A stretch of DNA of 64,000 bases from Bacteroidota bacterium. Its GTDB lineage: Bacteria > Bacteroidota > Ignavibacteria > UBA10030 > UBA6906. Positions 1 through 64,000 of this stretch are shown piece by piece. The stretch covers positions 62,001-126,000 of the forward strand of contig JAUQWO010000011.1 in assembly GCA_030835135.1 (NCBI GenBank). The letters run 5' to 3'. How positions within the stretch are numbered: the first letter of the stretch is position 1; every line of letters begins with the position of its first letter. The translations under genes and the position numbers were made by a program. The notes under the pieces are model-generated. The model was not told the origin of the DNA, did not search any database, and saw only the letters and a program-made list of their open reading frames with translations.

Positions 1-3000
1 CGCTCCTGTGACGCCGCCGACCGCTTCGACGAGCGGGGGGGTGGATGTTGCGTTCGGGTCCACGACCTCGGTCACCTTCACGAATGGCGTGGCTGCCGCA
101 TCGGGCGCGGCCAACGGCGCGCTGAAGTTGTACAAAACGGAGAGCGCGGTCATCGCGGTCACCGACGGCACGATCTCCGCATCAGGGTCGGACCGGCTCT
201 CGGTTACGGTCACCCCGGGAACGGTCGGAAAGTTCGTGGTAACGATCGCTACGCCGCAGACAAGCGGCGTGGCATTCAGCGGTACCAATACCGCCACGGC
301 CCAGGATCCCTGGGGAAATACGGTCACATCCTTCGATGCCTCGGTCGTTCCGGTGACCATGACAGCCTCGCTGGTCGGAGGCATCACCGGTCTCGGCACC
401 GGCAACAACGGGATCCTGAATCGCGTCTCGGATTTCTCCGGTGGCATAGCGAATCTGACCACGCTCGGGATGACGTATACCGGTGCGACCGGGACGGGGA
501 CGTTCACGGCCACCAGCACATCACCGGCAGCGACAGGGACCTCGGGGAGCGTCGTGATCAGTGCCGGCGCTGCCACCCGCCTGGTGATCACGGGCACAGC
601 CACGCAGACGGCAGGTACGTCGCAGAACCTCACCATCACCGCGAAGGATGCGAGCAACAACACGGTTGCATCGTACACCGGATCGAAGAACCTGACGTTC
701 TCCGGCGCGAACGCCTCGACGGACCCCGTCACGACACCCAAGGTGAGCAATGCCACGGGGACCGACGTCGCGTTCGGGACCGTTACACCGATCACCTTCA
801 GCAATGGTGTGGCAACCGTGAGTGGGGGCAGCAATGGTGTCCTGAAACTCTATAAAGCAGAATCCGCGACCATCGCCGTCACGGACGGCGCCATCAGTGC
901 AGCCGGGAGTGACCGGCTCAGCGTCATCGTGTCGCCGGGCGCCGTGGGGAAGTTCTCCTTCGTCCTGGCGGGCAGTCAGCAGAACGATGTGCCGTTCACC
1001 GGCACCAATACGCTGACGGCCGAAGATGATTGGGGCAATACTGTCACCACGTTCAACGCAGCGGCCAACCCGGTGACCATCGCCGCGAGTGGCCTGACGG
1101 GATCGGTGCTGGGGCTTGGCACCGGATCGAACGGCGTCCTGAATCAGGCGGGCGACTTCGGCAGCGGCGTCGCAAATCTGACCCTCCTTGGCATGAAGTA
1201 TCTTGGCGCTTCGGGGAGCGGAACGTTCACCGCCACGTCGACCGCTCCTGCAAAGTCCGGGACCTCGGCCACCGTGGCCGTGAGTCCGGGTGTGGCCAAG
1301 AAGTTCGCGTTGAGCGGCTCCGCGAATGTGGCGGCGGGCGTGGCGAATGCGCTCACCATCACCGCGCTGGATACGTCGGGCAATACGGCGACCGGCTATA
1401 CGGGATTGAAGACGCTCGCCTTCTCCGGTGCGAACGCGTCCCCCGACGGCAACCAGCCGACGGTCAGCAACAACACGACCAATGAGCGCAACTTCTCCGG
1501 GACGCCGAACACCGAGATCAATTTCACGAATGGTGTCGCGACCGCCTCCAGCAACGCCAATGGCATGATGCGGCTGCGCAAGGTGGAGACCGCGTCGATC
1601 AGCGTAACCGACGGGACGATCAGTACCCCTGTCGGCGGGTCATTGTCAGTGACGGTCACCCCCGCAGGGCTCGGACGGTTTGCCGTGGTCATGACCTCGC
1701 CGCAGACGAATGGTGTCGCCTTCGCCGGCGTGAATACGATCACGGCGATCGATAGCTTCGGCAATACGGCGACCGGGTTCAGTGCGGCAGCCAACAACGT
1801 GACCGTTACCACCCCATCGCTGGGGGGGACGATCACCGGTCTTGGCTCCGGGTCGACGAATGTGTTGAATCAGGCGGGTGATTTCGCCTCCGGCGTTGCG
1901 AACGTGAGTACCAAGCTGAAGTACACCGGCGTGACCGGATCCAGCACGATCAGGGCCGCATCGGCAAGCGGGAAAGAAGGGACGTCGCCATCACCGGTCA
2001 CGATCAATGTCGGCTCTGCCACGCGGCTCGTCATCACCGGCAATGCGACGCAGGTCGCCGGTGTGCCGCAGTCATTGACCATCACCGCGAAGGATAGTTC
2101 CGGCAACACGGTGACTGGCTATACGGGAGGGAAGTCCCTCGTGTTCAGCGGGTCCGGCCCTTCACCGAATCCGGCCACATCGCCCACGGTCAGCGCATCC
2201 AGCGGCACTGCCGTGCCGTTCGGGATCTCGACCTCCATCACGTTCACCAATGGTATTGCAACGGTCAGCGGCGCGAGCAACGGGGTGATGCGTCTGTACC
2301 GGGCGGGGAAGGATACGATCGCGGTCACCGATGGGTCGATCGGTTCCGGAGGTGCGGACCGGCTGATCGTCACGGTGAGCGCGGATGCACTGGCGAAGTT
2401 CACGTTCGACCTGGCATCGCCCCAGCAGAGTGGTTTGGTGTTCACGGGCACGAACACCCTGACGGCGCAGGACACGTACGGCAATACCAAGACCGATTTC
2501 AATGCGTCGACCGACAATGTGACGGTGAATCCGTCCGGGTTGACCGGGATCGTGACCGGTCTCGGCTCCGGCCTCAATGTGCTGAATCAGGCATCGGATT
2601 TCAGTACGGGTGTCGCGAATCTCACGGGCAAGATGAAGTTCACCGGACAGATCGGTACCGGTCTGTTCACAGCGGCGTCCGCGTCCAGCAAGACCGGCAC
2701 GTCGGGCAGCGTCCAGATCGTTGCCGGTGGAGCCACGCGTCTTGTGATCCGGGCGAATACCAACGATTCGGTGACGACCCTGACCGCGGGAGGCACGACC
2801 AGCCTGACGATCAAGGCGCTGGACGCCTCTGGCAATCCGGTCACGACGTACACCGGAACGAAAACCCTTACATTCTCGGGAGCGGACTCGGCCTTGAGTC
2901 CGGCCACGTCCCCGACGGTCACCAATAATTCGGGTTCCGCGACCCCATTCAACACGGCCACCCTGATCAATTTCACCAACGGGATCGCGACCGTGAGCGG

Positions 3001-4905
3001 CAGTGCCAACGGTGTCCTCCGACTGGTGCGTGCCCAGACGGCGCTGGTCGCCGCGACCGATGGAACGATCAGTTCGAGCGGCACGGACCGGCTTTCGGTA
3101 ACGGTCTCCCCTGGCGCCCTGGGGAAGTTCGCACTCACGGTGGCCTCACCGCAGACCAGCGGTGTTGCGTTCACGGGGACGAATACCCTCGCGGCTCTGG
3201 ACGACTGGGGTAATACGGTCACGACATTCAGCGCGGCCACGACACCGGTGACGTTGACGTCAACCCTCAGCGGGACGATCTCGGGGCTCGGCTCGGGTGT
3301 GAATAATGTCCTGAACCGTGCCGGCGATTTCTCCTCCGGCATCGCGAATCTGACCGCGCTCGGCATGAAGTTCACGGGGACGGTGGGCAGTGGGACCTTC
3401 ACGGCGACTGGTGGCACCAAGAGCGGGACGTCTGCGCTGGTCTCGATCGTGGCCGGCGGGGCAACACGGCTCGTCCTGCGCACGTCGACAGGCGATTCGG
3501 TGACCACGATGACGGCCGGGACGACGCGCAATCTCGTGATCACCGCGAAGGATGGTTCAGGTAACACCGTGACCACGTATACCGGATCCAAGACCCTGTC
3601 GTTCTCCGGTGCCGATTCGTCGACCGCGCCGGCAGTCCCTGCGAGCGTGTCGAACAGTGGCGGCACGGTCGTGCCGTTCGGCGCGATCACCACGATCACC
3701 TTCACGAACGGTGTGGCCCAGGTCAGCGGGAGCAGCAACGGCGTGCTCCGCCTGTACCGGGCGCAGACCGCGACGGTCACGGTGAGCGATGGTGCGATCC
3801 AATCCACGGGCAACGATGTGCTGTCGATCACGGTCGGACCCGCGGCGCTCGGGAAGTTCAAGTGGGCGCTTGCGTCTCCGCAGGTGAGCGGAACGGCCTT
3901 CACCGGGATCAACACGCTGACGGCCCAGGATGATTGGGGCAACACGGTGACGACCTTCGATGCCTCGATATCCAATGTTGCGCTGAGCACGTCCCTGGGC
4001 GGCCTTATCTCCGGCCTCGGTTCGGGTACCAATGAAGTGCTGAACCGGAACACCGACTTCGCGAGCGGCCAGGCGAACCTGACCGCCCTGGGCATGAAGT
4101 ATACCGGTCCGGTCGGCACCGGTGTGTTCACGGCCACTTCGAGCAGTAAGTCCGGGATCTCCGACAGCGTGGTGATCACTGCCGGGACCGCAACCCGTCT
4201 GGTGCTCACCGGAACAGCGACGCAGGTGGCGGGCACCGCACAGAATCTCACCGTCACAGCGCGCGATGAATCAAACAACATCGTCATCGGGTATTCCGGG
4301 GTGAAAACGCTGACGTTTTCCGGTGCGTCCTCCGCAACGAATCCGGTGACGGCGCCGACGGTCTCCAACAATGCCGGGCTCGCGGTGGCATTCGGATCGC
4401 CGACCGCGTTGACCTTCACCAATGGCGTCGCAACCGTGACCGGCAGTGCCAATGGGGCGATGCGTCTGTACCGTGTCGAGAATGCGATCATCGCAGTTAC
4501 GGATGGGACGATCTCATCGCTTGCCTCAGACCGTCTGACGGTCGCGGTGACGCCGGGTGCGCTCGGACAATTCGCGTGGACACTGGCGCCGTCGCAAGTG
4601 AACGGCGTGGCGTTCACGGGTACGAATACCCTGGTGGCGCAGGACGATTGGGGGAACACGGTCCCCACGTTCAGCGCAGCCACCAACAACGTAACGATCA
4701 CGACGTCGCTGCCGGGTTCGCCACAGGCCATTACCGGACTGGGATCCCTCGGGAACAACGTGTTGAATCAGGTCGGCAATTTCACGATGGGGATCGCGAA
4801 CCTGACGGCGCTCGGCATGAAATATTCCGGTTCCTCGGGAACGGGGACGTTCACTGCCACGTCGGCCGTCGGTTCCAAGACCGGGACCTCGGTGGTGATC
4901 ACCAT
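1..4905 (+). repeat. Tandem coding repeats of about 725 bp (Ig-like pair units)
   Basis: Within the giant adhesin gene the same module recurs. Copies of the 'ATRL(V/L)(I/L)' landmark lie near 570, 1298 (variant 'KKFALSG'), 2018, 2732, 3461 and 4190, a spacing of about 714-729 bp, with a partial copy entering from the left edge. Copies are diverged but share long GC-rich stretches, so this is a candidate site for recombination-driven length change and for assembly collapse. Confidence 0.85.
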
Positions 4906-7900
4906 GAACAACCCGGTACCCACGCTTGCCACGGTCACCCCCGGGGAAGCGAGCAGATCGCAGAAACTGACCATCGGACTGACCGGGACGAATTTCATTC
5001 CGACCGTGACGAGGGTGGATCTCGGCGGTGATACGGTCGTGGATTCCACACTGGTGGATTCCCCCACGCACATCACCGCTCAGGTCACGATCGGGGCGAA
5101 CGCGGCCCTGGGCCTGCGGAATGTGACCGTGACGAATCCGACCCCGGGTGGCGGGACGGGGACGTTGCCGAACGCATTCCGGGTGAAGAACCTGCCGAGC
5201 ATCGTCAGCCTCAATCCCGCCTCGGGCATTCGCGGGACGACATTCGACGTGACCATCACCGGTACGAACTTCGCCGAGGGTGTGAGTACGGTCGGGATCC
5301 AGGGCGCCAACATCACGCTCAACTCACAGACCGTGCAGAGTGCCACGGTGATCAAGGCCAATATCAGCATCGGCCTGGGGGCGACCGACGGCATCCGGTA
5401 CTTCACGATCACCAACTCCGGGGCCGAAGGCGGGGTCTCGAATCAGGTCGGCTTCACGGTCGGGAATAATCCGGCCCCGACCCTCGTGTCCGTGCAGCCG
5501 GATACGATCGCCCGTCAGCAGACCGTCACCCTGGTATTGCGCGGCACGGAATTCTACAGCGGGATCACGACGGTGAATCTGGGGAGCGGCATCACCATCA
5601 ACGGATCGCCCGTGATCGACAGCTCCTCGCAGATCCATATGAACGTGACGGTCACCGACACGGCCGTGACCGGGTTGCGGAACATCGCGGTCACGAACGC
5701 GGCCCCGGGGGGCGGTACGGCGACCCTGACCAACAAGCTTCTCGTGGCGAACCCGGTCCCGACCTTCACCGGCCTCTCGGTACAGAACGGATCGCGGCTT
5801 CAATCGCTGACCATGACGTTGCAGGGAACGAAGTTCGTTCGCGATGTCACCACGGCGTCGTTCGGCAGTGGTATCACGGTGACGTCGACCAACGTGGAAT
5901 CGCCGACCTCGATGAGCGTCAGCATCGCGATCGATTCCAGCGCGGCGCTGGGTGCGCGGAGCCTGTCCGTGAGCAATCCGGCTCCGGGCGGAGGGACGGC
6001 GCAGCTCTCCAATGCGTTCACGGTCAACAATCCCCGGCCGACGATCGTCACGATCGCCCCCGAAAGCACTCTCGTCGGCTCGGGAGTCCTGGCCATGGCG
6101 ATCACCGGCACGAATTTCGTCCCGGGCTCCCAGGTGTATCTGGGAGAGACACCGGTGACCTCGGCGCTGGTGAACAGGACCCGGCTGAACGCGAGCATCC
6201 CCGCGACGGAGATGGACACTGCGAAGACCTTTGCCGTGACCGTGGTGAACAGTGTTCCGGGTGGAGACACGTCCAATAGCAGGAACTTTGCCGTGCAGAA
6301 TCCCGCGCCCACGCTGGCATCGCTTGCACCCGCAAGCGGCAGCCGGCTGCAGACGCTGGATGTGGTGTTCGATGGGACGAACTTCATCCCCGGCATCACG
6401 CAGGTCAATTTTGGCGCGACGGATATCACGGTGAACAGCGTCACGGCCACGTCGGCGACCGAACTGACCGCGAACATCACGATCAGCGCGTCCGCCACCA
6501 TCGGTCCACGGGATGTCAATGTTTCGAACCCCGCCCCGGGCGGTGGTGCATCCCAGAATCGCACATTCACTGTGGCCGATAACCCTGTGCCCACGATCCT
6601 CACGGTCACTCCGTCCCTGGGTGCCCGCTTGAGCAGGGACACGATCGTCATCACCGGGGCGAACTTCATTGCGGGTGTGACCTCGGTGGATTTCGGCACC
6701 GGGATCACGGTGATCGGATCGCCTGTCGTGAACAGTTCTTCGCAGCTCACCACCATTATCAGCATCGGTGCGACAGCGGCGACCGGAGCGCGGTCCGTTA
6801 AGGTCACGAACGCCGCTCCGGGTGGAGGGACTGCAACGAAGGTTTCCGGGTTCACGGTGAATAATCCGCAACCGACGCTCAAATCGGTCATTCCAGCCAG
6901 CCTCCAGCAGCTCGCGACGGAAACGATCGTCATGAACGGCAGCGGGTTCATTGACGGCGTCAGCGTTCCTCAGTTCGGCGACGGTATCACGATCAACAGC
7001 CGCGCGGTTGTGAGCGATACGCAGATGACGGCGAACATCACGGTCACCGTTGCGGCGGACACCGGTCCGCGCGATGTCTGGGTGACCAACTCGCCGCCCG
7101 GAGGGGGGACGTCGATCCTATTGAACGGGTTCAGTGTCGGCAATAACCCGAGGCCGACCGTGGCCTCGGTGGCGCCGCAGACAGGCAAGCGTCTGGAGAC
7201 GGTCGACCTTGTGTTCCGTGGGACGAATTTCATGGGCAATGTGACGACCGTGGACCTCGGGTCGGACATCACGGTACAATCGCCGGTGGTCACGAGCGAT
7301 ACCAGCATGACAGCCCGTATCACGATCAGCGGCACCGCGGCAACGGGTGCGCGGACCGTCTACCTGAGGAACGCTCCTCCCGGCGGCGGGACGGACAGCA
7401 TCGTCAGCGGGTTCACGGTCACCAATCCCACGCCGACGCTGCTTTCGGTCACTCCATCGGCCGCGACGGGGAATCAGACCATCAATGTCGTGCTCCGTGG
7501 GACGAACTTCATCAATAGTGTAACGACGGCCAATTTCGGAGCCGGCATTGTAGTGAACAGTCTCGCGGCGGACAGTGCCTCCCGGGCGACGGCGAATATC
7601 ACGATCAATGCGACGGCGACCCTGGGCGCGCGCAATATCGTGGTGATCAATCCGGCTCCCGGCGGCGGGACCTCGAACCCGATCGCCTTCACCGTGAATC
7701 TTGCTCCGCCATCCTCGCCGACGCTGGTGTCGCCCTACAACACGCAGACGAACCTGCCGACGTCGCTGATGCTCCGCTGGGACTCGGTGGCGGGGGCCTC
7801 GCGGTACCGGCTCCAGCTCTCCACGAGTTCGCTCTTCTCGAACCTCGCGGTGGATGATACCACGCTCACCTCGGCGTCACGGAAGGTGGGTCCATTGCTC

Positions 7901-9307
7901 AACAATACCACGTACTACTGGCGGGTGCAGGCACGCAATGCCGGCGGTTCCAGCCAGTATTCATCGACGTGGAGCTTCACGCCGGCGTATCCGACCGTCT
8001 GGATCATCAACAAGACGTGGACGTTCGCTGACCTGTCGTCCCGCTCGGACTACAAGTCCACCGATTACCAGATGGTGGGCCTCCCGGGGACCAGCACGAC
8101 GGCCGTGAGCACGTATCTGGGCGGAGCGCAGGGTACCGATTGGCAATTGTACTGGGATAATGGAAACGAGAAGAATTACTTCATCGAGAACTCGTCGGCA
8201 GCGCCGTTCCTCTTCTCCACGGGACGTGCATACTGGCTCGTGAAAAAGGGGACCTGGTCGCTCAACACATCGGTCGAGTCTGCACAGCTCGATACCGCAG
8301 GGAATGCCCTCATTCCTCTCCACCCGGGATACAACCTGATCACGAACCCCTTCGCCCTCGATGTGCCGTGGACCGCGGTGCAACAGGTGAATGGCAATGC
8401 GGCACGTGAGCCGATCTGGGATTATTCCTTCCCGGCCGGATTCCAGACGGCAAGCGTCCTCAAGCCGTATATCGGGTACTATTTCATCAACCGCGACAGC
8501 ATTGCGGCGCTGAAGATTCCGTATGCCGGGACCTCCGGCGTCCTGAAAACCGCCGTGGACACCGTTGCGGGATGGACCGTCAGCATCGGCGTGATGGCGC
8601 AGGAGTATGCCGATCACTCCACCCAGATCGGTGTCCGGGCGGATGCGTCCGACGCGCTGGATCTCTTCGATTACCATCGTCCGCGCGGCATCGCCGATCT
8701 GCCTTCGGTCGCGGTCATGCGCCCGGATCTGGATCCCGGCATGCCGGCGTTCGCTTCCGATATCCGCGGCGGGATCCATGAGATCGCACGGTGGACCGTT
8801 GAGCTCACCGCCGCGAAGGGCAGGGAAGTGAAACTGGACGTGATGGGTGTCGGCGGCGTGCCCGCGGATCACGAGATCTATCTCGTGGACCAGACGCACC
8901 AGCGGTATGTCGACCTCCGGGCGAACGGCGTGTATGCATTCATCCCTGTCACCGGCCGGTCCCTGTTCACCGTGCTGGTCGGTGCGCACGATGCCGTGCA
9001 AGCCGAACTCGGCAGCGTGGTGCCGCGCGCGTTTGCACTCGAGCAGAATTTCCCGAACCCCTTCAATCCGAGTACCACCGTGCCGGTCTCCGTGCCGGTA
9101 ACGGGGGCGGTGACCGTGAAGGTGTACAACATTCTCGGCGAAGAGATCGTAACACTCCATGATGGAGTGCTGGACCAGGGACGTCACTGGTTGACGTGGG
9201 ACGGTCGGAACGATGCAGGCCGGCAGGTGGCAACGGGTGTGTATCTGACCCGCATGTCGACACCGGCAGGCGGCAGCCATGTCGTGAAAATGATGCTGAT
9301 GAAATAG
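2..9307 (+). CDS. Giant repetitive T9SS-secreted adhesin-like protein (5' end missing)
   Basis: The reading frame is already open at the left edge and the first residues match the middle of the downstream repeat, so the true start lies upstream; about 3,100 residues are visible. Residues 1-1633 are tandem units of about 241 residues, each with two Ig-like halves (one around 'ATRLVITG...LTITAKD', one around 'GKF...FTGTNTL.A.DDWGNTVT'). Residues 1634-2563 hold ten IPT/TIG-like repeats, each opening with an 'NP.PT' motif and a 'GTNF' turn. Residues 2564-2660 form one FN3 domain with the 'YYWRV' strand. A unique region of about 340 residues follows. The last 90 residues are a T9SS type A sorting domain (QNFPNPFNPST, then GVYLTRM and a basic end). 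This is a surface or secreted protein, likely adhesive or scaffolding; no catalytic motif is visible. High confidence for architecture, low for ligand. Confidence 0.9.
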   Translation, partial: APVTPPTASTSGGVDVAFGSTTSVTFTNGVAAASGAANGALKLYKTESAVIAVTDGTISASGSDRLSVTVTPGTVGKFVVTIATPQTSGVAFSGTNTATAQDPWGNTVTSFDASVVPVTMTASLVGGITGLGTGNNGILNRVSDFSGGIANLTTLGMTYTGATGTGTFTATSTSPAATGTSGSVVISAGAATRLVITGTATQTAGTSQNLTITAKDASNNTVASYTGSKNLTFSGANASTDPVTTPKVSNATGTDVAFGTVTPITFSNGVATVSGGSNGVLKLYKAESATIAVTDGAISAAGSDRLSVIVSPGAVGKFSFVLAGSQQNDVPFTGTNTLTAEDDWGNTVTTFNAAANPVTIAASGLTGSVLGLGTGSNGVLNQAGDFGSGVANLTLLGMKYLGASGSGTFTATSTAPAKSGTSATVAVSPGVAKKFALSGSANVAAGVANALTITALDTSGNTATGYTGLKTLAFSGANASPDGNQPTVSNNTTNERNFSGTPNTEINFTNGVATASSNANGMMRLRKVETASISVTDGTISTPVGGSLSVTVTPAGLGRFAVVMTSPQTNGVAFAGVNTITAIDSFGNTATGFSAAANNVTVTTPSLGGTITGLGSGSTNVLNQAGDFASGVANVSTKLKYTGVTGSSTIRAASASGKEGTSPSPVTINVGSATRLVITGNATQVAGVPQSLTITAKDSSGNTVTGYTGGKSLVFSGSGPSPNPATSPTVSASSGTAVPFGISTSITFTNGIATVSGASNGVMRLYRAGKDTIAVTDGSIGSGGADRLIVTVSADALAKFTFDLASPQQSGLVFTGTNTLTAQDTYGNTKTDFNASTDNVTVNPSGLTGIVTGLGSGLNVLNQASDFSTGVANLTGKMKFTGQIGTGLFTAASASSKTGTSGSVQIVAGGATRLVIRANTNDSVTTLTAGGTTSLTIKALDASGNPVTTYTGTKTLTFSGADSALSPATSPTVTNNSGSATPFNTATLINFTNGIATVSGSANGVLRLVRAQTALVAATDGTISSSGTDRLSVTVSPGALGKFALTVASPQTSGVAFTGTNTLAALDDWGNTVTTFSAATTPVTLTSTLSGTISGLGSGVNNVLNRAGDFSSGIANLTALGMKFTGTVGSGTFTATGGTKSGTSALVSIVAGGATRLVLRTSTGDSVTTMTAGTTRNLVITAKDGSGNTVTTYTGSKTLSFSGADSSTAPAVPASVSNSGGTVVPFGAITTITFTNGVAQVSGSSNGVLRLYRAQTATVTVSDGAIQSTGNDVLSITVGPAALGKFKWALASPQVSGTAFTGINTLTAQDDWGNTVTTFDASISNVALSTSLGGLISGLGSGTNEVLNRNTDFASGQANLTALGMKYTGPVGTGVFTATSSSKSGISDSVVITAGTATRLVLTGTATQVAGTAQNLTVTARDESNNIVIGYSGVKTLTFSGASSATNPVTAPTVSNNAGLAVAFGSPTALTFTNGVATVTGSANGAMRLYRVENAIIAVTDGTISSLASDRLTVAVTPGALGQFAWTLAPSQVNGVAFTGTNTLVAQDDWGNTVPTFSAATNNVTITTSLPGSPQAITGLGSLGNNVLNQVGNFTMGIANLTALGMKYSGSSGTGTFTATSAVGSKTGTSVVITMNNPVPTLATVTPGEASRSQKLTIGLTGTNFIPTVTRVDLGGDTVVDSTLVDSPTHITAQVTIGANAALGLRNVTVTNPTPGGGTGTLPNAFRVKNLPSIVSLNPASGIRGTTFDVTITGTNFAEGVSTVGIQGANITLNSQTVQSATVIKANISIGLGATDGIRYFTITNSGAEGGVSNQVGFTVGNNPAPTLVSVQPDTIARQQTVTLVLRGTEFYSGITTVNLGSGITINGSPVIDSSSQIHMNVTVTDTAVTGLRNIAVTNAAPGGGTATLTNKLLVANPVPTFTGLSVQNGSRLQSLTMTLQGTKFVRDVTTASFGSGITVTSTNVESPTSMSVSIAIDSSAALGARSLSVSNPAPGGGTAQLSNAFTVNNPRPTIVTIAPESTLVGSGVLAMAITGTNFVPGSQVYLGETPVTSALVNRTRLNASIPATEMDTAKTFAVTVVNSVPGGDTSNSRNFAVQNPAPTLASLAPASGSRLQTLDVVFDGTNFIPGITQVNFGATDITVNSVTATSATELTANITISASATIGPRDVNVSNPAPGGGASQNRTFTVADNPVPTILTVTPSLGARLSRDTIVITGANFIAGVTSVDFGTGITVIGSPVVNSSSQLTTIISIGATAATGARSVKVTNAAPGGGTATKVSGFTVNNPQPTLKSVIPASLQQLATETIVMNGSGFIDGVSVPQFGDGITINSRAVVSDTQMTANITVTVAADTGPRDVWVTNSPPGGGTSILLNGFSVGNNPRPTVASVAPQTGKRLETVDLVFRGTNFMGNVTTVDLGSDITVQSPVVTSDTSMTARITISGTAATGARTVYLRNAPPGGGTDSIVSGFTVTNPTPTLLSVTPSAATGNQTINVVLRGTNFINSVTTANFGAGIVVNSLAADSASRATANITINATATLGARNIVVINPAPGGGTSNPIAFTVNLAPPSSPTLVSPYNTQTNLPTSLMLRWDSVAGASRYRLQLSTSSLFSNLAVDDTTLTSASRKVGPLLNNTTYYWRVQARNAGGSSQYSSTWSFTPAYPTVWIINKTWTFADLSSRSDYKSTDYQMVGLPGTSTTAVSTYLGGAQGTDWQLYWDNGNEKNYFIENSSAAPFLFSTGRAYWLVKKGTWSLNTSVESAQLDTAGNALIPLHPGYNLITNPFALDVPWTAVQQVNGNAAREPIWDYSFPAGFQTASVLKPYIGYYFINRDSIAALKIPYAGTSGVLKTAVDTVAGWTVSIGVMAQEYADHSTQIGVRADASDALDLFDYHRPRGIADLPSVAVMRPDLDPGMPAFASDIRGGIHEIARWTVELTAAKGREVKLDVMGVGGVPADHEIYLVDQTHQRYVDLRANGVYAFIPVTGRSLFTVLVGAHDAVQAELGSVVPRAFALEQNFPNPFNPSTTVPVSVPVTGAVTVKVYNILGEEIVTLHDGVLDQGRHWLTWDGRNDAGRQVATGVYLTRMSTPAGGSHVVKMMLMK
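4906..7697 (+). repeat. Ten IPT/TIG-like coding repeats of about 280 bp
   Basis: Ten consecutive units of about 93 codons start with N-(P/L)-x-P-(T/S) and carry G(T/A/S)xF and PGGG-type turns ('NPAPGGGT'). The linker motif recurs at every boundary. This is the IPT/TIG immunoglobulin-like fold family found in bacterial surface proteins. The array sits between the Ig-pair repeats and the single FN3 domain of the same protein. Confidence 0.8.
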
Positions 9308-9319
9308 GTAGGAGGATCC

Positions 9320-9850
9320 ATGTCTGCCGTTGTTGGCCGTTTGAAAATGATGCGCGTTGTGCTCGCGGTGGTGTTGCTTGCCGAGAGCATGCCCCTTGCC
9401 ATGGCGTTCGGCCAGGGAGGGGCGACGAGCATTGATAATGTCCGGTTTGAGGCGAGCGCGGACCTCATCAAGATCTACTATGATCTGAATGCGCCGGTGG
9501 ACGTGGTGCATGATGTCCGCATCACCCTCCGGCGTGAGAGCGATATCACCTTTACCTACCGTCCGCTGAACATCACCGGGGACGTCGGCACGATCGTGTT
9601 CCCGGGACAGAAACGACGCGTCGTGTGGGAGATCCTGAAGGAGTTCCCGGATGGATTGCAGGGCGACGATTTCTATTTCGTCATCGATGCGGAGCATGTG
9701 GAACCCGAGGGAACGACACCGTGGCTCTGGATCGGTGGCGGTGCTGCGGTCGTCGGCGGGGTGGTCCTCCTGCTTTCACTGGGCGGCAAGGATGAACCGG
9801 TGATCCCTGTGCCTCCCAACGTGTTCCCTCAGCCGCCGACGCGGCCGTAA
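9320..9850 (+). CDS. Exported small protein with C-terminal membrane anchor
   Basis: 176 residues. An AGGAGG ribosome site lies just before the ATG, 12 bp after the adhesin stop, so it is co-transcribed with it. The N-terminus (to about residue 32) is a signal peptide ending 'AMAFGQ'. Residues 36-105 form a compact domain with a 'VRFEASADLIKIYYDL' strand and a 'GDVG.IV.PG' turn, a pattern I associate with small beta-domains in FCB-group exported proteins (from memory). Residues 138-153 are a strong hydrophobic segment ('GGGAAVVGGVVLLLSLGG'), followed by a Pro-rich tail. It may be a periplasmic partner of the giant adhesin. Function unknown. Confidence 0.8.
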   Translation: MSAVVGRLKMMRVVLAVVLLAESMPLAMAFGQGGATSIDNVRFEASADLIKIYYDLNAPVDVVHDVRITLRRESDITFTYRPLNITGDVGTIVFPGQKRRVVWEILKEFPDGLQGDDFYFVIDAEHVEPEGTTPWLWIGGGAAVVGGVVLLLSLGGKDEPVIPVPPNVFPQPPTRP

Positions 9851-9886
9851 GGGTTGGCGCTCCTGACAGACAAGGAACCTGGACTG

Positions 9887-10378
9887 ATGAGATCGACGAT
9901 CATAGCTGTCATTCTTCTATTCGCCCTGGGGTATACAGCCCACGCTCAGGTGATCTCGGGCCGGAGCCCGGCGGGATCGCTTTCAGCGCCGGCCGGCGAC
10001 TCCACGCTGGCGCATGCCGGAGGCGTGAACCATGCGGTCACGTATGAGACCGAATTCAGTGAACCCTCCGGGGACAACTTCCTTGAACCACGTGAGACCG
10101 GTCGGCTTCGTCTGATCCTGACCAATTCGGGGAAATCCTCGCTGCGGAACGTCGTGGCGAAGATCGTCCCTCTTTCGCCGCCGTCGGGCGTGTCGTACAA
10201 CGATTCTATTTCGGTCGGTGATATTCCGGGCAATGCAACACGGTATGCGATCTTCTATTTCACCGCGGAAGAGTCGGTGGCATCACAGATCCTGACATTT
10301 CAGGTGGACGTCCGCGACAGTCGTGGGGTGGTGGCGGATTCGCGGCTGATCACCTTCTTGACGAAAGAGAGAAAGTAG
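9887..10378 (+). CDS. Exported protein with CARDB-like domain
   Basis: 163 residues from the ATG at 9887. An upstream in-frame TTG (9854) is possible, but the ATG gives a clean signal peptide (MRSTIIAVILLFALGYTAHAQ) and has AAGGAA upstream. Residues 55-160 show 'E..GDNFLEPRETGRLRLILTNSGKSSLRNV' and 'Y.IFYFTAEE', which resembles CARDB/Ig-like domains that describe 'asymmetric, elaborated' beta-sandwiches in FCB secreted proteins. It is the last gene of the adhesin operon. No catalytic residues are seen; role unknown. Confidence 0.75.
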   Translation: MRSTIIAVILLFALGYTAHAQVISGRSPAGSLSAPAGDSTLAHAGGVNHAVTYETEFSEPSGDNFLEPRETGRLRLILTNSGKSSLRNVVAKIVPLSPPSGVSYNDSISVGDIPGNATRYAIFYFTAEESVASQILTFQVDVRDSRGVVADSRLITFLTKERK

Positions 10379-10468
10379 CCGGAGGCGTGGGAGGCCGGAC
10401 CTGTCAGGTCTGAGGAGAAGCAGTGGAGATGCGATACACAGAGAGGTGACACTCGCTGCTGGCACGAG

Positions 10469-10494
10469 CGGCCTGACCGGTGATGGTAAGGCCG
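10469..10494. terminator. Hairpin between the adhesin operon and the minus-strand small ORF
   Basis: CGGCCT at 10469-10474 pairs with AGGCCG at 10489-10494 around a 14-nt loop and is followed by TTTC. It lies between the 3' ends of the plus-strand gene ending at 10378 and the minus-strand small ORF ending at 10514, so it could stop transcription from either side. The stem is short and the T-tract poor. Confidence 0.4.
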
Positions 10495-10513
10495 TTTCGC
10501 ACGAAATGGGGGA

Positions 10514-10651
10514 TCAGGCGTGGGTCGTTTCTTCGATCCATTCGCTGGTAATAGCGTGCATCATGTCATCGCGCTGGTTGGCGAAGCGGAGGAACAGGAC
10601 GAACAGCCCGTTGACTGCGAGATATGCCGCGATTCCGATTGCGATTGTCAC
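10514..10651 (-). CDS. Small one-helix membrane protein (45 aa)
   Basis: A minus-strand ORF of 46 codons starts with GTG at 10651, preceded at a 6-nt spacing by AGGAGG, and stops at 10514. The product reads as a hydrophobic helix (about residues 3-23: IAIGIAAYLAVNGLFVLFLRF) followed by a charged tail with Asp, Glu and Trp. Third codon positions are mostly G/C like the neighbours. A TAnnTT element (TAACTT) lies upstream on the minus strand. It is divergent from the exopolysaccharide operon. The plus-strand ORF over the same bases has no such signals. Too short for homology by eye; could be a small regulatory or accessory membrane peptide. Confidence 0.55.
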   Translation of the reverse strand: MTIAIGIAAYLAVNGLFVLFLRFANQRDDMMHAITSEWIEETTHA

Positions 10652-10855
10652 GATGCCTCCTGCAAGGCCTGATTTCGACTAAGTTACACTTTTCTGCGCT
10701 TAAAGGGAACGTTTTTTTCGCTATTTGCGGGGTGCGCGTCTCCCGCTTCTTCTGGCACAGTGTTGTTGCACAATCGCCGTGCCGTTCTGTTGACGCATCC
10801 AGTTACGCGATTTTCGATCATTTTGAGCCCCATGTGAGCAGACAGGGGTGATCGT

Positions 10856-10883
10856 TTGTAGAAGTATCGTGCAATTTCTACAA
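10856..10883. promoter_or_regulatory. Palindrome TTGTAGAA-N12-TTCTACAA upstream of the EPS operon
   Basis: Two perfect 8-bp inverted arms (10856-10863 and 10876-10883) flank a 12-bp spacer, 79 bp before the start of the Wzc-like gene. It lies in AT-rich non-coding DNA and has no T-tract, so an operator is more likely than a terminator. A TTGACA (10886) and a TACACT (10917) follow but are not at standard spacing to each other. The sequence differs from the CRP-like boxes found elsewhere in the window. Confidence 0.45.
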
Positions 10884-10961
10884 GATTGACATTCAGTCAT
10901 TTTCTTCGCAAGTTGGTACACTGTACAGTCGAACTATGTCATTGGTGAAGGCGAGAGGTGA

Positions 10962-13298
10962 ATGATGAAGACACATCAAACACGCAGGACTTCTTCAGGG
11001 GTCTCGCAAGAGCGGACATTTCAAGAGTACCTGGCGGTCATGCTCCGTGGAAAGTGGATCATTCTGAGCACTTTCATCGTCGTTCTGGTGGCCACGATCC
11101 TGGTCACCAAGCTGTCAGACCCCGTGTACCAGTCGACATGCAAGGTTCTTCTGAACACGTCGGAACTCAAAGGCTCCCTCTTCGCGGAAGCCTCGCGGTC
11201 GGACCGGCTCCAGAACACGGTCCAGAATGAACTCGCCATCCTGAATTCTCGTGCCCTCGCCGATACCGTCGGGGCCCGGCTGCGGAAGCAGAAGTTCCTC
11301 TCGTCCGGGAAAGAAGACATCATCCCTGTCATCGTGCCATTGAAGGATAAGGCGGACTCTTCGGGGCTTGCGCCGCTGGACCTGGTATCGGGCCGCGTGA
11401 CGGGGGCCATCGATTTCGACCCGGTTCGCGACTCGGACATCATCAGCATCACGGCCAGGAGCAAGAGTCCGCGTGAGGCACAGCTCATCGCGAACACGTT
11501 CGCGGAGGCCTACCGCGACCGGAATATCTACGCCAGCCGCGCCAAGTCGCGCTCCTTCCGCGAGTTCCTGGAGAGCCAGGCCCGCGACAAGCGCCGTGCG
11601 CTCGAGGAGACGGAGAGCTCCCTCCAGGGGTACATGGAGAACCAGGGTATCGTGTCGCTGGACGATGAGTCGAAGCGCATGATCGAACAGCTGGCGAGCC
11701 TCGAGGCCCAGCGTGATGCCACCGATATCTCCCTGAAGGAGATGCAGAACACGCTCGCATCCTACCAGCAGCAATTGCCGCAGCAGGAAACGAACGTTGC
11801 GCGTATCGTCGGTGAGGCGAGCGACACGTACATCCGGCAGATGCAGGACCAGCTGGCGAAGCTGGAGGTATCGCGGGACATGACCGTCGTGCAGAACCCG
11901 ACGGCCGCCGGCCGGGAGATCCTGGATTCGCGCGTGAAGGAGATCGACGCCCAGATCAACGCACTCCGCCTGAAGCTGCAGCGCCGTACGGATGACTATC
12001 TGCGCACCCTGACGCCGGAAGGCGGTGCGGGAGATGCCGCGGGGTATCTGAAGACCGTGAAGCAGAAGATCGTCGAGACCGGCATCAACGTGCAATCGTT
12101 GCAGGCAAAAAAGAATGCACTCAATGAGGCGATCCAGGAGTACGAACGCAAGTTCGACAAGATCCCTGCCAAGAGTGTCCAGCTGGCACGTCTGCAGCGC
12201 GCACGGTTGAGCAATGAAAAGCTGTATCTGATGGTCGAAGAGAAATACAACGAAGCCAATATCACCGAGCAGTCGAATACCGGGTACATCGAGATCATCG
12301 AGCCCGCACCGCTGCCGGATTCGCCCTCCAGCCCCAAGACACTGATCAATCTGATGATCGGAATGTTCATGGGGCTGTCCCTCGGGATCGTCATGGCCTT
12401 CGTCAAGGAATACTTTGACGTCCGGGTGCAGACCCCGGAGGACCTGAAGCGCCGCGGGTTTACGCCGCTCACGCCCATCATGAACATGGACCCGGAGATC
12501 GAGAAACTTGGCCGGGGCGATGGCCTGACCGCGAAGGACAAGGGGGTCGATGCGCATCTCATCACGCTGTCGTTCCCGTTCTCCTCGATCGCGGAATCGT
12601 ACCGGCAGATGCGGACGAATCTCCAGTTTGCGCGGGTGGGGCAGCCCATCCGCACATTGATGGTCACCAGCCCGGCCCCGGGCGAAGGGAAATCCACTAC
12701 GGCGTGTAACCTGGCGATCGCGTTCGCGCAGACCGGGAAGAGCGTGCTCCTGGTGGATGCCGACCTCCGCCGGCCCACGCTCGACACGAAGTTCACCCTG
12801 AAGAAGGAACCCGGGCTCTCGGAATACCTTGCCGGCAAGCAGCCCCTGAACGCGGTGGTCCAGCCGACCCGCGTCGAAAATCTGTCCGTTGTCTGCAGCG
12901 GTGAGATCCCGCCCAACCCGGCAGAGGCGCTCGGGTCGGATACCATGCGCAAACTGATCGCCGAGGTCGTGGAGAAGTTCGAGGTGGTCCTGTTCGATTC
13001 CTCGCCGATCCTGGCGGTCACCGATCCCGCCGTCATCTCGACGATGGTGGATGGTTCCCTGATCGTGGTCTCCTCGGGCAAGACCCGTGCGCAGGACCTC
13101 GAACAGGCATCCGAGCTGCTGGAGGGTGTCGGCGGAAAGGTGATCGGCGTTGTGATGAATAATTTCGATCCGCATCATGCGTACGGTCTGTCGCGGCGGA
13201 CGGGACGTGGGCGGTATTCCTATGGCCAGACGTACTACAGCAAGAGCAAGGGAGAGGCCCCCGCGGGTGAAGAGAAGGACGAACGGCACCCCGGCTGA
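10962..13298 (+). CDS. Polysaccharide co-polymerase with tyrosine autokinase (Wzc/ExoP family)
   Basis: 778 residues, a full-length BY-kinase fused to a Wzz chain-length domain. TM1 is at about residues 32-53 and TM2 at about 463-481. Between them is a long heptad-rich periplasmic coiled coil (about 180-420). The cytoplasmic kinase has Walker A 'APGEGKSTTACN' (about 569), Walker A' 'VLLVDADLRRP' (about 594) and Walker B 'VVLFDSSPI' (about 672). The C-terminus (about 739-760) is Tyr-rich with five to six tyrosines, the expected autophosphorylation cluster. It controls polymer length and export by cycling phosphorylation in the inner membrane. First gene of the EPS operon, directly followed by the SLBB protein. 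Confidence 0.93.
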   Translation: MMKTHQTRRTSSGVSQERTFQEYLAVMLRGKWIILSTFIVVLVATILVTKLSDPVYQSTCKVLLNTSELKGSLFAEASRSDRLQNTVQNELAILNSRALADTVGARLRKQKFLSSGKEDIIPVIVPLKDKADSSGLAPLDLVSGRVTGAIDFDPVRDSDIISITARSKSPREAQLIANTFAEAYRDRNIYASRAKSRSFREFLESQARDKRRALEETESSLQGYMENQGIVSLDDESKRMIEQLASLEAQRDATDISLKEMQNTLASYQQQLPQQETNVARIVGEASDTYIRQMQDQLAKLEVSRDMTVVQNPTAAGREILDSRVKEIDAQINALRLKLQRRTDDYLRTLTPEGGAGDAAGYLKTVKQKIVETGINVQSLQAKKNALNEAIQEYERKFDKIPAKSVQLARLQRARLSNEKLYLMVEEKYNEANITEQSNTGYIEIIEPAPLPDSPSSPKTLINLMIGMFMGLSLGIVMAFVKEYFDVRVQTPEDLKRRGFTPLTPIMNMDPEIEKLGRGDGLTAKDKGVDAHLITLSFPFSSIAESYRQMRTNLQFARVGQPIRTLMVTSPAPGEGKSTTACNLAIAFAQTGKSVLLVDADLRRPTLDTKFTLKKEPGLSEYLAGKQPLNAVVQPTRVENLSVVCSGEIPPNPAEALGSDTMRKLIAEVVEKFEVVLFDSSPILAVTDPAVISTMVDGSLIVVSSGKTRAQDLEQASELLEGVGGKVIGVVMNNFDPHHAYGLSRRTGRGRYSYGQTYYSKSKGEAPAGEEKDERHPG

Positions 13299-13328
13299 CG
13301 TGGTTCATTTCGAGAGAGGGAACAAAGC

Positions 13329-13838
13329 ATGATGTCGTTGCGCAGGGTGGTCATGGTTCTGGCCTGCACCGTCGTGGTGACAGGGGCCTCCGTCGCCCAG
13401 GTGGAGACGAACCTCGGTGTTTCCAAGAGCGGTGCATCGTCGGCCGCCTACTACTTCATTTCGAAGCCGGGTGAGATCACGATGTCGATCAACCTGTGGG
13501 GCTACGTGCGCAACCCCGGCCGGTATGAGGTCCCCATTTCGACCGACGTCGTCCAGCTGTTGTCGTACGCCGGCGGCCCGCTTGCGGAAGCCGACCTCGG
13601 TGCGGTCAAGATCTCGCGGGTGGTGCGCAGGGATGACGGCATCCGCACGGTGGAATTCGTGGTGAACCTCCGTCATCTGGATAAATTGGATGACAAGGCC
13701 CGGGGGTTGGAGCCCGGCGATACGATCTTCGTTGATTCGCCCAGTTTCGTCTGGCGTGACGTGTTCAATATCCTCACGACGGTGGCGATCATCCTGGCAT
13801 CGATCGCGAATGCCGTGATCGCAACGCGCGGCATGTAA
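13329..13838 (+). CDS. SLBB-domain polysaccharide export protein
   Basis: 169 residues with a signal peptide (to about 24). An SLBB domain spans about 54-140 ('INLWGYVRNPGRYEVP...LLSYAGGPLAEADLGAVKISR'), ending in 'LEPGDTIFVD'. A C-terminal hydrophobic segment follows ('ILTTVAIILASIANAVIA'). It lacks the N-terminal Poly_export (PES) domain of full Wza proteins, so it is a small, single-SLBB version, probably a periplasmic or membrane-anchored part of the export channel that works with the Wzc-like protein upstream. Its spacing of 30 bp places it in the same operon. Confidence 0.85.
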   Translation: MMSLRRVVMVLACTVVVTGASVAQVETNLGVSKSGASSAAYYFISKPGEITMSINLWGYVRNPGRYEVPISTDVVQLLSYAGGPLAEADLGAVKISRVVRRDDGIRTVEFVVNLRHLDKLDDKARGLEPGDTIFVDSPSFVWRDVFNILTTVAIILASIANAVIATRGM

Positions 13839-13926
13839 GCAGCGGCGGCGTTGCCTCATTCACTCGGCGCAGGTATCCAGTGCGCGCCGTGGAGATCAGA
13901 ATCGACCGGGCGGCACGTCCACGACC

Positions 13927-15030
13927 ATGAAGCGCATCCTGATCATCGATCAGCATCAGTTCGGCTACCTGACCGATACGTACTGCTACTGCCAGCATCT
14001 CGCATCGCGGCACGACATCACGTACCTGAGCTGGGACTACGGATTACCCCCGATGCACGTGGACAACGTCCGTATCGTCACGGTCTCTCGGGAGGGATCC
14101 CCCGTCCACCGGGTCGCCCGGTATCTCCGCCGCGTGCGCGAAGAGCTGCGCACCGGTTCGTACGACGTGGCGTTCGTGGTGCTTTTCACCGGCAGTTCCC
14201 TGCTGCGTCTCGTCCGGACATCCATCCCGCTGATCATCGACCTCCGTACCGGCTCCGAATTGAGTCACCCGCTCCTGCGTCGCCTGCAGAACGCACTGTT
14301 CGCGTTCGAAGCGTCCCGGTACCGTCATATCTCGGTCATCTCGGAAGGACTCCGGGAGATCCTCGGTTTCTCCCCGCAGGGCTGCCATATCCTCCCCCTC
14401 GGTGCCGACCCACAGGATGTCCCCGGGAAATCATTCCAGGAGATCCGTCTGCTCTATGTCGGCACCCTGATCCAGCGCCATATCGAGCGCACGGTCGAGG
14501 GGCTCGCCGCCTACCGGAACACGCACGGACGGGATGTCCCGATCCACTATGACATCGTCGGCGACGGTTTTCCGGAGGACAACGCGCTGCTCAAGGAGAC
14601 GATCCGCCGTCTCGACTGTGGCGCGGTGGTGACCTTTCATGGCAGGATCCCGTTCGCGCAACTCAGGCCGTTCCTCGAGCGCTGCAACGTCGGTGTTGCG
14701 TTCGTCCCCATGACACCGTACTTCCATCCCCAGCCCTCGACGAAGGTGTTCGAATACATGCTCGCCGGCATGCCGGTGCTTGCGACGCGCACGGATGAGA
14801 ATGCACGCGTGGTGCCCGCTCTCGCGGGGGTGTTGCACGACGATACCGCGGAGGACTTCTGCAACGGATTGACGAGGCTCGTGGCTTCGGCGCAGACGTA
14901 TTCCTCGTCCCGTATCCGTGAGGCCGCGCAGGAATACACCTGGGAGAATATCGTTCATCAAAACCTCGAGCCCTTCCTCCTCCGCGTCGCCGATGGTCAT
15001 GCGGCTCACGATCCGCGGGTGCCGGTATGA
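13927..15030 (+). CDS. Glycosyltransferase, GT-B fold (family 4-like)
   Basis: 367 residues. The N-terminal Rossmann part starts 'RILIIDQHQFG'. The C-terminal donor-binding half carries 'LLYVGTLIQRHIERTVEGLA' and the conserved 'PSTKVFEYMLAGMPVLAT' block with the E-x7-type glutamates that bind the nucleotide sugar. Cytoplasmic; adds one sugar to the lipid-linked repeat unit. No strong ribosome site is seen, but the ATG gives the natural start of the fold. It ends in an ATGA overlap with the next gene, indicating translational coupling. Donor and acceptor cannot be told from sequence. Confidence 0.85.
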   Translation: MKRILIIDQHQFGYLTDTYCYCQHLASRHDITYLSWDYGLPPMHVDNVRIVTVSREGSPVHRVARYLRRVREELRTGSYDVAFVVLFTGSSLLRLVRTSIPLIIDLRTGSELSHPLLRRLQNALFAFEASRYRHISVISEGLREILGFSPQGCHILPLGADPQDVPGKSFQEIRLLYVGTLIQRHIERTVEGLAAYRNTHGRDVPIHYDIVGDGFPEDNALLKETIRRLDCGAVVTFHGRIPFAQLRPFLERCNVGVAFVPMTPYFHPQPSTKVFEYMLAGMPVLATRTDENARVVPALAGVLHDDTAEDFCNGLTRLVASAQTYSSSRIREAAQEYTWENIVHQNLEPFLLRVADGHAAHDPRVPV

Positions 15031-16100
15031 CGCTGACACTCCGTGACACATCGAGGGCTCTGATGGCACGACTCCCCGGATGGGGGAGGTCGCTGCTTGC
15101 CCGGGCGGACTATGCGAGAGCGTGCAGAGCGCATATCCATCACGACCCGTCGGTCGACCCCCCGCCGCGGCTGCAGCGCGGAGTCCTCACACTCTCGATC
15201 GATTTCGAACTGGCGTGGGCCTGGCAGTATGCCAGAGATCAGCATGAGTCCGCCGAGGCGAAGGGATTGCGCGAACGGGCACAGATCCCGGTGCTCCTGC
15301 AACTCTTCAACGAACTGGAGATCCCGGCGACCTGGGCGACCGTAGGCCACCTGTTCCTCGATCAGTGCTCGAAGGATGCGCACGGATGCGCGCATGGGTC
15401 GCTGCCGCGGCCCGGGCACTTCGAGAACGGACTCTGGTCGTTCACATCGGGTGATTGGTATCAGTTCGATCCCTGCTCGGATGTCCGCCGGGCCCCCGCA
15501 TGGTATGGTCCGGACCTCATCGAATCCGTCCTCCGCTCCGCGGTGCAGCATGAGATCGGGTGTCACGGGTTCTCGCACGCCGGGTTCGGTCCGTACTGCT
15601 CTGCTGAGGTGGCGGCCGGTGAGTTGCAGGCGTGCATCGATGCCATGAAGCCGTACGGCATCGCACCCGGCACGTTCATCTTTCCTGGAAACGATGTCGG
15701 ACATCTCGACCTGTTCGCGCGCCACGGGTTTTCGGCGGTGCGTGCGTTCCCGGTCCAGCCCCCGGTGGTGGGTCTGCCCATACGCCTGAAGGAAGGGATC
15801 TGGGGGCATCATGTGACCTCGGCGATCGACCGCGGATACTTGTGGACCGTGGAGCAGCGGGCGGCGCGCCTGTGCAGGTTCATCGACATCGCGGCGGAGG
15901 AGCGGCTGGCGACCCACATCTGGTTTCACCCCTCGTTGACGGCGGTGGAGATCACGGATGTCCTGAACGTTTTCCTCCGGCATGCAGCACGATTGCGGGA
16001 GCAGGGGCGACTGGAGATCGTTACGAACGCGCGCCTGGCGGCGATGACCGGGGCTGCGATGCCGGCACAGGAACAACGGTCTGGAGGGGCGGCCCGATGA
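15027..16100 (+). CDS. Polysaccharide deacetylase-family protein (NodB homology)
   Basis: 357 residues. Catalytic NodB-type motifs are visible: motif 1 as 'LTLSIDFELAWAW' (Asp and Glu in place of the usual TFDDG) and motif 2 as 'HEIGCHGFSHAGF' with the metal-binding HxxxH pair. No signal peptide is evident, so it may act on a cytoplasmic or lipid-linked substrate, or its export is not by Sec. It likely removes acetyl groups from an N-acetylhexosamine of the polymer. Overlaps both neighbours by ATGA (15027 and 16097), so three genes are translationally coupled. Confidence 0.82.
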   Translation: MTLTLRDTSRALMARLPGWGRSLLARADYARACRAHIHHDPSVDPPPRLQRGVLTLSIDFELAWAWQYARDQHESAEAKGLRERAQIPVLLQLFNELEIPATWATVGHLFLDQCSKDAHGCAHGSLPRPGHFENGLWSFTSGDWYQFDPCSDVRRAPAWYGPDLIESVLRSAVQHEIGCHGFSHAGFGPYCSAEVAAGELQACIDAMKPYGIAPGTFIFPGNDVGHLDLFARHGFSAVRAFPVQPPVVGLPIRLKEGIWGHHVTSAIDRGYLWTVEQRAARLCRFIDIAAEERLATHIWFHPSLTAVEITDVLNVFLRHAARLREQGRLEIVTNARLAAMTGAAMPAQEQRSGGAAR

Positions 16101-17374
16101 GAAAAGTGAAGATGTATCTGTTCCTCTTCACCTTCTGGTTCACAGCCTACTGCGGCATCGTTGCATCCCAGTTCCTCCCGAGCTCCGATCGTGTGATCCG
16201 AGCCACGGTGGTCGGGCTGGATGGCGTGATCGTGCTGCTGGCCCTTCTGGCAGTATTCCGGAACCGGAATTTCTATGGTGTCAAGTTGTTCGTGCTGTTC
16301 CTGCTCAGCGTTGTTGTCACGATCATATACAGTTCCGACCGCTTTGGCCTTGCCGAGCAGTTCAACGGTCTCCGCGAGACGCTCTTCTATTTCTCCTCGC
16401 TCGTGGTCGTCTATGACCTGTTCATGTCCGAGGAACGGCAGACGTTCGTCCGGTGGATGACCATTAGCCTCATTGTGTTCGCTATTGCGCAGACCCCCAC
16501 CTCATTCTACCAGTTCCTGAGGTTCGGGGCAGGTGACCTGGTGGGCGGAACGTACGGGATCCGGGGTGGGAGCGGTGTCGTTTCGCAGGCATTATTCGTT
16601 ATTTGCTTCTATTTGATGGTCCGATTCGCGTCCCTGGACGATGAATCGCACTTCAAGGTCATCCGCATGGTGTTCATTCTGCCCCTGCTGATCCCATGTG
16701 CCCTGAACGAAACCAAGGTCTCTTTCGTGTTTTTGGCGGCTTTTTTGATCCTTCTTGTGGCATCCCGCAGGCAGATCTACCGGGCAATTCCGCTCCTGCT
16801 GATGGGCGCGATCCTCGCCGTGTTGCTGAATTACTATTATACCCAGAACGTCGAGGATACCAGGAACATCTTTGACGAGAAGTATGTGGAACGGTATTTG
16901 TACTCGAATACGACCGAAAAGGGTGGTGACCTTCCCCGGTTCCAGCGTGTCACCCTCATGTTCAAGATGATGGGGAGCGATGTCGGATCGATCCTCTTCG
17001 GCATGGGGTATGGTGTGCTCGGTGGCGGCAACCTCATGGACGTGTCGCGGATGGGCCGGGCACTGTATTATCTGGTGAACGGTTCACGCATCCTCTTGTT
17101 CCGCGTCTGGATCCAGGGAGGGCTGATCTCCGTCCTGCTGGTCGGCGCAGCGATGTTCACGTACCTGCGGCGCACACCGGGACTGACCCATACACGGAAG
17201 CAGTTCAAGAGGTTCGTCGCGTTCAGTCTGGCGGTCGTCTGGTTGTACAATGAAGCGATCCTGGACAGGACGTTCGTGATGATGGTCTGGTTCTTCATCG
17301 TCTGGCTCTCCTTCGCCGATGATGATCTGGCCGCCGTCGACGAGAGTACCACAGAAGGATCCCTGGAGCACTAA
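16097..17374 (+). CDS. O-antigen ligase/polymerase-like membrane protein (Wzy-type)
   Basis: 425 residues from the ATG at 16097 in an ATGA overlap; the frame remains open further upstream but that part is antisense-like shadow of the deacetylase gene. Around ten hydrophobic segments span the whole chain, with a larger loop at about 250-330 (including 'NTTEKGGDLPRFQRV'), as in O-antigen polymerase/ligase proteins. In this context it most likely polymerises lipid-linked repeat units in the periplasm. Sequence of this class is poorly conserved, so the family call rests on topology and on the operon. Confidence 0.75.
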   Translation: MRKVKMYLFLFTFWFTAYCGIVASQFLPSSDRVIRATVVGLDGVIVLLALLAVFRNRNFYGVKLFVLFLLSVVVTIIYSSDRFGLAEQFNGLRETLFYFSSLVVVYDLFMSEERQTFVRWMTISLIVFAIAQTPTSFYQFLRFGAGDLVGGTYGIRGGSGVVSQALFVICFYLMVRFASLDDESHFKVIRMVFILPLLIPCALNETKVSFVFLAAFLILLVASRRQIYRAIPLLLMGAILAVLLNYYYTQNVEDTRNIFDEKYVERYLYSNTTEKGGDLPRFQRVTLMFKMMGSDVGSILFGMGYGVLGGGNLMDVSRMGRALYYLVNGSRILLFRVWIQGGLISVLLVGAAMFTYLRRTPGLTHTRKQFKRFVAFSLAVVWLYNEAILDRTFVMMVWFFIVWLSFADDDLAAVDESTTEGSLEH

Positions 17375-17409
17375 GCACAGGACATGACGACGTTACGAAA
17401 CCGCCTTGT

Positions 17410-18537
17410 ATGAGAATCCTCTTCCTCGTGTCATGCGTGACCGCGCATGACGAGAAGTTCGTGCGCAGCATGTCCGCGGCAGGCCATGCGGTCTGTGTCT
17501 TCTCCTTCCATTGGCGGCCGTTGCCCGCGGGGCTTGCCGGTCTTCCCGGCGTGTCCATCGAGCGCGTGGATCTGCGCGTGATGCCGCGGCTGCAACGCCT
17601 CTGGCCGGTCCATCTGCTGCCGCGCCTCCGCCGCGTGATCCGGGAGTTCAGGCCCGATGTGATGCATGGCGGGAACACGTGGAATGAATCGTACCTCGCC
17701 GCCCTCTCCGGCTTTCATCCGTTGCTGGTGATGCCCTACGGGTCGGACGTCCTGCTCGATGCGGAGCGTTCGTTCATCTTTCGTCACGCGAACCGCGTGG
17801 TGTTCCGGCATGCGGACTGGGTCTCCTGCGATGCGCAGCATGTGAAGAAGAAACTGGTGGACTACTACGGCTTCCCGGCGGAGAGGATCAGTATCGCGCC
17901 GAAGGGGATCGATGTGGAAGCGGTCGCGGGGCTCCGGGAGAAACACCGGACGGCATCACGGGCGGCGCTCGGCTGGGATGATGCGTTCATCCTCGCGCTC
18001 ACCCGCAACCATGAGCCGGTCTATGATATCCCCACGTTCCTCCGGGCGTTCGAACGGCTTGTTCGCGCTGATGGACGTTACCGCGCCGTCCTTGCCGGCA
18101 GCGGGAGTCTGACCGGCGAACTGAAAGCCTGGGTGCATGCGCATGACCTTGACCGGTATGTGAGCTGGCAGGGAAAGATGCCGTACACCGATCTCCTCCG
18201 TGTCCTCCAGGCGGCCGACCTCTATGTGTCGACCTCCCTCAGCGACGGGACCTCCGTGTCCCTCCTCGAGGCGATGGCAAGCGCTCTGCCCGTGGCCGTG
18301 ACCGACGTCCCTTCGAACCTCGAATGGATCACGCCGGGCACGAACGGTGCGGTGGTGCGGCGCGGCGATGATGCAGCCCTCGCAGAGGCCATCGCCGGGA
18401 TCGCCGCCGATCCCGCTGCGGCGCGATCGTACGGCGAGCGCAACCTGGCCCTCGCCCGTTCCCGGGGCGACTGGCAGGGGAATTTCCGGGATCTGGAAAA
18501 TGTCTATCGTTCACTGATCACAGGAACCAAAGGATGA
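17410..18537 (+). CDS. Glycosyltransferase, GT-B fold (family 4-like)
   Basis: 375 residues. N-terminus 'RILFLVSCVTAHDEKFVRSM' with a Rossmann start; C-terminal half with 'ALTRNHEPVYDIPTFLRAF', 'VLAGSGSL' and the donor-site block 'SDGTSVSLLEAMASALPVAVTDVPSNLEWI', whose Glu residues are typical of GT4 retaining enzymes. Cytoplasmic. Starts 36 bp after the polymerase gene and overlaps the next gene by ATGA. Donor sugar unknown. Confidence 0.87.
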   Translation: MRILFLVSCVTAHDEKFVRSMSAAGHAVCVFSFHWRPLPAGLAGLPGVSIERVDLRVMPRLQRLWPVHLLPRLRRVIREFRPDVMHGGNTWNESYLAALSGFHPLLVMPYGSDVLLDAERSFIFRHANRVVFRHADWVSCDAQHVKKKLVDYYGFPAERISIAPKGIDVEAVAGLREKHRTASRAALGWDDAFILALTRNHEPVYDIPTFLRAFERLVRADGRYRAVLAGSGSLTGELKAWVHAHDLDRYVSWQGKMPYTDLLRVLQAADLYVSTSLSDGTSVSLLEAMASALPVAVTDVPSNLEWITPGTNGAVVRRGDDAALAEAIAGIAADPAAARSYGERNLALARSRGDWQGNFRDLENVYRSLITGTKG

Positions 18538-19715
18538 GTGCTCTCCCTACGGAGATCGGAGCGTCGATCGAACGGCTGGATGCGTGGCTTGTACGGAACG
18601 ACTATAAAGCGTATGATCCGTTTGACGGCCTCTCGTCATATCTCCGCCCCCTGACCTTCAGGCTGCGGTTCCCGCAGCAGGTGCTCCAGCAGGCGGTGCG
18701 GCGGAACCCGTTCAACCTGCGCCCCATGCTCGGCATCAAACCGCACACGAGCACGAAGGGAATGGGCTTCCTGGCGGGCGGCTACCTGAACCTGTTCCTG
18801 CTCACCGGCGAGAAGCGCTGGGAAGAGAAGATGCGGTGGGCCTTCGACTGGTTGATGACGAACAACTCGAAGGGCTACTCCGGGTATTGCTGGGGCAATG
18901 CATTCGACTATATCTCCCGCGGATCGGACATCCCCGCGGGAGCACCCACGGTCGTCTGGAGCGGCCTGATCGGGCATGAGTTCATCGAAGCCTACCGTGC
19001 CACGAAGGACCCGCGGTATCTGGAGGTGTGCCGCAGCATCGCAACGCACATCCTGAAGGACCTCCCGCGGTTCAAGGTGCCGAACGGGACATGCATCAGC
19101 TATGTCACGGACATGGAACTGGCCGTCCACAATGCGAACCTCATCGGCGCCCGGATGCTTGCGGAAGTGTACCGGGAGACCGGCGAGAAAGAGTTGTACG
19201 ATATCGCGACGGAGGCTGTACGGTATAGTGCCACGGCGCAACTGCCGAATGGCGCGTGGTACTACGGTGAGGATCCGATGTATCACTGGATCGACAACTG
19301 GCACAGCGCCTACAACCTCGATGCGATCCTCGGCTATGAACTGGCGACCGGCAACACGGAGTTCCATCCGTTCCTGGAGAAGGGGATGGACTTCTACGTG
19401 CAACACTTCTTCACGCCGGAGGGCGGACCAAAATACTACTGGGACCGGGCGTACAAGTTCGACATCCAGAGCGCCTCGCAGAGTATCGACACCCTGACGA
19501 TGTTCGCCCGTGCCTGGGATCGCCCGGCACTGCTCGATCTGGCGGAGAAGGTGGCGCACTGGACGATCCGGCACATGCAGGATCCCGACGGCTATTTCTA
19601 TCTGTGGAAGAACTCGTGGTTCACCAACCGCACTCCCACATTCCATTGGGGTGCGGCCACGATGCATCACGCACTGGCACATCACCTACGAGAGAGGATC
19701 TCCCGTGAACATTAG
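18534..19715 (+). CDS. Six-hairpin (alpha/alpha toroid) enzyme-like protein of EPS locus
   Basis: 393 residues, no signal peptide. Repeating helix-hairpin pattern with aromatic-rich strands ('YSGYCWGNAFDY', 'NGAWYYGEDPMYHWIDNWHSAYNLDAI', 'DGYFYLWKNSWFTNRTPTFHWG') matches the six-hairpin glycosidase/uronyl hydrolase-type fold. Conserved Asp, His and Trp in the predicted cavity would suit a sugar-processing enzyme (hydrolase, epimerase or lyase), but I cannot name the reaction. Its place directly before the GDP-mannose dehydrogenase, with overlapping ends, suggests that it acts on the uronic-acid polymer or its precursor. Proteins like this are sometimes given unrelated names in databases. Confidence 0.6.
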   Translation: MSALPTEIGASIERLDAWLVRNDYKAYDPFDGLSSYLRPLTFRLRFPQQVLQQAVRRNPFNLRPMLGIKPHTSTKGMGFLAGGYLNLFLLTGEKRWEEKMRWAFDWLMTNNSKGYSGYCWGNAFDYISRGSDIPAGAPTVVWSGLIGHEFIEAYRATKDPRYLEVCRSIATHILKDLPRFKVPNGTCISYVTDMELAVHNANLIGARMLAEVYRETGEKELYDIATEAVRYSATAQLPNGAWYYGEDPMYHWIDNWHSAYNLDAILGYELATGNTEFHPFLEKGMDFYVQHFFTPEGGPKYYWDRAYKFDIQSASQSIDTLTMFARAWDRPALLDLAEKVAHWTIRHMQDPDGYFYLWKNSWFTNRTPTFHWGAATMHHALAHHLRERISREH

Positions 19716-21018
19716 CATCTTCGGTCTTGGGTATGTCGGTACCGTGTCCGCGGTGTGTCTCGCAAAGCAGGGACACCGGGTCATCGGCGTCGATACCAAC
19801 CCCGTGAAGGTCGAACTGATCAACAAAGGCACGACGCCGATCGTGGAGCCGGGTGTTGAAGCCCTCCTGCATCAGGCGATCGCAGAACGGCGCCTGTCCG
19901 CCACGACGAACCTCACGGAGGCCGTCCAGGGGACCGATCTGAGCCTCATCTGCGTCGGTACCCCGAGCGCACCCAATGGCAGCCTGAACCTCGACTATGT
20001 CATGCGGGTCGCGGAGCAGGCGGGTCAGGCACTCCGTCTGAAATCGACCTACCACGGGATCGTGGTCCGGAGCACGGTGCTGCCCGGTACCGTGGACAAG
20101 GTTGCCGCGCTCGTGGCGAGAGAGTCCGGCAAGCAGCCGGGGAAGGACTTCGGGGTGGCCGACAATCCTGAGTTCCTCCGGGAAGGGACCTCGGTGTTCG
20201 ACTTCGAGAATCCCCCGTATACGGTCGTTGGAGGGTCCGATGACACGATCGTGCAGATGCTCCGGGAGATGTATGTCGGGGTCAATGCACCGTTCCATGC
20301 CGTCAAGATCCGTGAGGCCGAGATCCTGAAGTATGCCTGTAATGCCTTCCATGCCGTGAAGGTGACCTTCGCCAATGAGATCGGTGCCATCAGCAAGAAG
20401 CTGGGCATCGACAGTCACGTGGTGATGGACATCTTTGTCCAGGATACGAAGCTGAACATCTCACCCTACTATCTGAAGCCCGGATTCGCCTTTGGCGGGT
20501 CCTGCCTCCCCAAGGATGTCCGTGCCATCACGTACGAGTCGCGGCGCAACGATATCCTGACACCGCTGCTCAGTTCCCTCATGCCCAGCAATCAATCGCA
20601 GGTGCAGCGGGTGGTGGACTGGGTGGTGGCCACCAAGCGGAAGCGTGTCGGGATCCTCGGCCTGAGCTTCAAGAAGGACACCGACGACCTTCGGGAAAGT
20701 CCCATCGTCGAGGTCGTCGAAACCCTCATCGGCAAGGGCTACGATCTGTCCATCTACGACGCCAACGTGAACCTGGCGCGTCTGATCGGGGCCAACAAGA
20801 GCTACATCGAGCAGGAGATCCCGCATATTTCCTCCCTTATGAAGGCCTCGATGCGGGAAGTGCTGGACCATGCGGAGGTCATCCTTGTGGCCAACAAAGG
20901 GGCGGAGTTCAAGGAGATCACGCGCCTCGCAAAACCCGGACAGATGGTCTTCGACCTGGTCCGGATCACTGAAGACGGGAAATCGACGCATGGACACTAC
21001 GAAGGAATTTGCTGGTAA
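19705..21018 (+). CDS. algD: GDP-mannose 6-dehydrogenase-like (nucleotide-sugar dehydrogenase)
   Basis: 437 residues, start GTG at 19705 giving the Rossmann motif 'ISIFGLGYVGTVSAVCLAKQGH'. Catalytic Cys lies in 'FAFGGSCLPKDVRAITY' (about 267), and 'GLSFKKDTDDLRESPIVEV' and 'GANKSYIEQEIPHISSL' follow. These C-terminal stretches match AlgD better than the UDP-glucose dehydrogenases as I know them. Reaction: GDP-mannose to GDP-mannuronate with 2 NAD+. It implies a mannuronate-containing (alginate-like) polymer. Overlaps the preceding stop by 11 bp and the next gene by 29 bp. A UDP-sugar substrate cannot be excluded. Confidence 0.85.
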   Translation: MNISIFGLGYVGTVSAVCLAKQGHRVIGVDTNPVKVELINKGTTPIVEPGVEALLHQAIAERRLSATTNLTEAVQGTDLSLICVGTPSAPNGSLNLDYVMRVAEQAGQALRLKSTYHGIVVRSTVLPGTVDKVAALVARESGKQPGKDFGVADNPEFLREGTSVFDFENPPYTVVGGSDDTIVQMLREMYVGVNAPFHAVKIREAEILKYACNAFHAVKVTFANEIGAISKKLGIDSHVVMDIFVQDTKLNISPYYLKPGFAFGGSCLPKDVRAITYESRRNDILTPLLSSLMPSNQSQVQRVVDWVVATKRKRVGILGLSFKKDTDDLRESPIVEVVETLIGKGYDLSIYDANVNLARLIGANKSYIEQEIPHISSLMKASMREVLDHAEVILVANKGAEFKEITRLAKPGQMVFDLVRITEDGKSTHGHYEGICW

Positions 21019-22204
21019 ACATATTCTGCTGGTCATCGAGAACGAAGCGGTGCCCTTTGACCGGCGCATGTGGAACATCGCGCGTGCGCTCAAGGGAGCG
21101 GGCGCGCGCGTGAGCGTGATCTGTCCGGTCTTCGGCAGGGACAGCGAGAAGTTCGTGGTGCTGGAGGGGATCGAGGTCCACCGCTACGACAATGTGTTCG
21201 CCGACGGTTCGGTGCTCGGCTATTTCCGCGAGTATGGCACGGCCTTCGTGAAGACGTTCTTCATGTTCCATGCGCTCCTCTTCCGCGGGCGTATCCACGC
21301 GATGCACGTGGCGAATCCGCCCGACATCTTCTGGCCGCTGGCGATCTACGTCCGGCTGTTCGGGATCAAATTCATCTTCGATGAGCACGATCTCGCACCC
21401 GAGGCCTATCTGAGCCGCTTCGAGAAGGACCCGGCACACCCCGACCTACTGTTCAAGATCCAGCGGATGTTCCAGTCGCTGTCGTACCGGTTCGCTCATG
21501 CCGTGCTGTCGACAAATGAGACGTATCAGGCGCATGCCCGCAAACAGATGCCCTCCATCGTCGCACGGTCATTCATCGTGCGCAACGGACCTGACCTGGG
21601 TCTGTTCACTGCACGGCCGGCGGTCCCGGCGTTGAAACGGGGGAAGTCCTTTGTGGCGGCCTTCATCGGGGTCATGGCCATCCAGGATGGTGTGGAGTAC
21701 ATCCTGCGTGCCGTGCACGACCTGGTGCATACGCGCAAGTTCACGGACTTCGTCGTGTATCTCATCGGCAAGGGAGATGACTGGGACCGGTTGAAGGTGA
21801 TGGCGGAGGAGTTGAAGATCAGCGACTATCTGGTGTTCACGGGCCGCATCCCCGACCCCGAAGCGCTGGATATCCTGTGCACCGCCGATGTGTGTCTGTC
21901 GCCCGACCCCTACAACTCGCTCAACGACGTCTCCACGATGACCAAGGTCATGGAGTATATGGCGCTCGGCAAGCCGACCGTGTCCTACCGGCTGAAGGAG
22001 AATACGTATTCGGCGGGTGATGCGGCGCTGTACGTGGACAACAACGATCCCGTTGCGTTCGCCGGGGGCATGCTCCAGCTCTTTCAGGATGCCGATCTGC
22101 GTGCGCGCCTGGGTGCGATCGGCCGCCAGCGGATCGAAGAGCGCTTCTCGTGGCAGCGTCAGACCGTGCAACTCAAGGCAGCCTACGAGGCCGTCTGGCG
22201 CTGA
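20990..22204 (+). CDS. Glycosyltransferase, GT-B fold (family 4-like)
   Basis: 404 residues from ATG 20990 (the first codon giving a natural Rossmann start, 'KHILLVIENEAVPFDRRMWNIARAL'), overlapping the dehydrogenase gene by 29 bp. A longer in-frame extension exists inside that gene but is not expected to be translated. 'VANPPDIFWPLAIY', 'FDEHDLAPEAY' and the donor block 'TKVMEYMALGKPTVSYRLKE' are typical of GT4 enzymes that work next to GDP-mannose dehydrogenases. Probably transfers mannuronate or another locus sugar. Its stop shares TGATG with the next start. Confidence 0.85.
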   Translation: MDTTKEFAGKHILLVIENEAVPFDRRMWNIARALKGAGARVSVICPVFGRDSEKFVVLEGIEVHRYDNVFADGSVLGYFREYGTAFVKTFFMFHALLFRGRIHAMHVANPPDIFWPLAIYVRLFGIKFIFDEHDLAPEAYLSRFEKDPAHPDLLFKIQRMFQSLSYRFAHAVLSTNETYQAHARKQMPSIVARSFIVRNGPDLGLFTARPAVPALKRGKSFVAAFIGVMAIQDGVEYILRAVHDLVHTRKFTDFVVYLIGKGDDWDRLKVMAEELKISDYLVFTGRIPDPEALDILCTADVCLSPDPYNSLNDVSTMTKVMEYMALGKPTVSYRLKENTYSAGDAALYVDNNDPVAFAGGMLQLFQDADLRARLGAIGRQRIEERFSWQRQTVQLKAAYEAVWR

Positions 22205-23241
22205 TGGCCGGGGCCGCGCATATCGACCCCTCCCGTGATCCGCGCTGGCTGGCGTTCGTTGAGGACCATCCCCGGGCAATGATCTTTCATCATCCCGCAT
22301 GGATGGCGGCGCTGCAGGACACGTACGGCTACGAGCAGTGTTCACTGATCGTGACCGAGGTGGATGAGGTCCTTGGCATTCTCCCACTTCTCGGGATCGC
22401 GAGCAGATTGACCGGGAGGCGTGGTGTGTGTGTTCCGTTCTCGGACTACGGCTATCCCTTGTTCCGCCGTGCGTCGGGCCTCGATGCGTTGCTGGCCGGA
22501 TGTGAAGAGCTGAAGGCCCGCAAGCAGTGGAAGTATGTGGAGATCCGGGGGTTGGTGCAGCACCCGGGAGCGAAGCCATCGGCGACGTACAAGGTGCACC
22601 GGTTGCAGCTCGCGCCCGGTTCGGACGCGCTGTTCAAAGGGTTCACGCGGGGCGGCACGCAGGCGGCGATCAAGCAGTGCGCGCGGTTCGGTGTGCGCAT
22701 CGAACGGCGCACGGACCCGGATGCGCTTGCGGCGTTCCGCAGGCTCAATTATCAGACGAGGAAGAAGCATGGCATTCCTCCGCAGCCGGACAGGTTCTTC
22801 GATGCGATCCACAGGCATCTGATCGCCCGGGGCATGGGGTTCGTCTCGCTCGCGACCGAGCAGGGCCGTCCGATCGCCGCGAGCGTCTTCCTCACGTACC
22901 GGGGGACGCTGTATCACAAGTTCAACGCGTCCGATGAGGATGCGCTCCGGTTCCGTCCCAACCATGGGATCCTCTGGGATGCCATCCAGTGGGGATGTGA
23001 GAACGGCTATCACGCCCTCGACATGGGCCGGAGCGATCTGGACGGCGAAGGGTTGCTGAAATACAAGAGGAGCTGGGGGACGACGGAAAGCGATCTGACC
23101 TACGTCAGGTTCACGGACCAGCCGACCGAGATCCGGACCGGAGAGGGAGGAGCGCTGGCGCTGCTGGGTCCCGTGCTGCGTCATACGCCCGCTCCCCTCC
23201 TCAAAGCACTAGGGAATTTTCTGTATGAACATGTCGCCTGA
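22204..23241 (+). CDS. FemAB/GNAT-like acyltransferase of EPS locus
   Basis: 345 residues from ATG 22204, which overlaps the preceding stop by one base. The C-terminal half has 'FVSLATEQGRPIAASVFLTYRGTLYHKFNASDEDALRFRPNHGILWDAIQWGCENGYHALDMGRSDLDGEGLLKYKRSWG', split here only as the characteristic GNAT-6/FemAB strand and 'LL.YK..WG' motif. Such proteins occur beside exosortase/EPS genes and are thought to transfer acyl or aminoacyl groups to sugars. The substrate is unknown. Tight coupling puts it in the same operon. Confidence 0.7.
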   Translation: MAGAAHIDPSRDPRWLAFVEDHPRAMIFHHPAWMAALQDTYGYEQCSLIVTEVDEVLGILPLLGIASRLTGRRGVCVPFSDYGYPLFRRASGLDALLAGCEELKARKQWKYVEIRGLVQHPGAKPSATYKVHRLQLAPGSDALFKGFTRGGTQAAIKQCARFGVRIERRTDPDALAAFRRLNYQTRKKHGIPPQPDRFFDAIHRHLIARGMGFVSLATEQGRPIAASVFLTYRGTLYHKFNASDEDALRFRPNHGILWDAIQWGCENGYHALDMGRSDLDGEGLLKYKRSWGTTESDLTYVRFTDQPTEIRTGEGGALALLGPVLRHTPAPLLKALGNFLYEHVA

Positions 23242-24412
23242 CACAGGTACGCCGCCGCCCGCCGGCTCCGAACGGTCAACGATCCGGGAGCTGCTGAAGG
23301 TGCCGGTGGACCTTAGCGACCCGGTGGATGTGGACGGTGTCCTGGACCACTGGCTGTACGAGGGGTACGTCGACGATTCGCAGGGATGGAAGCGCCGCCT
23401 GTACTATATGATGAAGCCGCTGATTCCCAGGCCGATCCAGATCGCATTGCGGCAGCGGTATGTGAATGTGCAGGCGGAAACTGCGTTCCCCGCATGGCCC
23501 ATCGAGCCATTGCTCGTCACGAAAGTGGACGCCTATCTCCGGTCGTTGCTCGCAACGCGGCCGGAGGTCCCCCGGATCGCATACTGGCCGGGGAATGCCC
23601 GTGCGGCCTTCGTGATCACGCATGATGTGGAATGGGACACCGGTCTCCGGCGGGCTCCTGCGCTTGCGGCCCTGGAGAAGGAGCTGGGCTTCACATCGTG
23701 CTGGAACCTTGTGCCCGAGCGGTATCCGATCGACTGGGACATCGTGGACGAATTGAAGGCGGGAGGGTTTGAGATCGGGCTCCACGGACTGAAGCACGAC
23801 GGCAAACTGTTCCAGTCGCGTTCGGTCTTCACCGCGAGGCTTGCGGCCATCCACGCGTATGCACGGAAATGGGGCGCCGAGGGGTTTCGCTCCCCGTCGA
23901 CCCTGCGCAACGCCGCATGGATGACCGCGATGCAATTCACGTACGATAGTTCCTTTCCCGATACGGATCCGTATGAGCCGCAGACGGGAGGCTGCTGCAG
24001 CATCTGGCCGTATTTCCTGGGTTCCATGGTGGAACTTCCCCTGACGCTGCCGCAGGATCACACGTTGTTCGAGATCCTGCAGCACCGGGACATCCGTGTG
24101 TGGCAGGAAAAGATGGAGTGGATACTGCAGCACGGCGGTGTGGCAATGCTGAATATCCATCCGGACTACATGCTGGCGGATGACCGGTTGGCCCTCTACC
24201 GGGACCTGCTCCTCCACGTGAGATCCCTGCCGGGTGTGTGGCATTGCCAGCCCCGGGAGGCGGCCCGCTGGTGGCGCGACCGTCAGGCATCGGCGCTCCG
24301 GAGGGATGCCGGCGGGTGGCGGATCGAGGGACCTGCTGCCGGAAGGGGGAGCGTGCTCATGGCAAGGATGGGGAGCGATGGAGTGGTCACACACGACGCC
24401 GCGGCGGTGTGA
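23225..24412 (+). CDS. Polysaccharide deacetylase-family protein (second copy)
   Basis: 395 residues; starts inside the last 17 bp of the previous gene. NodB motif 1 'AFVITHDVEWDTG' and motif 2 'EIGLHGLKHDGK' (HxxxH) are present, and 'SPSTLRNAAWM' and 'LNIHPDYM' correspond to later catalytic-pocket motifs. No signal peptide. The first about 90 residues form a non-catalytic extension. It is not a close relative of the deacetylase at 15027, so the locus has two independent deacetylases. Its stop codon overlaps a CRP-like box that serves the next gene. Confidence 0.82.
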   Translation: MNMSPDTGTPPPAGSERSTIRELLKVPVDLSDPVDVDGVLDHWLYEGYVDDSQGWKRRLYYMMKPLIPRPIQIALRQRYVNVQAETAFPAWPIEPLLVTKVDAYLRSLLATRPEVPRIAYWPGNARAAFVITHDVEWDTGLRRAPALAALEKELGFTSCWNLVPERYPIDWDIVDELKAGGFEIGLHGLKHDGKLFQSRSVFTARLAAIHAYARKWGAEGFRSPSTLRNAAWMTAMQFTYDSSFPDTDPYEPQTGGCCSIWPYFLGSMVELPLTLPQDHTLFEILQHRDIRVWQEKMEWILQHGGVAMLNIHPDYMLADDRLALYRDLLLHVRSLPGVWHCQPREAARWWRDRQASALRRDAGGWRIEGPAAGRGSVLMARMGSDGVVTHDAAAV

Positions 24413-24423
24413 CGTGGCGCACA
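24408..24423. promoter_or_regulatory. CRP-like box E (TGTGA-N6-GCACA) upstream of the aminotransferase
   Basis: TGTGACGTGGCGCACA matches the CRP consensus in 9 of 10 half-site positions. It overlaps the stop codon region of the preceding deacetylase gene. A TAGATT element (TAnnTT class) starts at 24445, leaving exactly 21 bp between the two, the same gap as at boxes B, C and F. If transcription starts near 24457, the box is centred at about -41.5. Confidence 0.6.
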
Positions 24424-24444
24424 GATGATGAACAGGGACAACGG

Positions 24445-24450
24445 TAGATT
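24445..24450 (+). promoter_or_regulatory. -7/-10 element TAGATT for the aminotransferase gene
   Basis: Sits 21 bp after the CRP-like box E and about 50 bp before the ATG at 24499. TAnnTT is the core of the Bacteroidota-type promoter element TAnnTTTG. Confidence 0.45.
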
Positions 24451-24498
24451 CTTGTACCGGTCTCGATCTCAGCAACTCACGAACAATCAGGACATCTC

Positions 24499-25605
24499 AT
24501 GATGCGGATACCGTTTCTCGACCTCAAGGCGCAATACGCCTCTATCAAGGACGAAGTCCTTCCCGCCATCCACAATGTGCTCGACAATACCGCCTATGTC
24601 CTCGGCAAACCCGTCGCGGAATTCGAGGCGGTGTTTGCCCGCGAGCATGGTGTGCAATTCTGCTACGGATTGAGTTCGGGAACGGACGGCAACCATATCG
24701 TGCTCTGGGCCCTCGGCCTGAAAGCCGGTGATGAAGTGATCATGCCGGCGAACACGTTCATCGCCACCGCCTGGGGTGCGACGCTCTGCGGCGCGACCCC
24801 GGTGTTCGTGGATTGTGAAGCCGACAGCTACAACATCGACCCGAAGAAGGTCGAGGCGAAGATCACCCCGAAGACGAAGGCGATCGTTGCGGTGCACCTG
24901 TATGGCCAGCCCGCGGACATGGACCCGCTCCTCGAGATCGCGAAGAAGCACAAGATCGCGCTGGTGGAAGACTGTGCCCAGTCGCACCTCGCCGAATACA
25001 AGGGCAAGCGGACCGGCGGTCTTGCGGTCGCATCGTCCTTCAGTTTCTATCCGGGCAAGAACCTCGGCGCGTACGGCGAAGGTGGTGCGGCGGCAACGAA
25101 TGATGCGGCCCTGGCACGCACCTTCAAGATGATCCGCGACCATGGTGCCGAGAAGAAGTACTACCATGAGATGTACGGACACAACTACCGGATGGAAGGT
25201 ATCCAGGGCGCGGTCCTCGGCGTGAAGATGCGTCACCTCGCCGCATGGACGGAGGCCCGGCGGAAGAACGCCGCGCTCTACAACCAGGCGCTGAAGGGGA
25301 TCCCGGGCGTCGTCACGCCGGTGGAGATGCCGTACGCGAAGCACGTCTATCACCTGTACGTGATCCGCGCCCCGCGCCGTGATGCGCTCGCCAAGTCTCT
25401 CGAGGAGAACGGGATCGCCACCGGTCTGCATTATCCGATCCCGCTCCATATGCAGGAGGCGTTCAAGCACCTGGGCTACAAGCAGGGAGATTTCCCGGTC
25501 ACCGAAAAGGCCGCGGGTGAGATCCTGTCGCTGCCGATGTTCCCGGAATTGACCGCTGAACAGATCCAGTATGTCGCGGAGAAGGTCCGGGCGTTCTACG
25601 CGTAA
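24499..25605 (+). CDS. DegT/DnrJ/EryC1-family sugar aminotransferase
   Basis: 368 residues; ATG at 24499 or 24502. 'IPFLDLKAQYASIKDEVLPAI' is the usual family start and the PLP-binding lysine is in 'SFSFYPGKNLGAYGEGGA'. 'SGTDGNHIVLWALGLKAGDEVIMPANTFIATAWG' is the substrate/PLP pocket. Transfers an amino group from glutamate to a keto-sugar nucleotide. With the Gfo/Idh dehydrogenase and hexapeptide acetyltransferase of the next operon it forms a WbpB-WbpE-WbpD-like set for 3-acetamido sugars. It stands alone between its own promoter and a terminator. Confidence 0.88.
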   Translation: MMRIPFLDLKAQYASIKDEVLPAIHNVLDNTAYVLGKPVAEFEAVFAREHGVQFCYGLSSGTDGNHIVLWALGLKAGDEVIMPANTFIATAWGATLCGATPVFVDCEADSYNIDPKKVEAKITPKTKAIVAVHLYGQPADMDPLLEIAKKHKIALVEDCAQSHLAEYKGKRTGGLAVASSFSFYPGKNLGAYGEGGAAATNDAALARTFKMIRDHGAEKKYYHEMYGHNYRMEGIQGAVLGVKMRHLAAWTEARRKNAALYNQALKGIPGVVTPVEMPYAKHVYHLYVIRAPRRDALAKSLEENGIATGLHYPIPLHMQEAFKHLGYKQGDFPVTEKAAGEILSLPMFPELTAEQIQYVAEKVRAFYA

Positions 25606-25629
25606 GTGATCCGCCGTTGTTCCTGAACA

Positions 25630-25665
25630 CCGCACTGCCGGGGGTTCCACCCCATGGCAGTGCGG
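25630..25665 (+). terminator. Hairpin after the aminotransferase gene
   Basis: CCGCACTGCC (25630-25639) pairs with GGCAGTGCGG (25656-25665), a perfect 10-bp GC-rich stem 24 bp after the stop codon, followed by TCTGTGTTTC. The T-tract is weak but the stem is strong and position fits a terminator. Confidence 0.65.
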
Positions 25666-26007
25666 TCTGTGTTTCGGGGGGGCGGCCGGATCGTCCGGTG
25701 GATGTACCAGGTCCATACATCGGTGATGCACGGGAACATGTACGGTGAGGGGTTCCCTTGAAATACCACGCTCCCGGACGTTTCCCGATCTGGTATCCCC
25801 ACGGAAAAGTGCCCCTGGAAAGGGGATTTCAGGATGCAACGGGTGGGGGGAGAGCATCTCATCGTGTACCCTGGATCCCAGAAAGCCGCCCGGGAGAGGG
25901 GCGAAGGGTGCTAATCGTATGAGCGGCTAAGTGATTGGCACCACCGGAGGACCGGCGCGCGATGCCATCTGCCCCGGGAAGGGGTCGCGAACACCGTGCT
26001 TTCCACC

Positions 26008-26023
26008 CGTGATACAGGACACA
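26008..26023. promoter_or_regulatory. CRP-like box F (CGTGA-N6-ACACA), degenerate
   Basis: CGTGATACAGGACACA matches 8 of 10 half-site positions of TGTGA-N6-TCACA. On its own this would be weak, but a TACATT element starts at 26045, exactly 21 bp after it, as at boxes B, C and E. It precedes the sugar-transferase operon starting at 26165. Confidence 0.45.
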
Positions 26024-26044
26024 ACTCCCGCCTTGGGATCTTTC

Positions 26045-26050
26045 TACATT
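26045..26050 (+). promoter_or_regulatory. -7/-10 element TACATT for the sugar-transferase operon
   Basis: TACATTGT fits TAnnTT(T)G and is the only good element at the CRP-class spacing from box F. It predicts a leader of roughly 108 nt before the ATG at 26165. Confidence 0.4.
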
Positions 26051-26164
26051 GTACACGTCAACGACAGTCACTATCTCCGCTACACCAATTTGCTTTTGGA
26101 CGCCCTTTTAATTTACTTTGCAGTGGTCACACTCGCTGGACACTTTTCTGAGGGGTGAGAGACT

Positions 26165-27628
26165 ATGGTATCGCTTCGCAAACGAGCAGTGCACGCATTC
26201 ATCCTTCCCGTGCTGGACTGGCTCACCATCGTTGCGGCTTTGATCTTTGCGATCATCTTCCGTGGCCGGGAATTCGCGGGTGAATTCACCTTCGTGGGCG
26301 CGCCGCTTGAAGGTGAGATCGTCTTTCTTGTGACCTTTGGTGCCGCCGCGACCCTTTTCTTCCGTTACCAGAGTCTGTACAAGGTCAACGTCTTCGTCAC
26401 CGTGGCGGATCAGATCATCCGCATCCTGAAGGCGCTGTTGTACACGATCCTTGGCCTTGCCCTGCTGTCCTTCTTCATCCGGACCAATTGGATCCTGGAC
26501 AGCCGTCTTGCGATGGCGTACTTCAGCGTGGCGGCTGCCCTTCTGCTCATCGGCGGCCGGGCCATCGTCTTCCGCAACATCTATTTGTGGCTGTCCCGCC
26601 GGAAGGTGTTCCACCGTAACGCCCTGATCGTGGGCGCCGGGGAGAACGGCAAGAATCTGGCCATCAATCTGTTCCTGAATGACCACCTCGGCCTGAACCT
26701 CGTCGGGTTCCTGGATGACGAGCTTCCGCTGGGCAAGGTCGTGTTCAACCGGGCGAAGGTCATCGGCCGCGTTGCGGAGTTGAAGGATATCGTCAAGGTC
26801 TTCGAAGTGCAGGAAGTGATCATCAGTCTGGAGAATGTGGATCACGGCAGTCTGATCAATGTGCTCGAGATCGCGACGTCCACCGATGCGGTCGTGAAGA
26901 TCACCTCACCGCTGTACGATGTGGTGCCCGCGCGCCTGTTCATCGAGAAGTATGGCAACCTGCCCGTGGTCGGGGTGTCACAGTTCAGCCCGAGCCCGCT
27001 GATGGAAGTGTACAAGCGCATGTTCGATTCGCTGCTTGCCGCGTTGGGGTTGTTGCTGCTCGCGCCGCTCTTCGGAGCCATCGCGCTGGCGGTCAAGATG
27101 GGATCCGATGGTCCGGTGTTCTTCGCACAGACCCGCATCGGGAAAGGTGGCCGTCCGTTCAAATTTTACAAGTTCCGGTCCATGACGGTGGGCAGTGACA
27201 AGGACAAGGACCGGGAGAAGACTGTTGTGCAGTTCATGCAGACAAAAACCAAGAATACACCAACCGAACAGGCCTCTACCAAGATCGTTAACGAGTCGCG
27301 CGTGACGCCCATCGGGCGGTTCCTCCGCAAGACCAGCCTCGATGAGCTCCCGCAGCTGTTCAATGTGCTGAAGGGCGACATGAGTCTGGTCGGTCCGCGC
27401 CCCTGCCTCCCGTTCGAATGGGAACACTATGAGGAATGGCACAAGCGCCGCCTCAGCGTGATGCCCGGTTGCACGGGGATGTGGCAGGTCGCAGGCCGGA
27501 GCGTCGTCGGGTTCGAGGATATGGTCGTCCTGGACCTCTACTACATCCAGAATGCGTCGGTGCTGCTCGATTTCGGTCTCCTGCTCAAAACGCTTCCCGT
27601 GATGCTCTTCGGCTCCGGGGCCAAATAA
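26165..27628 (+). CDS. Polyprenyl-phosphate sugar-1-phosphate transferase (WbaP/WcaJ type)
   Basis: 487 residues. N-terminus with about four membrane helices, then a Rossmann-like CoA-binding-3 domain (about 145-270: '[19 protein letters not shown]'). A fifth helix at about 285-305 is followed by the catalytic bacterial sugar transferase domain with '[25 protein letters not shown]' (shown by its parts: Q-x-R-x-G, F-K-x-Y-K-F-R-S-M) and '[25 protein letters not shown]'. It starts repeat-unit synthesis by moving a sugar-1-phosphate to undecaprenyl phosphate at the inner membrane. First gene of the operon that ends at the terminator at 32295. Confidence 0.92.
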
Positions 27629-27640
27629 GGAACATCTCTG

Positions 27641-28645
27641 ATGAAGATCGGTGTCGTCGGTTTCGGGTACTGGGGACCGAACCTGGTCCGCAATTTCCAG
27701 GCAACGCCCTCAGTGGAGGGCGTGGTCTGTTTTGACGCCTCTGAAAAACGTCTTGCCACGGCGAAACAGAAGTTCCCCGCGCTGGAAACAGCGAAGACGT
27801 ACGAGGAACTCCTCGGACGCAAGGATGTCGCCGCTGTCGCGATCGCCACACCGGTCTCCACCCATTACGCTCTCGCCATGCAGGCGCTCAAGGCGGGCAA
27901 GCACGTGCTGCTCGAGAAGCCGATGACCGAGAGCGCGGCCCACGGCAAGGAACTGCTTGCCACCGCCGAACAGAACAAACTGATCCTCATGGTGGACCAC
28001 ACGTTCCTCTACACGGGTGCCGTCCGCAAGATCAAGGAGCTGGTGGACGACGGGCGCCTCGGTGAGATCATGTATTTCGACTCCGTGCGCGTGAACCTCG
28101 GACTGTTCCAGCACGACACGAATGTGGTCTGGGACCTCGCGCCGCACGACCTGTCGATCATGGACTATATCGTGGGACAGGAACCGCTGGCGGTGTCGGC
28201 GATCGGCGCGAAGCACTTCAGCGACAAGGAAGACATCGCCTACATCACCGTGCGCTATGCCAACCAGCTCCTCGCCCATTTCCATGTGAATTGGATGTCC
28301 CCGGTGAAGGTACGCAAGATCCTCATCGGCGGCAGCAAGCTGATGGTCGTGTACGACGACATGGAGCCCAGCGAGAAGATCCGGGTGTATGACAAGGGTG
28401 TCGACATCAAGGAACGCGAGTCGATCTACAAGGTGCTCGTGCAGTACCGTACCGGCGACATGTGGGCCCCGAAGGTGGATGTGAATGAAGCGCTGGCGCT
28501 GATGGCGGCCGACTTCGTCGAGTCGATCAAGACCGGCCGGCGCCCGACGGCCGATGGCCGCTCCGGCCTGAAGGTCGTGAAGATCCTGGAGGCGGCACAG
28601 GAGTCGCTGAAGCAGAATAGCGCGCTCATTCAGATCGTTCCCTGA
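27641..28645 (+). CDS. Gfo/Idh/MocA-family sugar-nucleotide dehydrogenase
   Basis: 334 residues. 'IGVVGFGYWGPNLVRNF' is the NAD-binding GxGxxG turn and 'AGKHVLLEKPMTESAAHGKEL' the family EKP motif. In O-antigen loci this family (WbpB-like) oxidises C3 of a UDP-acetamido-sugar uronate before transamination. An aminotransferase and acetyltransferase in the same locus fit that path. Ribosome site AAGGAA precedes the ATG 12 bp after the upstream stop. No WbpA-type UDP-GlcNAc dehydrogenase is visible here, so the exact substrate is open. Confidence 0.85.
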   Translation: MKIGVVGFGYWGPNLVRNFQATPSVEGVVCFDASEKRLATAKQKFPALETAKTYEELLGRKDVAAVAIATPVSTHYALAMQALKAGKHVLLEKPMTESAAHGKELLATAEQNKLILMVDHTFLYTGAVRKIKELVDDGRLGEIMYFDSVRVNLGLFQHDTNVVWDLAPHDLSIMDYIVGQEPLAVSAIGAKHFSDKEDIAYITVRYANQLLAHFHVNWMSPVKVRKILIGGSKLMVVYDDMEPSEKIRVYDKGVDIKERESIYKVLVQYRTGDMWAPKVDVNEALALMAADFVESIKTGRRPTADGRSGLKVVKILEAAQESLKQNSALIQIVP

Positions 28646-28678
28646 TATCCGTACATACTCATCACCGGAGAGACCATC

Positions 28679-29149
28679 ATGTCGTTGCAGAAGATCGCCC
28701 CCACGGTAAAGCTGGGCAAAGATGCCAAGGTCTATGATTTCGTGAATCTCTATGGCTGTGAGATCGGCGACCGCTCGAAGGTCGGCACGTTCGTGGAGAT
28801 CCAGAAGGGCGCGAAGATCGGCGCCGACTGCAAGATCTCCTCGCACACGTTCATCTGCGAAGGCGTGACCATCGAAGATGGCGTGTTCGTCGGCCATAAC
28901 GTATCATTCATCAATGACAAGTACCCGCGTTCCGTGAACGCCGACGGGTCGATGCAGACCGAGGCCGACTGGAGCGTGGTCACGACGCTGGTGAAGAAGG
29001 GCGCGTCCATCGGGACGAGCACGACGGTCCTGTGCGGCGTCACGATCGGCGAGGGTGCCATTGTCGGTGCCGGCAGCGTCGTGACGAAGGACGTGCCGGC
29101 GCACACGATCGTCGCCGGCGTACCGGCCCGCGTCATCCGTAAGGTCTGA
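28679..29149 (+). CDS. Hexapeptide-repeat sugar N-acetyltransferase (WbpD-like)
   Basis: 156 residues of left-handed beta-helix repeats: '(I/V)G..(S/A/C)(K/V)(I/V)G' steps at 20-130, with '[31 protein letters not shown]' containing the catalytic His region and a loop, and the end '[10 protein letters not shown]'. The length is normal for WbpD/QdtC-type enzymes. Acetylates the amino group put in by the DegT aminotransferase, using acetyl-CoA. Trimer in the cytoplasm. Sits between the dehydrogenase and the cytidylyltransferase genes. Confidence 0.85.
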
Positions 29150-29190
29150 TCCAACGCTCCACACCGAAACCACAGAAGGGGATTCCCTGC

Positions 29191-29967
29191 ATGAAGGTAG
29201 CGATCCTGGCCGGCGGTGTTGGCAGCCGCCTCTCCGAAGAAACGGAGATCAAGCCGAAACCCATGGTGGAGGTCGGCGGACGGCCGATCCTCTGGCATAT
29301 CCTGAAGCATTATTCGCATTATGGTTTCAATGAGTTCGCGATCGCCCTGGGGTACAAGGGCGAGTTCATCAAGAAGTACATGGTGGACTATGCGAACCTC
29401 AACAGCAACGCGATGACCGTCCGGATGCAGACGGGGAAGGTCGACATCGATGGCGGCTCGCGGCCCGACTGGACCGTGCACCTGGTGGACACCGGGATCT
29501 CCACGCTCACCGGCGGACGCATCAAGCGGCTGCAGCCGGTGATCGGGAATGAGACGTTCATGCTCACCTGGGGCGATGGTGTGTCCGATGTGAACCTGAT
29601 CGACCTCCTGAAGTTCCACAAGTCGCACGGCAAACTCGCCACGCTCACCGCGGTGCGCCCCCCGGCACGGTTCGGGCACATGGTGTTCGATGGCGATCAG
29701 ATCGTGCAATTCACGGAGAAGCCGCAGACCGGCGAAGGCTGGATCAACGGTGCGTTCTTCGTGCTGGACCCGAAGATCTTCGACTACATCGAAGGCGATG
29801 CGACGCAGTGGGAGCATGAGCCCCTGACGCGGCTCGCAAAAGAAGGACAGTTGATGGCGTACCGTCACTCCGGCTTCTGGCAGTGTATGGACACGTTACG
29901 CGACAAGAAACTGCTGGAAGATCTCTGGCAGAATGGCGGTGCACCCTGGAAAGTCTGGAAGGATTGA
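29191..29967 (+). CDS. rfbF: Glucose-1-phosphate cytidylyltransferase
   Basis: 258 residues, the usual length of RfbF. 'VAILAGGVGSRLSEETEIKPKPMVEVGG' gives the nucleotide-binding G-x-G-x-R loop and the KPKPM motif; 'LTWGDGVSDVNL' carries the metal-binding Asp; 'FTEKPQTGEGWINGAFFVL' and 'WQCMDTLRDK' are RfbF-typical. Makes CDP-glucose from glucose-1-phosphate and CTP. No CDP-glucose 4,6-dehydratase (RfbG) follows directly, so the fate of CDP-glucose may depend on the next SDR gene or genes elsewhere. AGGGGATT before the ATG. Confidence 0.92.
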   Translation: MKVAILAGGVGSRLSEETEIKPKPMVEVGGRPILWHILKHYSHYGFNEFAIALGYKGEFIKKYMVDYANLNSNAMTVRMQTGKVDIDGGSRPDWTVHLVDTGISTLTGGRIKRLQPVIGNETFMLTWGDGVSDVNLIDLLKFHKSHGKLATLTAVRPPARFGHMVFDGDQIVQFTEKPQTGEGWINGAFFVLDPKIFDYIEGDATQWEHEPLTRLAKEGQLMAYRHSGFWQCMDTLRDKKLLEDLWQNGGAPWKVWKD

Positions 29968-29968
29968 T

Positions 29969-30991
29969 ATGCGCGTTCTCGTCACCGGTCACCTCGGCTA
30001 TATCGGCACGGTCATGGTTCCCATGCTGCTGCAGGAAGGATGGGACGTCGTTGGTTTTGATACCGACCTGTTCGAACGCTCCACGTTCGGCGATGGCATC
30101 CACCAGGTGCCGAACATCAGGAAGGACATCCGCGACGTCGACGTCGCCGATGTGAAGGGCTTCGATGCGATCATCCACCTTGCGGGACTGTCCAACGACC
30201 CGCTGGGAGATCTCAACCCCAATCTCACCTACGATATCAATCATGTCGCTTCGGTGCGTCTCGCCGAGTGTGCCAAGAAAGCGGGCGTCCGCCGGTTCGT
30301 CTTCTCCTCCTCGTGCAGCAACTACGGCGCAGGCGGGGAAGACCTGCTGAACGAGCACTCGGCCTTCAACCCCGTCACCCCGTACGGGATCTCGAAGGTC
30401 CGCGTGGAACAGGACGTCACGAAGCTGGCGGACAGTTCGTTCAGCCCGACGTTCCTCCGGAACGCAACGGCGTTCGGCGTGTCGCCCCGTCTGCGGTTCG
30501 ACCTCGTGCTGAACAACCTGGTCGCCTGGGCCTTCACGACGGGCAAGGTCTTCATCAAGAGCGATGGTACGCCGTGGCGGCCGATCGTGCATATCGCGGA
30601 CATCTCGCGCGCATTCATCGCGGTGCTGAAGTCCCCGATCGAGCTCACGCACAACGAGGCGTTCAACGTCGCCCGCAACGAGGACAACTACCGGATCCGC
30701 GAGCTGGCGGACATCGTGAAGGACACCGTCCAAGGCACCGTGATCGAGTATGCGAAGGATGCCGGTCCGGACAAGCGGTGCTACCGGGTGGACAGCTCCA
30801 AGATCATGAAGACCCTGCCGGCATTCCAGCCGGTGTGGGATGCCCGCAAGGGCGCCGCGGAACTGCTCACGGCGTACACGAAGGTCGGCCTGAAGCTGGA
30901 TGATTTCGAAGGGACGAAGTATAAGAGGATCGACCACATCAAGATGCTCATGAATTCCGGTCTGCTCGGTGCGGACCTTCGCTGGAAATAG
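29969..30991 (+). CDS. NAD-dependent sugar-nucleotide epimerase/dehydratase (extended SDR)
   Basis: 340 residues from ATG 29969, one base after the previous stop; the frame extends upstream but only through the previous gene. Rossmann motif '[15 protein letters not shown]', '[12 protein letters not shown]', 'SSSCSNYG' and the catalytic YxxxK in 'TPYGISK' (about 140) are present. Placed between a CDP-glucose synthase and a C-methyltransferase-like gene, it most likely epimerises, dehydrates or reduces a CDP-sugar. The specific reaction cannot be given. Confidence 0.85.
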
Positions 30992-31016
30992 ACATCCCGG
31001 ACAGGACCCTGACTCT

Positions 31017-32249
31017 ATGAAGACGAAGTATCCCCCGTGCCGTTCATGCGGCAAGAAGAACCTGGAACTCATCGTGTCGTTCGGGCGGACCGCCCTGGCG
31101 GACCGGCTGGTGAATCATGATCAACTGAACCAGCCCGAGATCACGGCACCGCTCGATCTCGTGTTCTGTCCGACGTGTTCGCTCGTGCAGATCACGGAAT
31201 CCGTCGACCCCGAGATCCTCTTCGGCCCCGAATACCCCTACTTCTCGTCGGTCTCCCCCTCGCTCCTCGCGCACTTCCGTGAGAGCGCGGAATACCTGAT
31301 CGAGAAACGGAAACTCGGACCGGAGAACCTGGTGGTGGAAGCCGCCAGCAACGATGGCTACATGCTGCAGAACTTCCTGAAGCGCGGGATCCGGGTACAG
31401 GGCATCGACCCGGCCCAGGCCCCGGCACGCAAAGCCCAGGAGAACGGCGTACCGACCATCATCGATTTCTTCGGGAAGGAGCTCGCAACGAAGCTCCGGA
31501 AGGAGGAGGGGAAGGCCGCCGATGTGTTCCTGGCGAACAATGTGCTGGCACACGTGCCGGACCTCAACGGGTTCGTGGAAGGCATCAGCATCGTCCTCAA
31601 GGACACCGGCGTGGCGGTGATCGAGTGTCCGTACCTCGTGGACCTGGTGGATCACTGTGAGTTCGATACGATCTACCATCAGCACCTGTGCTACTTCTCG
31701 GTGACGGCACTGGACAAGCTGTTCAGACGTCACGGGCTGTACCTCAATGAGATCAAGCGGGTCGCCGTTCACGGCGGCACCATCCGTCTCTTCGTGGAGA
31801 AGGTCGACCGCGTCGGCAAGAGCGTCACGTCCCTGCTCGCCATGGAGAAGAAGCGGAAGGTCGACAAGATGGCGTATTACCGCGACTTCGCGAAGCGGGT
31901 GGAGTCCATCCGGACCTCGGTGCTGGAGATCCTCGAAGGGCTGAAGCGGAAGGGGAAGCGCATCGCGTCGTATGGTGCCGCGGCCAAGGCCTGCACCATG
32001 CTGGCCTATGTCGGGTTGGACAAGAAGCTGGTGGATTACGTCGTCGACCTGAACCCTTACAAGCACGGCAAGTACATGGGCGTGAATCACCTGCCCATCT
32101 ATCCGCCGAGCAAACTGGTGGAGGATCAGCCGGACTACGTCGTCATCCTGGCCTGGAACTTCGCGGCCGAGATCATGAAGCAACAGGAAGAGTACCGGTC
32201 GAAGGGCGGCAAGTTCATCATTCCGATCCCCAAACCGAAGATAGTGTAA
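31017..32249 (+). CDS. Sugar C-methyltransferase-family protein (class I SAM)
   Basis: 410 residues from ATG 31017. N-terminal zinc-binding part with two Cys pairs ('CRSCGKK', 'FCPTCSL'); a Methyltransf_13-type SAM domain with '[13 protein letters not shown]'; '[15 protein letters not shown]' is the conserved active-site stretch; the C-terminal Rossmann-like part has '[30 protein letters not shown]'. This layout matches the NovU/TylC3-type C-3 methyltransferases of deoxysugars. Last gene of the operon, followed by a strong terminator. Two paralogues are at 54737 and 55938. Confidence 0.87.
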
Positions 32250-32294
32250 AGATGCGCGGTTGGTGATATGTGACCATCGTGATCGCTGCTTGAG

Positions 32295-32337
32295 AGAGCC
32301 GATCCCTTCGAAGTTGAACGGAATCGGCTCTTTTTTT
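32295..32337 (+). terminator. Intrinsic terminator of the sugar-nucleotide operon
   Basis: AGAGCCGAT (32295-32303) pairs with ATCGGCTCT (32323-32331), and the stem runs straight into a run of seven or more T. A textbook rho-independent terminator 45 bp after the operon's last stop codon. Confidence 0.9.
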
Positions 32338-32404
32338 GTTTTGTGAACGGGTACAGATGTTGCTTTCCTTCTCCTGTTGGGGATGACATTTCCGCTGCCC
32401 TCCG

Positions 32405-32420
32405 TGTGACGCATGTCACA
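32405..32420. promoter_or_regulatory. CRP-like box A (perfect TGTGA-N6-TCACA)
   Basis: TGTGACGCATGTCACA is a perfect CRP consensus palindrome, 102 bp before the first surface-protein gene and downstream of the terminator of the sugar-nucleotide operon. A TATATT element starts at 32441, after a 20-bp gap (21 bp at the other boxes). The perfect 10-of-10 match would be expected only about 0.06 times in 64 kb of equal-composition random DNA. Confidence 0.7.
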
Positions 32421-32440
32421 GGTTGCAAGTCGGGGGGGTG

Positions 32441-32446
32441 TATATT
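32441..32446 (+). promoter_or_regulatory. -7/-10 element TATATT for the surface-protein cluster
   Basis: GTATATTATCTT follows CRP-like box A. TATATT at 32441 gives a 20-bp gap; TATCTT at 32446 is an alternative. Predicted leader about 70 nt to the ATG at 32522, where a short AAAGG ribosome site lies. Confidence 0.5.
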
Positions 32447-32521
32447 ATCTTTCATACCATATGAATTTGCGATATCACGCGAATACAGTAACACTTCTTA
32501 CCATTTAGAAAGGCACAAGTC

Positions 32522-35500
32522 ATGGATCGACTGTTCCATCGGTTACGCATGCCCCTGATCATCGTGGCCCTGTTCGCCATGGTGGTTCTCCCGATGGTGG
32601 CGCTTGCTGGTGCGTCAACCTTTCAGTCTGACGCCTTCAATTCCCGGAACTTGATGCGCCCGCGATGGACGTTCACCGATCCGAACGGCGACGCGACCCT
32701 GAAGATGGTGGGGTACAATACGGACAGTGCCCAGGTACAGATCACGGTCCCCGCCGGGAGCGAGCACGACCTCTGGTCGCTTGGCTACGGCGTTCCGCGC
32801 ATCACCCAGGCGTGTGCCAATGAAGACTTCACGGTCGAAGTGAAGTTGCTCTCGTCGATGCACGGGATCTCGTACCAGACGTACTTTGCCGAAGGCATCG
32901 TGGTGGAGCAGGACTCGGCGAACCTCCTCCGGTTCGATTTCACGACCGGCCACGAGATCGACAGCGTCAAGGCCTTTGCCGCGGCCTTCGTGAACGGGTT
33001 CGCCTCGCCGACCCCCAAGATCAACAACAAGTTCTTCGCGGGCTATGATGTCGCTCCGCTCTGGCTGCGCGTGACGCGCACCGGGAACACCTGGAAGATG
33101 TATTACTCGTTGAACGGCACGGCCTATACGCTTGCCGACAGCTTCGTCCATGCGCTGAACGTGACGAAGATCGGGCTCTTCGCCGGTAACGCCGGCCCGA
33201 ACCCCTCGGCCTTCACGATGAAGGCGGACTATTTCTTCAACGGCGACTCGCCGGTCGTGCCGGAAGAAGGGACCCCGGTCACGGATAACCTCAGCCCGCT
33301 CGTGTATAATGTCCGGATGGTCACGCAGCCGAACTGTGCGGTCGTCTACTGGAAGACCGATGAACCCGCGGATGGCCAGATCGACTGGGGAACCACCACG
33401 GCGTACAGCCAGACACCGATCACGCATACGGGCTATTACTACACCCACCGGCTGATCATCAGTCCTCTCGACGCCACGACCGATTACCATTTCCGCATCC
33501 GTAGCATGGATGAGGCTCTGAATACCACCGTGGGCAGCGATAACGCATTCACCTCAACGGCCTATGTCGACGACAAGACGCTGGTGTCGGATGACTTCAT
33601 CGCGGCGTCGATCGACGGATCGGTCTGGTCCCAGTACAATCCGACGGGCGATGCGACCTTTGGCGTCTCCGGCAAGCAGTTGTCGATCAGCGTCCCCGCC
33701 GGCGAACACGACCTGTGGACGTCGGGGTACCGGGTACCGGCTCTGATGCAGAACATCCAGAACGATGCGAACGTCTACGAATGGATCGTGAAGTTCAACG
33801 GGCCGTTCACCGGAACCTCGACGTCGAACCAGCTCCGCGGCGTCGTGGTGCAGCAGGACACGAACAACCTCGTCCGTTTCCAGATCATCCATGATGGGAC
33901 CAATTACCGGCTCTATGCCGGCGGGTTCTATGAAGGTCTGAGCTCTCCCGAGACCTTTGTCAATGATATCATCCCGGTGACCGCCCCCGTGTGGCTGCGC
34001 GTGGTGCAGAGCGGCGGGCAGTTCCGTGCGTACTACTCCACGAATGGGACAAGCTGGAGCGTCGGTTCCGTATCGAGCCGTCCGTTCTACGCAACGAAGA
34101 TCGGCGTGTACGCCGGCAATGTCGGGTCGAACCCGCAGGCATTCACGCTGCTGGCGGAATACGTGGCGACCACGATCCCCGCAAAGCCGAACCTCGCGAC
34201 GCCGTTGAACAACGCGCTGGATGTGCCTGCCCCGCCGACGGTGGTCTGGGACACGACGGCATCGGCCACCAGCTACCGGCTGCAGCTCGCCACGGACGCC
34301 GGGTTCGCGTCGCCTGTGTTCAATGACTCCACGATCACTCTGACCCGCAAACAGGTCGCCGGCCTCGGGTACTCGCAGAAGTACTACTGGCGTGTCCGCG
34401 GCAAGAACGCGAACGGGGTTGGTGCGTACTCCGATGTGTTCAACTTCACGACCGCGGTCGCTCCGCCTTCCGCGCCGTCACTCTCGGCACCGGCCGACAA
34501 CGCCGTGGATGTGGAAGTGACCCCGATGCTCCGGTGGTCGAAACCGGCGGGAACGCTGACCTTCCGGCTGCAGGTCTCGACGGACACGTCGTTCACCTCG
34601 GGGCTCGTGTACAATGATTCGACGCTGACGGACAGCACGAAGACGCTGCCCGCGCTCGCCAACCTGACGAAGTTCTACTGGCGGGTGAACGCCAAGAACG
34701 GCGGCGGCACGAGCAGCTACTCGGTGGTCCGTGCCTTCACCACGATCTCCGCGATCCCGCCTGCTCCTGCGCTGATCACGCCGCCGAACAACGCGGTGAA
34801 CCAGCAGGTGAACGTGGTGCTGCGCTGGAACCGCTCGAACGCCGCAACGTCGTACCGTCTGCAGGTGTCCACGGATGAGACGTTCGCGACCGGTGTGGTC
34901 GTGAATGACTCGACGCTGACCGACACGTCCAAAACCATGGCGGGCCTCGCGAACAGCACCAAGTACTACTGGCGCGTCAATGCGAAGAACACGGCCGGCA
35001 CCGGCGTGTACTCCGCGACATGGGCGTTCACCACGATCGTTGCCAATCCGTCGATCCCCGCGCTGATCAGCCCGGCCGATGGCGCAACGAATCAGGACCT
35101 GAGCGTGAAGTACATCTGGAATAAGATCACGGGCGCTACGTCCTACCGGCTCCAGGTGTCGTCGGATTCCACGTTCGCGACCGGTCTTGTCGTGAACGAT
35201 TCCACCATCACGGATTCCACGAAGACCATTGGCGGTCTGGTCTTCGGGAACAAGTATTTCTGGCGGGTGAATTCGAAGAACATCGGCGGCACGAGTCCGT
35301 ACTCGTCGATCTGGAGCTTCCGTACGTATGATTCCGATCCGGCCATTCCGAAGCAGCTGGCGCCGGCGAACCTTGCGACCGGATTGTTCGCTCCCCTGAC
35401 GATCACGTGGACCCGTCCGGCAGGTGCGACCTCATTCCATCTCCAGGTGGCCACCGACTCGACCTTCTCCGGCGGGCTGGTCGTGAACGACGCGACCGTG

Positions 35501-36208
35501 GCCGATACGTTCAAGACGATCCCCAGCCTCGCCTATGTCACCACGTACTACTGGCGGGTGAATGCGGATGCGGTCAGCGGCACCTCGCCGTACTCACCGG
35601 TGCGGCGCTTCACGACGGGGATCCCCACCGCCTCGACACCGGCGCTGGTCTTCCCGGCAGATGGCTATCGTCAGGCTACGGACAGTCTCCGCCTGGTCTG
35701 GCGTGCGAGCACCCCGGCGGTCGACCGGTATTGGGTGGACCTCTCGGTGGATTCGACGTTCACGAATTTCGTGGTCCCCGATTCGATGCTGACGGATACC
35801 ACGAAGATGGTGCGGAGCCTGCTCCCCAATATCGCCTACTTCTGGCGCGTGCGTGCGCATAATGGCGGCGGGTGGGGCGCATACAGCGTGGCGCGCAAGT
35901 TCACCCGCGATATCACCGGTGTGGACGAGCGGCCGGAAGTGCCGTCGGTGGTGTCGCTGTCGCAGAACTATCCGAACCCCTTCAACCCGGCGACGCGGAT
36001 CGAGTTCGCCCTGCCGAAGGAGTCGAAGGTGACGCTCGAGGTATTCAACCTCCTGGGCGAACGCGTGATCATGCTGGTGGATGAGGTGCGTTCCGCCGGG
36101 TATCACGTGACAACATTCAATGCGTCGTCCTTGCCCAGCGGCCTGTATGTGTACCGGCTGTCGGCCGACCAGATGACGTTCACGCGGAAGATGATGCTGG
36201 TGAAGTAG
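32522..36208 (+). CDS. T9SS surface protein: LamG-like domains plus six FN3 repeats
   Basis: 1,228 residues. Signal peptide to about residue 30. Two concanavalin/DUF1349-like beta-sandwiches at about 37-240 and 355-550, each with 'W.F..P.GDAT' and 'HDLW..GY..P'. Between them is a purple-acid-phosphatase-type FN3 ('AVVYWKTDEPADGQIDWGTT'). Then come six FN3-like repeats (about 555-1120), each with 'YRLQ(V/L)(S/A)(T/S)D' and 'YYWRV'. The last 90 residues are a T9SS type A sorting domain (QNYPNPFNPAT; ends 'FTRKMMLVK'). A secreted, probably carbohydrate-binding surface protein with no catalytic motif. First gene after CRP-like box A. Confidence 0.88.
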   Translation: MDRLFHRLRMPLIIVALFAMVVLPMVALAGASTFQSDAFNSRNLMRPRWTFTDPNGDATLKMVGYNTDSAQVQITVPAGSEHDLWSLGYGVPRITQACANEDFTVEVKLLSSMHGISYQTYFAEGIVVEQDSANLLRFDFTTGHEIDSVKAFAAAFVNGFASPTPKINNKFFAGYDVAPLWLRVTRTGNTWKMYYSLNGTAYTLADSFVHALNVTKIGLFAGNAGPNPSAFTMKADYFFNGDSPVVPEEGTPVTDNLSPLVYNVRMVTQPNCAVVYWKTDEPADGQIDWGTTTAYSQTPITHTGYYYTHRLIISPLDATTDYHFRIRSMDEALNTTVGSDNAFTSTAYVDDKTLVSDDFIAASIDGSVWSQYNPTGDATFGVSGKQLSISVPAGEHDLWTSGYRVPALMQNIQNDANVYEWIVKFNGPFTGTSTSNQLRGVVVQQDTNNLVRFQIIHDGTNYRLYAGGFYEGLSSPETFVNDIIPVTAPVWLRVVQSGGQFRAYYSTNGTSWSVGSVSSRPFYATKIGVYAGNVGSNPQAFTLLAEYVATTIPAKPNLATPLNNALDVPAPPTVVWDTTASATSYRLQLATDAGFASPVFNDSTITLTRKQVAGLGYSQKYYWRVRGKNANGVGAYSDVFNFTTAVAPPSAPSLSAPADNAVDVEVTPMLRWSKPAGTLTFRLQVSTDTSFTSGLVYNDSTLTDSTKTLPALANLTKFYWRVNAKNGGGTSSYSVVRAFTTISAIPPAPALITPPNNAVNQQVNVVLRWNRSNAATSYRLQVSTDETFATGVVVNDSTLTDTSKTMAGLANSTKYYWRVNAKNTAGTGVYSATWAFTTIVANPSIPALISPADGATNQDLSVKYIWNKITGATSYRLQVSSDSTFATGLVVNDSTITDSTKTIGGLVFGNKYFWRVNSKNIGGTSPYSSIWSFRTYDSDPAIPKQLAPANLATGLFAPLTITWTRPAGATSFHLQVATDSTFSGGLVVNDATVADTFKTIPSLAYVTTYYWRVNADAVSGTSPYSPVRRFTTGIPTASTPALVFPADGYRQATDSLRLVWRASTPAVDRYWVDLSVDSTFTNFVVPDSMLTDTTKMVRSLLPNIAYFWRVRAHNGGGWGAYSVARKFTRDITGVDERPEVPSVVSLSQNYPNPFNPATRIEFALPKESKVTLEVFNLLGERVIMLVDEVRSAGYHVTTFNASSLPSGLYVYRLSADQMTFTRKMMLVK

Positions 36209-36219
36209 AGGTAGCAGGT

Positions 36220-36296
36220 CTGCACCGGGCCGGTGCAGGCCCAGAGCACAGTGCAGCGATGGCGGCAGTGGCGCACAGCGCCCCTCCGCCATCGCT
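36220..36296 (+). terminator. Two successive hairpins after the first surface-protein gene
   Basis: CTGCACCG/CGGTGCAG at 36220-36238, then AGCGATGGCGG (36255-36265) with CCGCCATCGCT (36286-36296), a perfect 11-bp stem followed by CCTGTCGTTTTCC. They may terminate or attenuate between 32522-36208 and the next gene. Confidence 0.5.
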
Positions 36297-36341
36297 CCTG
36301 TCGTTTTCCAGGGACATGTACCAAACACTCTCAGGACTCTT

Positions 36342-39300
36342 ATGACCATGACCAGGCTGTCCGGAACATTCCGCGCGGCGTCCGTTCTGACACTCTTCCT
36401 CCTCCTTCTCGTCGCCGGGCAGGCGATATCCCAGATCCGATTGACCGGTCCGCAGCCGGGCGACATCTACCGGGAGTATGCGCGGGTGATGCTGCCCACG
36501 CAGGGAGAAGAGTGGCGCGTCACCGATCCGAACATCAACCTGGATACGTATCCGCAGGCCGCGGGATTCGTTCCGAATCCCCAGATCGACCTGACCGTGG
36601 ACGATCTCGATGGCGCCGTGCGTGCGGAAGCCACGATGATCATCTGGGGCGGACACATCTCCACGTACGGTAAGAAGCTGCGGTTCAATGGCAATGCCTG
36701 GATCACACTTCCGGAGTTCGATACGTCCAACGGCATCCCGGCCGGCCATCTGGGCATCAACTACATCGGGCAGTCCATCCTCACCGTCCCGGTTCCTCTC
36801 GCCCATCTCCAGGCCGGAGCGAATACGTTCGAAGGGACCAATGAGGGGCAGCTCGGCGGTCCGGATGGGTATGGTTTCGGCTGGGGACAGCACGGGTGGT
36901 ATGGGATGATGGTCCGCATCTATTACGGGCCGTCCAAGACCCACGTGACCGGCACCGTTACGTCACCGGCGCAGAACGGGACGATGACGGACAACCCGAG
37001 CATCACCGTCGGCGTCACGGGGTCAGCGGACCGCGTGGATGTTCTGGCGTATTACGACGGCTATGATACCGACGGCGACGGCAGGTATCAGGAATACCAT
37101 CACGACTATCATATGCAGACGGGCGAAACGCAGCTGGCCATCAGGAACCATGTCGGTACGGCGACGTCCTCGCCCTTCATCGTGAACTGGGACACGAAGT
37201 GGGTGCCGGACCAGCTTGCGGGGAGCGTGAAGCTGCTTGCCCGCATCCGCGGCTCCAACGGCGTCTGGTATGTGACGCCGGAAGTGACCAACCTCAGTCT
37301 GGCGCGCACGGGCAAGTCCGTCCGTCTGTACAAGCCATTCGATACTCCCGAACGGGCATGGGCCCGTGGTGACCTGGATGTCGTGCGGATCAATGTGAAT
37401 ATCCCGCCATCCACGAACCTCGCGGATGCGACCGATGCGGTGTATCTCAACCGCACATGGAACGGGCTGGACAATGTGCGCGAACCGGGCGAGTCGCATT
37501 ACCGGCGGTTGAACAGCTGGGAGGATCCGTCAGAGTACGGAGGCAATCACTACTTCTCGTACGACGTGCGTGCTGTCCCACTGGCGGAACTGCGGACGGG
37601 CAACAATGAATTCTCGTTCTTCTCGGAGACCGTGGCTCACCACGGCATGGAGATCATCTGGCCGGGTCCGGGTCTGCAGGTGGAGTACACCGGCGCCGCG
37701 TATGCTTCACCGGTGCCTCTTGCGGCGACCCTCGCGTCGCCTGCTCACAATGCGACCAACCAGCCGGTGAGCCTCACCCTGCGCTGGCACCCTGCTGCTG
37801 CGGCAACATCGTATGACCTGCAGGTGTCCACGGACTCGACCTTTGCCACGACGGTGGTGAATCAGACCGCCATCGCCGACACGAGTTATTCGGTCGGGCC
37901 GCTGTCAGCGATGCTCAGATATTTCTGGCGGGTGCGCGGCAGGAACTCCGCCGGTACAGGTCCCTACGCGGCGTTCAGTGCCTTCAACACGAATGTCGGT
38001 TCGCCGATACACGTGACGCCGGCGAATGCGGCGACCAACGTCGCGGTCACCGTGCCCCTGATGTGGCGTACGGTTGCCGGGGCGACGGCATATCAGTTGC
38101 AGGTGTCCACGACGGCAGGGTTCACCGTGGGCACGATCGTCAAGGACACGACGCTGGCGGACACGACGAAGACGCTCAACGGGCTCGGGTACAGCACGCA
38201 GTACTACTGGCATGTGAAGGCGCAGGTGGGTGGTGCATGGGGTGACTTCGCGACGGCGTGGAGCTTCACGACAACGATCGCGCCTGCCGGCGTGCCTTCC
38301 CAGATATTCCCCGCGAACAGTGCGGTCGATCAGACGACATCCCTGACGATCCGGTGGCATGCGGCTACGGCGGCGGCGTCCTATCATTTGCAGGCGGGGA
38401 CGGATGCGACATTCGCCTCCGCATTGATCGTGAACGATACTACCCTCACGGACACCGTGAAGGCGGTGAGCGGCCTGGGCTACGATCAGAAGTACTACTG
38501 GCGTGTGCGCTCCAGGAATGGCGGCGGGTACAGTGCCTATTCACCCGTGTGGAACTTCCGCACGGTGATGAGTGTGCCGACCGCACCGGCATTACTGGCG
38601 CCGGCAGCCAACGCGGTCGAGCAGCCTACGTCCGGCCTGGTCTTCCAGTGGCGCGCGCTGGCAGGGGCAACGAACTACACCTTCCAGCTCGGGACCGACT
38701 CCACGTTCGTGACAGGTCTGGTGAAGAACGACACCACACTGACAGATACGGCGCGGACCATCACGGGTCTGGCACAGAACACGCGCTACTTCTGGCGTGT
38801 CGCGGGCCGGAATGCCGGAGGACCCGGTCCGTTCACTGCCGTCCGGTCATTCACCACACTGCAGCCGGTGCCGGGCGCCGTGACGCTGGTGAGTCCTGCA
38901 CATCTCACCGTGGTCACGAAGGACAGCGCGCGGTTCGTCTGGAACGCGCCTACGCCGGTGGCGACCCGGTTCTGGTTCGAGGTCTCGATCGACTCGACGT
39001 TCACGTTGTACAATTTCATTGACTCCACCCTGACGGATACCGCGAGGACCTTCCGTCCGCTGACGAACGGTTTGGTCTACTACTGGCGCGTGCGGGGCGG
39101 GACGGCCTCGAAGTGGGGAGAGTTCTCGACCGTCCGGCGGTTCTCCGTGGTCGTGACGTCCGTGAATACCGAGCGGGGCGTGCCGACAGAGTTCACGCTG
39201 GCTCAGAATTTCCCGAACCCGTTCAACCCGTCGACCCAGATCACGTTCGGTCTGCCGAAGGAAAGCACGGTCCGGCTGGAGGTGTTCAATCTGCTCGGAC

Positions 39301-39449
39301 AGCAGGTTGCCGAGATCGCGTCCGGCGTGCACGCGGCCGGGTTCCATACGGTGCGGTTCGATGCCAGCGGGCTGACGAGCGGCATGTATCTGTACAAACT
39401 CACCGCCGGTGAGGTGTCGATGTTCCACAAGATGATGCTTGTGAAGTAA
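36342..39449 (+). CDS. T9SS protein with novel N-terminal domain and five FN3 repeats
   Basis: 1,035 residues. Signal peptide to about 30 ('VAGQAISQ'). Residues about 32-440 form a large domain shared with the protein at 39625: 'EWRVTDPNI(N/D)L.TYPQAA', 'WGGHI.T.GKK..FNGNAWI..PE', 'GFGWGQ.GWY', 'YYDG.DTDGDG.YQEYHHDYH' and 'WNG(L/V)D'. The DxDxDG stretch looks like a Ca-binding loop. Five FN3-like repeats (about 450-935) and a T9SS sorting domain (QNFPNPFNPST; ends 'FHKMMLVK') follow. I do not recognise the N-terminal family; secreted lyase or lectin are possibilities. Confidence 0.85.
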   Translation: MTMTRLSGTFRAASVLTLFLLLLVAGQAISQIRLTGPQPGDIYREYARVMLPTQGEEWRVTDPNINLDTYPQAAGFVPNPQIDLTVDDLDGAVRAEATMIIWGGHISTYGKKLRFNGNAWITLPEFDTSNGIPAGHLGINYIGQSILTVPVPLAHLQAGANTFEGTNEGQLGGPDGYGFGWGQHGWYGMMVRIYYGPSKTHVTGTVTSPAQNGTMTDNPSITVGVTGSADRVDVLAYYDGYDTDGDGRYQEYHHDYHMQTGETQLAIRNHVGTATSSPFIVNWDTKWVPDQLAGSVKLLARIRGSNGVWYVTPEVTNLSLARTGKSVRLYKPFDTPERAWARGDLDVVRINVNIPPSTNLADATDAVYLNRTWNGLDNVREPGESHYRRLNSWEDPSEYGGNHYFSYDVRAVPLAELRTGNNEFSFFSETVAHHGMEIIWPGPGLQVEYTGAAYASPVPLAATLASPAHNATNQPVSLTLRWHPAAAATSYDLQVSTDSTFATTVVNQTAIADTSYSVGPLSAMLRYFWRVRGRNSAGTGPYAAFSAFNTNVGSPIHVTPANAATNVAVTVPLMWRTVAGATAYQLQVSTTAGFTVGTIVKDTTLADTTKTLNGLGYSTQYYWHVKAQVGGAWGDFATAWSFTTTIAPAGVPSQIFPANSAVDQTTSLTIRWHAATAAASYHLQAGTDATFASALIVNDTTLTDTVKAVSGLGYDQKYYWRVRSRNGGGYSAYSPVWNFRTVMSVPTAPALLAPAANAVEQPTSGLVFQWRALAGATNYTFQLGTDSTFVTGLVKNDTTLTDTARTITGLAQNTRYFWRVAGRNAGGPGPFTAVRSFTTLQPVPGAVTLVSPAHLTVVTKDSARFVWNAPTPVATRFWFEVSIDSTFTLYNFIDSTLTDTARTFRPLTNGLVYYWRVRGGTASKWGEFSTVRRFSVVVTSVNTERGVPTEFTLAQNFPNPFNPSTQITFGLPKESTVRLEVFNLLGQQVAEIASGVHAAGFHTVRFDASGLTSGMYLYKLTAGEVSMFHKMMLVK

Positions 39450-39466
39450 GGTCGACCACGCACTAC

Positions 39467-39534
39467 AGCAGCATGCAGAGCGGAGAACGGGCTCCCTGCG
39501 AAGGCCCGGTGGGATCGCCCCTCTGCATGCTGCT
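39467..39534 (+). terminator. Long-arm hairpin between the two paralogous surface genes
   Basis: AGCAGCATGCAGAG (39467-39480) is perfectly repeated inverted as CTCTGCATGCTGCT (39521-39534) with a 40-nt loop, 18 bp after the stop at 39449. Probably a terminator or an mRNA-stabilising structure; no T-tract follows. Confidence 0.5.
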
Positions 39535-39624
39535 CGTGGCGACCGTTGTTGCTGTCCCACGTACCGCGCGTCTGTCCGCGGGCGTGCCACCCTGCTGTTT
39601 GTTTACCACAGTGTTGGAGGAAGT

Positions 39625-41532
39625 ATGAGCCGAAGGATCATGTTCTTCACGGCCCGGACGATCGTCTGTGTCCTGGCAACCGTTGTGCTGGCCCCCTGGA
39701 GCGCCACCTCGCAGGGGATCTTCACGCAGCCCGGTCCGGGTGCTGTGTACAAGGAGTATGTGCAGTTCATCGATGTGGGCAGCGACGATTGGCGCGTGAC
39801 CGATCCGAACATCGATCTCGGCACGTATCCGCAGGCCGCGCCGTTCCTGCCCAACCCGACGCTCTCGATCGAGGTGGATGACCTGAGTAGTGCCATCCGC
39901 GCCGAAGCGCTCTTCTCGCTGTGGGGCGGGCACATCGGTACGGCTGGGAAGAAGGTCTCCTTCAATGGGAATGCCTGGATCAGCATCCCCGAGCTCCAGA
40001 CGACGCCGGGCGACGGGTACAACTATATCCATCAGGCGATGATCGGGGTGGATGTCCCGCTGGGCCATCTGCAGGTTGGCACGAACACGTTCACCGGGAC
40101 CAACGATGGCCAGTTCGGTCCGTATGGATTCGGCTGGGGCCAGTTCGGATGGTATGCCATCATCCTGCGTGTCTATTATGATCCGGCGAGCAAGTCGCAT
40201 GTGACCGCCACGGTGACCTCGCCCGCGAGTGGTGCGACGATCGGGGACAACCCGACGCTCGCAGCGAGCGTGAGCGGGACGGCGAGTCAGGTGGATTTCC
40301 TGGCGTACTACGATGGTGTGGACACGGATGGCGATGGCGTGTATCAGGAGTATCATCACGATTACCACCGGGGGAAGTGGGACCCGGTCGTGATCCGGAA
40401 CCATGCTGGAAGCGACGACACGTCGCCGTTCTCCGTGACATGGGACAACTCCTGGGTGCCGGATCAATCGGGCATCAAGGTGGTGGCCCGCGTACATGGA
40501 AGTGATGGGGTGTGGTATGTGACCCCGGAGGTCACCGGGATCACGCTTGCCAGACCTTCCAGCACCGTGCGTTTGTTCAAGCCCACGGGCATCGACGAGC
40601 GCGAATGGGCCCGGGGCGATCTCGGAAGTCCGGAAGGGACGCAGCAGAGCTACGTGGATATCCCCGACCTCGGCGATGCCGCCGATGCTGTCCTGTTCGC
40701 GAGGACGTGGAACGGTGTCGATGGGTCGGGCGATCCCGATCATTATACGCGTGTGAACGGGTGGTATGCGCCGCTCTATGGCGATAACCATTATTATAGT
40801 CTCGACCCGCTGCCCGTTCCCGTCGGGAACCTGGTCGAAGGGGAGAACCTGATCGAGTTCAAGTCGAATACGGTCGAGCATCATGGCATCGAAGTGCTCT
40901 GGCCCGGTTCGGCGGTCGCTGTGCGGTACGGGATCGCGCTGCCGGTGCAGATCGCGAGCTTCACCGCAGTGCCGGTCGTGGATGAGGGGGTCCGCCTTGC
41001 GTGGACCACGCTCTCAGAAACGAACAATTATGGCTTTGAAGTGCAGAAGGCGCAGGGTTCCCCGGACGGGTTCCAGACCGTTCCCAATGGCTTTGTTGCC
41101 GGGGCCGGGACATCTACCCGCACGATGACCTATGCGTTCGTGGATCCGGTGGTGCCCTCGGGCACAACGTACTACCGGCTCAAGCAGATCGATCTGGATG
41201 GCAGCATCCGGCACTCGGAACCGGTCAGGGTTACCGGGGTGACCGGGGTCACGGAAGGTGACCGGCCAACGTCGTATACTCTCGCTCAGGCATATCCCAA
41301 TCCCTTCAACCCGTCCGCGCGCATCCGCTATGCGGTGCCCGTGGCGGGGCGGGTCCGTATCGGTCTGTTCAATCAGTTGGGCCAGGAGGTCCGCATCCTC
41401 GTCAACGATTTCCGTGAGGCGGGGCTGTACGAAACCACACTGGATGCCCATGGGCTCCCCAGCGGCGTCTATGTCTACCGCATGGAAAGCGGTCCATTCG
41501 TGGACGCGAAGAAGGTTGTTCTCTTACGGTGA
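39625..41532 (+). CDS. T9SS protein with the same novel N-terminal domain, short form
   Basis: 635 residues. Signal peptide to about 31. Residues about 33-435 are a clear paralogue of the N-terminal domain of the 36342 gene, with the same landmarks including 'YYDGVDTDGDGVYQEYHHDYH'. In place of FN3 repeats it has one 'LPVQIASFTA...ETNNYGFEVQKA' module (about 450-545), common in FCB secreted proteins, and then the T9SS domain (QAYPNPFNPSA; ends 'DAKKVVLLR'). GGAGG lies 6 nt before the ATG. The pair shows that the N-terminal domain is an independent unit. Confidence 0.85.
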   Translation: MSRRIMFFTARTIVCVLATVVLAPWSATSQGIFTQPGPGAVYKEYVQFIDVGSDDWRVTDPNIDLGTYPQAAPFLPNPTLSIEVDDLSSAIRAEALFSLWGGHIGTAGKKVSFNGNAWISIPELQTTPGDGYNYIHQAMIGVDVPLGHLQVGTNTFTGTNDGQFGPYGFGWGQFGWYAIILRVYYDPASKSHVTATVTSPASGATIGDNPTLAASVSGTASQVDFLAYYDGVDTDGDGVYQEYHHDYHRGKWDPVVIRNHAGSDDTSPFSVTWDNSWVPDQSGIKVVARVHGSDGVWYVTPEVTGITLARPSSTVRLFKPTGIDEREWARGDLGSPEGTQQSYVDIPDLGDAADAVLFARTWNGVDGSGDPDHYTRVNGWYAPLYGDNHYYSLDPLPVPVGNLVEGENLIEFKSNTVEHHGIEVLWPGSAVAVRYGIALPVQIASFTAVPVVDEGVRLAWTTLSETNNYGFEVQKAQGSPDGFQTVPNGFVAGAGTSTRTMTYAFVDPVVPSGTTYYRLKQIDLDGSIRHSEPVRVTGVTGVTEGDRPTSYTLAQAYPNPFNPSARIRYAVPVAGRVRIGLFNQLGQEVRILVNDFREAGLYETTLDAHGLPSGVYVYRMESGPFVDAKKVVLLR

Positions 41533-41564
41533 AATCACTCACTCTCACTCTCAGGATGACGCAT

Positions 41565-44513
41565 ATGCACAGCGCCGGTACAGATCGAAGGGATCGCAAC
41601 CATTTACGCATGGCAGCGGCAGGGGTCCTGCTTCTGCTGCTCCTGCTCACTACCAGTGTCCATGCCGCAGGGCCATGGTGGGACGCTTCGTGGAACTACC
41701 GTGTCCAGTTGACGGTCGGTGCCGGCGGTTTTGCGCGCTTTGACAAGGCCGCGGAAAAGGCGGTGAATTTCACTACGCTGCTGACGGCGTTGGGGAAGAG
41801 CGGTGCGCTCGATGAGAACTCCCTGCGCGTGATCGAGACCGATGCGGCGGGGACGATCGTGAATACGTCCGTGCCGTTCCAGTTCGACAAGGATGCGGAC
41901 TACGACGCATCGAACAAGGCCTCCGGTACGATGGTCATCCTGATGGGTGGGACGACGGGATCTTCGGCGACACGGTACTATGACATCTACTTCAATGAGA
42001 CGGGCGGGTCGTTCTCACCGCCCTCGTTCTCTCCGCGCATCGCGATCGAAGAAAACGACTGGGATATGGGGCAGACGGCGTACCGGATCGATGGTCCGGG
42101 CGTGACGATGTTCTACCAGACAGAGGCGGGTGCCTTTTCCACCATGCTCGACAAGGAGTTCAATGATTGGTTGTCCTGGGGGTTCGATCCCGGCCCCGGG
42201 GGCATCTATCGCGGGACCCCCAACGCCATCTTTCCGGAAGGATGGTTCCACCCCGGAGCGACCAGCGCAACGAGCTCCGTGCCCTACAAGGGACCGTTGA
42301 AGATCACGATCTCCACGACCACGAACGACGGCAATTGGGAATGCCGTTGGGAGGTCTATCCGCGATATGCGACCATGACCATGGTAAAGACGGCCCATGC
42401 GTACTGGTTCCTGTACGAAGGTACGCCCGGTGGCGAACTCCGGGGCGATGATGACTTCATGGTGCGCTCCAATGGCACGAAGACGATGCTCTACGAGCCG
42501 TGGGAAGGTGACATTCAGGGTGACGAGTGGGCGTTCTTCTCGGATCCGGGCACGCGCCGATCGATCTTCGCGGTGCACCACGAAAGCGATGCCCTGTTGG
42601 ATTCCTACTATAACTACAGCGACAGCATGACCGTGTTCGGATTTGGCCGGTCGAATGATCCGCTCGAAGCACTGATGACGGGCACGCCGCAGCATTTCAC
42701 GATCGGATTCCTTGAGGATACATCCTACACGAAGAACAAGGATTCCATCAATTCGGCGTTCAAACCACTCACCATCGCCCTCGGGAGCCCCGAGCTGCCC
42801 GGCCCCGATGTTCCGGTGTTAGCGTCGCCCGCGGATGCGGCAACGAACGTCGGCATGCCGGCGCTGCTGCGGTGGAGGACCGCTGACAGGGCAACGGGAT
42901 ACCGCCTGCAGGTAGCCACATCCAATACATTCGCCTCCGGCGTGGTGCTGGATGATTCGACGATCACGGATACGACGAAAAGCGTGAACGGCCTCGCGGG
43001 CAAGACCACCTATTACTGGAGGGTCAGCGCCCGCAACGGTGCGGGCGTCAGTGCGTTCACTGCTGCACGGTCGTTCCAGACCGGTCTCGATGTACCGTCG
43101 CTCATCGCCCCCGCTGACGGCGCGACCGGGCGCGTGCAGCCGGTCCAGCTTTCCTGGTCGGCTGTGAGCGGCTCCACGGGCTATCATGTGCAGGTCAGCA
43201 GCGAGTCGGGCTTCTCTTCCGGACTGATCGTGGACGACGCATCGGTGTCATCCACATCGCGATCCGTCTCCGGCCTGCAGCCATCGACGCTGTACTACTG
43301 GCGCGTGGCGGCACGTGATGGGAGCGGGGATGGTTCGTATGCGGCGGCCCGCACGTTCACGACGGCGGTGGCGTCGCCCTCGCTGGTGAGCCCCGCGGAC
43401 AATGCCACGGGCCAGCCTCTGACCGTGACCCTGCAGTGGTCCGCCCTCGGCGGCGCGACGTTCTATCATGTTCAGGTGGCCACGGACGCAGGGTTCGGGA
43501 GCGGGATCATCCTCGACGATGCTTCGGTGACAGCCACGTCGAGGGTGCTCACCGGGCTCGTGCAGAGCACGACGTACTACTGGCGGGTGAGTGCGGGCGA
43601 TGCAGGAGGGGAGGGACCCTTCTCGTCCGCGCGGTCATTCTCAACGTTGTTCCCGGCACCCACGTTGTTGAGTCCTGCTGCCGGAGCGACAGGGCAGCCG
43701 GTCACCATCACACTGCAATGGAACAAGGTCAGCGGCGCGGTCCGGTATCACCTCCAGCTTGCGACGGACAGCCTGTTCACTGCATTCATCAAGAACGACA
43801 CGACGATCACGGATTCCGTCCGGTTGGTCCCCGGTCTTGCCAACAGCACGTGGCACTACTGGCGTGTGGCTGCCAAGACCAATAGTGTGACGGGTCCGTT
43901 CTCAGCGGCCCGCACCTTCCGGACGATCGGTGTGATGCCGGGGGTGGTGACGCTGGTGGGTCCGGCGATGGACAGCAAGTTCAAGCCGGACAGCGTGCGT
44001 TGTACCTGGAGGCGCGCAACGAGTGCGACGCGGTACTGGCTGGAGATCGGCCTGGACTCACTGTTTGCGGTACGTTTCGTCGATTCGACGCTCACGGATA
44101 CGACCAAGGTCGCCCGCGGGCTGTTGCTGAACGCAAAGGTCTGGTGGAAGGTCCGCGCTGGAACCCCCGAAGGCTGGGGTGCGTTCAGTGAAGTGCGCCG
44201 TTTCTCCATGGATGGGACCACCGCGGTACCTGCCTTTGGCGAGATCCCGGGGTCGTACGCATTGAACCAGAACTATCCGAATCCGTTCAATCCGTCCACC
44301 GTGATCGCCTACGATCTCCCGGCGGCAGGCTCTCTGCGGCTCGAGGTCTTCAACATGCTCGGTGAATCGGTGGCGCTCCTGGTGGATGAATACAGGACCG
44401 CGGGGCGTCACGAGGCACTGTTCAATGCCGAAGGGCTCTCCAGCGGTACGTATTTCTACAGAATGACGGTGAACGGTACCGTCCTGACCAAACGGATGCT
44501 CTTGCTGCGATAG
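41565..44513 (+). CDS. T9SS surface protein: DUF2341-like domain plus five FN3 repeats
   Basis: About 982 residues. The frame opens with GTG 41529 overlapping the previous stop, but that start has no ribosome site; ATG 41565 has AGGA 8 nt upstream and leads into the signal peptide ('MAAAGVLLLLLLLTTSVHA'), so I prefer it. After the signal, 'WWDASWNYRVQLTV' begins a DUF2341-like beta-sandwich (to about 140 residues), then an unfamiliar region of about 240 residues rich in Trp/Tyr/Asp ('FNDWLSWGFDPGPGG', 'YPRYATMTMV'). Five FN3-like repeats and a T9SS tail (QNYPNPFNPST; ends 'LTKRMLLLR') follow. Probably co-transcribed with 39625. Confidence 0.82.
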   Translation: MHSAGTDRRDRNHLRMAAAGVLLLLLLLTTSVHAAGPWWDASWNYRVQLTVGAGGFARFDKAAEKAVNFTTLLTALGKSGALDENSLRVIETDAAGTIVNTSVPFQFDKDADYDASNKASGTMVILMGGTTGSSATRYYDIYFNETGGSFSPPSFSPRIAIEENDWDMGQTAYRIDGPGVTMFYQTEAGAFSTMLDKEFNDWLSWGFDPGPGGIYRGTPNAIFPEGWFHPGATSATSSVPYKGPLKITISTTTNDGNWECRWEVYPRYATMTMVKTAHAYWFLYEGTPGGELRGDDDFMVRSNGTKTMLYEPWEGDIQGDEWAFFSDPGTRRSIFAVHHESDALLDSYYNYSDSMTVFGFGRSNDPLEALMTGTPQHFTIGFLEDTSYTKNKDSINSAFKPLTIALGSPELPGPDVPVLASPADAATNVGMPALLRWRTADRATGYRLQVATSNTFASGVVLDDSTITDTTKSVNGLAGKTTYYWRVSARNGAGVSAFTAARSFQTGLDVPSLIAPADGATGRVQPVQLSWSAVSGSTGYHVQVSSESGFSSGLIVDDASVSSTSRSVSGLQPSTLYYWRVAARDGSGDGSYAAARTFTTAVASPSLVSPADNATGQPLTVTLQWSALGGATFYHVQVATDAGFGSGIILDDASVTATSRVLTGLVQSTTYYWRVSAGDAGGEGPFSSARSFSTLFPAPTLLSPAAGATGQPVTITLQWNKVSGAVRYHLQLATDSLFTAFIKNDTTITDSVRLVPGLANSTWHYWRVAAKTNSVTGPFSAARTFRTIGVMPGVVTLVGPAMDSKFKPDSVRCTWRRATSATRYWLEIGLDSLFAVRFVDSTLTDTTKVARGLLLNAKVWWKVRAGTPEGWGAFSEVRRFSMDGTTAVPAFGEIPGSYALNQNYPNPFNPSTVIAYDLPAAGSLRLEVFNMLGESVALLVDEYRTAGRHEALFNAEGLSSGTYFYRMTVNGTVLTKRMLLLR

Positions 44514-44534
44514 ATCGAGCGATCCGTCCGACAT

Positions 44535-44573
44535 TCCGTCCCCGGGGAGGTGTGGGTCCATCCCGGGGACGGA
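44535..44573 (+). terminator. Strong hairpin before CRP-like box B
   Basis: TCCGTCCCCGGG (44535-44546) pairs with CCCGGGGACGGA (44562-44573), a perfect 12-bp GC-rich stem 22 bp after the stop at 44513. Separates the upstream surface genes from the new promoter that follows. Confidence 0.65.
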
Positions 44574-44597
44574 GTATGTGTTCTATCGTCAAAATAT

Positions 44598-44609
44598 GTA
44601 TATTGTCAC
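44598..44609 (+). promoter_or_regulatory. Conserved upstream element GTATATTGTCAC (copy 1)
   Basis: Identical 12-bp sequence occurs at 51893-51904. In both places it begins exactly 30 bp before the start of a CRP-like box. Could be a second activator site or an upstream promoter (TATATTGT fits TAnnTT). Confidence 0.5.
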
Positions 44610-44627
44610 CTGACCCTGTGCATCACG

Positions 44628-44643
44628 TGTGACCGCAGACACA
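44628..44643. promoter_or_regulatory. CRP-like box B (TGTGA-N6-ACACA)
   Basis: TGTGACCGCAGACACA matches 9 of 10 half-site bases. The TATCTT element starts at 44665 after a 21-bp gap, inside an 11-base string (TGCTATCTTGA) that also occurs at box C. The start codon it serves is the ATG at 44722, about 45 nt after the predicted transcription start. Confidence 0.65.
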
Positions 44644-44664
44644 CCGGAAGCGGTGGAGGAATGC

Positions 44665-44670
44665 TATCTT
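44665..44670 (+). promoter_or_regulatory. -7/-10 element TATCTT (in TGCTATCTTGA)
   Basis: Same 11 bases as at 51957-51967. The TGC before TATCTT would also make an extended -10. Because transcription would begin near 44677, the in-frame GTG at 44629 would be outside the message, which supports ATG 44722 as the true start. Confidence 0.55.
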
Positions 44671-44721
44671 GATGGCATACCGGTCGATTCGTTCACACCA
44701 TCTTTCACTTGGGAGGATTCC

Positions 44722-47700
44722 ATGCGGATCCGTTCATTCTCTCGCGCCGTCGCTGTCCTGAGCATGCTCCTGCTCTCGTCAACGTTTGTCAGTGCGCAGG
44801 TCGATCACTTTACGGTCACCGCCACGGGTGGTGGGTCCATCGGGACGCAGACCGCTGGCACGGGGTTCCCGGTCCAGATCACTGCACAGAAGGCTGACAA
44901 CTCCACGGAGACATCGTTCACCGGGAAGGTGTTTGTCTCTTCGACCGGTACGCTGACGGCGGGGGGCGACTCGACGGCCTCGTTCGTGAACGGTGTTCTG
45001 GCCTCCCATTCCGTAACGATCGGCAACTCCGGCAACTTCACCATCACCGCGGCGCACCTCCTGGGGAGCGGGACGAGCAGCAGTTTCCCGGTGATCGCGA
45101 TGGTGTCCGACGATTTCAATCGTGCGAATCTTGACACGACCCGTTGGACCTTCACGGATCCGGTCGGGGACGCAACGCTGACCATGACAGGTGTCGGCAC
45201 CGCGAACGCACGCCTTTCTCTTGCCATCCCCGCTGGTGTCCAGCACGATCTGTGGACCGGCATCAACAATGCGCCGCGCGTCCTCCAGAATGTGCAGAAC
45301 AGCGACTTCATTCTGCAGACGAAATTCGATTCGGCGGTCCTCTCCGCGTTCCAGATCCAGGGCATCCTCATCCAGCAGGATGCATCCAATCTCATTCGCT
45401 TCGATCTGAGCAGCAGCGGTGCGAACACGTACGTCTTCGCCGCGAGCACAACCGACGGCTTTGCCACGGCGCCGACCATCCGCCTTGCCAGCACGCTGGC
45501 GGCGGCCGGAGGCCCGGCCCCGATCTATCTCCGTGTCACACGCACGGGGAATACCTGGGATGTTGCCACGTCGACGGATGGGACAAGCTTCACAACGCAC
45601 GGTTCTTTCAGTCTTGCGATGACGGTGGCCAAGGCCGGCCTGTGGGCGGGCAATGCGGGCACGACCATCCCGGCTTTCACGATGCTGGCAGACTACTTCT
45701 TCGACAACGCTCTTCCGGTGTCGCCCGAAGACAGCGGCACTCCGACGGATGCGATGCAGCCGTACATCTACAATGTCGCTTCGCTGGCCGGCAGCGCGGC
45801 GATCCGCCTGACCTGGAAGACCGATGAACCGACGACCTCCCGGATCGAGTATGGCACGACGACCGCGTACGGGAGTGCCGTGGTGGATGGCACGCTGCGC
45901 ACGACGCACACGGTGCAGATCTCGGGGCTCAGCAGCACGACGATCTATCATGCGCGGATCATTGCCACCGATGCGGCCGCCAACGCGGACACGACGGTGG
46001 ACCTCCAGGATACGACCACGGTCCCGACGCCACCGGTGTTGACCGTCTGGCACGGAAATGATCAGACCTTCGGAAAGCGCGGTGTACCGCAGCGCTGGGT
46101 GAACATCCTGGGCAACATCACCGATCCGTACGGGATCGACACGCTGTACTATACGCTCAACGGCGGGGCACCGGTCACCCTTTCGCGCGGGCCGGATCTT
46201 CGCCGGCTTCAGAACACAGGTGATTTCAATATCGATCTCGGGTATGCGGAACTGCAGGCGGGTGCGAACACGGTTGCCATCCACGCGCGCAGCGTGTTCG
46301 GTGATGCGATCGATACGGTTGTGACGGTCCGTGACAGTGCCAGTGGCGTCTGGCCGCTGCCGTACAGTGTCAACTGGGGTTCGGCCACGAGCCTGAAGGA
46401 TTCCGTCCAGGTGGTCGACGGCAAATGGGCTTTGAATGGCAGTGCGGCGCGTGCGACGGAGCGCGGGTACGACCGGTGCTTCGCCATCGGTGATACCACG
46501 TGGCAGGACTATGAAGCTACGATGAAGCTGACCGTGCGCGGTCTCGATTCGTCGTCAACGGCGTTCGATGCTCCGAGTTCCGGTCCGGCGGTCGGCATCC
46601 TGATGCGCTGGAAGGGTCACTCGACGAACCCGATCGCCGGTCAACCCCTGGCAGGATACCTGCCTCTCGGCGCCGTGGGCTGGGTCCATTGGACGAGCAC
46701 GAGTTCAAGCCGCTGGGAGCTGCTTGGCAACAACCTGACGGAGGAGGCGGTCTCCTCGCCCTCCGGGGTTCAGTTTGATACAGCGTACTATTTCAAGATG
46801 CAGGTCCGTACGATCGCGGGACAGGGAGGATACTACCGGTTCAAGGCGTGGAAGGTATCCGAGAGCGAACCGTCCGCGTGGATGCTGAGCACACAGGAAG
46901 CCCTTTCCGACCCGCAGTATGGCTCAGTGCTGATCCTTGCCCATCACGTTACGGTGGACATTGCCGAGGTGCGTGTGACGGAGTTGCCCGCCGATGCCAC
47001 CGGGCCGGTGATCTCGGCCGTGACCTCGGAAGCAGGGCCGACGTCGGCCTACTTCACCTGGACGACCGATGAGCCCGCGAATCGCCGGGTGGTGTACGGT
47101 CTGACGAGTTCCTACACAGACACCGCGACGGCGGCCGGTGCGTACGGCCTCACGCATGGCGTGGCCATCGGCGGTCTCAATCCATCGACCACGTATCATT
47201 TCAAGGTCCTGTCGACGGATGTGAATGGCAACGTTGGCGCATCGAACGACAGCACCTTCACGACCATCGCGCCGACGGCCGCGACGAATCTGGTCTCGGA
47301 CGAGTTCAATAGTCCATCGCTCGGCGGCGTGTGGACGTTCACGAGTCCGGTGGGCGATGCAACGTATGCGACCCCGGGCACTTCCCTGCAGATCGATCTG
47401 CCGTCCGGGACCGACCACGACCTGTGGACGGCCGGCAACCGGACCGCGCGCATGACACAGAACGTGAACAATACCGACTTTGAGGTCGAAGTGAAGTGGA
47501 ATTCCGGGATCAGCGGGACCTCGACCCAGTACCGCATTCAGGGGATCATGGTGGAGCAGGATGCCAATGACATCATCCGGTTCGACTTCACGTCGAAGCC
47601 ATCGGATATCCGGGCCTATGCCGCGGTCTTCCGCAACGGCTTCACGATCGACTCCATTGGCGTGAAGGTGGATTCCACGCTCGCGGGTGCCGCCGGGGTT

Positions 47701-48552
47701 GCGCCGATCTGGATGCGTGTGAAGAGGGAAGGGAATGTCTGGAGCCAGTCGTATTCCCTGGACGGGACCACGTGGTATCTCGTTGTGCGGTTCCACCACG
47801 CGTTGACGGTGGCGCGGGTGGGGGTCTTTGCCGGGAACGCGGGGTCGTCGCCGCCGGCGTTCAGCTCGGTCGTGGATTATTTCCGCACCGATGGTGTGAA
47901 CGTGAACCTGCGGGCATTCCTGCAGGGGCCCTACAACGCCGCGGGCGACAGCATGAAGACCAGTCTGGCAGCATATGTGCCGGTGAAGAATCCGTACTCC
48001 GGTTCGCCGTGGAATTACACCGGGGGCGACAGCGTAGCCTCGGTCCCGGCGGGCGTGGTGGACTGGGTGTTGGTGACCCTGCGGTCGGGTACGGCAGCGG
48101 CGACCGGGGTGGATACCGTGGCGGCATTCCTGAAGAAGGACGGCTCGGTGGTGGCCCTCGACGGGACGAGTGTCGTGACGTTCCCGGGAGTGAAGTACGG
48201 CAACTACTATGTGGTCCTGACGCACAGGAACCATCTGCGGATCATGACGGCGAATGCGCTCGTGTTGAACGGCGGATCGTCGCAATACGATTTCTCGACG
48301 GCGCTGACGAAGGCATATTCCGCGGGCGCCGATGGGATGAAATTGGTGGGTTCACGGTATACGCTGTTCGCGGGTGATGGCAATGGCAACGGCGTCATCA
48401 ACGCAGTTGATCGGAATTCGATCTGGCGTGTACAGAATGGGAGTACAGCGGGGTACTATAGCGGCGATTTCAATCTGGACAGCAACGTGAACGCAGTGGA
48501 TCGGAATACCTACTGGCGCGTAACGAACGGCGCTTCTTCACAGGTGCCGTGA
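44722..48552 (+). CDS. Exported multidomain protein with dockerin-like C-terminus, no T9SS tail
   Basis: 1,276 residues from ATG 44722, with GGGAGG 5 nt upstream and a signal peptide ('AVLSMLLLSSTFVSAQ'). The open frame starts earlier (44629), but that lies at the promoter. An Ig-like unit (about 30-110) is followed by DUF1349/LamG-like sandwiches ('HDLWTGIN', 'HDLWTAGN'), two PAP-type FN3 units ('WKTDEP', 'WTTDEPANRRVVYGL') and another jelly-roll ('WQDYEATMKLTVRG'). The last about 65 residues contain two dockerin-like Ca loops ('GDGNGNGVINAVDRN', 'DFNLDSNVNAVDRN'). It lacks the NPFNP sorting domain of its neighbours. The dockerin-like end may bind a cohesin-type partner; see the next gene. 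Confidence 0.83.
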   Translation: MRIRSFSRAVAVLSMLLLSSTFVSAQVDHFTVTATGGGSIGTQTAGTGFPVQITAQKADNSTETSFTGKVFVSSTGTLTAGGDSTASFVNGVLASHSVTIGNSGNFTITAAHLLGSGTSSSFPVIAMVSDDFNRANLDTTRWTFTDPVGDATLTMTGVGTANARLSLAIPAGVQHDLWTGINNAPRVLQNVQNSDFILQTKFDSAVLSAFQIQGILIQQDASNLIRFDLSSSGANTYVFAASTTDGFATAPTIRLASTLAAAGGPAPIYLRVTRTGNTWDVATSTDGTSFTTHGSFSLAMTVAKAGLWAGNAGTTIPAFTMLADYFFDNALPVSPEDSGTPTDAMQPYIYNVASLAGSAAIRLTWKTDEPTTSRIEYGTTTAYGSAVVDGTLRTTHTVQISGLSSTTIYHARIIATDAAANADTTVDLQDTTTVPTPPVLTVWHGNDQTFGKRGVPQRWVNILGNITDPYGIDTLYYTLNGGAPVTLSRGPDLRRLQNTGDFNIDLGYAELQAGANTVAIHARSVFGDAIDTVVTVRDSASGVWPLPYSVNWGSATSLKDSVQVVDGKWALNGSAARATERGYDRCFAIGDTTWQDYEATMKLTVRGLDSSSTAFDAPSSGPAVGILMRWKGHSTNPIAGQPLAGYLPLGAVGWVHWTSTSSSRWELLGNNLTEEAVSSPSGVQFDTAYYFKMQVRTIAGQGGYYRFKAWKVSESEPSAWMLSTQEALSDPQYGSVLILAHHVTVDIAEVRVTELPADATGPVISAVTSEAGPTSAYFTWTTDEPANRRVVYGLTSSYTDTATAAGAYGLTHGVAIGGLNPSTTYHFKVLSTDVNGNVGASNDSTFTTIAPTAATNLVSDEFNSPSLGGVWTFTSPVGDATYATPGTSLQIDLPSGTDHDLWTAGNRTARMTQNVNNTDFEVEVKWNSGISGTSTQYRIQGIMVEQDANDIIRFDFTSKPSDIRAYAAVFRNGFTIDSIGVKVDSTLAGAAGVAPIWMRVKREGNVWSQSYSLDGTTWYLVVRFHHALTVARVGVFAGNAGSSPPAFSSVVDYFRTDGVNVNLRAFLQGPYNAAGDSMKTSLAAYVPVKNPYSGSPWNYTGGDSVASVPAGVVDWVLVTLRSGTAAATGVDTVAAFLKKDGSVVALDGTSVVTFPGVKYGNYYVVLTHRNHLRIMTANALVLNGGSSQYDFSTALTKAYSAGADGMKLVGSRYTLFAGDGNGNGVINAVDRNSIWRVQNGSTAGYYSGDFNLDSNVNAVDRNTYWRVTNGASSQVP

Positions 48553-48610
48553 TGATGGATCTCGTAGCACGGACGTGTAATACAAACCAATCAACTTATC
48601 GAGGTGGACT

Positions 48611-49699
48611 ATGAGTCGAGCGATCCTTTTTCTGCCTATCCTGCTGGTGCTCATGTGCGTTGTGCCGGCTGCCGAGGCGCAGACGTTTGACCTGCAGTTC
48701 GTTGTGGTGACGAACGACGGGACGAACTTCGATGCCAAGGTCCAGATCAAAGCGAATGGATCGACATTCGCAATGGGGTCGAGCAACTTCATTTTCACGT
48801 TCAACAACACCGACCTTTCGACCCCGACGCTTCAGACCATCCACAATTTCAGTGGCGGCTCGTACCTTACGATGACCAAGGGCGGTAGCGGAAACTCCGT
48901 TGCCATCAATGTCGAGTTGAGCGCCGCTCCGGGGACGACCGTGACCACCTCATGGATGGATGTTGCGACCATTCGCTTCACGACATTGGATCCCAGCGGG
49001 AATGCCAATCTGGTGTGGAATACGGGAGCAACGGTGGTCTTCATGGATGACGAAGCGACTCTTGTCGACCCCGGCACCCTGAACAACCTGGATACATCCC
49101 CGCTCCCCATCCAGCTCGCCTCCTTCACCGCGGCGATCCAGCAGGGTGGCGGCGCGGTGCAGCTGAAGTGGTCCACGGCCTCCGAGACCAACAATTACGG
49201 TTTCGAAGTGCAGAAGAGCTTCGACACGACCAACGTGTTTGCATCGATCGCGAACAGCTTCGTGGCGGGCCACGGGACGTCCGTGGAGACGCACGCGTAT
49301 TCCTTCACGGATGCCGATGTGAAACCCGGCGTGTGGTACTACCGCCTGAAGCAGACGGATCTGGATGGCACGGTGCACTACAGCGACAGGATCCAGGCGA
49401 GCAGCGTGACCGGCGTGAACGACCGGCCCCTGCCCACGGCCTTTGCCCTCGATCAGAACTACCCGAACCCGTTCAATCCGTCCACGACCATCGATTTCGC
49501 TCTGCCGAAGGATGCGCGCGTGAGCCTCGATGTGTACAACGTGATCGGCCAGCGGGTGGCATCGATCATCAATGAGGTCCGACAGGCCGGGTACCATAGC
49601 GTTCAGTTCAATGCGGGCCAACTCGCCAGCGGCTTGTATATCTACCGCATCGTTGCCGGTGATATCACGATGGTCAAGAAGATGATGCTGACGAAGTAA
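48611..49699 (+). CDS. T9SS protein with cohesin-like N-terminal domain
   Basis: 362 residues. GAGGTGG ribosome site; signal peptide to about 24 ('AAEAQ'). Residues about 25-165 ('FDLQFVVVTNDGTNFDAKVQI', 'SNFIFTFNNTDLS', 'VATIRFTTLDPSGNANLVW') have the strand pattern of cohesin-type beta-sandwiches as seen in FCB secreted proteins. This assignment is from pattern only. A 'LPIQLASFTA...ETNNYGFEVQKS' module (about 170-265) and a T9SS tail (QNYPNPFNPST; ends 'MVKKMMLTK') follow. It starts 59 bp after the dockerin-like gene, with no terminator between, so the two are probably made together. Confidence 0.82.
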   Translation: MSRAILFLPILLVLMCVVPAAEAQTFDLQFVVVTNDGTNFDAKVQIKANGSTFAMGSSNFIFTFNNTDLSTPTLQTIHNFSGGSYLTMTKGGSGNSVAINVELSAAPGTTVTTSWMDVATIRFTTLDPSGNANLVWNTGATVVFMDDEATLVDPGTLNNLDTSPLPIQLASFTAAIQQGGGAVQLKWSTASETNNYGFEVQKSFDTTNVFASIANSFVAGHGTSVETHAYSFTDADVKPGVWYYRLKQTDLDGTVHYSDRIQASSVTGVNDRPLPTAFALDQNYPNPFNPSTTIDFALPKDARVSLDVYNVIGQRVASIINEVRQAGYHSVQFNAGQLASGLYIYRIVAGDITMVKKMMLTK

Positions 49700-49767
49700 C
49701 GGCGCGCACGGCAGCAGGGGGCTGACGCAGCACGACGAACCGGTTGGTGATCAGTGGTGGTTCAGGA

Positions 49768-49801
49768 CAAGCCCCGGCCGTGCAAGTGCGGCCGGGGCTT
49801 G
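49768..49801 (+). terminator. Strong hairpin after the cohesin-like gene
   Basis: CAAGCCCCGGCC (49768-49779) pairs with GGCCGGGGCTTG (49790-49801), a perfect 12-bp stem, 69 bp after the stop at 49699. Ends the surface-protein block. Confidence 0.7.
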
Positions 49802-49858
49802 CACATCTCTGACCGGCCCGGGTCGTTGTTCCACCGCACACTGAAAATGTTTCATCAC

Positions 49859-49877
49859 CTTCCCGGCAGCCGGGAAG
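49859..49877 (+). other. 5'-leader hairpin before the glycosyltransferase gene
   Basis: CTTCCCGG-CAG-CCGGGAAG, an 8-bp perfect stem with a 3-nt loop, ends 5 bp before the AAAGGAGA ribosome site of the 49896 gene. Could protect the mRNA or influence ribosome access. Confidence 0.5.
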
Positions 49878-49895
49878 TTACGAAAGGAGAATGTG

Positions 49896-50849
49896 ATGCC
49901 CCGCATCACTATCGGGATGCCCGTGTACAATGGCGAGCGCTTCATCGTTGAAGCCCTGGATGCCATCCTCGCCCAGACCTACAGGGACTTCGAACTGGTG
50001 ATCTCGGACAACGGTTCGACCGATACGACCGAAGAGATCTGCCGCCGGTATGCGGCACGCGACCCGCGTGTGCGGTACCACCGGGAATCCGTCAACCAGG
50101 GCGCATCGTGGAACTACAACCGCGTGGTCGAACTGGCGACCGGTGAGTTTTTCAAATGGGCAGCGCACGACGATCTGATCACTCCTGACTATCTCGAGAA
50201 ATGCGTCGGCGTCCTCGACCGTGACCCGGGCGTGGTGCTGTGCTGCACCGATGACCAGGATATCGATGAGGAGGGGGCACATGTGGATGCCCGGCGGCAT
50301 AGCCACATCCCCGGATCACAGCGAGGCAGCTCCGAATCCGTCTCCCAGCGCTTCCGGCGCCTCATCCGCGACGACTACGACTGTGAACAGGTCTTCGGGC
50401 TGTACCGCCTGTCCGTTCTCCGCAAGACCGGTCTGATCAAGAGCTACACGGATTCGGACAGGACCTTGCTTGCCGAGATCGCCCTGTACGGCCGCCTGTT
50501 CGAGATCCCCGAGCGCCTCTTCCTGCATCGCCAGCACACCGGGTCGTCGTGCAAAGCCAACCCGATCACGTCGGGCTGGCATGAGCGCGTCAGCTGGTTC
50601 GATCCCCGGCTGTCCGGCAAGGCCCTGTTCTCCCGCTGGAGACAACTGCGGGAGTATGTCATTGCGATCGTCCGTTCTCCGGTCCCGTTCACCGACAAGG
50701 CCGGCTCACTGCTCTGGCTTGTCCTGTTCCAACGTGGCCGTCTCCGGCAACTCGCACAGGAGATCATCGTCGGACTCCGTCTGAAGCTGTTCCCGCCGCG
50801 CGCGAAGACGGCGGTCCAGGCCTCCGGCACAACAGCCCTCGGGAAATAG
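49896..50849 (+). CDS. Glycosyltransferase family 2
   Basis: 317 residues. ATG 49896 is preferred over the GTG three bases upstream because AAAGGAGA ends 5 nt before it. 'PRITIGMPVYNGERFIVEALDAILAQTYRDFELVISDNGSTDTT' (in parts: G-M-P-V-Y-N-G, S-D-N-G-S-T-D) is the GT-A nucleotide-binding fold, and 'CCTDDQDID' holds the DxD metal site. No membrane segment, so a soluble inverting enzyme that acts on the lipid-linked glycan. Followed by another GT2 gene after 44 bp. Donor unknown. Confidence 0.88.
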   Translation: MPRITIGMPVYNGERFIVEALDAILAQTYRDFELVISDNGSTDTTEEICRRYAARDPRVRYHRESVNQGASWNYNRVVELATGEFFKWAAHDDLITPDYLEKCVGVLDRDPGVVLCCTDDQDIDEEGAHVDARRHSHIPGSQRGSSESVSQRFRRLIRDDYDCEQVFGLYRLSVLRKTGLIKSYTDSDRTLLAEIALYGRLFEIPERLFLHRQHTGSSCKANPITSGWHERVSWFDPRLSGKALFSRWRQLREYVIAIVRSPVPFTDKAGSLLWLVLFQRGRLRQLAQEIIVGLRLKLFPPRAKTAVQASGTTALGK

Positions 50850-50893
50850 AACCCCGGCCACGACCCACGCTGCGTGAACACGACCCGCTCCCT

Positions 50894-51826
50894 ATGATCC
50901 GGTTCAGCGTCGTCATCCCGACCTACAATCGCGCCCGCCTTATCGGGCGTGCGATCGACTGTGTGCTCCGTCAGTCCTTCCCCTGCCAGGAGCTCATCGT
51001 CGTGGACGACGGATCGTCAGACGAGACGGTGAATGTTGTACGCGCCGCCGGAGCCGGGGTCCGGCTGATCCAAGCGGATCATGGCGGCCCCTCGAAGGCC
51101 CGCAATCGCGGCGTGCGCGAGGCGGTCAGTGAGTGGATCGCATTCCTGGATTCCGATGATCTCTGGCATCCCGACTATCTCGAGCGCATGGCGCACGCCA
51201 TCGAGGTCACGAACGGCGCAGCCGCGTACTACTTTTCGGATGTGGAGTACCGGAACGGGACCGCATCCTGGCTCCACTGGACCAATTGCGGATTCCAGGT
51301 GCAGGAGCCTGTGACCCTGATCCCCCGGGCCACGGCATTGGTCACGGGTGAACGCCACCCCATGCTCCTGCCGTTCACCGTATTCCGCAGGGAGACATAT
51401 CTGGCGGATGGCGGGCTCATGGAATCCCTGTGGTCGGGCGAGGATACGCATCTGTTCATCCGCATCGGGCTGGTCGAGCCGTTGTGTGCGGTGGCGGGTG
51501 CGGGCGGAGTCGTCACCACCGATGAGACCGACCCGGGCAACCGTTTGACGATCGCCTTCAATACCAGCACGTCGCGCCGTTGGACAGGGATGGTCGAGAT
51601 GTACAAGGACCTGCTGTCCCGCGGTGGGATCCTGACGCGCGAAACGCGGGCGCTGTTCCGTTACCGTCTGGCGCATAGCTACTGGCGGGTGGCGCGCCTC
51701 AGTCTTGCCGAAAAGCGATTTGGCCAGGTGTGCATGCCGTTGCTCAGGTCTTTGACCACGGACCCCACCGTTGTTCCCCGGGTCTTTGTGGATGCCTTCC
51801 GGCGGGCCTTTCCCCGGTCTGCGTGA
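50894..51826 (+). CDS. Glycosyltransferase family 2
   Basis: 310 residues. 'FSVVIPTYNRARLIGRAIDCVLRQSF' and 'IVVDDGSSDETVNVV' form the GT-A nucleotide site; 'WIAFLDSDDLWHPDYL' has the DxD metal motif. Second of two consecutive family 2 enzymes, likely in one operon with 49896. No strong ribosome site. Acceptor and donor unknown. Confidence 0.88.
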   Translation: MIRFSVVIPTYNRARLIGRAIDCVLRQSFPCQELIVVDDGSSDETVNVVRAAGAGVRLIQADHGGPSKARNRGVREAVSEWIAFLDSDDLWHPDYLERMAHAIEVTNGAAAYYFSDVEYRNGTASWLHWTNCGFQVQEPVTLIPRATALVTGERHPMLLPFTVFRRETYLADGGLMESLWSGEDTHLFIRIGLVEPLCAVAGAGGVVTTDETDPGNRLTIAFNTSTSRRWTGMVEMYKDLLSRGGILTRETRALFRYRLAHSYWRVARLSLAEKRFGQVCMPLLRSLTTDPTVVPRVFVDAFRRAFPRSA

Positions 51827-51892
51827 ACCTTTCGCTGTGCTGCCGCTGCATCCCGGCGGCCCCTTCGCGGTTTTCTTCTGATGCTGAAAAGC

Positions 51893-51904
51893 GTATATTG
51901 TCAC
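51893..51904 (+). promoter_or_regulatory. Conserved upstream element GTATATTGTCAC (copy 2)
   Basis: Identical to 44598-44609 and again exactly 30 bp before the start of a CRP-like box (51923). Confidence 0.5.
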
Positions 51905-51922
51905 GTGTTTCGGGGGTCACCC

Positions 51923-51938
51923 TGTGACGTACGGCACA
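51923..51938. promoter_or_regulatory. CRP-like box C (TGTGA-N6-GCACA)
   Basis: TGTGACGTACGGCACA, 9 of 10 half-site matches. TATCTT starts at 51960, a 21-bp gap, inside the same TGCTATCTTGA as at box B. Serves the glycosyltransferase/flippase operon that starts at 52019. Confidence 0.65.
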
Positions 51939-51959
51939 TGGCGTGCCGCGGCAAAATGC

Positions 51960-51965
51960 TATCTT
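51960..51965 (+). promoter_or_regulatory. -7/-10 element TATCTT (in TGCTATCTTGA), copy 2
   Basis: Same 11 bases as at 44662-44672 and the same distance from its CRP-like box. Predicted leader about 47 nt to the ATG at 52019. Confidence 0.55.
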
Positions 51966-52018
51966 GAAGGAATCCTCAAGAGGCAGTTCGATCCCATTAT
52001 CAGAGCGATCGCCGTTCC

Positions 52019-53239
52019 ATGTTCGTGATCATGATGCAATTCTACTCGAGTACCCCGGCACCCGACATGCATGAGATGGCGCGCGCATTGCGGGGCGACG
52101 GACATCGGGTATGGGTTGCGACGCCGGATGCTGCGGGCGACCTCCAGTGGGAAACGGGCGAGGCGACGGGTGTTCCTGCAGTGCGCGGCGTTCGTCCGCT
52201 CCCGGCGATCCTGTCACGGATCAAACCCTTCGCCATGCTGGGTGAGCGTTTCACGCAGCTCGCGTACCTCTTCCGGGTGCGACGCGTATTGGCCGACGCC
52301 CGACCCGACATCGTTCAGGTGAATCCGCCTGCCTATGCTCTGATCTTCCCGCTGTTCGGACCCCGCACGAGTGCGTATGTCCTCGATGTGCGACAGGCCG
52401 GTGAGGTCGCGCGCGACGGCCTGGTCGGACGGATCAAGAACTGGCGGTCGGTGATCGGACTCCGGTGGAACGCGCGCTGGTTCTATGACTGGTCGTGCTT
52501 CGCAACCGAAGCCGCGGCCGAACGGATACTGGGTCCGCGCTGGGAACGTCATGCCTCCGTCCACCGTGTCGGCCAGGACCCGTCCTTCCTTTCATGGCAA
52601 TGGCCGTCTGTTGCGACAACGCCCTCCACAGAACCCGTCCGGTTCGTGTACGTCGGCACGATCAGTCGCGTCCGTGAACTGGAACTTCTGCTTGAAGCCA
52701 TCCGCGCGGTGGTGCACGCAGGCGCGGACCTCCGGGTCTCGTTTGTCGGGCCTGATGATGAAGGTGGACACTATCAGCGTCTCTCCTCATCGCTCGGTCT
52801 TGACCCCATTGTGCAATTCCACCAGCCCGTGCCCTACGCCCGGGTTGCCGCGTTCGTTGCCCGGCACGACGTTGCGCTCGCGTATGTTCCGCCGCGGCCC
52901 GATTGGAACTATCAGCCTACACTCAAGGTGCTCGAGTACCGCGCACTCGGGATGCCGATCATCGCCTCGGATAACCCGCCGAACAGGGAGGTCGTGGAGG
53001 ATGGCCGGAATGGCCTGCTCGTGGAACATGATGCCGTGGCCCTCAGGCGTGCCATAGCGCGCTATGCGACAGACAGGGGTTTTCTGGCAGCGAGTACTGC
53101 CGCGGCGCGGATGATGCGGCAGGGCAGGACATGGGCAGACTCGGCCCGTCTCTATCATGAGGGGGTCTATGTGCGGATCGCCTCCCGGAAGCGGGGACAG
53201 ACCCCGCCGGCCATCGCCAGAACAGGAGGCCGGGCATAG
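52019..53239 (+). CDS. Glycosyltransferase, GT-B fold (family 4-like)
   Basis: 406 residues, a normal GT4 length. N-terminal 'MQFYSSTPAPDMHEMARALRGDGHRVWVATP' Rossmann start; C-terminal 'RFVYVGTISRVRELELLLEAI' and the donor block 'LKVLEYRALGMPIIASDNPPNREVVEDGRNGLLVE'. Cytoplasmic. First gene after the box C promoter; its stop (TAG 53237-53239) overlaps a possible ATA start of the flippase. No clear ribosome site. Sugar specificity unknown. Confidence 0.87.
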   Translation: MFVIMMQFYSSTPAPDMHEMARALRGDGHRVWVATPDAAGDLQWETGEATGVPAVRGVRPLPAILSRIKPFAMLGERFTQLAYLFRVRRVLADARPDIVQVNPPAYALIFPLFGPRTSAYVLDVRQAGEVARDGLVGRIKNWRSVIGLRWNARWFYDWSCFATEAAAERILGPRWERHASVHRVGQDPSFLSWQWPSVATTPSTEPVRFVYVGTISRVRELELLLEAIRAVVHAGADLRVSFVGPDDEGGHYQRLSSSLGLDPIVQFHQPVPYARVAAFVARHDVALAYVPPRPDWNYQPTLKVLEYRALGMPIIASDNPPNREVVEDGRNGLLVEHDAVALRRAIARYATDRGFLAASTAAARMMRQGRTWADSARLYHEGVYVRIASRKRGQTPPAIARTGGRA

Positions 53240-53277
53240 GATCGATCGGAAGAAAAGCGGTCCGGGGATCGCTCTTC

Positions 53278-54696
53278 ATGGGTGGCGCGCGGATCGGCCT
53301 CACAGTCATCACCACGGTGTCGAGCATTCTCCTCGCCAGGAAATTGACCGCCGAAGAGTTCGGCTTTGTCGATATGGCGGTGCTTGCGATCATGATGACG
53401 AGCTTGTTCTCAGGTCTGGGGCTCAGCTTTGCCGTGATCCAGAGTCAGGTGGCACGGCGGCCGCTGGCATTCCATGCATTCATCATCACCTCCACGACCG
53501 GAGGCGTTCTCGCCCTCGTCATCGGGCTCCTGGCGGAACCGATCGCGTCGCTCTTCGGCAACGCGGCTGCTGCTCCGGTGTTCCGCTGGCTTGCCCCGAT
53601 GGTGCTTTTCGGAGGCCTGGGTCTCATCCCCGACGCACTCATGCAGAAGGACATGCTCTTTGGCCGCGTGAGTGCTGTGGCGATCCTGACGGAGATCGCG
53701 TATGTGGTGGTCGCCGTGACGCTCGCCTACAGCGGCTATGGCGTCTGGTCCCTGGTCTGGGCTCTCTTCGTCCGCTCGGCACTGGCGGTGACGACGAACT
53801 GGGTGCTGTCACCGGGATGGGATTGGATCCGCCCGGTCCCATGGGATTGGAACCTGGTGCGGTCGCTGTTGCGGTTCGGCCTCACTGCCGCCGGCGGCGG
53901 CCTGATCACGTTTGCGTACTCCATGACGGACGGGTTCGCCGTATCGCGCTGGCTGGGGGCCGCTGCGCTCGGTGTGTACCAGCGTTCGGTGAACCTGACC
54001 AGCAGATCGATCGATGGGATGAACAATGCCGTCAGTGCCGTCCTGCTGCCTTCGTATGTCCAGTTGCAGAACGATCCGCCCAGACTCAGTCAGGCCTATC
54101 TGAAGAGTCTCCGGCTGCTGGGCATTGTGCTCGTGCCGGTGGGGTGCGGACTGATGGTCCTTGCCCGCGATCTGGTCGTGACGCTGCTTGAAGCCCGCTG
54201 GTTGCCGATGGTGCTGCCGTTCCAGATCTTCAGCATGGTGAGCACCGTGAAACCGCTCTCCGCCACGACCTCGGTCCTGTTCACCGCCGTGGGACGGCCG
54301 GGAGTGAATTTCAAGGCGGGTGCGATCGTTCTCGCCGTGATGATCCCGATGATCGTCGTGCTCCTGCCGTTCGGCGTCGGCGGCGTCGCGTGCGCGGTGC
54401 TTGTCTCACAGATCGCGGGTTTCGTGTACAACCTCATACAGGTCCACAAGGTCCTCCCCGGAACCCCGATCGGCATGTTCCGTGCGCTCCGCCCCTCTCT
54501 CTTCGCCGGCGGCGTCATGGTGGCGGCGGTCTCCGTGGCCATACCGTTGGTCCATGGCTGGACCGGCCAGGATGCGGGCATCGTGAACCTTGTCGCATTG
54601 ATCGCGATCGGCGTCATCTCTTATACCGGCGCATTGTACGCTGTGCAGCCCTCCCTCCCGGGGGAACTCTTCGAATTGATCTTGAAACGAAAATGA
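53278..54696 (+). CDS. Lipid-linked oligosaccharide flippase (Wzx/WzxC-type)
   Basis: 472 residues from ATG 53278, with about 12-14 hydrophobic segments and the 'LLARKLTAEEFGFVDMAVL' motif of WzxC/polysaccharide-biosynthesis flippases. 'LGAAALGVYQRSVNLTSRSIDGMNN' and 'LLPSYVQLQNDPPRLSQAY' are also typical. Moves undecaprenyl-linked repeat units across the inner membrane. The family's usual basic N-terminus ('IGRKAVRGSLF') is encoded upstream of the ATG, after AGGAGG and an ATA codon at 53236, so the real start may be ATA 53236 (see findings). Confidence 0.88.
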   Translation: MGGARIGLTVITTVSSILLARKLTAEEFGFVDMAVLAIMMTSLFSGLGLSFAVIQSQVARRPLAFHAFIITSTTGGVLALVIGLLAEPIASLFGNAAAAPVFRWLAPMVLFGGLGLIPDALMQKDMLFGRVSAVAILTEIAYVVVAVTLAYSGYGVWSLVWALFVRSALAVTTNWVLSPGWDWIRPVPWDWNLVRSLLRFGLTAAGGGLITFAYSMTDGFAVSRWLGAAALGVYQRSVNLTSRSIDGMNNAVSAVLLPSYVQLQNDPPRLSQAYLKSLRLLGIVLVPVGCGLMVLARDLVVTLLEARWLPMVLPFQIFSMVSTVKPLSATTSVLFTAVGRPGVNFKAGAIVLAVMIPMIVVLLPFGVGGVACAVLVSQIAGFVYNLIQVHKVLPGTPIGMFRALRPSLFAGGVMVAAVSVAIPLVHGWTGQDAGIVNLVALIAIGVISYTGALYAVQPSLPGELFELILKRK

Positions 54697-54736
54697 ACAG
54701 CCACGTGTATCATTCACGAGACAAAGGAACGATGCG

Positions 54737-55933
54737 ATGACCTCCCCACAGATCCATGAAACATGCCCGGCGTGCGGTGCGGGGCGCATGACCCCATTCT
54801 TCGAGGTGCGGGGCGTCCCGGTCAACAGCGTGCTGCTGTTGCCGACGCGCGAAGAAGCAGTGAACTTCCCCAAAGGCGATATCGTCCTCGGGTTCTGCGA
54901 GACATGCGGGTTCATTTCGAACATCGCGTTCGATCCGGCGGAACAGGAATACTCGGCCCGCTATGAGGCGACCCAGGCATACTCAGGGACGTTCACCGCG
55001 TTCCACAAGGGTCTGGCGGAACGCCTGATCCAGAAATACGGGTTGCGCGACAAGACCCTGATCGAGATCGGCTGTGACAAAGGCGATTTCCTGACGATGC
55101 TCTGCGAACTCGGCAACAACCGCGGCTTCGGCTTCGATCCGGCCTACGTCCCCGACCGTATCCCGAGTCCCGCGAAAGACCGGATGACGTTCATCGCGGA
55201 CTTCTATGGCGAAGCCTACCAGAAGTATGCTGCCGATTTCGTGTGCTGCAAGATGACGCTCGAACACATACCGACGGTGGCGGATTTCATGAAGACCGTC
55301 CGGCGCTCCATCGGGAACCGCTCCGAGACCATCGTGTTCTTCCAGATCCCCGAAGTGCGGAGGATCCTGCGGGAGGTGGCGTTCTGGGATGTGTATTACG
55401 AGCATTGCTCGTACTTCAGCAAGGGATCGCTCGCCCGTCTGTTCCGCAAGACCGGATTCGATGTGATGGAACTCGGGACCGAATATGACGATCAGTACCT
55501 GATGATCGAAGCGCGCCCGGGTACGGGCTCCGGCCCCGCACCGCTCCCCGAGGAAGACGATCTGGAATCCCTGCGCCAGGATGTGGCCTACTTCACCAGC
55601 ACGTTGCAGACGACGCTCGAACGCTGGCAGAAGCGGTTGCGGGAGATCACGGCCGCCGGCCGCAAGGCCGTGATCTGGGGCGGCGGGTCGAAGGGCGTGG
55701 CATTCCTGACCAAACTGAACATCGTGGATGAGATCCGCTACGCGGTGGATATCAATCCGCTCAAGACGGGGACGTTCATGGCAGGCACCGGGCAGGAGAT
55801 CGTGGGTCCGGAGTTCCTGAAGACCTACAAGCCCGACCTCGTCATCGTGATGAACCCGATCTATATGCCGGAGATCGGCGCGGAGTTGCAGCGTCTGGGC
55901 GTGTCGGCAGAACTCCTTCCTATTACCGCATGA
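54737..55933 (+). CDS. Class I SAM methyltransferase, sugar C-methyltransferase-like (tandem copy 1)
   Basis: 398 residues. Two Cys pairs ('CPACGAG', 'FCETCGF') for an N-terminal zinc finger; SAM site 'LIEIGCDKGDFL'; 'DVYYEHCSYFS' active-site segment; C-terminal 'VIWGGGSKGVAFLTKLN'. Layout equals the C-methyltransferase at 31017, but the SAM loop and C-terminal motif are closer to the next gene. AAAGGAAC precedes the ATG. Substrate probably a nucleotide- or lipid-linked sugar, not defined. Confidence 0.85.
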   Translation: MTSPQIHETCPACGAGRMTPFFEVRGVPVNSVLLLPTREEAVNFPKGDIVLGFCETCGFISNIAFDPAEQEYSARYEATQAYSGTFTAFHKGLAERLIQKYGLRDKTLIEIGCDKGDFLTMLCELGNNRGFGFDPAYVPDRIPSPAKDRMTFIADFYGEAYQKYAADFVCCKMTLEHIPTVADFMKTVRRSIGNRSETIVFFQIPEVRRILREVAFWDVYYEHCSYFSKGSLARLFRKTGFDVMELGTEYDDQYLMIEARPGTGSGPAPLPEEDDLESLRQDVAYFTSTLQTTLERWQKRLREITAAGRKAVIWGGGSKGVAFLTKLNIVDEIRYAVDINPLKTGTFMAGTGQEIVGPEFLKTYKPDLVIVMNPIYMPEIGAELQRLGVSAELLPITA

Positions 55934-55937
55934 GGTC

Positions 55938-57140
55938 ATGATGAGCGCAACCGCATCCTCCGTGCCGGCCGGGTGTACCGCCTGTGGCGCCGCCACCGTT
56001 CGGTCATTCGTGCAGATCACGGATGTTCCCATTCACTGCAATCTGTTGTGGCCGGACCATGACAGCGCGCGGCGTGCGCCGCGGGGACAGATCACGCTTT
56101 CGTTCTGCAGTACCTGCGGCCATGTGTTCAACAGCGCGTTCGATCCCTCGCTGATGGAGTACACCCAGGCATACGAGAACTCCCTGCACTTCTCTCCCCG
56201 CTTCCAGGCGTATGCCGAGGCCCTGGCGGCGCGACTCGTGGACCGCTATCAGATCCGCGGGATGGATGTGATCGATGTCGGGTGCGGGAAAGGGGATTTT
56301 CTCGCGATGGTCTGCGAACACGGGAACAACCGCGGCTACGGGTTCGATCCGTCGTTCGTGCCGGAGAACATGTCCGCCGAGAAAGCGGCACGCATGACGA
56401 TCGTGCAGGATTTCTATTCGGCGAAGTACGCCGGCACGAAAGCAGACCTCATCACCTGCCGCCATGTCCTCGAACATATCCAGTTCCCGCGCGAGTTCGT
56501 CCGCAATGTGCGCCAGACGGTGGGGGACCGGATGAACACCCTCGTGTTCTTCGAGGTGCCCAACGTGATGTACACCCTGAAGGACCTGGGGATCTGGGAC
56601 CTGATCTACGAACACTGTTCGTACTTTTCCGTCCCGTCGCTGCGTGAGGTGTTCCGTTCCTGTGGCTTCACGGTGAAGGAACTCCACGAACTGTATGAAG
56701 GACAGTTCCTGGGCATTGACACGGTGGCGGCACACGCGCCAGCGGCCTCGCCGGACGTGGCCACGGCGGAGGATGTCCGGCGCATCGATGGGTTCGTGAC
56801 GAAGTTCGCCGAGGAATATGCGTCGAAGGTGGCGCTGTGGCGCTCACGCCTGGGAGAGTGGAAGGCCCGCCGTGCGTCCGTTGCGGTGTGGGGCGGTGGA
56901 TCGAAGGGGGTGACCTTCCTGAACGTCCTGAACCCCGGCGATACGGTTTCCTGCATGGTGGACATCAACCCACGCAAGCAGGGGATGTTCGTTGCGGGGA
57001 CGGGTCAGCGCGTCGTCGCGCCCGAACATCTCCGGACGGTCACGCCGGATGTCGTGATCATCATGAACCCCGTGTACCGCGACGAGATCGCGGGTCAGTT
57101 GAAGGCCCTCGGCCTCACGCCGGAGATCATGGTGGCGTAA
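55938..57140 (+). CDS. Class I SAM methyltransferase, sugar C-methyltransferase-like (tandem copy 2)
   Basis: 400 residues, starting 4 bp after the stop of the preceding gene (ATG 55938 or 55941). Cys pairs 'CTACGAA' and 'FCSTCGHV', SAM site 'VIDVGCGKGDFL', 'LIYEHCSYFS' and 'VWGGGSKGVTFL' run parallel to copy 1, so this is a tandem duplication that has diverged. The 3' end overlaps the convergent gene at 57127 by 14 bp. Probably the last gene of the operon that began at 52019. Confidence 0.85.
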   Translation: MMSATASSVPAGCTACGAATVRSFVQITDVPIHCNLLWPDHDSARRAPRGQITLSFCSTCGHVFNSAFDPSLMEYTQAYENSLHFSPRFQAYAEALAARLVDRYQIRGMDVIDVGCGKGDFLAMVCEHGNNRGYGFDPSFVPENMSAEKAARMTIVQDFYSAKYAGTKADLITCRHVLEHIQFPREFVRNVRQTVGDRMNTLVFFEVPNVMYTLKDLGIWDLIYEHCSYFSVPSLREVFRSCGFTVKELHELYEGQFLGIDTVAAHAPAASPDVATAEDVRRIDGFVTKFAEEYASKVALWRSRLGEWKARRASVAVWGGGSKGVTFLNVLNPGDTVSCMVDINPRKQGMFVAGTGQRVVAPEHLRTVTPDVVIIMNPVYRDEIAGQLKALGLTPEIMVA

Positions 57141-58278
57141 GACCGGAAGCCGATCCGACGATGTCCGTGTAGATCGTCCGCACACGTGCAGCATAACGCT
57201 CAGGGTCGTGGTCAGCCTGGATGCGGTCCAGGCAGGCCACGGCCCTTGTGCGTATCGAGGCCGGGTCGTCGAGTATCGACCGGAGGTGTTCATACACACC
57301 GAGGTGGATCGCCCGGGAGATCTCCGCGGTTCCCCCGCTGTTAATGCCTGCTGCCTGCCCCCATTCATCCCGCGCCAACCGCACGACCCATCCCGCAGCA
57401 TCCGGATTGATCTCTTCGAGGGCACAGACGTTCGTCGTGATCACGGGAGTTCCGGATGCCTGTGCCTCCAGAACGGAGAAACCATAGGTGTCGTCGTACG
57501 TGGGCAGCAACGCAACATGGGAGTCGCGCAACAGTCGCAGGACGTCCGGGTTCGCCATTTCACCATGCAGCCTCACGGCACTCCCGAGTCCGGTGATCCG
57601 CTCCACCAGTTCGGTCCGGTCACGCTCACTGCTCCGCGTAGCGTAATCGCCAACGTCCAGCGATGAGACGATATCCAGCTCGATCGACCGTCCTTCGCCG
57701 ATGAGGCGGAACACGGCATCGACCACTTCACGCCCCCCCTTGCGAAAGAAATCCCGTCCGACGAAAACACACCGGAGTGTGCCGGCCGGGAGACGCTTCT
57801 CATCGAGGCTGCGGACCAGGAGCCGCTGCGGCGGATGGAGGACCTCGATCTTCGCCGCGATCGCTGCTCCGATGTCCTCCCGGGAGGAGAGGAGTTGCTC
57901 CTGAGCCCTGCGGGCGTAGTCACTGAGAGCGAGAAGCCTCCTGCACCGCGGGCTCGCGAGCAGGCGCATCCCGAACGGCGAACGGGGATCCCACCGTGGC
58001 ACGTAATGCTCGAAGGACACGATCCACGGCGTTGGTGTCGTCCCGATCGTGTTCACGAAATGGTAGAGGTCCCGCAACGGGAGTCCGGGATCCCAGTGAT
58101 AGTTGTTCGTGAATGTGGTGGCGTGGTGATGCCCGAGCACCTTCCTGTTCAGGAAGTTCGCCAGGGCCATCGGACCCCGCGTGGTGATGAGCTGGATCTC
58201 CGGAGAGGGGATATGCTCGAGCAAACGCTGGGAAACGTAGCCGTCTCCCTGAACGCCAACGCGAAGGACCCTGGGCAT
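57127..58278 (-). CDS. Glycosyltransferase, GT-B fold (family 4-like), minus strand
   Basis: 383 residues from ATG 58278; the frame extends to a TTG at 58326 but the ATG starts the fold ('RVLRVGVQGDGYVSQRLLEH'). The C-terminal half has 'LRCVFVGRDFFRKGGREVVDAV', 'DSHVALLPTYDDTYGFSVLEAQASGTPVITTNVCALEEI' (donor-binding glutamates). It is the only large gene on this strand in the window. No good ribosome site, but TATATTGG on the minus strand at 58330-58323 could be its promoter element. Its 3' end overlaps the convergent methyltransferase gene by 14 bp. Confidence 0.85.
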   Translation of the reverse strand: MPRVLRVGVQGDGYVSQRLLEHIPSPEIQLITTRGPMALANFLNRKVLGHHHATTFTNNYHWDPGLPLRDLYHFVNTIGTTPTPWIVSFEHYVPRWDPRSPFGMRLLASPRCRRLLALSDYARRAQEQLLSSREDIGAAIAAKIEVLHPPQRLLVRSLDEKRLPAGTLRCVFVGRDFFRKGGREVVDAVFRLIGEGRSIELDIVSSLDVGDYATRSSERDRTELVERITGLGSAVRLHGEMANPDVLRLLRDSHVALLPTYDDTYGFSVLEAQASGTPVITTNVCALEEINPDAAGWVVRLARDEWGQAAGINSGGTAEISRAIHLGVYEHLRSILDDPASIRTRAVACLDRIQADHDPERYAARVRTIYTDIVGSASGLTPP

Positions 58279-58580
58279 AGATGATCGACGATCGTGGGGG
58301 GAATGTCCGTGAACAACACAGACCAATATAGTCCTTCAGGTGGTTTCCCGCAACATCTTGCGAACATCGGCTCTCGTGCTACTGGAGATGGGTGACGTCG
58401 GGCGAAGAGAGGTCACTGCTTTGTAGAATCATCTCCCCCGATCTTCATGTCACCCGTGTTGCTGCGCCGAACACACATGGGAACATTGCCCTTCCTGCCG
58501 CCCAATCGCGCCTTTTCCTCTGACGTGGTGCATGGCACGTCGTGTGACCTGAGACACACGGACACACAACAGGAAGGGCA
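58279..58580. other. 302-nt divergent intergenic region
   Basis: Non-coding DNA between the minus-strand glycosyltransferase and the beta-helix gene. It holds the possible minus-strand promoter element near 58323-58330, the CRP-like box D at 58543-58558 and the AGGAAGG ribosome site at 58571. I see no other structure. Confidence 0.6.
58543..58558. promoter_or_regulatory. CRP-like box D (TGTGA-N6-ACACA), no promoter at the usual spacing
   Basis: TGTGACCTGAGACACA matches 9 of 10 half-site bases and shares the flanking CGTGTGACC and ACACAC with box B. It ends only 13 bp before the AGGAAGG ribosome site of the beta-helix gene. No TAnnTT element lies 20-21 bp downstream, so it may act as a repressor site, or work on a promoter further upstream. 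Confidence 0.5.
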
Positions 58581-61500
58581 GTGGACGTGCGTATCGGCCG
58601 TGCGGTGATGATCGGGGTGCTGGTGACGGTGCTGGGCTCGGTGGGTTTCGGGGCAACGTACCATGTGGCGACGAACGGTACCGATGCTGCGGCCGGTACC
58701 CTCGCGGCTCCATGGCGGACGCTGCGCAAGGCGAACCAGACGCTGCAGGCCGGCGACACGGTGCTTGTCCACGGCGGTACATACAACGAGACCATCGTAC
58801 CCGCCCGTTCCGGTGCAGCGGGAAGGCCGATCGTGTACATGCGCTACAATGCTGACCCCGTTGAAGTGACAGGAGAGAGTGCGACGCTGAAGGGCATCGT
58901 GGCTCTGGGATGGGACCTTGCATCGGGCAGCGTGGGCGCGGCCAGAAGCTACATCATCATAGACGGATTCATCCTCCGCTACCGGTTCGCCAGCCAGCTG
59001 CCGGATGTCCCCGTGTTCAGCAACCGCTTCGGCCATGTCGTCGTCGACAACAGTCAGTCCGTTCATAACGAGATCCGGAATTGCGTTATCGAGCAGCCGG
59101 GCGGCGGCCTTGCGAACTTCGAAAAGGATTTCCGCCAGGCAGGCATCCTGGTCGGCTTTGCCCAGCATACCGTGATCGAGGGGAACGACATCAGCGGGAT
59201 GTGGATCGGTGTCTGGCTGTGCGGTGAAGCGCCCCGGTACAACATCGTACGCGGCAACTACATCCATGATGTCGGGTCGAGTGGCATCGACATCGCGGAT
59301 CCCGAGACCGGTGAGACCGGTCTGCAGGGGAACCTGATCGAATGGAACATGATCGACGGCTCGGCGAACGAGGACGGGATCCAGTTCGAGCCGAACTATC
59401 AGAGCGACTTCTCCGTGGCATCCAACCGCGGCACGATCATCCGCGGGAACATCATCCGCGGGTGCGCGGAGAATGCGTTCGACCTCAAGGGTGCTTCCCG
59501 TATCGTGATCGAAGGGAACGTGGTCTGCGCCAATACGGGTGACGATGACGGACCGGTGGGCGGGAACGACCGATTCGGTGGTATGGGCGGGGTGATTCAT
59601 GGTGGCACCGGCACCGAAGGCGTGCCCTCAGCCACAGGCGACGTGGTTATCCGCAACAATGTATTCTTCGACAATTTCGGTGCGATCCTCGTCGAGTCGG
59701 GCTACAAGGTCTACAACAACACGATCGTCGCGAACAACCGGGACTATACCGGTTCGAACAGCTCCTGGCGGGCCACCCCCGGCCCCGGCTTCACCGCGCT
59801 GCTGGCCTATGATAATACGGACTGTGCGATCCTGAACAATATCATCATGGAACATGCTCAGTGCGAGGCATCGCTGAACACTTCCGGCCTTGTCAATGCC
59901 GATATCAACCACAACATCTACGCTCATGCCGGCGGAGCGCAATTCGCCGAGGCCGGCGGTGCGGCGTTCACGAAGCTTACGTTCACGCAATGGCAGCAGC
60001 GTCTGGCGTCACGCGGGATCAGGGGCGCCGAAGCGAACAGCCTGGAGGCCAACCCGCAGTTCCGTTCCGTCACTGCACTGCCGACCGGCTATGAGACCAC
60101 GCTGGATTTCAATCTCGCGAACGGTTCCCCCGCGATCGACAAGGGCGGTGCACTGACGCGGGTTCGTACGACGGGAAGTGGAACGTCCCTGCCCGTCGAT
60201 GATTCCCGTTTCTTCCATGACGGGTTCGGTGTGACGACCGGCGATTCCATAGTGATCGGTACCCGGGGAACGGCCGTGATCACCGCGATCAACCCGTCGA
60301 CCCACGTCCTTACCTTGAACCGCTCGATGTCCTGGTCGGCCGGTGATCCGGTGTATCGTCCGTTCCATGGCTCCGCGCCGGATATGGGTGCACTTGAATA
60401 CACGGATGCGGTGCCCGGTCTGGTCGGTGCGGCGACATTGCTCACACCGGCGTCGGGAAGCTCCGGCGTCGCTGCCACCCCCGTCCTCGCATGGACCCCG
60501 GCGGAAGGGGCATCGAGTTACTGGCTGCAGGTTGCCGTCGATCCGGGCTTCTCCAACAAGACCGTGGAACGTCTGAATATCCGGGACACGACGGCCTGGG
60601 CAACGGGTCTGGAGCAGGGAACGATCTACTACTGGCGCGTGCGCGCGATCGGTACCGGGAGCGTGGGGGCATGGTCGGAGGTATCTACCTTCGCCCTGAG
60701 CGGATCGGTTGAGCCGCCGCAGAAGACCGAGACCAATCTTCTGCAGAACGGCGACTTCGAGGCAGGGAATGCAAACTGGGCGTTCTATGCCGGGAGCGCC
60801 GCCAGCTGGAGTGTGGACCCGAACGGTCAGGAGAGCAGCAATGGCGTGTCCGTTGCCGTGTCGTCCGCCGGCTCGAGCATCCAGCTGTATCAGTCAGGTA
60901 TCGCACTCGACCAGAATACGATGTATGCGATCCGGTTCGCCGCGTACTCCACATCAGGCCGGCCACTGAAGGTCAGTCTGTTCCAGCATGGCGCACCGTA
61001 CTACTGCTATGGCATCTATCGTCATGAGGTGGCGCTGACAACGGGATGGAACTCCTATCTGCTCTATGTCTCGTCGACACTGCCTTCAGCGTCTGTGACC
61101 GACGCACGTCTGCAGTTCTGGTTCGCGGACAATGCCCAGGCAGGGGATGTCTACAGGATCGATGATGTGTCGCTGGCCGCCGTCGGTGCTGTTGCCGGAC
61201 TCTCATCACCGCGGGTGTCGTACCCCACCAATGGTGCGGAGTATGTTCCCGATCACCCGACGCTCCGCTGGGCGGCGGTCACCGGTGCAGATATGTATCA
61301 GGTTCAGGTCAGCTCCAATGCGGCGTTCACCGAGGTTGTCTTTGATACCCTGGTCGCGGATCTTAGCGTGCCGGCATACGGCCTGCTGCCCGCCTCCGTC
61401 CATTATATGCGCGTGCGATCGCTGCAGGTGAATGGGTACGGGGCCTACGGGACGACGATCGCCTTCTCGACCGGTGCCTACAAGACCGCCGTGGACGATG

Positions 61501-61778
61501 AAGCGGGTATCCCCGCGCGTCTGGCCCTGCATCAGAACTATCCGAATCCGTTCAACCCGACGACGCAGATCCGTTATGAGCTTCCCGCGGCGGGTGATGT
61601 TCGCCTGGCGGTCTATTCGTCCCTGGGTGAGGAAGTGGCCCGACTCGTCGACGGACGGCAGCATGCGGGAGTGCATGAAGTGTCGATGGATGCTACCGCG
61701 CTTGCCAGCGGTGTGTATTTCTACCAGCTCCGGACTGCGGGTGCGGTCGAGACCCGCCGCATGGTCCTGGTGCGCTAG
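58581..61778 (+). CDS. T9SS beta-helix protein with CBM-like and FN3 domains
   Basis: 1,065 residues; GTG 58581 or GTG 58587 (9 nt after AGGAAGG) are the likely starts. Signal peptide ends 'GSVGFGA'. Residues about 25-580 are a right-handed parallel beta-helix ('TYHVATNGTDAAAGTLAAPWRTL', many 'I..N(V/I)I.G' turns), a fold of polysaccharide lyases and epimerases. An FN3 (about 605-705), a CBM4_9-like jelly roll ('NLLQNGDFEAGNANW'; about 713-880), a second FN3 and a T9SS tail (QNYPNPFNPTT; ends 'ETRRMVLVR') follow. It probably acts on a polysaccharide, perhaps the locus polymer; catalytic residues cannot be assigned. Confidence 0.83.
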   Translation: MDVRIGRAVMIGVLVTVLGSVGFGATYHVATNGTDAAAGTLAAPWRTLRKANQTLQAGDTVLVHGGTYNETIVPARSGAAGRPIVYMRYNADPVEVTGESATLKGIVALGWDLASGSVGAARSYIIIDGFILRYRFASQLPDVPVFSNRFGHVVVDNSQSVHNEIRNCVIEQPGGGLANFEKDFRQAGILVGFAQHTVIEGNDISGMWIGVWLCGEAPRYNIVRGNYIHDVGSSGIDIADPETGETGLQGNLIEWNMIDGSANEDGIQFEPNYQSDFSVASNRGTIIRGNIIRGCAENAFDLKGASRIVIEGNVVCANTGDDDGPVGGNDRFGGMGGVIHGGTGTEGVPSATGDVVIRNNVFFDNFGAILVESGYKVYNNTIVANNRDYTGSNSSWRATPGPGFTALLAYDNTDCAILNNIIMEHAQCEASLNTSGLVNADINHNIYAHAGGAQFAEAGGAAFTKLTFTQWQQRLASRGIRGAEANSLEANPQFRSVTALPTGYETTLDFNLANGSPAIDKGGALTRVRTTGSGTSLPVDDSRFFHDGFGVTTGDSIVIGTRGTAVITAINPSTHVLTLNRSMSWSAGDPVYRPFHGSAPDMGALEYTDAVPGLVGAATLLTPASGSSGVAATPVLAWTPAEGASSYWLQVAVDPGFSNKTVERLNIRDTTAWATGLEQGTIYYWRVRAIGTGSVGAWSEVSTFALSGSVEPPQKTETNLLQNGDFEAGNANWAFYAGSAASWSVDPNGQESSNGVSVAVSSAGSSIQLYQSGIALDQNTMYAIRFAAYSTSGRPLKVSLFQHGAPYYCYGIYRHEVALTTGWNSYLLYVSSTLPSASVTDARLQFWFADNAQAGDVYRIDDVSLAAVGAVAGLSSPRVSYPTNGAEYVPDHPTLRWAAVTGADMYQVQVSSNAAFTEVVFDTLVADLSVPAYGLLPASVHYMRVRSLQVNGYGAYGTTIAFSTGAYKTAVDDEAGIPARLALHQNYPNPFNPTTQIRYELPAAGDVRLAVYSSLGEEVARLVDGRQHAGVHEVSMDATALASGVYFYQLRTAGAVETRRMVLVR

Positions 61779-61862
61779 AGGATGCAACGCTTGAATCTTG
61801 GGGGAAGGAGAGCTACATTGGATGCACAGTAAACCGATGCCCGGCCTGTGCAAGGAGCTGTA

Positions 61863-63341
61863 ATGTCCCGTTTGCTCTCGTTCCTCCTCGGTGCGTGTGC
61901 TGTCACCGGCGTGACGTTCTGGTTCATCGTGGGTTTTCCATTCGAACACCACAATGAGTCCTACGTCATTGCCTCGCAACTCCACTCCATGGACTTCTGG
62001 TCGGCAACGTTCGGCCGGGTGTTTCCGGTCGCCAATCTCCGGCCGGCTGGACAGGGATTGATGTGGCTTGCGATGTCGATCCCCGCGGGGCTGGCCCTCC
62101 TCCAGATCTTCAACATCCTGTGCACCATAGCAGCATTCGTCCTCGCACTCCGGGCCGTGCGTGCTCGTGCTACCTTGAGCTATGCACTCTGTGTGACGGG
62201 AGCGGCTCTGTTCTCGGGGTACATCTTTCTCTTCCATCTCCATGGCGTATTCTACGGTCCCATGCTGATCCTGTGCTCGGCCCTGCTGGGTGCAACGCCT
62301 GCCCCGCTGGACGGCGCGACCGTGCGGCGCATGGGGGTCCTGACACTTGTGGTCCTGCTCTTCCATCCGTATGCCATCCTCCTGTTCGGTGCATGGGTCC
62401 TTGCCGGTCTGGTGGCTGGCACATTGACGCTTCGAACGGTCTTCACCCGGGATCTCCCCATGCATCTGGCAGTCGTTGCCGTTGCGGCGGTCGTCCTCCT
62501 TCTTCCACCACGTGAGGCTCCGCAGTCACCTGCTGCAATGCTCATCGGCGGACTCGTTTCCTATCAGGTGGTTGAGGTGCATCCTCTGGTGACCGCATTC
62601 ATCGGGATCCTGGTCGTCGTGACCATTGCGACGATGTGGCGTGGCGCACGACCGGGAGTAAAGATCGCGCTCGTCCTCGGTTCCCTGGGACTGTACCTCC
62701 TGGCTTTGCCCGCTGTGTTGATCTGGATCGCAGTGAATTTCGTGAAGGCTCTGCGCACCCGCCGGTGGACGCCGGCCTTCCTTCTCGCGGTCGCCACCAT
62801 GTTCCCGTTCCCGACCGCCACCGGATCGCCCACCTATGGCATCTTTGCGATCCTGATCGCCACCATCGTCATGGTGGACGGCCTGGAATGGCTCGAGGAG
62901 GGTGCGAGGGCCTGGCACCCCCGGATCGCCGGGACGGTGGTTGCGCTGGCACTGGTCTCCCTCATTCTTATCCGATCGGACGTGGGGATCCCCGGCGTGG
63001 AAGCACTGGCAAGGCCGTTGCATGCCGAACGGGAAAAAACGGCGCAGCTCCAGCAGATCCTTGACTGGAACACCTCACCCGGCGGGCCACGGGGAACCCT
63101 CACCCTGGGCCGGGAGTCGCTGAATCCGACCGCGGCAATGGATATCCTGGACCGGCGGTTCCGTCCCCCGACCAGCCAACCGTTCCTCGATCGCTACGTC
63201 CGTTCATACCTGACCCCCGGTACTCCGGCATCAGAGCGGATCCTGATCGTGACCTTCGGAGGCGATTCCATTCCCGGGCAGGTCCCGGTGATGTCCTTCC
63301 CCGGTCTCCACGCCGGCCCCGCACTGGTCTACAGCCGCTGA
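61863..63341 (+). CDS. Polytopic membrane protein of unknown function
   Basis: 492 residues from ATG 61863, with AAGGAG upstream. About ten to eleven hydrophobic segments (from 4-24 to about 345-360), then a soluble C-terminal part of about 120 residues. The first loop has 'FPFEHHNESYVIA' and 'FDxxW'-like Asp/Trp residues, faintly like GT-C glycosyltransferases, but I see no firm motif. Its place between the beta-helix protein and a lipoprotein suggests a surface-glycan role. Also possible: an unrelated membrane transporter. Confidence 0.7.
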   Translation: MSRLLSFLLGACAVTGVTFWFIVGFPFEHHNESYVIASQLHSMDFWSATFGRVFPVANLRPAGQGLMWLAMSIPAGLALLQIFNILCTIAAFVLALRAVRARATLSYALCVTGAALFSGYIFLFHLHGVFYGPMLILCSALLGATPAPLDGATVRRMGVLTLVVLLFHPYAILLFGAWVLAGLVAGTLTLRTVFTRDLPMHLAVVAVAAVVLLLPPREAPQSPAAMLIGGLVSYQVVEVHPLVTAFIGILVVVTIATMWRGARPGVKIALVLGSLGLYLLALPAVLIWIAVNFVKALRTRRWTPAFLLAVATMFPFPTATGSPTYGIFAILIATIVMVDGLEWLEEGARAWHPRIAGTVVALALVSLILIRSDVGIPGVEALARPLHAEREKTAQLQQILDWNTSPGGPRGTLTLGRESLNPTAAMDILDRRFRPPTSQPFLDRYVRSYLTPGTPASERILIVTFGGDSIPGQVPVMSFPGLHAGPALVYSR

Positions 63342-63449
63342 TCTGACCCCACCGAGAGGTATTCTGTGCGTGGTTCCCCCTCATGCGGACCGATCAATGG
63401 ACCGGCCCTGGCGCTGCGTTGCATGTCGGTGCACATTTATGTAGGTTCA

Positions 63450-63455
63450 TATATT
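63450..63455 (+). promoter_or_regulatory. Possible -7/-10 element TATATT before the last gene
   Basis: TATATTCA in an AT-rich patch, 23 bp before the TTG start at 63478. No CRP-like box lies 20-21 bp upstream of it. Confidence 0.3.
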
Positions 63456-63477
63456 CATCTTTTTTCCAGGGTGCGCA

Positions 63478-64000
63478 TTGAGTCGACTTCTGATGCTGTT
63501 GCTCCTACTTCCCGCGCTGTTCGCTCTTGCGTGCACTTCATCTGCGACGGGAAACAGGGATGGGATCAGAGGTGTGTGGGCTGTCGATGAAACGGAGAAG
63601 ATCCGCCGTGAAGATGTCGAACACCCGTTGATGCACGATCGACGCAACCGGGTGTGGAATGGCAGGGAGATCTCGCTGTTCGGTGCGCGCAATGAAGTCG
63701 TGGGGTTTCAGATCATCCTTGTCGGCGGCGACAGGAACGTTGACAGCATCCATGTCCGGCTGGACAGCCTCTCGGGCGGGCAGGATGTGCTCCGCGCTCA
63801 CGGCCCATCGGGCGACCCGTTCGATCATCGTGGGCGTGATGTGGAGCTGTTCCTCGAGCGGTACCTGCGCGTGGATCGGCGCAGCGAGTGGTGGTTGGCC
63901 GGAGCCCGGCCGCTGCCGGACGGGGATCATGTCGGATGGATCCCTGATGCGCTGGTCCCATACGACATTGAACTCCGCCACCTCAGGAAGCCAGGTGGCT
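63478..64000 (+). CDS. Lipoprotein, DUF4091/GH123-like N-terminus (cut by window end)
   Basis: An open frame runs from TTG 63478 to the window end; no stop is reached (174 codons visible). The start reads 'MSRLLMLLLLLPALFALAC', a lipoprotein signal with the lipobox A-L-A-C (ATG 63493 is an alternative start). AGGGTG lies just before the TTG. After the lipobox, 'VWAVDETEKIRRED' and 'LFGARNEVVGFQIILVGGD' resemble the N-terminal domain of large DUF4091/GH123-type proteins as I remember them. Opposite-strand ORFs over the same bases have no such signals. Likely an outer-membrane or periplasmic glycan-related enzyme. Confidence 0.7.
   Translation, partial: MSRLLMLLLLLPALFALACTSSATGNRDGIRGVWAVDETEKIRREDVEHPLMHDRRNRVWNGREISLFGARNEVVGFQIILVGGDRNVDSIHVRLDSLSGGQDVLRAHGPSGDPFDHRGRDVELFLERYLRVDRRSEWWLAGARPLPDGDHVGWIPDALVPYDIELRHLRKPGG

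Follow-up and report, generated by a model that had tools for sequence, protein, structure and literature searches.

Clp of Xanthomonas (PMC5449483) and Bcam1349 of Burkholderia, the ligand of which is c-di-GMP (PMC3584217), have been described as CRP-family regulators of exopolysaccharide (EPS) genes, and at class II promoters of Escherichia coli the CRP site is described as overlapping the -35 region (PMC5449483). Bacteroides thetaiotaomicron is said to be without relatives of crp and cya, and its master regulator BT4338 (Cur/MalR) has been placed in the CRP family with less than 18% identity to CRP and a proposed consensus site of wwwTATGTTnTAnAACATAwww (PMC6989115). For Ignavibacteria, a literature search returned no CRP regulon with EPS or T9SS targets and one CRP/FNR-regulon study that includes the group; that study predicts MalR-like and Flp-like CRP/FNR homologues in Ignavibacteria MAGs and sought their targets by a MalR matrix, its main text being without the terms exopolysaccharide, TGTGA or class II (PMC8510549).

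The 64-kb stretch of DNA analysed here, from an uncultured member of the Ignavibacteria and referred to throughout as the window, carries a split exopolysaccharide/T9SS surface-protein block of 33 kb; judged from its sequence, a single regulator of the CRP type probably activates it (Table 1). We hold with good confidence that a single class II activator of the CRP family, most likely the conserved 227-residue CRP homologue encoded at locus L011 (contig C60 of the same genome, G000), has its predicted sites at boxes E, F, A, B and C. Upon a rise of its ligand this activator, covering the -35 region with its centre at about -41.5, would turn on five transcription units of the block from promoters with a sigma70-like TAnnTT -10 element. 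The system is like the class II CRP promoters of E. coli (e.g. galP1) in its TGTGA-N6-TCACA sites and in the aligned SRET recognition stretch of the regulator, but differs in its targets, which are EPS and T9SS surface genes of Ignavibacteria, and in the loss of T127/S128. Membership of the BT4338/Cur regulon was considered and rejected, the boxes being TGTGA-N6-TCACA and not the consensus proposed for that regulator. Clp and Bcam1349 are likewise CRP-family EPS regulators, but proteobacterial, and the tie already known from Xanthomonas and Burkholderia makes the association less surprising. The ligand of Clp is also c-di-GMP, and we know of no T9SS targets for either protein.

Table 1. Candidate regulatory sites and neighbouring genes in the window.
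Feature	Position	Strand	Remarks
E: CRP-type box 24408-24423 + TAGATT, 21 bp gap	24408..24450	+	candidate promoter of DegT-type aminotransferase
DegT/DnrJ/EryC1 sugar aminotransferase, target of E	24499..25605	+	Pfam PF01041
F: box 26008-26023 + TACATT, 21 bp gap	26008..26050	+	candidate promoter of sugar-transferase operon
Operon after F: EPS glycosylphosphotransferase, Gfo/Idh oxidoreductase, hexapeptide protein, nucleotidyltransferase, epimerase, C-methyltransferase	26165..32249	+	TIGR03025 above cut-off
A: perfect box 32405-32420 + TATATT, 20 bp gap	32405..32446	+	candidate promoter of surface-protein genes
Four surface-protein genes after A (32522, 36342, 39625, 41529)	32522..44513	+	PF18962, TIGR04183, fn3
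Second element TATATTGTCACCTG upstream of B	44599..44612	+	further copies at C and, in the related genome G015, at B
B: box 44628-44643 + TGCTATCTT, 21 bp gap	44628..44670	+	candidate promoter of the genes from the DUF1349 protein onward
Genes after B: DUF1349 protein, T9SS-tailed protein, two family 2 glycosyltransferases	44743..51826	+	
Second element TATATTGTCACGTG upstream of C	51894..51907	+	
C: box 51923-51938 + TGCTATCTT, 21 bp gap	51923..51965	+	candidate promoter of glycosyltransferase/flippase operon
Operon after C: group 1 glycosyltransferase, MOP-type flippase, two methyltransferases	52019..57140	+	
D: box in gap between minus-strand glycosyltransferase and 58581	58543..58558	+	no -10 at 21 bp
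Glycosyltransferase beside D	57127-58326	-	
Beta-helix/CBM T9SS-tailed protein downstream of D	58581..61778	+	

All six boxes lie where the initial annotation had placed them and with the mismatches it gave (none in A, one each in B to E, two in F), and the gene map locates every one of them in a gap between genes or at the edge of one, box E overlapping the final 5 bases of the frame ahead of it. T9SS sorting tails are found in all four surface-protein genes after A, and fn3-type domains in the three of these that were scanned against Pfam (the scan excluded 39625). The distance from palindrome to TAnnTT was also as annotated: it is 21 bp at four boxes (B, C, E, F), and at A it is 20 bp, with an additional TAnnTT (TATCTT) at 25 bp. 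A class II CRP site is centred at -41.5, which places 21 bp between palindrome and -10; with starts as predicted, B, C, E and F show this spacing and A is at 20, and the sites themselves are of the TGTGA-N6-TCACA form. The predicted layout of box and -10 has the form of CRP-dependent promoters of class II.

The claim that these boxes exceed chance held for the better matches and for the box at its fixed spacing, and not for the bare palindrome at up to two mismatches. With up to two mismatches the window contains 23 palindromes against 26.8 expected, i.e. no enrichment, while at most one mismatch leaves six, namely A to E and one intragenic copy at 45579; genome-wide the latter stringency gives 84 matches against 38 for the reversed pattern, from which about 1.1 would be expected per 64 kb. 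The combination of box and TAnnTT (at most two mismatches in total), with the TAnnTT at 21 bp occurs four times in the window compared with a mean of 0.10 in 100 shuffles, the maximum of which was three and none of which reached four. The signal of the window sits in the better-matching palindromes and in the spacing. The narrower pattern TGTGACN6CACA-N20-22-TAnnTT has five sites in the genome, four of them inside the window, and no control match, although it was picked once the window had been seen and the clustering is to that extent post hoc; across the 21 genomes of the family it gives nine matches against one in the control, and other comparisons with reversed-pattern controls gave 10 against 1 and 16 against 5. 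Candidate sites with box and spacing at one mismatch also lie on C31, C45 and C23 and were set aside.

Perfect palindromes at any locus in the family have TAnnTT at 21 bp in 6 of 67 oriented sites and at 25 other offsets, taken together, in five, in a list from which 8 of 75 rows had been removed and in which the final pattern letter, H, omits sites with C at that position. The rows removed (8/75 in the family, 7/90 in the class) carry TATGTT or TACGTT at 21 bp in several genomes and belong to a conserved coding stretch, presumably of isoleucyl-tRNA synthetase. A scan of 197 genomes of the class over spacings of 16-26 bp yielded 90 matches against approximately 53 for the reversed control, with weak enrichment at 21 bp (16 sites, compared with 3-15 at the other spacings).

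Conservation was assessed within the family, in 25 regions upstream of relatives of the target genes. Not counted were L112 and L118 (for F) and L128 (for B), whose contigs hold too little upstream sequence, and L093, which is 34% identical and without a site. A box with at most one mismatch followed by a strict TAnnTT at 21 bp is present in five regions (shuffle mean 0.0) and, at two mismatches, in seven (0.005), these figures rising to 10 (0.0025) and 12 (0.055) with the looser TAnnnT, which was brought in after the relatives had been seen (400 shuffles; a separate run of 200 gave the same TAnnnT counts). At 18 other spacings just two matches were found in the 25 regions with at most one mismatch, both at 26 bp, and with two mismatches there was one each at 12, 14, 17 and 23 bp and two at 26 bp. 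The architecture is absent from 13 of the 25 regions even at two mismatches, the F site of G014, with three mismatches, being scored as a miss. Site E is kept with TAnnTT at 21 bp in G020 and G007, with TAGAAT in G005 and with TAAAAT in G004; site F is kept with TACATT in G005, G004 and G014, and in a TAnnAT variant in G001-G003, of which the G002 and G003 sites are near copies and not separate events. Site A is found in G014 and G015, in both at 21 bp, and site B in G015 with two mismatches (L124). Counted together, five genera have conserved sites, which stand ahead of orthologous or syntenic targets: the aminotransferase at E, the sugar-transferase operon at F, and surface-protein genes at A and B. 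Comparison with related genomes bears out E, F, A and B but not C, which is absent upstream of its single available relative (L117) and is seen in its own genome alone.

Chance palindromes beside AT-rich promoter DNA would agree with the chance-level count of palindromes at up to two mismatches in the window, yet this explanation is contradicted by the shuffles of the window and of the relative regions and by the reversed-pattern controls, as well as by sites that are conserved while the spacers diverged. The conservation test and both tests of spacing have some sites in common and are not fully independent. We regard chance as highly improbable; for A, B, E and F it is very unlikely, and D may be such a palindrome.

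Outside the window, a further member lies upstream of a 47-51 aa ORF in G000, G015 and G005. Box D does not share the promoter layout that the initial annotation had assigned to it, since neither strand, in either orientation of the box, shows a -10 at 21 bp, and the minus-strand glycosyltransferase, absent from that annotation, puts it in a divergent gap; D was accordingly rejected as a promoter of the A-C/E/F kind and retained only as a possible operator. The lack of a -10 at D also agrees with repression by the boxes at some promoters at least, as do upstream TATATT elements, which are TATATTGTCAC at B and C and CGTATATT, immediately ahead of the palindrome, at the small-ORF promoters, and with which the box would overlap or follow a second start. 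The sharp 21-bp gap to the downstream -10 across genera, however, fits activation, and we consider repression rather unlikely.

The Bacteroidota -7 promoter consensus is TAnnTTTG, and TG follows the TAnnTT/TAnnnT element at 21 bp in only one of 22 promoters (D omitted, and A of the window taken at 20 bp), so that the Bacteroidota-type, hybrid promoter proposed earlier was not borne out. A second element at A, at 25-26 bp (TATCTTTC, TATCTTTG, TAACTTTG), is a better fit to TAnnTTTG. The promoter of the regulator gene itself is TTGACTT-N16-TATATT-like in 10 of the 11 family loci parsed; together with the missing TG this makes an ordinary sigma70-like -10 the simpler reading. Of the CRP/FNR-type surface-polymer regulon that had been proposed, the conserved sites, the fixed spacing and the regulator gene are retained, while the hybrid promoter, D, and C outside its own genome are not.

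The search for a CRP/FNR-family gene that the initial annotation had called for led to L011, a protein with the domains PF00027 and PF13545, i.e. a cNMP-binding domain and a Crp helix-turn-helix with an R-E...R helix, which places it in the CRP family. Over 170 positions it shares 31% identity with E. coli CRP, the SRET stretches being aligned, and the NCBIfam CRP equivalog is its best family at 99 bits, under the cut-off of 266 bits. Its closest solved structures by sequence bear CRP/FNR-family titles in the PDB and align over the SRET stretch; we take these to be GlxR of Corynebacterium and CRP of Mycobacterium, which belong to another phylum and control other genes. The protein is present in 18 of the 21 family genomes (at least 214 of 227 residues matched, 89-100% identity) and a relative split over two contigs occurs in a 19th, whereas no full-length regulator was found in G014 (88% complete, sites kept) or G016 (95% complete). 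The helix TSRETISR is found in 79 of the 80 loci kept out of 148 found in genome contigs; its R-E...R residues are presumably those that read GTGA in CRP, and the acidic patch DDDGRE appears to us to match the sigma-contacting AR3. With regard to autoregulation, 11 of 18 loci of the regulator gene were parsed, one of the 11 (L163) with just 16 bases upstream, and 5 of them have a weak half-match (CTTGACTTTnnTCACA, two mismatches, over the -35) ahead of the gene. The genome has 13 cNMP-binding loci, several of them CRP/FNR-like, which leaves room for the boxes to be read by another paralogue such as L012 (helix LRVETVIR), but a motif scan confined SRE[T/A].[S/G]R to L011 and the helices of L012, L019 and L020 differ; such a reader seems improbable. 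We infer that it is the L011 protein which binds the sites, activates the promoters and responds to a nucleotide ligand.

T127 and S128 of E. coli CRP contact adenine. The corresponding positions are A and D in L011, a pair kept in most of the fetched relatives, and the protein is therefore filed as CRP-family and not as a proven cAMP receptor. The phosphate-binding stretch GE...RSA is kept (FGEMAILDGLARSA in L011; FGE-x8-R among the fetched relatives), and the genome encodes three class III cyclases and two GGDEF proteins. It is possible, though we would not favour it, that the boxes are class II CRP-family sites of a regulator sensing a ligand other than cAMP, e.g. c-di-GMP, coupling surface polymers to that signal: the replaced adenine contacts and the two GGDEF proteins are consistent with this, and Bcam1349 offers a described precedent of a c-di-GMP-responsive EPS regulator of the CRP/FNR family (PMC3584217). 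Conversely, the retention of FGE-x8-RSA and the count of just two GGDEF proteins against three cyclases speak against this reading.

The preferred reading, a CRP-family class II activator of the EPS/T9SS block, suggests that this branch uses a CRP-like system, in contrast to BT4338 with its different site in B. thetaiotaomicron, the one other member of the Bacteroidota compared. The rule of site and spacing across genera of one family would allow the regulon to be predicted there from sequence, and it connects genes for surface polymers with a regulator that is very conserved. More tentatively, a near-invariant CRP-family regulator of Ignavibacteria with a changed nucleotide pocket may answer a non-cAMP signal and co-activate the EPS machinery and T9SS-secreted proteins through class II promoters; if so, the polymer and the protein coat would be built together.

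All six TGTGA-N6-TCACA boxes (A–F) claimed by the initial annotation are present in the window where it placed them and with the mismatch numbers it gave. The bare palindrome, at up to two mismatches, occurs there 23 times against 26.8 expected and is thus without enrichment. Across the surrounding genome (4.9 Mb, 88 contigs), sites with at most one mismatch number 84 against 38 for the reversed pattern; six of the 84 lie inside the window, where about 1.1 would be expected from genome density, and the box followed by TAnnTT at 21 bp is found four times in the window against 0.10 expected (largest shuffle count, 3). The signal is one of better matches and of the gap to TAnnTT rather than of the number of bare palindromes. 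The pattern TGTGACN6CACA-N20-22-TAnnTT has five sites in the whole genome, four of which are A, B, C and E, a clustering counted as supporting evidence only because the pattern was modelled on the window sequences themselves. Since the examined gaps of the cluster part 10,378–24,400 and those at 36208, 39449 and 49699 hold no box, the boxes other than E each seem to head a multi-gene unit. The proposed membership of D with the common promoter is not supported, there being no −10 element at 21 bp.

Features of the putative regulon and adjoining observations; the last column gives relative regions with the architecture (TAnnnT at 21 bp, up to two mismatches)
Feature	Position	Context	Relatives
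Box E	24408	upstream of DegT aminotransferase	4 of 8
Box F	26008	upstream of EPS glycosylphosphotransferase operon	5 of 9
Box A	32405 (promoter 32405–32446; relatives L111, L113)	upstream of row of T9SS-tailed proteins	2 of 4
Box B	44628	upstream of DUF1349 protein, T9SS-tailed protein and two glycosyltransferases	1 of 3
Box C	51923	upstream of glycosyltransferase/flippase/methyltransferase operon	0 of 1
Box D	58543	between minus-strand glycosyltransferase and T9SS-tailed beta-helix protein	
TATNTTGTCACNTG	44599–44612	at B	
TATNTTGTCACNTG	51894–51907	at C	
TATNTTGTCACNTG	L124 2769–2782	at B of G015	
TATNTTGTCACNTG	L119 2630–2643, minus	E region of G004	
Small-ORF promoter	G000:C9:34028–34070 (L001); also L046, L049	three genomes, two genera	
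Regulator gene	L011 1168–1851, minus		
Glycosyltransferase gene	57127–58326, minus	orientation opposite to neighbours; 14-base overlap with end of methyltransferase 55938–57140	
Open reading frame	8–9307	window start; 3099 aa, Ig-like/fn3-type matches, FlgD-like tail	

Upstream of genes related to the targets (25 regions), strict TAnnTT at 21 bp was found in five regions at up to one mismatch (shuffle mean 0.0) and in seven at up to two (0.005), and the looser TAnnnT in 10 (0.0025) and 12 (0.055) respectively, both of the latter counts being the same in a second run. Box and −10 element are kept among relatives while the spacers have mostly diverged. By genus, the genomes concerned are the window's own with G014 and G015 (g1), G001–G003 (g2, with only the variant TGTGTGGG..CTCACA, upstream of F; the G002 and G003 sites are near copies of one another), G004 and G005 (g3), G007 (g5) and G020 (g13). 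The spacing itself was examined in sequence from relatives totalling 273,810 bases, most of it from their EPS/surface loci. There, 42 oriented palindromes with at most one mismatch carry TAnnTT at 21 bp in five cases and TAnnnT in 10, with no more than two at any other offset (10–44 for TAnnTT). The spacing and conservation tests have sites in common. Among 67 perfect palindromes from all loci of the family (75 rows minus eight coding rows), TAnnTT lies at 21 bp in six, against five in total over 25 other offsets. The class-wide excess is weak (197 genomes; 16 sites at 21 bp against 3 to 15 at other spacings), so that the 21-bp rule can be relied on within the family but is no more than suggestive across the class.

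The promoters had been described as hybrids of Bacteroidota type, a description we abandon: because the TG of the Bacteroidota element TAnnTTTG follows TAnnTT or TAnnnT in only one of 22 cases, and the regulator's own gene presents TTGACTT then TATATT at canonical distance in 10 of 11 parsed family loci (upstream sequence in the remaining one is limited to 16 bases), they are read as putative ordinary class II promoters. Box A is followed by two TAnnTT elements, at 20 and 25 bp in the window and at 21 and 26 bp in G014 and G015; since the second is also kept in the three genomes and is closer to TAnnTTTG, the candidate −10 is ambiguous, and either element may serve. The sequence TATNTTGTCACNTG is absent from the rest of 303 compared loci, five further matches being copies of B or C; it may be an additional promoter or operator element belonging to the same promoters.

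The genome has 13 cNMP-binding matches, and a motif scan found a CRP-type helix in one of these loci, L011, which encodes a 227-aa protein whose TSRETISR aligns with CSRETVGR of E. coli CRP. NCBIfam ranks CRP first for it, at 99 bits and thus below the cut-off of 266. Of 21 family genomes, 18 (its own among them) carry the protein at 89–100% identity, the matches covering 214 or more of the 227 residues; the G012 homolog is spread over two contigs, and the search detected no full-length copy in G014 or G016. Its nearest named relatives belong to uncultured Ignavibacteria/Bacteroidetes MAGs. TSRETISR recurs in 79 of 80 contig loci retained from 148 found, an FGE-x8-R stretch recurs among the compared loci and many show an acidic DDDGRE-like patch. 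Whereas E. coli CRP has T127/S128, the L011 protein has A/D at those positions. As the genome encodes both three class III cyclases and two GGDEF proteins, cAMP and c-di-GMP are both possible ligands. In five of the 11 parsed loci (L164, L166, L176, L177, L178), the regulator gene has CTTGACTTTnnTCACA as its −35 region, with a good right half-site and a weak left half, 8 bp ahead of TATATT; autorepression is possible on this basis.

A further member outside the window precedes an ORF of 47–51 aa reading MKK.WTVAALLAVA...PVAGDANDIFEWE, with CGTATATT immediately 5′ of the palindrome; this promoter is kept in the window's genome, G015 and G005, and the 49-aa version of the ORF has no match in Pfam. 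Because the regulator is 89–99% identical among family members, far more than the 47–86% of the top sugar-transferase hits across eleven relatives, the regulon may well extend past the sites described. Control of EPS by CRP-family proteins has precedents in Xanthomonas (PMC5449483) and Burkholderia (PMC3584217). We infer the protein, sign and ligand of the present regulon; as a cis-regulatory feature, a conserved class II CRP-family regulon of EPS and T9SS surface genes in this uncultured Ignavibacteria family is well supported.
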